Shown one piece after another: positions 1 to 64,000 of a stretch of 64,000 nucleotides of DNA (position 1 is its first letter; each line of letters begins with the position of its first letter). This DNA is from Tubiluchus corallicola (taxonomy: Eukaryota; Priapulida; Priapulimorpha; Priapulimorphida; Tubiluchidae). Location of the stretch: positions 186,001 to 250,000 of the forward strand of contig JAQGDQ010000132.1 of assembly GCA_030141605.1 (NCBI GenBank), in the 5' to 3' direction. The notes beneath the pieces were generated by a model that was not told the DNA's origin, did no database searches, and saw only the letters and a program-made list of their open reading frames with translations. A program made the translations under genes and the position numbers.

Positions 1-358
1 TCCCAGGTTGGAGCATGCTCAAATGTATAAACAATATGGTAACATTTTCTTCAAATTAAATAATACTTTCACAACCGAGCCTAAAAATTTTGCAAAAATA
101 TACCAGTTTGGTAAAAGCATTTACCATTTGTATCATCAGTTTATCTTAGTAACACATGCAATCTCGGTTGTAACAAAAATAATTTCTGTATAAAAAATAT
201 CAAAAAATCTCGTTTTTCATATTTTCACATATACCCCACACACCAAATGAAAAAAATAGTTATTTTGACAGTTACAGGTAACTACAGCGTATTTAAAAAT
301 CATAAATGTTGCTATCTGCATTACAGTGGCAAAAATAAAGCATAAGAAAATTTGGCAC

Positions 359-3300
359 CTTTCCAGCTTCTTTTCCTTCTGAAGCTGTTCCAACATTAAA
401 AAGATGCAGGCATCCATCACCACTGACAACCAGCAAGTAATTAGTGCCAATGTTACAAACGTCCGCCACTAAAACCACTATGATCTGAAGGTAGAAAAAC
501 AAATTACACATATTCGCGAATAAATTTATAACATTGTTTTCAATTGTTTACAGTCGTACTAATTAAAATTTCACTGGCTAAAGTTTACAATTCCCACACA
601 CAAGAAATTAGTTAGGGAAGCGGATTAGGGTTAGGGCTAAGGTCAAGGTTGGGGTTGGGGCTGGGGTTAAGGTTAGGGTTGGGATTGGGATTGAGGTTGG
701 GGTTGGTGTTGAGGCTAGGGTTAGCATTAGGGTTAAGTGTAGGATATTTAAAATTTAAATTGCGTGGGGAATTGTGAACTCCTTCCACTACACCTCGCAG
801 AAGGTATATATGCACAAGCCCTGCTTTTAAATATCTACAACACTTTTGCATTAAACATAGTCCTCAAGCTGGAACTAATATCATAAATCTGTGTAAACTT
901 CCATGTAAACTGCACAAGATGTAACACTTAGTAATGCAACATACATGTCTTGTGAAATAAATGGCAATCTTGAAGGTTGAATCTTGAATGATATCCTACT
1001 TGGTTACACAGGAGTTTAAGAAAGCTCTCCAAGGCTGTAACTTAATGACATGTCTTACAAAAGGTTTCCAATCATCATAGAAGCATGGTGGCGAACAGAA
1101 AAATGTTGCTGTTTCTAAATGAATGAAGTATATTACAGTAGTGTCATATCTACTAAGTCAGCTGCACAGGCAAGTACAGAATCATCTAGAAAAATTTTTA
1201 TGTATAAAAAAGCACGATTTAACAATAATACAACTTGCCATTCCCAAGCCAGATGCACGTTTCCATGCTACGGTATTACTCCCTTTGAAAATAAATAAGT
1301 CGCCATTAAGACAACCCACAACTAGCTCTGAATCCTGTAAAAAACGAAATTTATCTAAATATTAATCAAATGAGGCAAATTTGATTTCGAATAACAGTTA
1401 CCTGGGAGAAAAAAATCAAACTTTGTAATAATACTGTAGCTTGTTATAATTTTTGTTAATTCATTAGCATATTACCCACATACAGTAATATCCAAATATG
1501 CTAATTCAATTACCCAAAAATAAAATAGGCGTGACTCTTGCATTAATGTACATTTATGTATGAATAAATAAGAAATAAAAAATTAATTATACATAGTCAC
1601 TACTGCTATGTTCACTATATATGTGGCCTACCTCAAGTCTTCGGCATTACACATACGCAATGACAATAGCGCACTGACAGCAGCAAATTCAAGATCCAGC
1701 AGCATCAGGGTTCATTTATTGGAGACAGTTGTAGTGGAACAGGAACCTAGTTATTATCAAAGATATCATGCCTACCAGTGTCTTAACTACATTCAGATGT
1801 ATGTATAGTTTATCTTAGTAAAGAAAATAGCTGTGGGTAGACGAAAATATGCTACAGCAGTTCTCATGGCAACCAGCTGTCCATTTACACTAGCAGGGCC
1901 ACTGTTGCTTAACTTTTGGTCAGTAAGCACACCACGTGCTACTCAACCATTTCTTTCATCCCCAAAACTGTATACCCTAGTCCACTTACATACTATCTTG
2001 AAGTATTAGGGACAAAAAGTACTAAAATTATGAAAAAAAAACATTTCATTTTTACTACACACCATTTTCTTTTATTTGTCTTACAGAAAAAATAAAAAAT
2101 ATGGGCTTGCACATGTTATCTTTTTCCTCATAGCTGTTTGTCATTGGGATGTTACTAAAGTAACAAAACTTAATGAACTGTAAACTGGTAAAATCTGGAA
2201 AAACGAACCAGCACACTGAGAAAATAATGGTTTATGCTTTATCTTAAAGGAAGAAATAAAAACTAAAGAAACATGATACAAACAGGCATAATGTTAGTAC
2301 AAACATAACACATTATTAAAAAGGGAGCTCACTTCTTCCATTATTTTATAAAAAGTCTGTGAGTTTTGAAATAATAAACACTGCAGGAGATAACCACAGA
2401 TTAAGAAGAGCTATGGTTCTGTCATTCAATTTGGGAAACATTTCTTTACTTTCTTATTAGGTTTCACTACTTTCTGCTTTTTTATTGGGTAAATAAAATT
2501 ATAACTGTAGGTGGTGATTACGCATCTAAATGTAATTCTATATGAAGTATGAACTAGCGATACAAGGTAGTGAAAATTGACAAATTGACTGACTTAGGTT
2601 TTATACAATATTTATGCCGGTTAAGTAGAATTGGATAATTGAGGAAATCTTACAAAGAGTTATAATAGCCTTGGGCAGAAAAGCACATGCACAGAATTTT
2701 GTGTGCAGGTTTAAGTGCTTTAAGGCAAATGTGACTCTACCACTTGAGTTCAGTGGTTCAGTGGCAGCACTGTCAATGATTTTATCTCTTTTACCATTAT
2801 TCAGGAATTTCATACATCAGTGGTGCATTGAGAAAAATGAAGCTTTCTTTCTTCAAGTTTGCTGATTACATGAAAGAAATTAGACAAGAGATTATAGAAA
2901 TGTAGCAAAATCTGGTACAATATTTACATCAAAAAGGCAATGAGATTGATGAAGTTTATACTCAGCACAGAAAATGTAAGTGATCCATGTAGAAAACCAG
3001 AGTGATTATACATGATACCAATTTATCTGTCAGGAATGTAGATTTGTCTAAAGTCATTGAGGAATTTGAACGGCGGTGGTCAGCATAAGCTAAATTTCTA
3101 AAGTTATTTCATACAAGATCAAGAAGTGCAGTTTAACTGTGTTCCTTGGTGTTACCGGCAAAACCATCATGTACAAGAAAAAATTTTAGTTCTTCTGTTC
3201 TACAAAACACTGATGAAGATGTCAGGCAAGTCAGGACTTCTTATCATTGTAAAAACACTTGTACATTGTAACAAATACAGGAACAAGCTGTTTACATCAT

Positions 3301-5951
3301 ACCTGAACAAGATTTTTTGCAACTGAAAAGCTAGAATGTCTTTATAAAAATCGGCCCGCTGTTAGACTCGAAGAGATGGACTTACTGAAACATTGGCAGT
3401 ACTGAATCGCTGTAACAAATTAAAACTGTTTTTCGAATGGAACCACAGGTTGACTGTTTTCGCTTTAACTGGAGAGGCATATGGTGATCGTTACGAAAGT
3501 GATAACATGGTTTTGATGATGAGAACTTATTGGTGCAGAATTTGGTTTACCTGCGCATTATATATGATTCCTGTTCAAGGCGCTCAACACTTACCCACTG
3601 TACTTTTACCAATTCTGGCAAGGAACAAGGCACACTTTGTTCATCAGTATTTGATGTATCCTGGTTTAGCAAAGTTAATAGGCTACTTTGCTCAGTCGCA
3701 AGAGTGTTGCAAATAGTGAAACAGTGTGGTGATGGGAAACGCCATTTTTCCAGTGGATCAGTAATGGTAACAGCTGAGATGTTGGAAAAGGCCAGGAGAC
3801 GTGTTATCAAAGAAGTTCAGGATACAATTGAGGGAGAGTTAGAAAAATCGACACCAGATAAAGATGATAAACCCACTGGTAGATTTATGATGGATTTTGG
3901 GTGGTTGGCAGTGGATGCAGTGTCATGTCATTTTCACGTGGGACAACCAGCTACCCATTATTTTACCGTATGGACATCCATTGACATGGCTTTTCATGGA
4001 AGAAGTTCATGCTCCAGGGCATCTTGGGGTTGCGGCAACTCTGGAAAAGTACTGGGTTCCTCGTGGAACACAATTGGCCAAAAGTGTCAAGCACAGGTGT
4101 ACAATTGTAGACGTGTTGATGTCAGAGCAACGAAACAGGTAATGGGCCCTCTTCCAGAAGAAAAACTTAAGCCAGCTCCACCTTGGACAAATACAGGAGT
4201 TGATTTGTTTGGTCCATTTAGGGTATCATTTGGGAAGGCATATAGAATTCTGTTTGTGTGTTTAATAACAACGGCTGTCCACATAGAACTTGCAAACAGT
4301 TACTCCACTGGCAGCTTTCTTTCATGTCTTCCTCGGTTTGGTGCAATCAGAGGCTGGCCAACAAAGATGTTCAGTGATGGTGGGTAACGTCTGAGAGCAG
4401 CAGGCAAAGGATTGTTGGAAATGCATCAGCAGCTAGCAGGAAAAGATGTATCCAAATTCAGTGCTTCAAATAGATTTGCTTGGGAGTTTAGCTCCGCACA
4501 TGCTCCATGGTGGCAGGGGACAACAGACAAGTTGATTCATACATCAAAAAGGGCAATTTCAATGAGAGTTGGATGTGCGCTCATGAGCTATTCCGAGTTA
4601 CAAACTGTTCTTTACGAGGTGATGCAGCTGATAAACCAGCGACCTCTTCATGTAGATATTTCAGAGGAGAAGCATTTCAAAGCTTTGACACCGAATGATA
4701 TGTTGCTTAGTTGCAGCTCTTTGAATGTACCTCCACGTCTGTGGAACTACAAGGCATCATACAGAGATCGCTTTAGAGTGATTCAGACAATTGTCGACAT
4801 GTTTTGGCGCAAGTGGAGCAGAGACTGTGTGCAAGCCATGGTAGTTCGTCAGAAGTAGCATCATAGAGAGCGGAACATTCAAGCAGGAGATGTTGTGTTT
4901 GTTGCTGACACTAACACACTGCGAGGAGGGTATCAGTTGGCAATAGTCGATGAGGTGTTTCCTGGATCAGACGGAAATGTTCGTCATTGCATCGTCAAAT
5001 ACAAAAATATCAAACCAGATGAGGATGCTAGGAAGTATGGTGGTGCAACATATACAAGAGTGAGATGGCCAGTTCAGTGGTTGGTTATCTTGTTCCTGCA
5101 GATAGTTGGGAGATTTAAAATAGCACCGCATCTTTGTCATCTTGGGGGTGTTTTGTTAAGGAAACAATTTGATAATGTGCATTTTGTTACGCGGTGGAGC
5201 CATAATTAGTGTTTTTTAGACTTAGACTTAACAGAAAGTGGTAGTATCTTAGGGAGGTGCTACCCTCCTTTGGTAATTTGCCTGTAAAAATAATTTACCT
5301 ATTGCTTAAGCTGTTTACTGTACTATCTATTTACATACCATTGACTGGGTTTCAGCTAGAGTTAATGAGGTGTAACAGGAGTCCTGCCTATTGTATGTTG
5401 GGCAGTAGTAGTTCAGGCTTCATAGTCTGCTGGTAAAGTTCAGATTTCAAATGTCATAATGTAGTTTGTTAAGGTACGTTTGCTTCAAATTATATTTTGT
5501 GGTTTTTGATTTACTTAAACTGAGGTTAGTGCTTTAAATTTAATTTTTGTTGTAGTGTGTTAAACCTAGAAAAAAATATTAAGTTCCAAATGTTGCTTTT
5601 TATTTTCATTATTTCAGACTGCAATTTATGTTGAAACCCCCCCTCTCCACCACCTTCTCTTCTTTTTTGAGCACAGTAATAAAGGAAATCAACCTGTACC
5701 AAATTGTTCCTCATTTTTTGTTGAGGTTATGGGTTACCACATGTTGACAGATAGACAAACACAACAAAACACTCCAGATTTTAGAAACAGCAGAGAACGT
5801 ATTGTGTAACAACCAGCTAGGCTAGAATACTACTAATCAATAAGTAATAACATACATTATCATTATCCACGTCCCCAAGTATGATGCCTTTCATGCATAC
5901 ATTTCCTGATACGCTGAACTCAAGTTTGTCAACAAACGACACAGCCCTCAT
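359..5951 (-). CDS. ITFG2: ITFG2 homologue (KICSTOR subunit), 5' part, three exons; continues off the left edge
   Basis: ITFG2 is an FG-GAP/beta-propeller-like protein of the KICSTOR complex, which holds GATOR1 at the lysosome to restrain mTORC1. Exons read on the minus strand are 5951-5856 (32 codons, from MRAVSFVDKLEFSVSG to LGDVDNDN), 1334-1232 (from DSELVVGCLNGDLFIF to WKRASGLGMAS) and 477-359 (VLVADVCN, then LLVVSGDGCLHLFNV). These match the first ~90 residues of vertebrate ITFG2 in order (MRSVSY, LGDVDND, ELVVGD, GDVCN, GWFHLFD, recalled from memory). Phases agree: exon 1 ends in phase 0, exon 2 leaves one base, and exon 3 supplies two. The exon 3 acceptor is placed at the second AG (before TGGTTTTAGTGG) because this gives the family spacing exactly. 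The exon 3 donor (GTGCCA) is weak. Intron 1 (1335-5855) contains the retroelement/COLGALT chimera. Later exons are outside the window. Confidence 0.82.
478..1231. other. ITFG2 intron 2
   Basis: Non-coding between ITFG2 exons 3 and 2. It contains the G-rich telomere-like tract at 611-740. Near 950-975 there is a short AATAAA-bearing stretch that could be the tail of an old retroelement, but this is weak. I see no gene here. Confidence 0.6.
611..740 (+). repeat. Degenerate TTAGGG-like tandem tract (interstitial telomere-like repeat)
   Basis: About 20 units of roughly six bases, mixing TTAGGG, TTGGGG, TTAAGG, CTAGGG and TTGAGG, with the G-rich strand on plus. TTAGGG is the usual animal telomere repeat, so this looks like an old interstitial telomeric tract that has drifted. 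It could instead be a G-rich minisatellite of independent origin. Read on the minus strand it gives a meaningless Asn-Pro-rich ORF. Confidence 0.7.
3490..3647 (+). pseudogene. Copy of the 5' end of the COLGALT gene (truncated)
   Basis: This stretch matches the start of the intact COLGALT gene at about 7185-7380, including roughly 30 bases upstream of its start codon. The translated piece shows IWFT, then VQG, then QHLPTVLLPILARNKAH, identical or nearly so to the intact gene, which continues HTLPQYLGY. The match breaks off at about 3647, where BEL/Pao pol sequence starts at once. A block of about 20 bases present in the intact gene before the shared ATTGGTG is missing. Only the signal-peptide region and the first residues of the mature protein are represented, so it is a non-functional fragment. 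It could come from a local DNA duplication or from template switching during reverse transcription; the parent region has no intron to tell these apart. Confidence 0.85.
3640..5210 (+). mobile_element. Broken BEL/Pao LTR-retrotransposon fragment (3' half of pol: integrase and C-terminal domain)
   Basis: The conceptual translation matches BEL/Pao pol in order. It shows the end of the RNase H/linker region (VARVLQIVKQCG), an H2C2 zinc-binding integrase N-domain (EEVHAPGHLGVAATLEKYW), a DDE core starting at GVDLFGPF with second acidic site FSDGG, and the C-terminal DUF5641-type region (PNDMLL, then DMFWRKWSRDCVQ, then AGDVVFVADTNTLRGGYQLA). It is dead: there are frame changes near 3890 and 4110, in-frame stops at about 4385 and 4856, a further shift near 5080, and the usual catalytic Glu of the third DDE site is not visible. 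The run of G followed by TGTT at about 5143-5152 could be a polypurine tract and the start of a 3' LTR. Gag, protease, reverse transcriptase and a 5' LTR are not seen. It sits in ITFG2 intron 1 in the opposite orientation to that gene. Confidence 0.88.
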
Positions 5952-7222
5952 ATTTTTATTATTTGATATATATACAGTTAAAATGATGAATACGCACTTT
6001 ATACCTAATTGCACTCTGCATACTTATTAATCAACGTGTGCTTCAGTGTACTCGGCGTGCTGTACAAGTACCAGACGCAGTACATTCATAGCAAATGACG
6101 TCACGTTCAGGGAAAACAATGAATACAACTCTTAGTCACCAATTAAAAATCATTTTAGCATTTTTGTAAATACAATAGAATGGCTGGAGTGGATTCAAGA
6201 AGAAGTGCCTGCGAGCGTCGCAAAATGGGTCAATATTATAAAAATTAATCTAGTGATCGGGTGTATTTGTCTGGCTAGGAGGAGAGGTCCGAGCTGAGGA
6301 TGATGATAATAGACTTCGCGTGGTGGTGTGTGTGGTATTGAATAATTACTTCTATTAATATAGATTTAAAGCTTCGTGTCTGATATTCAGTTTTGAGATC
6401 CAACTTGCTAAATAATTTTTAGATTTACAAGGCGTACCTAATGCAGACTGGGTGCTATTCGGGTCTTTTCAGGTACCTGTTTGGGCTGTGCCAGTTCATT
6501 TCGCTCTGTTTTATTTTCTGAACGTCATTTTACGGTTGCAATTTTATGCAACAGGAAGGAGCAGCGGAAATCTGATTCATTTAATGGGAGTCTTCGGGAC
6601 AGTAGAACACATATTACTTCTGCTAATTGCTTTAATAATTTTCCGGTCCTAATAATATTTTTAACTTCTCACCTCTTTATTTTCGGATGTCGGCTTTTTC
6701 TCATTATATATGTGTCACTGATTTACCCAAATGCTTTTGACGTCACATGCGTTTTACTTGCTAGTAGCTAACAAACCTTTACATTGGCCTCACACTTTCT
6801 CTTCTATAAAAAATAGTTTCTTTATTGGCTAATTTGTATTGTACTGCATGTGTGAAATAAATGCATCTTATAACTTGTTTCTTTTCGACCATAAATACTC
6901 TTAAAAAATGAAATAATGCTACTTAGAAAATTGATACATGTAATGAAGGTAATCGGCAGACAGAACCGAATGCAACTTTAATCTGACCTTCTCAATGAGC
7001 AGTAAGATGACAGATTCATAAAACAGTGCCTTGGGAATTATAGCTCACCTGATTTGTAGGCCAACTACTGTGTAACTATACCTAATAACTTGTCGTTATA
7101 TTCTTAATAAATGAATGCTTTAATTTTCAGATTTGTGTATATTTTTCAAATGAACCAGCAAGTGTTTTACTAGGATAGTCACCTGGTCATGACAATGATA
7201 GCATGGTTTGGATGATTTGACG
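5952..7222. promoter_or_regulatory. Divergent intergenic region between ITFG2 and COLGALT
   Basis: These 1.27 kb separate the start codons of two head-to-head genes and must hold both promoters. No convincing TATA box is seen. A pyrimidine tract with AG at about 7124-7131 could be the acceptor of a 5'-UTR intron of COLGALT. ORFs at 6452-6771 overlap in two frames, lack family resemblance and are not supported. Confidence 0.45.
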
Positions 7223-9031
7223 ATGTTGCCACGAAGAAATCATTGGTGTTGCATTTGGTTTACTTGGGTATTATGTGCTGCTACTGCTTGGGACACTGTT
7301 CAGGGGGATCAACACTTGCCCACTGTACTGTTGCCAATTCTGGCAAGGAACAAGGCACACACCCTTCCTCAATACTTAGGGTATATCGACAACTTGCAAT
7401 ATCCTAAAAAGCGTATGGCACTATGGATTCGAACTGATCACAACGTAGACAATACTTCTGCAATTTTGCAGGAATGGGTGAATAATGTTGGACATTTGTA
7501 CCATTCTCATGATTTTGTTACATCTAGTCTCCCGACGTCTTTTCCCGACGAACTAGGTCCACTTGCCTGGCCACGTTCACGTTTTAAGCACATAATCAAT
7601 CTGCGTGAGCAGGCTTTAGATGTTGGACGCCGAATGTGGGCTGATTATATCTTTTACGTTGATTGTGATAACATATTGGAAAATCCAGATGTACTACAAA
7701 TACTGATGAGTAATAACAAAACTCTTATTGCACCTATGATGGAATCTCAGTACACTTCTTCTAATTTTTGGTGCGGCCAGGATAGCGAGGGTTACTACAG
7801 GAGAACAGAAGATTATTATCCTATTTTAAATAGGACTCGGCTAGGATGTTTTCCCGTTCCTGTTGTTCATTCAACTTTTCTGGTTGACTTGCGGCAGTAC
7901 TCTTCTGATTTGTTGACATTTGATAACAGCAAGCTACCCGGATACAATGGGCCATTTGACGATATTATTATATTTGCTTATTCGGCTCAAGTAGCTGGTG
8001 TGCAGCCCTACATATGTAATTATGATGAATTTGGACACTTTACTGCTCCCTTATCAGACTACGAGTTGCTTGAAGATGACATTGAAGCATTTACTGAGTT
8101 GAAGCTTGATGCCATGATCTCATATTCTCAGTGGCCATTCTTATGGAATCTGACAAAGAGACCATATGGTGAAAGTCTGCCAATGTTGGTGTCAAAGCAC
8201 ATATCCTTGCCAAAACGTAAGAAGGACTCACTTGGATTTGACAAAGTTTTCCTAATAAATCTTGTTCGTCGATCATTTCGACGAGAACGCATGCTGGCCT
8301 CTTTGGAAGAACTGGGCATAGAAGTGCAAGTTGTTGATGCCACAGATGGACAGCAGCTGAACAGCTCATGGCTCCGGGAAAATAACATTAAAGACCTGGA
8401 AGGGTATGAAGATCCATATCACAAGCGACCTATGACCATGGGTGAAATAGGTTGCTTTATGTCTCACTATAGAATTTGGGAGGAGATTGTTCAAAAGGGC
8501 TACAACACGGTACTTCTGTTCGAAGATGATGTACGCTTTGAAAACCAGTTTAGATATAAACTAGGGATTGTTATGAATGATGCTAAAAAAGTCGACTGGG
8601 ACCTGATTTATCTAGGCAGAAAGATTCTCTCTGAAAAGGAATCTTGGGTGAAGGGAGCTAAGGTTTTGGTTAATCCGGATTATACTTACTGGACACTTTC
8701 GTACGCCATTACGTTGGAGGGGGCCAAAAAATTGCTGGATCAAAAACCGCTGCGAAAGATGGTTCCTGTTGATGAATATTTGCCGATAATGTACAACAAG
8801 CATCCACGGGTAGACTGGCGTGCTAAGTTTTCGCCACGAAATTTGCGAACATTTGCGGCGGAGCCTATGCTGGTATTTCCTACACATTATACATATGAAG
8901 AGAACTATATCAGTGATACGGAAGACTCAGCGACGCTCAAAAACTCCGCTTCCACTCACCAACCCTTGCCAAATCCAAATGAGTTGCCAAAGGCAGATAG
9001 TCATTTTGCTCATAAGCACGGAGAATTGTGA
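7223..9031 (+). CDS. COLGALT1: Procollagen galactosyltransferase (COLGALT/GLT25D family), intronless, 602 aa
   Basis: This enzyme transfers galactose to hydroxylysine of collagen in the ER lumen. The ORF can be extended to 7208 only through a TTG, so the ATG at 7223 is chosen; it gives a hydrophobic signal peptide (WCCIWFTWVLCAATAW) at the N-terminus. An N-terminal glycosyltransferase domain follows, with LLPILARNKAHTLPQYL, FYVDCDN (about residues 144-150) and FDDIIIFAYS. The C-terminal GT25 domain starts near residue 338 (GFDKVFLINLVRR), with CFMSHYRIW and the acidic metal-binding LFEDDVRFE (EDD about 434-436), then PVDEYLP and FPTHYT. The protein ends in HGEL, a KDEL-like retrieval signal. 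Length is close to vertebrate COLGALT1 (about 620 aa). It has no intron, although vertebrate COLGALT genes have many and the neighbours here are split. It is head-to-head with ITFG2. Confidence 0.95.
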   Translation: MLPRRNHWCCIWFTWVLCAATAWDTVQGDQHLPTVLLPILARNKAHTLPQYLGYIDNLQYPKKRMALWIRTDHNVDNTSAILQEWVNNVGHLYHSHDFVTSSLPTSFPDELGPLAWPRSRFKHIINLREQALDVGRRMWADYIFYVDCDNILENPDVLQILMSNNKTLIAPMMESQYTSSNFWCGQDSEGYYRRTEDYYPILNRTRLGCFPVPVVHSTFLVDLRQYSSDLLTFDNSKLPGYNGPFDDIIIFAYSAQVAGVQPYICNYDEFGHFTAPLSDYELLEDDIEAFTELKLDAMISYSQWPFLWNLTKRPYGESLPMLVSKHISLPKRKKDSLGFDKVFLINLVRRSFRRERMLASLEELGIEVQVVDATDGQQLNSSWLRENNIKDLEGYEDPYHKRPMTMGEIGCFMSHYRIWEEIVQKGYNTVLLFEDDVRFENQFRYKLGIVMNDAKKVDWDLIYLGRKILSEKESWVKGAKVLVNPDYTYWTLSYAITLEGAKKLLDQKPLRKMVPVDEYLPIMYNKHPRVDWRAKFSPRNLRTFAAEPMLVFPTHYTYEENYISDTEDSATLKNSASTHQPLPNPNELPKADSHFAHKHGEL

Positions 9032-12000
9032 AATGGAGAAAAGATTTTTACTACATTAGTGTTTTTAATAAAAAATTTTCTCTTGTAGGAATTGTTTTCC
9101 ATATGAGTCTCAGTTGGCCTGTTTATATTACACATGAATATCACACTTGTTGGCAAAGTTAAAATAAGGAGATCTTGTTTCTTTGTCTAAATGTACACAG
9201 TATTATGTTAAATATTTATTCCAGTATGTATACTGATGCTTTTTCTTTGCTGTGTCTACATCGTCCTGCTTCTTTTTTGCAGTAAATTTCTGAAAGTTTT
9301 TGGTCATTATTGGAAGGCCTAGGATGTTGTACCAATTTTTAGAAACAATGCAGTTTATATTGCCTTATGCAATGAAATGAGGATGATAAGTACAGCTTTG
9401 CTAAGCTTGTTTCCAGTTTGCAGTTGACCCTGCAAGGCTTCTACTGGTTGTTGCTAAAATGTCCGTCCTAATTTAGTTTATGACAGCTGCTAATTTACTA
9501 AATCAAAGTGAGTCTGCTGCCAAAGTGTACTAGTCATGGGTAAAGTAGAAGTTGCCATGTTAACTACGTGTTATTGTTAATTTGATAGTTAAACGAAGAT
9601 GAGCATGGACCCTAACATGTTCTTGGTGATAAAGTTTTACATTGGATGAATGTAGTGTTTTTTTAATTTGGAAGTATGATTTTAATGTAAGGTCTACGTA
9701 GTTGTTGTTCTGCGCATATGCAAAGTAGTTAGTTAGTTAATTGCAAATGACAATAAATTAATAAAATTTATGATAACACGGCATCTCATTTTTACTAGTG
9801 CAATAAGTGCATAAACAAATAGGTAGTTTTTAACATTACGATACTTTCATTTAGGATTGTACAGGTACCATGAAATATTTTTGTACCATTTAAGTAGTTA
9901 GGTAATTTAGGTTTTATATTGTTCACTACTCTATACTCGTTATTATACGTGAATGTTTTTCAAAATATGTAAAAATGGTGCTACAAATTGTAGATAAGTG
10001 TAACTACTAGTGATGCTTCTGTGCAAGTGACTCTCTGTACTTAGCTTACTGTATGGAAATAAAAAGGTGCAAGCAAATGAGTCATTAGTTAACATTAGCC
10101 CTGCTCGTGCTGCTTGAGTTAAATCGCTTTAACAGTTCTCAAAGCTTTTTGTGTGTTTATTTTAGATCAGTAGTTCAGCAGTATTAGAGAATTCGCATAA
10201 TTGCGTTGTTTGAGAATGGTAGAATTTTATGATTCAAATGTGGGTCTTATGTTTCTTATTATGAGTTACAGCTGCATGACATTATAGTCATGTATTATAA
10301 GTACTGACTATGGTGGTTACATAATTGTTAGTATCTTAGTGTTGATTAAATTTTATATTGTACTAAGTAATGCGAATTTGATGCGTATCGCCGCTTATTG
10401 CTCACCTTTATAAATTTTTTTTTTAATTTATGCAGTAAAAATACATAAGAAAGTAAAAAACAACTATAATTTATAAGGTTGTTTGAATACTTTCTTTCTG
10501 CAATAGTGACATGCACATACCAAGTGCAGCATTTTCCTACTTATTGCCAAATTTGTATCATTTAACACTTAACTGTGGCATGTGTTGGTAAAGTTCTTAG
10601 ACTAGCGTTTTTGAAACTTTGGTATGAACTTCACTAACTCTCTGTAAAATTGCAGTATTGAGTGTTGGTACTTGAATGAATTTGTCTACCTTGGTTATTT
10701 TCATGAAATGAGTAGCTAATGCCACATATTGTGTACGACTGTACGTCCGATGTAAAATTACTCAAACTGTTTGTTTGTCTGGTTGCAAATCGTATAAGCA
10801 AGTGTAATTATGCATTTGCGTTTCTTTTTAGAGCGACCTTGCGTTACTTTGCACCTACTAGTTTTCTCTGTGACTAGAGCTTTAACGTTGGTTGTGAAGT
10901 ATAGCTGATAACTCCTTTATGTGAAAGCTAAAAGCCAAATATCAATAACGTGTATAATGTTTTTTTATTTTCACAATTTTCACACTCTATTGAGTAAGTG
11001 AACACTAAACAGTTATAAAATTATACATGCAGTTAATAAAAACAATGAAACTTATAATGTTATTGTTAATTACTTTCATCATTTATTTGTTTTTCTCATA
11101 TAAATAACAAATATCAACTTTTGTTGCAAATGGGACATGATTACTGCAACTTGTTCATGCACAACTACCTACTCTGATTTTACGTAACCAAATGCACCAC
11201 AAAAAATATACAATTATGATTTCTCAGATATATTTTCATATAAGGAGTTGTGTAAACGTTTACAATGCAGTAAAATTCTAGAAATTTATTGCAAAACAGT
11301 GTTGCGAGCTCCATACCTGCAATGAGTTTAAACTGTAAATAGTCTGCTCTTGATTTATTGAGCCTTAAATTTTTCTTAACAAGTTATATACAATTATATA
11401 ATTTCTGGTAGTCAAGAAATGCTGTATAGTGTTCAACAGGGATTCCATTTTAGTGCCGCTGCTATTTTTATTAACCGTGAATAACATCAGCAAGGCAAAA
11501 TTATTTTATTAACAATAAAATTCAATGCACAGATGAAAAAAATGTAACACAGTGCCTAGCCAAGTGTTTTATACTCACAACACAAGTTCATTTATACAAA
11601 AAAATTACAGGTATACTGTATGAACAAAATCTATCAATATTTACAATAATTATTGGAATACATCTTTAATATATACTCTAAAATCACTAAAAAGTGTGCA
11701 GTGCAACTCAGGATTTAGCGAATTTAGCAAATCAATGAGATTACAACTGCTGAACAGTAGCTATTAAAGCAGCACACTGCATGATAACTATTTTGTTAGA
11801 ATGCTAGAACAGGATACTATTATACCATCGGTTTTGTTCTGCTCACTTACCATATGGTACAGCTGTACACTTTGAAAATTATATTCAACTATACATATAA
11901 TTATAAACCAATAACAGCTTATTTAAGAAAATGTTGTTATTTGCTGGTGTCTTATATTAACATTCATATAACCTTGCGACCTTGCATGCGTCACCAAAAC

Positions 12001-13379
12001 AATAATCTAAGCTTGTTTTGCACTTTATTTTAACTGGTCAAGGGATATTCCTTCAACATACTGTGACCATTCATAGATCAACCCAATCTTTGGCAATGCA
12101 AAAATTTTGTCACAAAACTTGTACAACATTATTCACTTGAGATGTGCCACCTTCTGCAGTACATCTAACTGTATCGGAGAAATAGTACTTTTTTGTAAAA
12201 ATGCAATAATTAGGTCATATTGGTCTTTAGAATCTCCTTTGCGATCTTGAAAGTGTCACCTGTGCATGGAACTCATCCCTTCATTTCTTTCAAAAATACT
12301 GAATTACTGATATTTGATATAATTCTGATATTCCAGTCCGCTGACCTCTCCAAAGTTGACAAGCAGGCCAAAAATTAACAAAGTTAGAGAATTATTGAGA
12401 AACAAAGAAAAACTGCTTGAAAAGTTTTTATATTTGCCATAAAATTATAAAACAGTGATTAGAGACTAGTTAGACCAATGGACAGACTATACAGAGTCCT
12501 AAAAGCTGATTTTTTCTTGTAATAAGACTGTCTACTTTCTTTTGATTTAGATGAAAATTAGAGCTTAACACTGATTCGGTAAAATTGTACATCCCTTGAC
12601 TAAATTTTATCACTTCTGACTTTTACTGCTACTGTAATCAGCTGGGTTTTACAAATTGCGCCAAATACCAATTTACCAAAGTCATCATTTCTATTTTCTT
12701 CTCTAAAATGTTACAAATGAAAACGAAAATTTCAAAAAAGAAAAAGCAATAGCAGAAGTACAAAAATGCAAAAAGCAGATTGAATTCGACATTTTGCTCA
12801 CTTATCATAAAATGATTATATATGTAAATAGGCTTTGGTAAACATATTTCACCTCGAAAGTATCTATTATTACAAATGTTGTACAACCATAATTGTACAA
12901 CCAGTCAGAAAAATCAGAAAATAAACATGATTTAGCAAAAATAACTGACCTCTACTCAAATTATTTACCAAGCAATCGAACTGAATCATTTTAAATCACT
13001 TTCGACATCTAGTTAGTAATTAAAATACGCTGACACAGCAATGAAACTGTTCTGCTGCTAAAACATACTTTAATTTCAAAGACAACAATGTCACAAACAA
13101 TAACAAAAAACATCAGCACAACTATGTTTGTGAATGATGTCGCAGCTAAGTCATACATAAACAGTAACAGCTTAGCTTCCAGTCACCAGTGGGAAGCCAG
13201 AAAACAAACTGTACAACTTATCTTCTGATCTAGTCTTCAATATATAAACATATATAAATGTTGTCCTCAACATATTCTGTAACAAGGAGATCATATTCCA
13301 TTTAGAATGGAGGTATGATCTAGTATTTTCCACGTCAATCATCATAAATTTTTGTACAACAACAAAAAAATGAACAGTG
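9032..13379. other. Gene-free region between convergent COLGALT and GIT
   Basis: AT-rich DNA without a supported ORF. It must contain the 3'-UTRs of both flanking genes. The scattered short ORFs (for example 12638-12886 on minus) are low-complexity and show no family resemblance. Confidence 0.6.
9067..9072 (+). terminator. Candidate polyadenylation signal for COLGALT
   Basis: AATAAA lies 36 bases after the COLGALT stop codon and is followed by a T-rich stretch. Further AATAAA copies lie downstream (for example near 10055), so the 3'-UTR could be longer. Confidence 0.4.
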
Positions 13380-16300
13380 TCACTGAAACAGTGTGACCAA
13401 AATTTTTGCTGATTTCGCTATATCGTAGGCACATTGTATCACAAGTTGCGTTAATGCCTGACAGTCAACGTTCACATCTGTGTCGCCATCTACAGGTTGG
13501 ACTTTGCGACACTCCGTGTGCAAACGCTGAGCACTTCGCTTCAATTGAGCTAATGCCAATTTCACATTTTCTTGTTCTAAATTCTGAAAGAGAAGACAAG
13601 CAGCTGATAAGTTGGTTAATTACATGCACACAGTAATCAAAAAACATGAGCTTAATGATGCGTACTATCAAAAGAGTGCAAAACAAAAACAGAAACTCCA
13701 AAACCATTAGACAACAACTTTAAAATTAACTGATTTGTAATACAATCATTATTTAAGTACAGACAGTTCAGCACAGAAAAGCAAGGAAAGGATAATAAAC
13801 AGCAAATAGTAAATATCACTAAAAGCACAGTGTTAAAATACGAAGTGCTCCGTTAATAATCTGATTTTTTAATCTGCTGCACAGAAGACATTACCTATAA
13901 GCGTTAGCAAATAATCTGCAATAAAACATGTACAAATCTCTTTTTCAAAACTTGCAGAAAAAACTCTTTCTGGAATAACGAATAACTACATCAACAAAGA
14001 ACTGAGCTTCCAACAAACGCTCTGAAGAATTACTTATTTTAATTTCGTCATGCTTTACAATGCACACAGGAAAGCAGTGAAAAGCAGAGTATACTCGATG
14101 AAACGTTTGTGATGTGACCGTAGCCTTATTCAGTATCAAGGATATCCTTCAAAGATGAACTACTGAACCGGTAGCCAAATTTGGATTTATAGCAAGTCTT
14201 ATTGGAAGTGTAAACTGAAGATTGAAAGATAGCCTGCCGTTTCCCTGTCATGCCAACTTTTTGTGTTTGGACTTGTAACAATTTTCACTCCACAAAATTT
14301 CTGTAGATTTTTATAATTTATTTTGTGCACTAAAGCCTTTTGTGAAAGCACATAATCGCTCATAATTATCTATTCATATGTAAGCAAGAAATTCATAACA
14401 TTTCGTGAAGCTTTTATAAATTTTGTTGCACGTTGCAAAATCGAGGTTGTACACCCTGTACTGTGCTCTATATCATGCACAATCCAGGTCAGGTCAGCCT
14501 TGGAAAGCATAAATATAATTATAAAAATTTAATTACATTTCAAAATCTTCTGAAAATGTGACAATTAATTTAATATTTTCTGATACATTACCACTTTCCA
14601 GTTAAAAATAAATAGATACTACTACTTTAAATCACAGCTTGAAACCATTAGATGATACAATCTTGCATCAACTTCATCATAATCGTGCATCCAGCACAAC
14701 AGATGTACATCCTCTCTGTACAAGATAAACAGCCAAGGTTTTATGCATAATACCGCCTAGACTGCGTTTCGAGCCCACTTGCATGAAGCGCGGGAATCCC
14801 ACCACTCGATGTTCAAGAAAAATCGAAACAAACTTATGTCTCACATGTTTATTAAGCATAGACAATTGTTTCGACTACAACAGTCATAGTCAACAGTGAC
14901 TGTAACAGTTGAAACGATTCTCTACACTCAGTAAGCATGCTGATTCCCAGAGGCTGGCTTTCTCATGAATAAACTGATGCCTCCGTTCACATTACTGAAC
15001 ACATTATTGTACTTGGCACAGATTAAATCCCAGTAGTTACTGAAATCCATTTTCTGTATTTGAGACTATATATTTAAATCATAGTTACCTTGGGAAATAC
15101 GACAGTCATGTTTGCCACTGCTTGAAGTATCTTTTCTGAGCAAGGCACAAAGCTGGAACAACAAAAACAAAAAAAGCCTTTTTCAGCAATTTATATATAC
15201 TGAATACAATAATATTCAGCAAAGTGAACAGTTAACATTTTCAAAACCAAACCAAAACGCATCTAAAGTTTACAACAGAATAACAAAGAATCATTGTTAG
15301 CAGCTTTTTCGATACAAACATGATGTTCACTTCAACTACTTTTGTTCAAGCAAATTGGTTCACACTACCTTAACGGATTGAAACATGTAAAAAGGACAGG
15401 ACCATCTAGTTTTTTTAATACATTATATTACTTATTTATGCACAAAAGTACTATAAGAAAAAGTAAGGAACTACACAAAAAACACAAAAAGCATATGAAT
15501 AATATTAGGCTTTTACTAGCATGCCAGGGCCAGCAGCAGGGAACTTAATCCCCAAATAGCAAGCTACCTGCTGGCCCATGCTAGTGAAGTGAACTGGAAA
15601 ATCAGTGATCACAAATGAACGTTAAAACAAAATAAAATGTACAAAAGCAGATAGAAAACACAAAAAAAATCATATAAAACACACTTGAAAATAAACTGAT
15701 TAAGAAAAGTAGAAAGTAAGAACACCATTGAGTCAAACCATTGTGCAAAAACAAAAATCGTTAAAATAATAACTAATTGCCATACTAGCACCTAAGTAAA
15801 CATATATTCGTTACTCATATACAACTTTGCACTAACTCAGACAGCATTTCTGCTTGCCAGTCACTTACTTTGCCGTTTTCTCTTCCTGTGCAAACATCAG
15901 AAGCTCTTGTATTTTCTTCGTGATGCCTTCTGTTTTTCTCACCACCACTTCTGGTGTTGGAAGCCGAGTTGCTTCAGGAACCTGCTCCAAAAGCGTTACG
16001 TTGCTCGCTCTTCCGCCATGTAGCCGACTAAAACATAGAGAACACTTAAAAAGCTGCAACAATACAGTAGCCATAATGCCAACAAATTTGCATCACTTAA
16101 TTAAATTAGGCAGTCTTTTGATCATTATATGGTTGCTGAATAAAAGGTCTAATTGATATTATAAACCAATGAGGAGGAGGCACCAAATACATCCACAATT
16201 CACAGAAATCTTTTCACTTCTGCAAGACACTGATAACTTATTTACCTAGGGATTATTTCATAAAATTTGATGGTTTGATAAACTGCAACAGAGAAACAAA

Positions 16301-19300
16301 AAATGAATTGCGTTAAAAAAGCAATTCCATCTGTCCTACTCTCTGTCGCTACCTCCTATGCTGGATCATTCCTCAAATCTAGAGTTATATTTGCTCTAAA
16401 GTCATATACTATAGATATACTACAGTCATATACGAAGACCCCTCTCGGCCTTTTTGTCATTTTAAGAGCTTTATCTACACTCAGCATACTAGATTTTAGA
16501 ACATAGAAAAATGTAAAATCTGAATAGTTTAATATTTACATTTCAGCACCAGGGCTGCGCTGACGAGAGCGTTCCTGTTCCTCAGCCTTACCACTAATTT
16601 CCTGGAAAATTAGTAGTAATATTATTAGTAGGAATATTATTCACTTTCATTTATGGAACAGAAACAACAAGTATTGTTTTGGCCAAAATGCAGGCAAGAA
16701 AATATAATCTCTTATTTTACAAAGTAACAAATCATTTGAATTAACTGTATTAATTCATTAACAGAATTATACTAGTCTATTACTATATTAGAATGCATTA
16801 ATGTATTAAAGAAGAAAATTCTATTAACACGAAACTATAAGTATTTCACAGTTTTAAATTAAATTTTTAACACGTTTTTACTACCACACATTATCAGATT
16901 AATATGTGAACTGTATGCTATTAGATTGCTGACCTCAGGTGCTACCTGTACGGCATTTACTAACTAACAAAAAATGAAAAGATTGCCAGACTAAGCCATT
17001 AGCTAAGAAAGCTTTACACCTAGAGGCAGCAAATGGTGCTATAAAAATTTTGTCATAACAAGTCACCCATCCAAACATTCACTAAAAGCAATACTGCAAC
17101 CTAACTTTGAAAACTTATTAAGTAACTGAACTAAGTAAAGTAATGATTTATTTTTCTCCTTAACAGGCTTACAAAGGTGAAAATATTATATTACAGACAT
17201 AAAGAGGTGGAGTGGCAAATTGACCAACTGAATCTCGAGAATGAATGTTTAACGTCACTTGCCAGTCGCAGGACCGGCTCTAGGTAGTTTGACGTCCTAG
17301 GCACAAGCATTTTAGTGTCCTCTCCTCAACGGTCAATCCCTTCAACACGGTTCCCACCACACCCGCAAAATTAAATTTTTCTTGTATAATATTGTAATTA
17401 AGTACAATGGTACCTGTATGTTAGGCTTATATATGTATTATAGTCAACAGAGTGTCTAATTAATAATGTAGTTGTACTAATTAAGTGCAGTTTGTTACTT
17501 ATGCTTTTGTTGCTTGAAATTGAAATTGAATTTATGACTCCATTTTTTTTGTTGCACATGCGTGGATTTTCGGGAGATGCTCAATGTCCGGCAGTTTTTT
17601 CACATTTTTCACATATTCCATCCTAAAGACTTCGATTCTTGCAGGTTTGCCAGCATTAATTAGATAAATGATATTGTAACAAACTTTTTTATTAACAGAA
17701 GGATCATTACTGTAAGCACTTGCATAGCTTTGTATAGCTCTGCTGCTCTATGCATGCAATAGAAATTGCAGGTATAAGCAGCGCACTGTGTCACAGTAGT
17801 GTGTGAGTGAACTGACATAATCTTAGGAAAACCAGATAAAGCAAAAGTAGAAAACGTTTTTCTGCAATAAAACACTTTCTACCATCGATGAAACAATGAA
17901 AATAGCACAAGTAGTTTGTTTCATTTTATTAGAGTATTGCACACTTAAGCACATAATAACAGACCTACACTATGAATTATTATTACTTATGCTAAACTTA
18001 AAAATTAAAAAATCACTCCAGAATTTGGCACCTTAGGCAACTTTCTAGTGGTACAGCCGGCCCTGGACAGTCCTTAGGAAAACAATATTTCATTCTACCA
18101 AATGCCTTAACAACAGTCAAAATAACAAAGACTGCTTTTTGGCTTTTTTCAGTAGCGATTACTGACAATTTTAAATATAAAAAGATTAATAATTATTGTT
18201 TACTTTTAATAAGATATCTCACTCATCAATAATAACACAACTTAATAGTCTAAATACCAAAGAAACATGCACCACGCCGAGGTAAAGCAATGAAGTTATT
18301 TAACACAGTCACCAATATAAGCAAAATCAACTGGGAAACCCTTACACATATTCTTCGCTTATTTGTCATGCATAAAAAATTCTTAATCAATCATCGCAAT
18401 TAAGCAAACTGCAGCAGGAAGATAACACAAGGGATAGTGCACAGGGGCATAGCCAGGCTAAAGTTAGGAGCAGCAAGAACATAAAAAAGGCACTGTGACA
18501 GATACCAAACAATTTTTAACGCATTGATTTTACATTTTGTGTTTAGAATCAACACACAAGAAAGATACAGTTTTATAAGAAGTACGTAATTGTTATTTTG
18601 TATTTAAAATTAAAACAAAATCAAAAGTTTTACAGTAAGCTCATAAATCTCAAAACATATTAAAAATTTGTGTGTTACTTAATCATTTTAATTTCAAACA
18701 TAAAATGAAAACAAACTGAAGCATTGTGAAAAATGTATCGTGAAGCAATTATAATTGTTGAAATTGTAAAATTAAAAAATTGTTGAGAAGGTCCCAATTT
18801 TGAAAAATGTGTTCGGGGGAGCGGGTGCTCCCTTTACTCCCCTGTTAGCTAAGCCACTAATATGCACAGGGCAGACAATGCCATATCAGTATCAAACGGA
18901 CGTGGCAGTCCACTAATACCAACCCTGCATGCTAACAAAAAAAACCACACTTACGTAAACTGGAAGAGAAAACACGGATTCCATTTTTATCCAACCAGGT
19001 GGAGCCACCTTGCACAAAGAGCAAAAAGATCTAATCTCACCAAGCACACGTTACAAATGTGGATAAAAACTACATGATATAAGGGTCGGCACCATGAAAT
19101 GGCAACACTTTTTGAAGTACTTTTTTACTGTCAAAAGTAAATGAATTTTCCACTATTTGCCAAAGCTGTTTTTATACTAACAAATGTATTAGGCGAATTC
19201 TCTCTAAATAAAAGAGAACAACAACCAAGCTAACCAGGAACTTCAAAAATAATGCTATAATAACAACAAAAACAAAAAAGAATCAAGCCAAGCATTCACG

Positions 19301-22300
19301 TAAAACTTTCTGCACTTAATGCACAATCGTTTACATATTACATATTAAATATTTAAATAACATAACACTCTCTACAAAGCAGCAATTTGTCACAGTATTT
19401 CTGCAAAAATTTTTAGGTTTTTTTTGTAATAATCTACGTCTATAAATTCACATAATGCATCAGTCATGTCACTTCCGAATGAAGCTAGCTTTCTAGATTT
19501 TCTAAACAGATCATCAAGCAAGCTTTGCTAAACTAGGCATACTAGAAGCTGCACTGCACATCTTTCACAGCAACAACATCACACAAAAGCTCAAACACAG
19601 TAATGACTTTAGCACAGCAACAGAAGTACCTACCGTATCACCGGTCTGTTTCCATTTTCTCTGATCACGGGGCTCAAACATGGACACTGGCCGAGCTGTA
19701 GACCGTGACGTCCGGCTAGTGTCTGGCAAAGAACCGGTACATTTCTCTTCTTCCTCTTCTGCTTCACGTGGCGAAACAGGTCCATTTGTTATCAGCATTT
19801 GCAAATGTTGCTGTTGTGACCGTAGTTTTGAATTTTCCTGTATTAATCGCTCAACCTGAATTACAAAAAACATTACATAAAAGTATAATGATACTGAAGA
19901 CGATAATTTATTTGTAAAGTACATAAATCAACAATTATTGTCATCAATAAGCTAACTCCTAAGCCAAACAACTTACCATATTTTGCAATATACTAATTTC
20001 CTTTCTCATATCCTTGTTTGCTTCAACTAGTTGCATAACTTGAGTTTCTGATGAGGCTAAAGATCGTTTCACATCTAAGAAATCTTCTTGACTTATATGA
20101 TGAGCATGTTGTGATGGAGAAAGATTCTGTAAAAAACAAAGCTGTTTTAAAACAATAACAAAGCTAATATTGGGAAAATGAGGACAGAGCTTACTGTACA
20201 CATATCACAAAGATTTAAGACATTTTTAAGCTTGTCGAATTACACAGTTTGTCTAGATTTATTGTTTAGTTGTTTACTATGGCAAAAAATGAATAAGCAA
20301 AATAATTACAAACAAACACATAAAACGTTGATTAATTTTACAACTGTAAAATATAAAAAAATGCAAAAACTAGCTCTATATTCTTTTGCTAGCATATCGA
20401 ATTCAGACATTTGGTTGTCTAATACTGAATTTTACTATGCAAATTGTTATGAATGGAAAGGGAGCATCTACATAGGGAGCTTCCCCTTCCCCCATAACTT
20501 TCATTGCTTTTTGAATGTTAATGACTTCATGTGATTGTTATGTTCTGAAAACAAGTGATATGTTGTGAAAATAAATTTCTAAATCTAAAATCTACATGCT
20601 CCACTTAGAGGAAAATGCATACATTATAGCCTGAAAGGCAATAGGCATGTATAATAAACCAAGATGTAACAACAGAACAAACTAGGTTGAATGCGCGATG
20701 AGTGTTTACCTGCGTGACGGGAAGCAAAGGTGAGGAAGCTGGTCGCTGAGCTACTGTAGAATGATCCTGCAATAATAACAAAAGCGTACTGTAGTAGTAA
20801 CAATATGCAAAGAAACTTACGTTGTTATGCAATAAATTTATCATAGGAAAAATAAATTGTCTAGGTAAGGTGAAAAGTCACATGGAAACATAAACAAAAA
20901 CACATGACAGTAGAGAAATTAAGAATTTTCTTAAAATTTAAAGTTTATTGTAAGTTGAACAAACATATACAATGAAGATACAGCTTGTTGTCATGTGAGC
21001 TAAGTAACAATTTAAGTTTGCATATTTTGTTGCCAAAAACTATTAAAGTAAATTATTCTAGAAACAAGGTGCAGTGGTGACAATCACAAAAGAATGTGAC
21101 ATGGTTTCTCACATTAATAAAAAATATAAATTATTATGAAGCCAACTTCCATTAAAATGCTAACAAAAGTTAATGTAAACATCCCAAAACACTTCACGAG
21201 TTAGAATATTTCAGAAAAGGCTAGCATTCTTTTGTCTTGGAAAGTTTTTTTGCTTTAAACGGACTCTTATACTGATCAGATTTGTTTCCGAGTAACTTAC
21301 TTGAATATAATCAATTTCGTTTATTATTAGTTTATTAGTTTCTTAAGACTAATTTCGAACAAAAGACATGCATAGAAGTTTTCTTTTGCACCTTCTCAAA
21401 TCATAAGAAACTTTCTCTTTTTAAAATACCAAATTTTCAAGAGAAGGGACGATGTAGTATTACAATTGCCTACGATTCCTTTACTACATTGTGAACACAA
21501 GCACTTATAAGTTTATTAGCAGCTCAAAAAAGTTTAGATTTGAACCCATTAATCTGAAAATAATAATGAGTTGATTTAATGTTTATATCTGTTGTGTAAT
21601 AACTGAAGATTGATAATATTTTATTTCTGGTAAACAGTTTAACATTTTGGCACAAAAAGCCACCAGGAAAGAATAATTTTCAAGGGAGTTTTCCGTAAAA
21701 TCAGAAAAGAATAATTTTCCAGAGAGTTTTCTGAAAAAGTAACACATAAGAAAACTTACATTGCATCCTCTCTGCTGTTCTCTCAGCTGTGCTTGATGAT
21801 CTAAAAGAGAATCGTCATCGCTGGCCACACTATCATACAATGGCTCATCATCGCTGATTTGACTGCTTTCTCTTGTATCATTTCTTACCTGCAGTGGAGT
21901 CTTCTGAGGTGTTGATTGAGATTTTGGCTTCAACAGGTTGTCCGGAGCCGAACTTACTATGTTCAAAAATAACCGAAAATGAATGCCAAGTTCTTTTCTA
22001 ACACTACTCTAACATAAGAGCTGTATCAGAATTTTTCCGACTAACACCCCCCCCCCCCCAATATAGGCTCTCAGTACAGAGACTACACTCTAAATAATTT
22101 TCTGGGCAAAACTAAATACTACAGAACACAATAAAAACTGCTAAATTAATGTACAGGACAAAAACTAGTGTATCAGTCTTTCAGATATTTAGAAATAATG
22201 GTGTAGCATGTCACACTTGCAGCAACAGTCAACATTCTGACAAAAACTAGAACTGATCTTGTATAGTTGATCCAAATCTGTTCCTAAAGTTTGATTGTAT

Positions 22301-25300
22301 TTTTTTATTATTTTTTTTATTTTATTACAACAATATGTACATTTTCAGCAAAGTACAAGATTTTTCAGATTATCATTACTTTTCGTGCATTGTTTCCCCC
22401 ACAAGCAGTCAAAAATTAATCACCATGCTTTAACACTAATTATAAATTCAAATTCCTAACAGCAGCATTTCAAATTCAAACATGACTGTGGCCTAACAGT
22501 GAAAGAGTGAACCATTCTGCCATTAATATTGATTTTGCTATTAAAAGTGTAAATAATTAATTGACTGTAATAGTTGCGAACAATGCAATATAACTTCTCA
22601 TTTTTGGTTGGAAAAGCCACAATTGCTTGCATTCCATTGAGATTCCCTTGAAGCTGCCATGTCCGCAGTTTAACTGTTGTCTAATTGGTTTCATTATAGT
22701 GCACAGCTTCATTTCAAAATTTTAGTGATGCGGTGCTAGCCCACGCAAAGCATGGTACAGACAATTAGATAATTTTAAAAATAAGGAATTAGTAAGCTGC
22801 AATTAAAGAAGTGAGAATAATGGAAAAATAAACACTGGCGCAGTGTACGAACCTTTTTCTCTAGGTGGAGATGTCAGCCCTAAAGCGCTCTGTTGCCGAC
22901 GTTTCGCATCACCTAAAATATCGATTATCAATGTAGCAAACTCCCGTGCATTAAACCGAGCCAGCTTCTGGCGACCTTGATTTCTCGTTGAGGAATACTC
23001 CGGATTCACTGGTAGAAAAGGCACCGATTGACGATCACTAACAACTGAACTGCAAAAAAAATTTGAACGGCATTCCCAAAAATGTTAGCAATTTCGTTAA
23101 ATTTTGATGAAATCCTAACAGCATTAAGCACCAGAATTTTAATGTTCGTCAATTCTTTTATCTTGCAACAAAATGAATATGGAATTCAGCGTTCTTCTAA
23201 ATTAAATCTCAGTGGTTTTCCAAATTACAGAATAGCAAGCTAAAAGTGATGCTGATACCTAAGAGGCACAGAATATGAAATTAGCGTAAACTTTATGGTA
23301 TTGCAATTACGGAAAAACAGTTCATAGCAAATAGACATGACAATGCAATCGGCAAACAACTATAAAAATAGCAGGAAGACTTCAGTCAGCTTGGGTATTT
23401 GAAAAAGAACTATCGCTTATTCTTACTAAACTTCAGGAAGCAGAACAACAAACAAAGAACTGATATACGATCAATGGTAGTTGCATTACCAGAAAAACAA
23501 ATACTATTTAATCACTATAAAAAGATGAACCAATAAAAATGCATAAGCTATAACAGAAGAGATAATCTTGCTATGTGCATACTAGTTAACTTTTGTTAAC
23601 TAAATTCATACTAACAAATCCCCTGCTTCAAAATTCAACTTTATAGTGGCAAGTATATTTTAATGAACCACTAATGCTTTTCTCTGAATTAGTTAACAAA
23701 TTTTCAAAGTTTTTACACAATAGCACAAATGAGTTTGTGTACTACTGAATCAAGTTACCGCTTTATTAAAAACAAAACAAGGCATTTATATGTACTTAGT
23801 TACCCGTGATTTTGTAATGATAACCAAACATTGTCAGTTTCCCGTCGCTCAACCTCATCATAAACATCCATTGCCAATGCTTCAAATAATTCATTTGGCA
23901 GCTGCAAAAAATGAGTAAATACTCGCAATGCAAGATACAGGCAGCAAGTACTAAACGAAAAGCTTTAAAGGAAACCTGGACGATTGTGTAAGCAACAGTT
24001 CAGAATAAAGAATGCTCTAAAATATTGAAAACTACGATAGCTTTTTTTAAATCAAAGCTTAGATTAAATAATAATTATCTCGGATACTCAAATTTTGTTA
24101 AACTTTCAAAGCTAAGCGTTGCTCAGTGAATCTACTAAGATTGGCAATGGCGCCCTTTTGTCACATGCGCGTGGCCGACAAATAGAAGGCGGTACTGTGA
24201 TAACCAAGATCATGAACTGCAGTGTTAGTTTCTGACGTCATATGACTTAGATTCCAATTTTGTGACATCACACATTTAAGCAGTAACACTCACGCAACCA
24301 TGCTTGACGCACAAGAGAAGATGCCCACCGTTGCACAAACTATGATTAGTTTTTGACATAAGCAATAGCTGTGTACGGTTGCCGTTAATTAACTTTCTAA
24401 GCTAATTACTCAACTATAACAAACAATTGCTAACTTTTATAGGCAAGAAAATGCTTTGGAGTTTGGGCAGTAAATTAAAATGAGATTGAGTCTAAACAAT
24501 TGTCCGGTTTCCCTTTAAAGATACAATACTAAATTTTGATGCTACCTCACTAAATGCGTAAAGTAAACGTAAGTTTGACTTAATGACCAAGTACAAAATT
24601 GTTGTCATACAACACATAAATGAGTTTGCACCTAAATGAGGTTGCCATTAATTAACTTTCTAAGCTAATTACTCAAGTATAAGAAACAATTGCTAACTTT
24701 TTTAGGCAAGAAAATGCTTTGGAATTTGGGCAGTAAATTAAAATGAGATTGAGTCTAAACAATTGTCCGGTTTCCCTTTAAAGATACAATACTAAATTTT
24801 GATGCTACCTCACTAAATGCGTAAAGTAAACGTAAGTTTGACTTAAAGACCAAGTACAAAATTGTTGTCACACAACACATAAATGAGTTTGCACCCAAAT
24901 TAAGCATGTACGACTCGCTGAAGAATTGTTTACTTAACCTCTAGACAGTTACAGCCCATGTTTCAATCATTTTCATTACAGCACAGTGGTATTTTATTTG
25001 GAACAAATTTTAGGAAAAAATTTCTCACACAGACTAAGTCAGGGAACGGACAATAATTCTCATCTAAGAGTTTCTACAGATGAGCACATCTAAACTGCTA
25101 CATACATTTTGCATTACTCTGTACATTAGATTAATAACTAAATTAAAATGCTACAAAAATGGCACATTAATTTTTGACAAAAGCTTTTGGGGTTTACAGA
25201 AACAACAGACGATTACCTCCAGCCAAGCTTGCACAAAATTAAAAAACTATTATAAACTTACAGACTGCAGTTTCTTCTTTGCCGCTTTGGCTAGTTCTGA

Positions 25301-28300
25301 TAAATCGAGACTGCTGTCCGCCATCTCAGGAATCAGAAAGTGCTGTCCGCTCTGGTGGTCAGGTTTACGGCCACAGACATAATGAGTTAAGCGATCAGTT
25401 ACTTCATATTGGCATTCCACTAAACGGTCAGCTAAATCAGGATGGCCACCCAATCTAAAATGAATAAGTATCAAAAATAATACAGCTTTCACTTCAGTTA
25501 AAAAAATCATAGAAATATTGATTATTTCCATTACTGGATGAACAATAACAGAAATATAACAATAATGAGAGAAGAACTAATTTACAGCTTGATTTTGCCC
25601 TTCAAAAAAACAGAGACACTTTTAGTTTTTTGCTAGTATATAAAAAGAGAAATCGAGTGTCAATGTGTCATTTCTGAAGAAAGCCTGGAACTTGATTTCA
25701 TGTGTTTTACTTGTCAGATGACTCCAGCAAAATTCAGTTCGTAGTTACAGCAGCACTTGTGTTTGGTTATCACTTGTCAGCATTGTTTACAAATTCAGCA
25801 TCACAAGAACAAAGCGGTATTCAAGGAAACTGTTGCTAGCACAGTTGTTTAACCTGCAATTTTCTGAAGTTTCACGAGTAAAACAGAACTAAACGTTTTG
25901 GGGGAAAATGCAACTTTGAGGTCCAATTTCATTAGGAAGGAACCAATGAAATTAAGTAAAATTAATGTGAAATTTTAAGTTACGGTTAGCTCTTTTAACG
26001 AAAGAGAACTCGTTTTTACATCAGATGTGACCTTCAAGTTACTATATCGATCCTCAATAAACAACACACCTAGCATACTCCATTGGTGTTTTATCGTGTG
26101 CATCAAATGCACCAGGATCTCCTCCATACACAATCAGCAGCTCCACCTGTGCAGGCTGACCAGCTTTAGCTGCAATGTGCAGGGGAGTGGTCCGACCTTT
26201 CTCCACATGGCAGAAGTTTGGATCTGCACCAAGAGCCAGTAATCGCAAGCTCGTCTCCAAGTTACTGGTTCGAACGCTGGCATGTAATTGCTGTAACAGA
26301 ATACATCGTAAAGAAATAACAGATAATAATGCAGAAAGCCATTCCTGCTTCAAAAATTTCTTCCTCCACGAGACTAATCTGTTTCTGTATCAACTAACAA
26401 ATAGCATTTTTTAACTCAAATAGAATCAACTATTGCAAGTAACACTTAATCAGTGTAATAAAAATAAACAGACTTTGTAGGAAAAGACACTGAATCATTA
26501 ATGTATGATGTATCTCTGGAGCTACTGAATGCTGTGTATTTGTATTGATACCATTTTTGGTCATTGATTAGTTAAACAAATGAGGTTAAAACACTGTGTT
26601 TCAAGGAGCACTGCACTGGTAATATAGTGTCAAGCAGAAAAGCCACACTGTCTGCAAAAATTTCTGAAATAAATCCACAATCAATCTGAATCAATTAAAA
26701 CGTCACCAATTCTATGTATAACACTTCAAAAAATTGACTGTAAAAATTTATTATTTTCAGCAAAAAACAAAATGACACAACAATAATTTAAAAAGGAACA
26801 CAGCAAGAATCAATAGAGCCAGAAAGCTGGCAAATGTGTAGAACTTTTATGTTCCCGAGCAATGAGACTTTTGTTTCAATAAATTTGTTTTCTTCATTCT
26901 ACGCTATCACATTTTACTCAGTCTCCTTAAAAATAAATATATTTTGCTATATTTGTCAAGCCAAATTAACTTTGCTGCTCTGGTTTGCACAAAAGCTCAT
27001 TACCTGGTTAAGATCGTCCAAGGTAAGCCCTGCATCATCATCTTTTAATCGCCGCACAAATGCTAACATCTGGTACTTTGCTCGAATAAAATCAGCTTTA
27101 ATAGGGCTGAAACAAATCCAGAAAACATAAAAAATACTATCACTTAAACACATGACAACAATACGAAATTAAAAAGTCTGAAAAAATTTGCTTCTTCACT
27201 GGGACTTGCACCCAAGACCTAGTTTCTCCAGGCAGTGAGTAACCATTACACAGAGTCAACTTGCAGTCAGTTAACAGTGGGCAATTAACTGCTATCAAAA
27301 TATACTTTTCAAAATTTATAAATGATATTTAATGCATATATAGCCCTGTTATATGGGTACATGACATTTGGGCATGGCCATTTGGGCACAGGACATTTAG
27401 GCACGGACATTTGGGGCAGGAGACATTTGGTCATGGGACATTTGGGCACAGGAACACTTGGGCACAAGACACCAACAAAATTTGATATTGTACTTAACAT
27501 TTTTTATTTTTCTTTATTAAATTTTTAACGATTCCCTATGTTCCACCCCCAGACTTTATTGAACTGTCATAATGTTTAATATTGTTATATAACACTGTCA
27601 TAATACCACGTAACAAAATTAAAACCAGTTAATTGCCTTTCTGCATTTTCTCAAACTTCAGTATTAGTGTATGTGTAGTATTTAAAATGAACAAAGCATG
27701 TCAGTGACATGAACAGTGAGATTTAGTTGTTCATTATTAGCAATGCTTATTCCAAGTGAGCAGACGATAACCTAACGTTAACGTGTAACTATTCATCAAG
27801 TGCTTGGTATGCTGTAAGATAAGTTGTTTATACAAGCTGCCTATTCGAACGAAAGCAGATCAATTAATGAGAAAACATACTTAATACATAATTATGACTT
27901 TCAACATTAAGGTTCTTCATGGCATCTCTTGTGAAATGCATGATTTCCATCTGCATTCAGCAGCAGAGTTTTTATGAACGGTGAATGTTTTAGTTATTTC
28001 TAGTGCCAATTACACGATCGTATTCACGAAAGTAATTATTTATTTGCTTACAGAAACTTTATGAAAATTCTAAAAATCAGCATGTAACTAAGCAATCAAA
28101 GAGGATACACCCAATAAGCCAACCATATACATCGTGTTTTGCAGTGCAACACACAAATTATTTCCTTGTTCAAGTCAGTGTGCCTTGATTCTGGTGTACA
28201 AATGTCTCGCGCCCAAGCATTTCGCACCCAAATGACCTGTCCCGTGTTATACATACATACATCAAAAGTGCTGTTCTATTAAAAGCAATGACACTACTAA

Positions 28301-31300
28301 ATAGAAAACTATTAACATAGGCACTTTCATGTGCGCATGCTGTACAAAACCTGAATAACTTTTTATAGAAATGTAATGTCGATGTCCCATGTCAAACATC
28401 AAACTAAAAATGCATCAGTTTTAGTTCACATTGATTTTAGTAATTATCAGAACGTAACTCCAACCATACAGCTATTAGTAAGCACAGTGTGGTATATAAC
28501 ATACAGTAATACTGGCAACAAGACAAAGCATTCTAAACTGGCACACGAGTAAATTATTTAATGTTGAGGCTAAAACTAAATGTGATATAAAACAAGAGCC
28601 AAAACCATTTTCAGAAATATTTTGCTTAACGGTGTCGTTGCTCTTACAAAAATCCGAGAAAGCCTTTCGTTAATCACATGCTAAATATTAGATAACGCGA
28701 AAAAGGGATAAGGAGAAATCAAAGCCCTAATGCCATATAAACTTTTGACATATGAAATGAAAATTATAGTTCAAGTAAGAAAAAAGCTTTGGCATGTTCT
28801 GTACTGATCCTGCAGCACAGTAAAATCAACTTATAAAGTTGATGTGGCAAAATGTTGTATAAATTATCCATCTAAACTGTATCTGACCAACTGCATTTTT
28901 TTCAAATGAATTCAACACAAAATCAAGGTTTTAGTACCCTAACTTATTGTCATTGATGCCAAAAAATTTGGGCATTTCCTTGTGACTATATAGGTAACAA
29001 GAAAGTACACAATACACACATAACTACAGTACACAATGCAAAATCAAAAGGTTTTGTTCATTGAATATTTTTGCACTTTGAGTAGTCCTTTTGCTCAAAA
29101 TTTTGAAATTTGTTTTACTGTCGCTGCACAGTATTTAAGGCAATGGGTTAACTTTTACGCGCTGATATGCATCTACTACGTGCTAGAGTTTATACAGCAC
29201 AATGGCTGCTGTCTCCTTTGTTTACTAGAAAAATTTATAAAAATCATTTATACTATAAATATTTAACAACTTTCGATATTGAAGTTACAAGATGCAATTA
29301 TCAAATTACCATGTGCTTTTTACATTTCCTATGTAGCCTGTATCGAAGTTCAACTTTTTAAATATTTTTCAACAATTTCGTTGAACACTCGTTACACAAA
29401 ACAATTAAACTCTAAACAAAAATAAAAAAATAATAAGTAAAATTTAGAACACTAACCATAAAAGAAATTATATTGTTTTCCAAGCTGAAGGAGAACAAAA
29501 ATTTGAATGGAAATGGGATTCATATTTAGCTTTAAGTAATCAAGAACCAAGAACTTGTGAATGCAAGTACTAAACATTGCACTTACTGCACTGGGTCTTT
29601 GGGTGTGGGTTTGCGGCGACCTGACTTGCCAGCTCCTGGATCCAAAAGATTGTGTTCCCAGACCGAGTTGGCACCATTGTTTACCAATGTATGAACCATC
29701 TAAGAAACAAAATGAAAGACACATGATGTTCATTTGCAAAATAAAATCAACATCACCTGCATAAACACTTAAATTACTTGTGATAATAACACACTAAACT
29801 TTTATTTTCTTACTAAATGCACTAAATTTACATTTAAAATATCAAAAAGCTCTCCTGAGAATTGTAATTTTGACATAATAGGAAATTTTGAATGCCCTTG
29901 TAGTCCCAAAATAACAGGTATTAAATTCAGGCCTTAATAAGATTCAAAATAATACAAAAATAAATGATCAAGTATACACTGCTAATTAAGAACACATTTC
30001 ACAACAAATTAACATTTAAAAAACCTAAAATAAAGTAGCAAATTACAAGCCTGGAATTCATACAATATTAAACTAAACAGTACACAAATAAAATTTGCGC
30101 AAACAGCTGGTCAAATATATCAGGAATTTTCTTACTGCTAATAGTGTTGGACTCCAGTATCCTTTCTTTAATGACTTCACCATGGAAATATGACGACCCA
30201 GGCTTCGATGTATGCTGCAGCATTCATCACAAATCAACACCCCACGGTTTATTGAAGCCCAACACGGGTCTGAAAAACAAGCAAACATGTAATCTAATGG
30301 GAGACTGAATGTGGGTGGTAAAAGAAAATCTACAATTACTGATATGAAACCTACAGGCACACAATAATAAGCAATTATATTAAGTACGAAAAACAAGCTA
30401 AACATGATGATTAGCTTAAATTTATTTATTTTCACTACTTAATCATAAATCTCTGAGACACAGTAAAATACTAATTAAAATCAAGATCAGTTCTATAAAA
30501 GCCCAAAACAAATAAAAAAATGCATATATGCTTTTCAAGAGCATCATCAGTTGCTGGAACTGTTATTGAGAAGGGTAGTTGACTCGATAACCAACGGTTT
30601 TTCACCACCCTTTCTCCTATGTCCTTCTGTATATCATGTACATACTACTGTGTATTCAATGTAAGCTAAAGGAGACAAATAAAATAATATCTATCTATCA
30701 TTAAACTGCTGTTAAGATCTGAAAACATGCATTATCAAAATTCCAGGGGATTAGCCACCTTAACTTTTCCAGACTGCAAAAACCCAAAAACATTCGCTTG
30801 TTTAGTATTGAGAAAGTATTGATGGCGGGTGATCTTGAAATCCAGGAAACAAGGACACATAGAAGGGCGCTGAACAGCTTGATCCACATGGCAAGTAAAG
30901 CCGAGTTGGGAAAAAGCAAATATTCTTTACCGCAACTATTTCTGATCTGTTGATTTAGTATAGAGTTGCAGATCACGATGGGAGAAATTTTGCTGACAGG
31001 AATTCATAGGAAACACCCCAACCAATAGTTCCAACTGTTCCAGAGTCCTATACTAATTGAGAGCACATTAATTGTCTAAGAAAGTCATTACCAACAAACC
31101 AACATGCCACAAACAGTTGCTTATCTTAAAAAAGCAGAGGCCGCTAAAAGCACACTATAAACAATCTCTACCTAAAGATAATACATACGGATTTAGAACA
31201 GCCTGCTAAAAATCCAAACAAGCTAATGAAGATTAGAGTTTATGAATGAAGATAAATAGCTGTCACATGGAATAATGACATATATATTGCGTATTTGACC

Positions 31301-33895
31301 TTTGAATGACTCTTTGATTGCAGCTTAATTGAAAGATGGTGTGAATTAAATCCTCACAAGCATTTCTTGACCATTTACTTAATAAACATATAGTTCAGAA
31401 CGTTTGTTTTTGGCCCATTGTCAAAAATTTTTGTGCACAACAGATCTCTACACATATCCACAGAACAAAATCCCATCATGAAATATACCAAACATTGTTG
31501 TCCTAGCTACAAAAAAGTCTGTCAATAGGTACAGAGTAAGACATTTGAGGAATGCATTATGGACAAAAGGTTGAAGGCCACAAACCTGCAGTCAATGTAG
31601 AACAACAATGCCTCCATAAATATAAATATATATAAGTATCATGTTTAGTTTTGCATCTTAAAGATATAATTCAAACTGTGTGCAATGCAATGACTCTCAG
31701 GGACGACAAAGAGTACCACCTAATACACATACACTTAACAACGTAAAAATTTCAGTACATAGGTAAATATTATTAAAGTCATAGCTCTTGTACAAAATGT
31801 TTTAACAATGTACATCACAGAACATAGCAATGAATAGTGTAATTAGTAAGCAGAGCTGTGGATAAAAAATCAAATCAATCAAATCAGAGAAAATAAGCCT
31901 ACTACAGTATACATATGTAATCTGTAAACACAAGCAATATTTGTTTTGAAATCTTACAATCATAATTGCAGAAAAACGCCATTTCAATATTTTACCATAG
32001 TTCCTTTCTAAAATAATTATTCATAGTTTTTGCTATGATTCATTAATGGTACAGTCAACTAGCAGTGGCGTCGTGCTATAGGGGCCCGCCCCCCCCAATT
32101 TTTTAGAAAATGTCAAAATGGCAAACGGTGAGCAAATTTATTTCCGACTTTTTGACACACAATAGCAGGCCAGCGCTCCCATAAATGCGAACAGTATGAG
32201 CGTTTCGGTACAGTAGCCCAATAATATTTTTTATCATTAAAGTTTGTCGCCGAGTTAAATTATTCTGCCTGTTAATACGTACCTGACCAGATGGTTTACC
32301 TGAAAGTCAGGATGTAGTTAATTTGTTTGCATGTAATCTATTCAGGAGGCAGGCAAGAACAGTTAACAAAGCAGCTCGTTGAGTAGCATTAGGGTCTTTG
32401 CACAAAAGACTGTTAGTTAACAAAACGCCTCAGTTAGCACTCGAGCTTCGTTCAGCAGTGTGTTATAATAGTGAACAAGTGAAATAATAGAGCAAAAACA
32501 ATGCAAACATAGAAGTCATGTTGAGCTAGCCTAGTACCAGAGAGTCAGTTTGTCCAGCTAGCCTAGTACCAAAGAGTCGGTTTGGGAGATACAAATTGAT
32601 GAGCCACCTCCTGATTGGACATTACCGACTCTTTGCTACTCCTTAGCGACTCTTTCCCACGAGTTTGCTGGATAAAAGGGCATGATTTTGAGCACATTTC
32701 ATCATTTTTGTCCTACTAGGTCTTTTCGCCGAATCTTTGGATTCCTGACAGCTAATAAATACTTAATTAAATTTTAATTTAATTTTAATTAAGTTTCCGT
32801 TGCTATAGCTTTAAGTTAAATGCCAGTTAGGAATAAATAAATTGTTTTTCTTGCACGCAAAATACTTGTGTGGGAATTCAAGATTATACGTTTTTTAAAC
32901 AGTTAAGTTCCGCCATTATATACAGTCGGGGCCCCCCAATTTTTTTTTGGTGCACGACGCCCCTGTCAACTAGAAAAGTGGTAACTATAGTTTTAGAAAA
33001 AAATATAAACAAAACACATATAAATATAAAAAGTTTATTAGCTGTTGTTTAATAAATGGAGTTAATTAAAAATTACGAATAATACCAACTCCAGCGTTTC
33101 ACACCAGACTCAGAAGTTTCACACCAGAAGCATTTATTGGTAGAGCATTAACCAGCTCTGTTGGCAGATTATTCTAATTGCTAATAATCATGTTTTTGTA
33201 CTTGGTAATATTAACTAATCGTTTTAACAATTTACAGTTTTTCCTGTTGTATCCTAACTGTTTAACAGGTGGCAGTAAGTTATCTTTCCTGGACTGTTTG
33301 ATTCTGTGTAGCAAACAATGTGTCTGCAGTAGATCTGTTCTTTTCCTTCTAACTTTTAAGGATTGGCTATTGAATGATGATTCCATATCCTTTTAATAGC
33401 CCTCTGGCTGATTTGGTGGCCTTTCACTGAATATCTTTGATAGCCTTGCAATAACATAATGTGAACTCTATACCATTGATACATATTCCAAGTGAGATCT
33501 AACTAAAAATATATAATTTCCTAAACATGTTGCTATCCATGAGTTTTAAAAAGCTCGTGTATCCTAATGTTTGTTCTGTTCCCCCATCTTTGAGCACTTC
33601 TTTTGTTATCAGTGCACTTGATGATATGCATAGGCTTTGCAGACCAGCTAGGTGAGAACTTGAAAAAACTTTCCTGCGCAGCCTAATGCCAGTAATGGTT
33701 TACCTACATAATCATGGATAGACAAACGTGACAGTAAAAACGTGCTCGTGTAGCTTGTGAGATTAGCATAATCTTAGAAATAATACCATTAACATCACCA
33801 AGCATTATAATTATTAATGAAGTAAACTAGGCTTTACCAGAAGCAGTACAATCAGCACAAATATCACTCGGATTTCGTATCTTTCCTCTAGCCAT
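13380..33895 (-). CDS. GIT1: GIT family ArfGAP and scaffold protein, complete, 16 exons, 743 aa
   Basis: GIT proteins inactivate Arf6 and scaffold PIX, PAK and paxillin at focal adhesions and synapses. Exons on minus: 33895-33838, 30269-30136, 29699-29587, 27106-27004, 26290-26070, 25454-25262, 23901-23804, 23049-22853, 21956-21760, 20766-20710, 20126-19977, 19855-19634, 16601-16540, 16027-15869, 15152-15089, 13583-13380. Their sum is 2232 nt with matching phases. Domains: ArfGAP zinc finger C13-x2-C16-x16-C33-x2-C36 with Arg finger in SIHRSLGRHIS (R41); NGANSVWEH; ankyrin repeats about 137-235 (TTPLHIAAKAGQPAQVELL); two Spa2-homology regions (SLDLSELAKAAKKKLQ and QKLARFNAREFATLIIDIL); YDSVASDDDS, matching a conserved GIT tyrosine site; coiled coil about 457-525; C-terminal FAT-homology helices (FVPCSEKI, LHTECRK, VIQCAYDIAKSAK). 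Length matches vertebrate GIT1/GIT2. It probably represents the single pre-duplication gene. Confidence 0.95.
14862..14926. repeat. Imperfect inverted repeat (hairpin) in GIT intron 15
   Basis: Arms of about 23 bases, around AATTGTTTCGACTACAACAG and TGACTGTAACAGTTGAAACG, pair with a few mismatches around a short loop. Its origin is unknown; it could be a remnant of an inverted-repeat element. Confidence 0.4.
15515..15585. repeat. Hairpin-forming inverted repeat in GIT intron 14
   Basis: The arms ACTAGCATG...GGCCAGCAG and CTGCTGGCCCATGCTAGT pair over two 9-bp blocks, interrupted by a 4-base bulge (CCAG) on one side, with a loop of about 30 bases that itself has GGG/CCC pairing. It could fold into a 71-nt stem-loop on either strand. 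Confidence 0.5.
17269..18065. mobile_element. hAT-like non-autonomous DNA transposon (797 bp)
   Basis: The left end starts CAGGACCGGCTCT, and the reverse complement of the right end reads CAGGGCCGGCTGT. Both then run into TAGGCA-like and CCTAAGG-like sequence. The flanking octamers are GCCAGTCG and GACAGTCC (6 of 8 identical), fitting a decayed 8-bp target duplication. CAGGG-type ends with 8-bp duplications are typical of hAT. No transposase ORF is present. It lies in GIT intron 12. Confidence 0.7.
18442..18859. mobile_element. hAT-like miniature element (418 bp)
   Basis: The left end is CAGGGGCATAGCCAGGC, and the reverse complement of the right end begins TAGTGGCTTAGCTAACAG. The subterminal GGAGCAGC and GGGAGCACC also match. 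The flanks ATAGTGCA and ATATGCAC are only partly alike, so the target duplication is imperfect. It has no coding capacity and lies in the same GIT intron as the element at 17269-18065. Confidence 0.6.
22046..22058 (+). repeat. Poly-C run
   Basis: A run of about a dozen C just beyond the 5' side of GIT exon 9 (in intron 8). It is unusual in such AT-rich DNA; simple slippage is the likely cause. Confidence 0.6.
23963..24520. mobile_element. Inverted-repeat miniature element with TTTAAAGGGAAACC-type ends (558 bp)
   Basis: The left end reads CTTTAAAGGAAACCTGGAC, and the right end reads GTCCGGTTTCCCTTTAAAG, its near-perfect inverse. There is no coding capacity. Internal sequence around GCCGTTAATTAACTTTCTAA resembles the interiors of the copies at 35840-36390 and 58010-58595. 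The superfamily is not recognised from the ends. It lies in GIT intron 6. Confidence 0.7.
24378..24903 (+). repeat. Direct tandem duplication, two copies of a 263-bp unit
   Basis: 24378-24640 and 24641-24903 are almost identical, with only a handful of substitutions. The unit contains the last ~143 bp of the miniature element ending at 24520 plus about 120 bp of its flank, so the duplication came after insertion. The high identity suggests it is recent. Confidence 0.9.
27190..27262 (-). repeat. tRNA-derived SINE head (relic)
   Basis: On minus, TGTAATGGTTACTCACTGCC resembles a pol III A box and the GGTCTTGGGTGCAAGTCCC region resembles a T arm/B box; TTGGG pairs with CCCAG around a 7-base loop. 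No acceptor stem forms, so this is not a working tRNA gene. It lies in GIT intron 3. Confidence 0.55.
27354..28244. mobile_element. Inverted-repeat element with tandem-repeat termini (891 bp)
   Basis: The left end GGGTACATGACATTTGGGC and the inverse of the right end, GGGACAGGTCATTTGGGTGC, are related. TGTTATA flanks both sides (27347-27353 and 28245-28251), a likely 7-bp or, with one mismatch, 8-bp target duplication. Inward of the left end is a run of about eight 12-16 base units like GGACATTTGGGCACA (27360-27470); a shorter inverted version lies at the right end. There is no transposase ORF. The family is not recognised. Confidence 0.65.
30540..30700 (+). repeat. Possible LINE 3' tail
   Basis: A stretch ending in GGAGACAAATAAAATAATA followed by ATCT repeats resembles the 3' end of a non-LTR element with a short tandem tail. 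No coding sequence is recognisable. It lies in GIT intron 1. Confidence 0.3.
32063..32965. mobile_element. hAT-type non-autonomous transposon with perfect 8-bp target duplication (903 bp)
   Basis: TCAACTAG flanks both sides (32055-32062 and 32966-32973). The ends are CAGTGGCGTCGTGC and, inverted, CAGGGGCGTCGTGC (13 of 14 identical), followed by GGGGCCC/C-run sequence on both sides. The ends and the 8-bp duplication are diagnostic of hAT. There is no transposase. An internal 32-base unit (GCTAGCCTAGTACC...) is repeated at 32525 and 32557. It lies in GIT intron 1. Confidence 0.9.
33100..33400 (-). mobile_element. LINE ORF2 C-terminal relic
   Basis: The minus-strand translation gives SLKVRRKRTDLLQTHCLLHRI, then LLPPVKQLGYN, then NNLPTELVNAL. 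This order (L..RR.R.DL..., then NNLP...VNA) is that of the carboxy end of non-LTR reverse transcriptase polyproteins of the CR1/RTE-like kind. Stops interrupt it. It lies in GIT intron 1. Confidence 0.55.
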
Positions 33896-35608
33896 AATTC
33901 AAACAACAATAAATATTTATTTCTATTTATAAATTTAGTTGTTTTACAACAAAACTTGCATCACTTTCTTCCAATATGAAATGAACGATTGAACCATCAA
34001 GGCATCAACAGTCAACACTCGACACTACACTCTACAAGCCATCGTCCAGGCTCACCTAGTCAAAAACTGCTAAATTTTGCTCCGATTCGCCAGCAGTATT
34101 ACAAATATTTTTCACGTAATTTAAAAGCGTTGTGCTTATACATTTAGATTAAGTTTGACCACTTGTTCTTTGTTAATTGTGAACTTAAACGTATGCCGAA
34201 GCAGCTAATGCCGTGTAAAGTGATTGCAATAAGAGGATAAATTGATCATGTGAATCAAGTACTATCAGTCTATCGCCTATGTATCGATGCATGCTTAAAG
34301 CCGGGTAAGTGTAATTGTTTAAATTTGTTAATATTAAGGGTACATTTGCATTGCGTTTTTCAATTTTATTGCATAATAATGTTGTGGTAGATGGAATTAC
34401 AATTCGTTTATTTAATTCACCCGTTTATAAAACTATTGGTGCAATCTTATATAATTATAGTAGCATTATAATTAACATTCCATTGCTATGTATAGGTGAA
34501 GGGGTGGCGAAAGGCATGATAAGTCATTGAGTCAGCTTCCCCAAAATTTACTACAGTGTTGACTATTATTATGAAGAAAGAAAAATTTGCAAATGGTTCT
34601 CTTTACCCACAATATATAATGTTTACATAAAATATTATAAAAAGTATGTGCCTATTTATTAATGTCACTAACTTTGAGTGGGTACTTTGAATTATACATC
34701 ATGTATCTATTACTAGTATTAGTATTAGGTATTGATGCTGCACTTGCATTATATAAATTTATATAATCATGTACATATATAATTATTTGTATAAGAATAT
34801 ACATATCATATACAAGTACACACATACAAACATTATACACATCGCATGACTATGGATATTTACAGTATTTACTCGAGCAGCAGTCCTACACGTCAAGGAA
34901 ATGAGAATTATTACTATAAGTGCAAATTAATGGAGCAGTAGATACTCAATATGCTAAGCGAATTATGAATTTATTTCCTTTCATAAACTCCTTTTGGGTA
35001 TCAAAGTATTCACAGTAGAAAACTTGTGATTAAATGCAAAAGCAAACCACCTACAAGGTCAGCAGTTAAAGAATTTGCACAACAGTGCTGCCATCTAGCA
35101 GTGAAAATAATTCAGTAAATACAATAATAATATAAACATACCGATTTAGAATGAAACTCATAAGTCGTCCCTTTCCTTTGAATATCTATCTGGTTGTAAT
35201 CCCTTTTGTTTTCTATGTCCGATTTTTGTTCATTATAAGCCCTGCTTTCTGAATGGCTGTACCCTTCTAGAATTATATATGAAATCCTAATTATCTAACT
35301 AACTTAGTTACAAAGTTATTATTATTTAAACTATTAGTTTCCTCATTATTATGTCTTTACAATATATGAGTGTATTATGTAACATTGGTGTTTATTTTAT
35401 TATTATTATACTGTGTGAAATATGAAAGCAAAACTAGGCATAAACTGATCATCCCAGTAATGTGACTTCTCCAGTAACTTAACGGCCACTGAGTACATTG
35501 AGTAGAAGTGAATGTAAAGTTTAAAGCTTTTAAGTTGCCTTATTTGTGTTCTTATAGCAGGGAATTTGCTACTAGGAATAGAGAACAGCATATCCACTCA
35601 GCGTGACT
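33896..35608. promoter_or_regulatory. Divergent intergenic region between GIT and RHNO1
   Basis: These 1.7 kb between the start codons of GIT (minus) and RHNO1 (plus) must hold both promoters and 5'-UTRs. The AT-rich low-complexity part around 34700-34830 has TATA/TACA-type simple sequence. No motif can be assigned and no gene is seen. Confidence 0.4.
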
Positions 35609-38600
35609 ATGCCTAGACGTAAACGACGAAATGAGAATAAGGCACCGCTTGTGTTTGCTGAAAGTCCAGTTCACCTGAGAAGGAACGCTTTCAGCCCCAT
35701 ATATGGAGCAATCAATCCAGTGACTGCTAAAGTGATTCCTGTGGATGAAACAAACTGTACATGGGTAAAAATATAAAAATCTCCATAGAACTTTAATATT
35801 TTATGTGTAAAATTTAATGAGTAACGTGATTAATGCAAAACCTGACCCAATCTTAAACTGTAGGTCAAAACAATCCACTATTTAAAATATTGAAAGGAAA
35901 CATACTATTTTTTCAAAAATGACTTACGTGAAAGAATTGTTACCACTCAAACACAATTTTGCACTCGTGCCACTAGTTCTTTGCTGTTACATGCATCTCA
36001 ACATTAGCTAGCTAGATTGTCACTAACGCCTGCATTTCGGAAATGCACAAAAACAGGTGCTGTACCTTTCAGTTCAGACGTATTAGTTTGTGATGAACTG
36101 CACACATTCGACAGCTCATGCGTGATTTGATTTTTCAGTTTTTATCTTAATACTTGCCTAGTTTTAGTACAACACACTGAATGTTTTACAGTGGCACTGT
36201 ACTTTAATTTTCTCTTTTGCAAATAATGTTAGTTCGTGATGTCATCAGTAGTTGGGCTTGCCCTTCATTAATTAAGTTTTTGATCTGTTATGATGGAGCT
36301 CCATCTGTTGGTGCTGTTTTCTGTTTTCTGGTCTTTTAACTTTCTAATTCTGATTCCAAGGTTATAGTTGAAAAGCAGTCAGTCTGAGAATATCCTTGGT
36401 TCCAGGTTTTTCAGTATTAAAAACTGATTCACTGTAGAATGTGCAAATAATATCTTGGAGAACGTGGAATTTTAATTCTTGGTAGTATATATACTTCGTA
36501 TTTCAAATATGGCAAACAAACAATCTGAACTGTTGTTGAGTGTCTGCCATTAACAGTACCGAAATAATTTTTTTCCAGATTTCACCTCATTTTCGCTTCC
36601 CTGTGACGCCGTCACAGAAGAAGAGCAGGCGGAAAAGTAACTCTACCATTGATACTGGCCGTGACAATCAGGAAACTGTCTCTGTTCATACGTAAGATAC
36701 TTGTTTTTTAAAATTTGACAGATTCAACATCAACAGGCCTGTAATGACAGATCGATATATCGATGCTCGTGATATATTTTATTATGATTATCATATTGTC
36801 AAAATGCACCCGTATCATGTTAATCTGAGTCAATGATATTTAGCAATGTGGCATGCGCTTTATCGTACCTGATAAAACTTATATGAAGTGATTCAAGTTG
36901 CAGCTGTAGAGTGTACTACAAATAACTATCAATCAGTGCAGTGAGCAGTAGCTGACTTAGCCAGCAGCCAAAGCAGCTGAAAATGCAAGGTGTTTAATCT
37001 GTAGTAGGCTACTTACGTTGTTTACATATAAACTTATGAAATGGCAAAAGTGAACCAGAAAATGCACTGGCAACTTTTAAATCTATAATATTGACATGTT
37101 TTGCATTTTTGATGGCTTACAGTGCAATCAACAGCCTATACATTACATAAGCAATCAATAAGAATCAAACAGTTTGTGGAGTTAATATTAACATTTAGCA
37201 GTCCCAAAACTGTTGATTGGTAAAATATGTTTAGCATTTATTATCAACAATTTCATCTAGTTTTTTACTAAAACCTGCCAACGTAAACTCGGGTGTATCA
37301 TGATACGTATCACATAGTGAGGTTCGTATCGTGATATGCATCGTATTGTGACCTATGTGTATAGTTGCAGCCCTGGTCAATAGAGCTCTATCTAGTCATT
37401 GTTTCCATGAAAATGTTTTGTAAATTATTGTAACGTGTTGTGTCAAACTTGATGAAGTAACAGGTTATGATTGGCAGCAACTTCAAATTAGTTCTATGTG
37501 TCTTAAAATGCAAATCTTATACCAATTTAAAATTTTCAAAGAATGTAAAAAGAAAATGTTAAAGAACAAAATTATAGATTGTTTTACTAAATCAGTGATC
37601 GATTATAGATTATTTATGAACAGCCTGTCAATCTGTGAAGTGGAAACCTTTTTAGATAGAGCAAAGAATGAGTTGAAAAAAATAAAAACTTTCAGTCCAT
37701 CCATGACTAAGAATCACCCACTAATTAAAAACTTCAAAGATGCCCAAATATCTTGAATTGGGTTTGGCTAATATTTTGTTTGTGCTGGCAGTAAAACTAT
37801 CAAGTTGTATGTCATTCTGTCTGCCAAGATCATCGTACTCTTGTTTGTTTTATCAGAAATTTTTCATCTTACCATATAATAGTCAAAAATCAATATTTAA
37901 CTTAACAGTTTCTTTGTCTTGCAAAGGCAAACTATACAGGCTGTAAAATACTGATTTCAACAATTGGAAGAAATTCAGTACTAGTGCCATATTGCAACAC
38001 TACCAGTTTGCAAAAACTGCCTTGGGGACGAGGTGTTTGTTTCAATTTTTTCAACCAGTAAGTTAGAGCAGTTATTTTCAGAGTTGATTGTGCTGATTAG
38101 TTCACATTTATATTATAACACAACCACTAAACACACTGCAAACTAGCTAGTTAATTACAATAGATAGAAGTTCATTGTATATATATAATAATATATAATA
38201 TCATTTTGTGTGAAGCATATATACAGGCAGACTACGATAGAGATTACTACTGAAGTGCACTCATGAGCAACAAAAACCGTAGCGTAGTTCCATCTCACGG
38301 TTCAGGTGTGAGGCTGATTCAGAAGATACGATTAAGTACCATTGTTAGGGGAAATACAGCAATCGTTGCAAGAATTTCTATGGTGTCCAGTTGCAACAGC
38401 TTGTACAGTTTTATGTCAGTTTGACATTTATTTTTTGCAGGTTCAGATCTCGTAGGCTGTTGCCATTACCTTTTGTGGGAGATCGGCCCATTGGTTCAGT
38501 ACAAAGTTTTGCACATCAGGATGATGCAGCAGACTGTAAAACAACACGACGCATCACCAGACAAATGTCATCAAGAAGAAAAAACTATTTACAAAGTCAA

Positions 38601-39290
38601 GTAAAAGTGAATGAAAATCTCAATATACCAAGCATGGTGGCAGCAGACCACAAAGGCCATACTGGAGTGACAAGTCCATTAACAAACAATTGTCTTTGGA
38701 ATGAAAACAGTGGGCGTGAGCTAACTGAGGAATCATTATTCAGCACGGTGGAAAAGCCCGATTATGTGACATGCAAAACCAAGCAAACTTCTGCTCCCTT
38801 TGTGGTGCAGGGTGGCGATAAATCAAACACTCTCACATGCAATTTAGTTTGCAGCCCGCTAGAAAATTTGCCACGGGGTTTGTTGGACATTGTTACACCC
38901 GAAGTTGCAGATAATACTCCCTGCAAGTTATCTAATCATTCAAACTTTCATACTGACAAAAGTGAAATTAATCAAAATACGCCTTTACGTGCTGAGTTGT
39001 CTACTCAAGCATTTAGCCACCTCAATAATCATGTTTCGCATGTGAATTTTCAGACTTATAATGAAAAGAATACACCAAGGCCCAAGGCATGTAAAGTGAA
39101 ACAAGTTGTGTTATTTAAGTCACCCATAGAATCGAGTAATTTACGCTGCAAAGCTGGTGCACTTGTTGATGATACTCCAGTGAGAGAATACGGTCTAACT
39201 CTACGTCAGCGGCAGATAAAACGACTAAAATCAGATGCTGAAAACTGGAAAAGGGTACTAGCCGAGAATAAAAAACTAAGAAAATTGTAA
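35609..39290 (+). CDS. RHNO1: RHNO1 (RHINO) homologue, three exons, 372 aa
   Basis: Vertebrate RHNO1 binds the 9-1-1 clamp through RAD1, promotes ATR signalling after DNA damage, and works with polymerase theta in mitosis. Exons: 35609-35764 (phase 0), 36579-36691 (leaves two bases) and 38441-39290; total 1119 nt. The N-terminus is basic (MPRRKRRNENKAPLVF), like the PPRKKRR...KAPLLF start of the human protein. TWISPHF (residues 51-57, across intron 1) matches the SWVSP-type RAD1-binding motif. Near the C-terminus, LVDDTPVREYGLTLRQRQ matches the conserved DTP...YG block before a basic, helical end. The middle is low-complexity and Ser/Thr/Asn-rich, with several TP dipeptides. It is longer than the human protein (about 238 aa). 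It is divergent from GIT and convergent with PSMD12. Confidence 0.82.
35840..36390. repeat. Dispersed repeat copy A (same family as 53593-54285 and 58010-58595)
   Basis: Shares long, clearly related blocks with the copy at 58010-58595: ATGACTTACGTGAAAGAATT, CGCATTTCGGAAATG-like, TTGTGATG...CACA, CAATTTTCTCTTTTGCAAA and AGTTGGGCTTGCCCTTCATT. It is non-coding, interrupts RHNO1 intron 1, and its ends are not resolved here. Confidence 0.75.
36734..37375. mobile_element. Probable hAT-like miniature element (642 bp)
   Basis: The left end CAGGCCTGTAATGACAG and the inverse of the right end, CAGGGCTGCAACTATACA, look like hAT ends. GATATATCG-like and CGATACGAACC-like subterminal sequence is rich in short palindromes. 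No matching 8-bp target duplication is seen, so the boundaries are provisional. It lies in RHNO1 intron 2. Confidence 0.45.
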
Positions 39291-40609
39291 TGTTGTTATT
39301 TTTTGCAGTACTTGCTAGAATTAGTGTACTATGGCTGCATTTTAAGATATTGTTATGTAAGTGTGTAGGTAAATTTAATTGTTTACATCATGACTCTTAA
39401 ATTATTTTATCTATTGGAATATAGTGTTCTTTCTTATATTGCAACACACATACTGTATGACTTTAGGGACATACAAATAAAAGATCAATATTTTCTTATA
39501 AACAATTGTCACTATAGAACATTTATGATAGCAAAAAATACCAAAATCCAAGACCCAGTTTCACACAAAGCCATCACTAACTTAATGACGTCGTTACATG
39601 TATTAATAGTAAAGTGAACGTAATAATGATGTCATTAACTTAGTCAGACCAGGCCTTGGCTGCTTCCTTTCTACATAGTCAGCAAAATTCCTTATTACTT
39701 CCATATCGAAATATTATGCCATTAGCTTTTAAGTTTTTCGATTTTTCATGACCACAGTTCACGATAATTCAGTGATACAGACTTGTAACGGAATTATTAA
39801 CACAAAATCAAGTCAATGAAACACAGAAGATAGGCCTTTGGTTATATTAAGCTTGAAGTTTGAAGTCAGAACTGATTGGTTAGCAAAAATTAAGAATTGT
39901 AAGTTCTGGTTTGCATGTGCATGCATGAGCTCAAGAATGTCTATGGTTGCTCGGATCCAGTGCAGAAGTAAACTCCAGTAACGGCATGAATGGTCTGCAC
40001 TCTGTAGGACTTTTTTTACCTAAAACTAGCTGAATGAGTGGTTTGCAGATGCCAAAGGTTAAATGTGCACGTACGAATCTACCTAATTATTTTACAATTA
40101 ATTCCATAATATGTTTGGGTAATTGTAGCCCATTCAATACATGGCAAATAATTTGTCTTAATTTGATGATAGACTAGCTGCTGTAGCATGTTCTCAATGA
40201 AAACTATCAAATACGGGTTTCATAAATGAAGACTTTATTATTTTATTAGTAGTAAATGCAAAACACATTGTTCAATTAATAAAAATCAATTGATTATTAA
40301 TTAAGAGACAATTTACATAACTTCAGCATGTAAGCATGTCTTTAATAACTGAAAGCCAGTCAAATGTTTACGGGCTTAGGAACTAGACAAAACTGTAATG
40401 AACTTAATATAAATTTAGATAATGTGCAAAGATAAATAAAATGTCAGTGGACCAAAGACTGCACTATACACCATGTACCTGAATTTGCTAGCAGAAGTGT
40501 TTAAAAAACTTGTCGCTATAAAAGCTTTGCAGTTGTTTAGGTATGACTTCATGTCTGATAAGTGTAACATTGAAAAAGCCGAAAAAACTTCCAGAACAAT
40601 GCCTCACTA
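39291..40609. other. Intergenic region between convergent RHNO1 and PSMD12
   Basis: Holds the two 3'-UTRs. AATAAA at 39476-39481, about 190 bases past the RHNO1 stop, is a candidate signal. For PSMD12 on minus, TTTATT at about 40234 and 40242 (AATAAA on minus) is a candidate. No gene is seen. Confidence 0.5.
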
Positions 40610-41971
40610 TTATGAAGCTAATTTATGAACCATTTCTTCCTTGTTGATGAGATGACAAGTGTTATTTACCAGCTTCATGAGTGATGACAAATTGTGAGAC
40701 CAATCGTTTAACAGAGCATTTGGATCTTTTGGTTTGGCGAAGCGGATGATTCCAGCTAGTCTGTCCATTTTAGCGTAAATTGTGCCGTTGACTACTAAAT
40801 TAGATACAAATTCTTCTGACTCGGGTTCAGTTAAATCCAGCAGCTGAGCCATCCGCGATAACCGGATCTGCGTGTAGTATTTTGCCATAGTACGAATGTT
40901 GTGTTCGACGACACGAACTTTCAGATTCCCCCAGCGCTTGTTGCCATCTTCCGTCATCGTGAACACATCTGTGGCGGGTTCCTCTGGACTGCCTTGTCTC
41001 AAGAGATTTTCGTAAATCTCGCAAAGATGGCCCCAGCGCATGATCTCCGGTGTAGTAAAGCAGTTAATCAGGTCCTTGTACTGCGGTATTTTCTCCAGGT
41101 TTTTCTCTTGCTTGATTCGATGTATCATATCCGACTGTTCATTATCAAAAGGTGCCAGCACAAGGTACAGGATCACACACTTCAGAGCTTCTTTCATTTT
41201 GGCTTCATCTTCTTGGATGAATGGAGTGTCGTAGATTGCCTTGTAATACTTTGCCACGGCCAAGTATGCACATTCGTGTTGATCAAGTTCAATCATCAAC
41301 TGATAATATCGCAGCTTTAACTTCTGCACTTCATCACTGGTATCATCAAAGTACTTTACTGCAATTTTCTTACTGATGATTTGACATCGAATGTAATCCT
41401 TGCGTGCCAAACATAGGCGCATCTGTTCCAAAATAAAATTCACTTTTTCTTGTTTTTCCATAGAACCGAATGTCTCCACCTGCAACCCTTGTAGAATATT
41501 TGCAGCTTCTGTTATGTCACCATCCTTTTCCTTGATCATTGCCAACTTTAACGTTAGCCTTGCTCTTTCTATTTCCACATATATTTTTCCCTTTGTTACT
41601 GTTATCAAGGTGTCTATAAGTTTCAGCATCGTCTCTTTGTCGGGCATATTGTCAACATAAGAGCATGCCTCTTGTACCATCTTTGTTATCGCCTGCTTCA
41701 GTTGACTTTTTCTCTTGCTAAGGCTCACTATATGTTCATTCAATGCTGTATAATCTTTATGTTCAAAACACAGTTTAACAATGGCGACGAGAATTTTGGC
41801 TGTAGAGTGCATGTCAGCTGCCGTTCTTGTTTGCTTCTCAAGAGACAGGAGAATCTCAATGGCTTCATTCAGCTTACCATCTTGAGCAAGTTGTTCACAC
41901 TCTGGGATCTTTTTAGCCACACTCAAACTATAGTCAACCTCCATTTTCTGAAGACGTCCATTGTCTGCCAT
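40610..41971 (-). CDS. PSMD12: 26S proteasome non-ATPase regulatory subunit 12 (PSMD12/Rpn5), intronless, 453 aa
   Basis: Rpn5 is a scaffold subunit of the lid of the 19S regulatory particle. The protein aligns end to end with the human one (about 456 aa). It has KMEVDYS near the start, [88 protein letters not shown], and the C-terminal PCI domain with [27 protein letters not shown] and [18 protein letters not shown], ending EEMVHKLAS. The first half is helical TPR-like repeats. The start ATG at 41971 gives the family N-terminus. The whole gene is one exon, although animal PSMD12 genes normally have many introns. A TTTCAG at about 42039 on minus suggests a spliced 5'-UTR. It is convergent with RHNO1. 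Confidence 0.97.
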
Positions 41972-42490
41972 GATGAATCACTTTGTGCAATGTGCTGAAA
42001 ATACCTCAAGTGTCAAAGATGTGACAGCAGTTACTACCTGAAACATTTGCAAAAAGAGAATATGCATTTTTAATGCTTGAAAAATCACGTCAATTATAAT
42101 TATGTAATTAATAGTGGAATAATTTGTGAGGTTTTCAGCTTTGAAGATCTAGCACTGATTGTGTCTAACGATCATATTACTGAACTAGAAGAGAAAGCAA
42201 ATGGACGTGTTGAATGTTGACATCATAAAATGAACTGTAGTCAGCAGAGATTCTTCTATCATGCTGCTCGTTGTATGGTCTTCAGAGTATATAACGTACA
42301 TTCAATGCCTGAAGCAATTCAGAAGCATTGTCTTCACTTAGTGCTAGGGATGCATCAGATCAACATTCCCCGAATCAGGATTTTCGTTGAGCTGGACCGG
42401 ATTCAGTCAAGATCAGGACATATTTAATTGTATACCCAGCCTCATTAGCAGCTGAGATTCTGCATTTTATCACAGGTTAGAAGGGCTTAG

Positions 42491-42550
42491 AGCTTTTACA
42501 GCAACTGCATGTGAAATATATATAGAACATATGCAGCTGCTGTAAAAGCT
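42491..42550. ncRNA. Compact near-perfect hairpin, candidate microRNA precursor
   Basis: Two 23-base arms, starting AGCTTTTACAGCA and ending TGCTGTAAAAGCT, pair with about two mismatches around a 14-base AT-rich loop, giving a 60-nt stem-loop. Arm length equals a mature microRNA. It lies about 0.5 kb upstream of PSMD12. A degenerate miniature transposon is the main alternative; nothing in the sequence proves transcription. Confidence 0.35.
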
Positions 42551-43599
42551 AATGTCATGCATAATGTCTAATTTATATATGTATATAAGATACTGAATGA
42601 TGATACTACACCATGATCAATGTATACTATACTTTAGTGTACTGAATTCTTTTCCAGACATTATTCACAGTTTCGAAGCCATCCTTACAAGCTTTTTTGT
42701 CATAGTGCTAGAACTAATGTGCCAACACATTTCTATAGTCATCATATGATTAGTTCATGCAGTCGTCTTCCAAGCAATGTTATGGCTTCAAAGAACACGA
42801 TTACATGAATTTAAACTGCGACAACAGCAGCACCCTCAATACCAGCCTCAGGCTAGTGGCACTAAACACTTTACCATTCAATGGTCTAGGAAAAAAATTC
42901 AGCATTATTATTCTTATTGTTTATCGCTGACCCATTTTCATTATTATTTTTACTGGAGTTATGTTTTGTTCAATGAATCTACAATTGACGAACTTCGATA
43001 TTGCTTTAGTTTTTTTCTTTTCGATTATTCCTACGAATTCTGTCTCTTGAGTTAAATCAAAATTCTCGTTTTTGCTATTTTGTTAATTTAAATATTGTTT
43101 CATACCATTTGCCATATGCATTGATTTATGTTGCCACTTAATTATAAACTCATCTGAATTCATTATCCTAATATCTCCCTAGTTATTCATCTTTATTTTT
43201 TCTTTTTCTTTTTAAAATGTTGATTATTATAACTTTCCTTGTTTGTACTTGTCAGCTTATATAATTTCCTTTAAATTGGATAGAGGTGCTTGACCTGGTC
43301 ATTACTTACTCATGGCTTGACATTGCTTCATTTTTTGCTTCTTATGTTGGATTGAGTTTCTTGATTTATATGTAATTTTTAGTTTTGTTTTTGTTGAGTT
43401 GGACTTAGTCTCTTGATTTTAATTCAAACTTTCTGTTTTGTTTGCTAATTTAAATTTTGCTTCTTTTCATTGCCAAATTTATTCACTGTTTCTAAATTTG
43501 AACTCATTTGAACTTGTTGCCTCATTTTTTGTTAAGTTGCTGATTATTACCTTACCTTATGTTACCTTATGTTGTTTTGGCAAAGTTGTTCTTCTAGCC

Positions 43600-43930
43600 A
43601 AATCGTGTACATGTGCTCATATCCGTATCCTCAAAAGAGGCCTTGTATTAGTAGACTATCTCTTTCCCAGCCCAGTGCTTGTCCAACCTTCTCTTAAATA
43701 CATCTACACTTGGTGCATATATCACATTGTTCGGTAAACTATTCCATGCATCTACAATTCTGTGCGAAAAACGATTCAATCCTATACACTTTTTTTGATC
43801 TGAACTTATATAGCTTTAGTGAATGGCCTTTGGTGATTGATCAGGCCGTGTACACACATCTGTACATACCTTACTTGACAGTTCACTTAATTTTCTTCAA
43901 TTTGAATAAAGTTGGTTGACTTGGTGACCC
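43600..43930 (-). mobile_element. LINE ORF2 C-terminal relic
   Basis: Minus translation gives GHSLKLYKFRSKK and, after a frame change, HRIVDAWNSLPNNVIYAPSV then FKRRLDKHW. This is the typical end of CR1/RTE-like non-LTR polyproteins (G H S ... L, then W N S L P, then V ... F K ... L D ... W). It is broken by a frameshift and truncated upstream. Confidence 0.75.
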
Positions 43931-44936
43931 TTGGTCTTTTCGCCACCCCGCCTCTTTTCCATCTTTATTTGAGTTTTTGCTTTTGTTAATGTTTATTTTG
44001 TAACATTCAGAGACAAATAAATTGTTTACTCACTTAATGGTACGTTCTGGTATAGATGATATGATCTAAAATTAACTTACACTGACTGTCAATGTTTTGA
44101 CTGTTTGTCTAAAGTGAAAGGTAGTGGAAGCTTTACACTATCTTTATCCTAAGGATAAAAAAGACTAGAGTAGAGAGTAGAATTTTTTGCAGACAACTAA
44201 ATTAATCTTTAATTGTGAACTACAAAATTATCATCAAATAACTTTACCTGAATCGGAGTTCGCTATGGCAGCAATTAAATATTTAGCTACACGTTACAGA
44301 AAGTAATCTATGCTCATTACACATAAAAATTAATCTACTTAAAAACCGGTACAATATCAATCAAAAACCACACGATTTTGCAAATTCACTGCTCGAGTCG
44401 AGAGTTTGCTGCGCCATCTACTGTGTAAAATGTAATAAAACCTATTTTTAAAATCAAACCACGGCCACTTCAAAAGACTTTTGAAGGGACCCTGAGTCAA
44501 ACTGTCAAAAACAAATTTCAGTAAATCAGTCATATGAGTAGACGATAAACAGAATTGGGGACTGGGGGGGGGTCATTGAAAAGTAGTATATTTTCTTATC
44601 TATGGACGGAGTGCAAGAACAGCGAGTTAATTATACAGAACATTTTACTATTATGTTATAACAAAGTACTGCTGTATCGATAAAGAATCTGAATGCTCTC
44701 AACATCCTGCATACGTTTTACAAGTTCATAATTTAGATATTATTCAAAACACTGTGCTCTTAGACTAGTAAGTAGTAACCAGCCTTTACCCTGTCTTTTA
44801 GTTTCAATATGTGTTTGGCGGAGTTAATTAGTATTCATTGAATTACCAGGTCATTAAGTAATTCAGTTTGTCTGAAAAGATCAATTCAAGAGTTTTAAAG
44901 TCACTTCAATCTTATCACCTAGGCACAGGGATGCGA

Positions 44937-44982
44937 TAAATATAGGGACGTGATATTATTTATCATCCCTGCTTACTCCAGT
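44937..44982. repeat. Short palindrome with CAGGGATG ends
   Basis: CAGGGATGCGATAAATA and TATTTATCATCCCTG form an imperfect inverted pair around a short loop. It could be the two fused ends of an internally deleted DNA transposon; no target duplication is visible. Confidence 0.45.
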
Positions 44983-45249
44983 CTCAAGACTGCAAGCTGT
45001 ACAAGACGAGACTTCTACTTTAAATGCTGCTGTCATAAAGGATTAAGCAACACTTTGATGTAATAAATTCTTTTATGCTATTACTCGCCATGTACATTAG
45101 CAGAAGATTTTACGCCCTGTAATTCACAGAATAAGTTAATTTAATTTAACCAGGTTATGTAACATATATATAACCAAAAAATACTGCTATATGAAAAACA
45201 GAAGCTGTTGTATAGTGTAGGTAGGAATTAATCGGGATTCACAGTTCCT

Positions 45250-45395
45250 GAGCTACATGTATATACATACATATGTACACACACATATATATATACATGT
45301 ATGTATGCATGTATGTACGTGTGTATGTATGTATGTATTTATGTCTGTATGTATGTATGATATATCATAATATATGATATATTATGTATTATATT
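45250..45395 (+). repeat. Microsatellite (ATGT/ATAC/AT-rich)
   Basis: Alternating TACA/CACA, then TATG/TATGTATG, then a GATATATCATAATATATGAT palindromic stretch. It is immediately followed by a TCCAGGGTTCAAATCTGGA segment that looks like a tRNA T arm, as seen in SINE tails. Confidence 0.75.
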
Positions 45396-45582
45396 GTTGC
45401 AGAGGTCCAGGGTTCAAATCTGGATCAGCCAAACCATGTTGCAGATGAATGTTGTAGATGTGAAAATAGAGAAGAAATATTAAAATTTGAACAGAAAGTT
45501 AAGATGAAAACTAGCCAAAATCTTTTCCTGCATGCGCCATGCTGATCATAACTACAGAACAGATGCTTAGGTGGTAAAAGCA

Positions 45583-45716
45583 ACCTGTCCGGCTGCCGTT
45601 CGATACAAGCTACTTATAGCTGCTATGCCATGCCGATATGCAATGGTTTCGTAATGGATCAAACCATCGCAATGTAGAGGAGGTTGAAAATAAATGGCAC
45701 TTTGCCACCGTAACAC
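45583..45716 (+). repeat. Related segment, copy 1 (pairs with 46284-46422)
   Basis: Shares CCTGTCCG.CTGCCG, then AGCTACTTATAGCTGCTATGC, then GAAAATAAATGGCACTTTGC with copy 2 about 700 bases further on, in the same orientation. The family and function are unknown. Confidence 0.65.
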
Positions 45717-46283
45717 TGCCGTCCTCTCAGAAAATGGTTCGTCATGGAACTAGAATGAAACATGTCGAAGAAATATTTTTTATTGAAAAGTAAAAATTTA
45801 TTAATATCAAAGTTTACAAAATTAATGTCAAAGAAGTACAAAATTTCTGTTGCACAGTGCCTAAAATGTTTTTGCCATGAAATAATGGTTATGCTTACGA
45901 AATTTAATTTAGAAGTTGGTAAAAAGATTTAGCTGCAGAAGGAATTAAAATGAAAAGAAATGATATTTCAAAACCAGTTACGGCTCAGAGAGCTGACTCT
46001 GACTGGGCCCGGGTTCAGGCTCCAGCAAATATGGTCCATCTTCAGCACAAGGTCCAGTGTTGTGTAGAAAATGAAAGCAAGCGTCCGTAGGGTGTCCATG
46101 GTTAGGTTCAGTTCAGTAACATCCCCATATTCTAAGGATGCTCAGACAGTTGTTCGGGCTGCGTAAATGCTATTCCTGTTCTACGTGTAAGTTCTTTGTC
46201 CCACTTCCAAGATGGCTGCTGGTTGGGAAGCTCTTTGCACTCTGTTTGTACTGCTCGTATCCGTATTTAGGTTGTGTTAAACG

Positions 46284-46422
46284 CACCTGTCCGTCTGCCG
46301 GCTGAACCCGACGAGGCCATTCCATACCAGCTACTTATGGCTGCTATGCTGTGTTTACATGCAAATGGCAACAGTGTAGAAGGGGGGGTCGAAAATAAAT
46401 GACACTTTGCCCCCGAAACACT
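46284..46422 (+). repeat. Related segment, copy 2 (pairs with 45583-45716)
   Basis: Same orientation as copy 1: CACCTGTCCGTCTGCCGGCT, then AGCTACTTATGGCTGCTATG, then GAAAATAAATGACACTTTGC followed by CCCCCGAAACAC. The two copies may be internal repeats or ends of one element whose body is 45717-46283. Confidence 0.65.
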
Positions 46423-46792
46423 ATATATAATAAAGTAATTATTAGAATATAATTAAATTATTCCCGCCCCCTACCTTAATTGTGAAAGTAGTTGTACTTG
46501 TTACATGATGTGGCCTATAGATATTTATATGTAGCTTCTCTCCAGTACTTGCGCAACAGAGTTATTTTTTCTCATTGATGCATTGGTAGAAGACAATAAT
46601 TCAGTTATTGATACATGGCATAAAATACTTAATATATGTTGAAACCGTGAGATCATCAAATAAATGTTTTGCCGAACTCCAAAATTAATTAAATATTTTT
46701 GATGAAATCACTATTTTCATTATTTATCACATAGTGACACATAACAGAACTTTACAGGAGTTTGCATTATATTTTTCTATTTTTGTCGATAG

Positions 46793-63867
<17,075 letters not shown>

Positions 63868-64000
63868 GTTATTCATTTTATTTCGCTTTCTTTTTTGCTC
63901 TAACTGTTGTGTTGTTTAGAAAAATTTTGGTTGCAAGTTAGAATTTTTCGCATTTAGATATTTACATATTTGATTTTTTTAAATTTAGAAGCAATGTTAG
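63868..64000 (+). other. Start of KIAA0930 intron 9 at the window edge
   Basis: The frame of exon 9 stays open to a TAA at 63903, but a GT at 63868 after GAAGAG and the absence of the conserved KIAA0930 C-terminus favour an intron that continues off the window. Confidence 0.5.

Follow-up and report, generated by a model that had tools for sequence, protein, structure and literature searches.

The locus analyzed here raises the question of whether ITFG2 and RHNO1, which are near neighbors at human 12p13.33, are also linked in the priapulid Tubiluchus corallicola, and of what would account for such linkage. The window, i.e., the whole stretch of 64,000 nucleotides that was analyzed, corresponds to C1534:186001–250000; contig C1534 has a length of 536,771 bases, and the assembly consists of 343.5 Mb in 2344 contigs. 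A search of the assembly for COX1 gave no match. The size of the genome, the uninterrupted frames of COLGALT and PSMD12, and the divergent RHNO1 would fit an animal other than a vertebrate. Positions without a contig prefix are those of the window. From left to right, the window contained ITFG2 (−), COLGALT (+), GIT (−), RHNO1 (+), PSMD12 (−), and a KIAA0930-like gene (+) (Table 1). A preceding sequence-only reading had placed ITFG2 on the minus strand and RHNO1 on the plus strand about 30 kb apart, with COLGALT and GIT between them, and this arrangement was borne out: the start codons at 5951 and 35609 are separated by 29,658 bases (29.7 kb). No other host gene was recognized between ITFG2 and RHNO1 in a codon-score scan of ORFs, which genes with small exons could escape. 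The span assigned to the locus in that reading, 359–39290, gave the spacing correctly, whereas its left end marks only about the third exon of ITFG2, and the gene continues at least 6.35 kb past the window edge. Two divergent gene pairs were observed, ITFG2/COLGALT, which is arranged head to head (5951–7223), and GIT/RHNO1 (33895–35609), with 1.3 and 1.7 kb between the ATGs, respectively; each pair possibly shares a promoter.

Table 1. Positions of the genes, exons, and domain-encoding ORFs in the window, with the basis of each assignment
Feature	Position	Strand	Basis and remarks
ITFG2 exon 3	~359–486 (ends approximate)	−	VADVCNIGTNYLLVVSGDGCLHLFNVGTASEG; by eye
ITFG2 exon 2	~1233–1334 (ends approximate)	−	DSELVVGCLNGDLFIFKGSNTVAWKRASGLGMAS; by eye, without separate HMM match
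ITFG2 coding exon 1	5856–5951	−	MRAVSFVDKLEFSVSGNVCMKGIILGDVDNDN; MRAVSF...LGDVDNDN, then GTATGT donor; named by eye
COLGALT	7202–9028	+	Single long open frame; Glyco_transf_25, E 4.8e-33; probable ATG 7223
GIT	~33895 down to 13383	−	Five GIT-type domain ORFs over Pfam cut-off
GIT first exon	~33830–33895	−	By eye
GIT ArfGap ORF	30076–30438	−	Pfam over cut-off
GIT Ank ORF	26057–26389	−	Pfam over cut-off
GIT SHD ORF	22806–23084	−	Pfam over cut-off
GIT coiled coil ORF	19962–20204	−	Pfam over cut-off
GIT GIT1_C ORF	13383–13619	−	Pfam over cut-off
RHNO1 exon 1	35609–35764	+	MPRRKRRNENKAPLVF...NCTW; PF15319 match
RHNO1 exon 2	36579–36691	+	ISPHFRFPVTPS...; completes W-x-SP-x-F motif
RHNO1 exon 3	38441–39290	+	TOPBP1-BRCT1-type motif ALVDDTPVREYG; 37 residues after its T
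PSMD12	40613–41977	−	Single open frame, convergent with RHNO1; PSMD12-CSN4_N, E 4.7e-92
KIAA0930-like	54876–64000, on to about C1534:250374	+	DUF2045 over cut-off; later exons by eye

ITFG2 is a KICSTOR/mTORC1 component. A Pfam profile search of the genome with PF15907 matched four ITFG2 exons over the cut-off at C1534:179648–184365 on the minus strand, to the left of the window, and this locus was the only one listed genome-wide at E ≤ 0.001. The product of the first coding exon resembles what we take to be the N terminus of human ITFG2. Intron 1 of the gene holds a stop-interrupted remnant (3506–5206) named by eye as BEL/Pao-like, one tested piece of which matched DUF5641 just below the cut-off (22.2 versus 23.1 bits). 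A partial copy of the 5′ coding sequence of COLGALT was also observed in this intron (3522–3635 versus 7235–7360, 76% identical); it adjoins the remnant and was perhaps carried or captured by it.

Among the other genes of the window, GIT was represented by eight ORFs put to Pfam, five of which matched over the cut-off (ArfGap, Ank, SHD, coiled coil, and GIT1_C); for the other three, 25253–25576 and 21586–22008 matched no family, and 19568–19927 gave one weak match below the cut-off. DUF2045 was matched over the cut-off by exon pieces of the KIAA0930-like gene and by ORF 54876–55100 alone (28.1 bits, cut-off 25). PSMD12 was found as one open frame of 455 aa, which may reflect ancestral intron loss or a local retrocopy.

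Joining the three RHNO1 exons in frame at GT/AG sites yielded a predicted 372-aa model, which matched PF15319 (RHINO) with 36.1 bits (cut-off 25, E 9.5e-9) and thus belongs to the family by its profile; RHINO was the best Pfam match, the next best having an E value of 0.078. The first 108 residues (exons 1 and 2 and the start of exon 3) accounted for 35.7 of the 36.1 bits, over residues 1–89. When PF15319 was searched against the whole 343.5-Mb assembly, no match was obtained at E ≤ 0.001, and the sole match listed at E ≤ 10 was 35609–35767, i.e., RHNO1 exon 1, which aligned to profile positions 1–57 with 19.4 bits (E 0.184) and by itself stayed below the family cut-off. The large ORF at 38349–39290 gave a local alignment score of 53 with an assumed sequence of human RHNO1, the highest among the 1506 ORFs of at least 25 aa in the window, and the ORF at 35582, which corresponds to exon 1, scored one below it. 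The C-terminal 49 aa of this assumed human sequence had no genomic match at E ≤ 10. That the ORF starting with MSSRRKN, at 241 aa, is close in length to human RHNO1 (238 aa) was rejected as support, the likeness being accidental in view of the two coding exons upstream.

The assignment would be false if the large ORF encoded a disordered protein that carries a TP motif but is unrelated to RHNO1. Taken alone, this ORF indeed matched no Pfam family at E ≤ 10, PDB offered nothing better than E 0.73, and its score of 53 was reached by 21 of 2000 shuffles; against this, the spliced model exceeds the RHINO cut-off, and exon 1 is the only PF15319 match listed in the genome at E ≤ 10, so that we regard a false assignment as highly improbable. 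As judged from its sequence, the gene at 35609–39290 is a genuine RHNO1 at the level of the family. The earlier proposal that the linkage independently supports the RHNO1 call was retained only in part: the identity was confirmed by the RHINO match without recourse to linkage, and the linkage adds little to a call that the sequence itself carries.

In the spliced model, TWISPHF spans the junction of exons 1 and 2 and corresponds to SWVSPDF of chain 6j8y_D (human RHNO1, 20 residues), a W-x-SP-x-F peptide that we take to be the 9-1-1-binding part of RHNO1. Near the C terminus, ALV-DD-TP fits the rule for TOPBP1 BRCT1 binding, with hydrophobic residues at −5 to −3 and a TP site, and constitutes a putative motif; the threonine is presumably followed by 36 residues in human RHNO1, versus 37 here. 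The pattern [AVILMFC]3-xx-[ST]P-xxx-YG, written after the motif was seen, occurred once, in RHNO1, among 687,884 six-frame residues of the window and flanks (29 sources), whereas the same pattern without YG was common, with 177 occurrences in the same residues. PMC8104967 (excerpt) reports a crystallographic study of how 9-1-1 and RHNO1 interact. PMC6175577 (excerpt) describes the rule for T202 of human RHNO1 as three hydrophobic residues at −5 to −3 with a proline-directed site, and states that this motif is highly conserved among metazoan RHNO1 homologues; RHNO1 homologues across metazoa are therefore not new as such. What is provided here is a model of a highly divergent RHNO1 gene that Pfam misses from its main exon and in which both interaction-type motifs are kept, which suggests that selection holds the two binding ends of the adaptor. 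By analogy with mammals, this RHNO1 would act as a mostly disordered adaptor supporting ATR signaling: its N-terminal part with W-x-SP-x-F would bind the 9-1-1 clamp, and the TP motif near the C terminus, when phosphorylated, would bind BRCT1 of TOPBP1. No joint function of the two neighbors would be implied, ITFG2 being a bystander to the role of RHNO1.

To place the pair in a wider context, conserved genes were named over 344 of the 537 kb of the contig (the window and 280 kb of flanks) by a codon-score filter on ORFs. Fifteen were named: PCK, MAPK7-like, DDB1, RUVBL2, NR1D-like, ITFG2, COLGALT, GIT, RHNO1, PSMD12, KIAA0930, UBE2M, EIF3M, CARS1, and SIKE/FGFR1OP2. PCK had PEPCK domains, and DDB1 had CPSF_A and RSE1/DDB1/CPSF1 domains; the NR1D-like gene had zf-C4 over the cut-off and the ligand domain below it, and only Pkinase exceeded the cut-off in the MAPK7-like gene. 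RUVBL2, UBE2M, and EIF3M were supported by PDB matches; UBE2M fell just below the Pfam cut-off, and the EIF3M pieces had no Pfam match or one irrelevant match below it. A cysteinyl-type tRNA synthetase and a SIKE-family gene are on the same contig as ITFG2 and RHNO1, and the paralogue-level names DDB1, NR1D, MAPK7, CARS1, and SIKE/FGFR1OP2 are our own reading. The count leaves out a GT92-family gene (PF01697), a kelch/BTB array, retroelement and simple-repeat ORFs, and unnamed coding-like ORFs, e.g., near 153.5, 264, 302, 333.5, 353.8, and 367 kb of the contig. The kelch/BTB-like array (C1534:330586–387970) looks like a lineage-specific expansion; BTB and BACK domains were found in its first gene and the others were named by eye, long disordered and repeat-rich stretches carry a recurring FISxLGGVNPxxxDPK-like motif, and one 650-aa ORF had no Pfam match at E ≤ 0.01.

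Human 11p, 12p, 1p13, and 19q13 form one paralogon, which also contains TEAD, TULP, and KCNA genes. By the human positions that we assume, 7 of the 15 contig genes fall in this set (RUVBL2, ITFG2, RHNO1, UBE2M, EIF3M, CARS1, and SIKE/FGFR1OP2), and the other eight (PCK, MAPK7-like, DDB1, NR1D-like, COLGALT, GIT, PSMD12, and KIAA0930) fall outside it, several of them presumably on human 17. With assumed base rates of 8–16% and a paralogon chosen after the genes had been seen, the binomial chance of 7 of 15 was 7.6e-5 to 5e-3; with ITFG2 and RHNO1 omitted, that of 5 of 13 was 2e-3 to 0.04 at the same assumed rates. This excess, which depends on assumed positions and a set picked afterwards, hints at a common ancestral chromosome in which gene order was scrambled.

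That ITFG2 and RHNO1 are near neighbors in human agrees with the excerpt of PMC8303811, which lists FKBP4, ITFG2, NRIP2, TEX52, FOXM1, RHNO1, TULP3, and TEAD4 in sequence; we read this list as following map order, with three genes between the two. Further neighbors common to the human segment and the contig were sought with six families (Tub, TEA, Forkhead, FKBP_C, DCP1, and HlyIII), and none of the six was found on the 537-kb contig in an exon-wise search, which can miss genes. Tub matches were on C544 and C1718 and TEA matches on C1731 and C296, while all listed matches to forkhead (32), FKBP_C (18), DCP1 (3), and HlyIII (10) were on other contigs; these contigs may belong to the same chromosome as C1534.

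We found no published statement on ITFG2–RHNO1 synteny, either way, in the literature searched. It is probable, in our judgment, that the two genes are genuine orthologues of ITFG2 and RHNO1 and are linked by a shared ancestral chromosome with reshuffled order. ITFG2 and RHNO1 would have been linked through one ancestral animal chromosome whose human descendants include 12p; the order within it would have been largely reshuffled, and their closeness in both genomes would be either a remnant of the former order or a coincidence, moderately unlikely, inside that chromosome. The proposal that the linkage was kept since early animals is plausible in this form, as shared membership of an ancestral chromosome, on the basis of one genome and a human gene list. 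According to the excerpt of PMC7269912, linkage groups persist and gene order inside them is largely scrambled, and closeness itself is therefore weak evidence. Given a shared block, with assumed sizes of 400 to 100 genes, the two would lie within four steps of each other in human with a chance of 2–8%, whereas under random order only 0.013 close pairs are expected among the 32 human orthologue pairs of the six window genes, with orthologue numbers and 20,000 human genes assumed. Because linkage groups persist with scrambled order, and given these two figures, we prefer the shared ancestral chromosome to retained microsynteny, and the latter to coincidence.

Retained microsynteny would mean that no more than a few genes have separated ITFG2 from RHNO1 since early animals, through regulatory interlocking or low local rearrangement, with intervening genes that differ by lineage. 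It is a stronger form of the shared-chromosome reading, so our probabilities for the two overlap and need not sum to one. The spacing by three genes in the human list (PMC8303811, excerpt) and by two recognized genes here speaks for it, as does the low number of close pairs expected under random order; the lack of a common intervening gene, the different divergent partner of RHNO1, the failure of all six further families to appear on the contig, and the 2–8% chance of closeness within an assumed block of 100–400 genes speak against it, and we consider it rather unlikely. Moreover, we know of no functional link between ITFG2 and RHNO1, which also counts against it. That the two form an animal-wide microsyntenic pair predating the bilaterian ancestor, in which GIT here and FOXM1 in human reflect an exchange of the head-to-head partner of RHNO1, appears doubtful. 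Alternatively, unrelated rearrangements might have placed the genes close together in each lineage by pure coincidence; for this reading, one matching pair of 32 possible is a small sample picked after the fact, and the neighbors presumably map to human 11, 12, 17, 19, 20/14, and 22. The genome-wide chance of about 1% and the apparent excess of 11p/12p/1p13/19q13 genes, by assumed positions, argue the other way, and we regard coincidence as quite improbable.

If RHNO1 loci elude sequence search, linkage to ITFG2 may guide the search for them in further animal genomes; the ancestry of the shared FOXM1/RHNO1 promoter also becomes testable. If the pair does predate the bilaterian ancestor with its partner exchanged, the bidirectional promoter of FOXM1 and RHNO1 would have arisen later.

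Compared with known systems, the locus would resemble the conserved linkage groups of chordates and bilaterians in the excerpt of PMC7269912, in which linked genes stay together and their order is scrambled. It is like the human ITFG2–NRIP2–TEX52–FOXM1–RHNO1 segment in that only a few genes separate ITFG2 from RHNO1, and differs from it in that COLGALT and GIT, in place of NRIP2, TEX52, and FOXM1, were recognized between them and in that RHNO1 faces GIT head to head in place of FOXM1, a pairing that membership of the RHNO1 family does not demand. The RHNO1 modeled here has 372 aa versus the 238 aa of the human protein (PMC12847792, excerpt), and past residue 89 it adds almost no score to the RHINO profile (PF15319). 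In common with vertebrate RHNO1, it has an MPxxKRR-type start, the W-x-SP-x-F motif, and (hydrophobic)3-xx-TP-xxx-YG near the C terminus.
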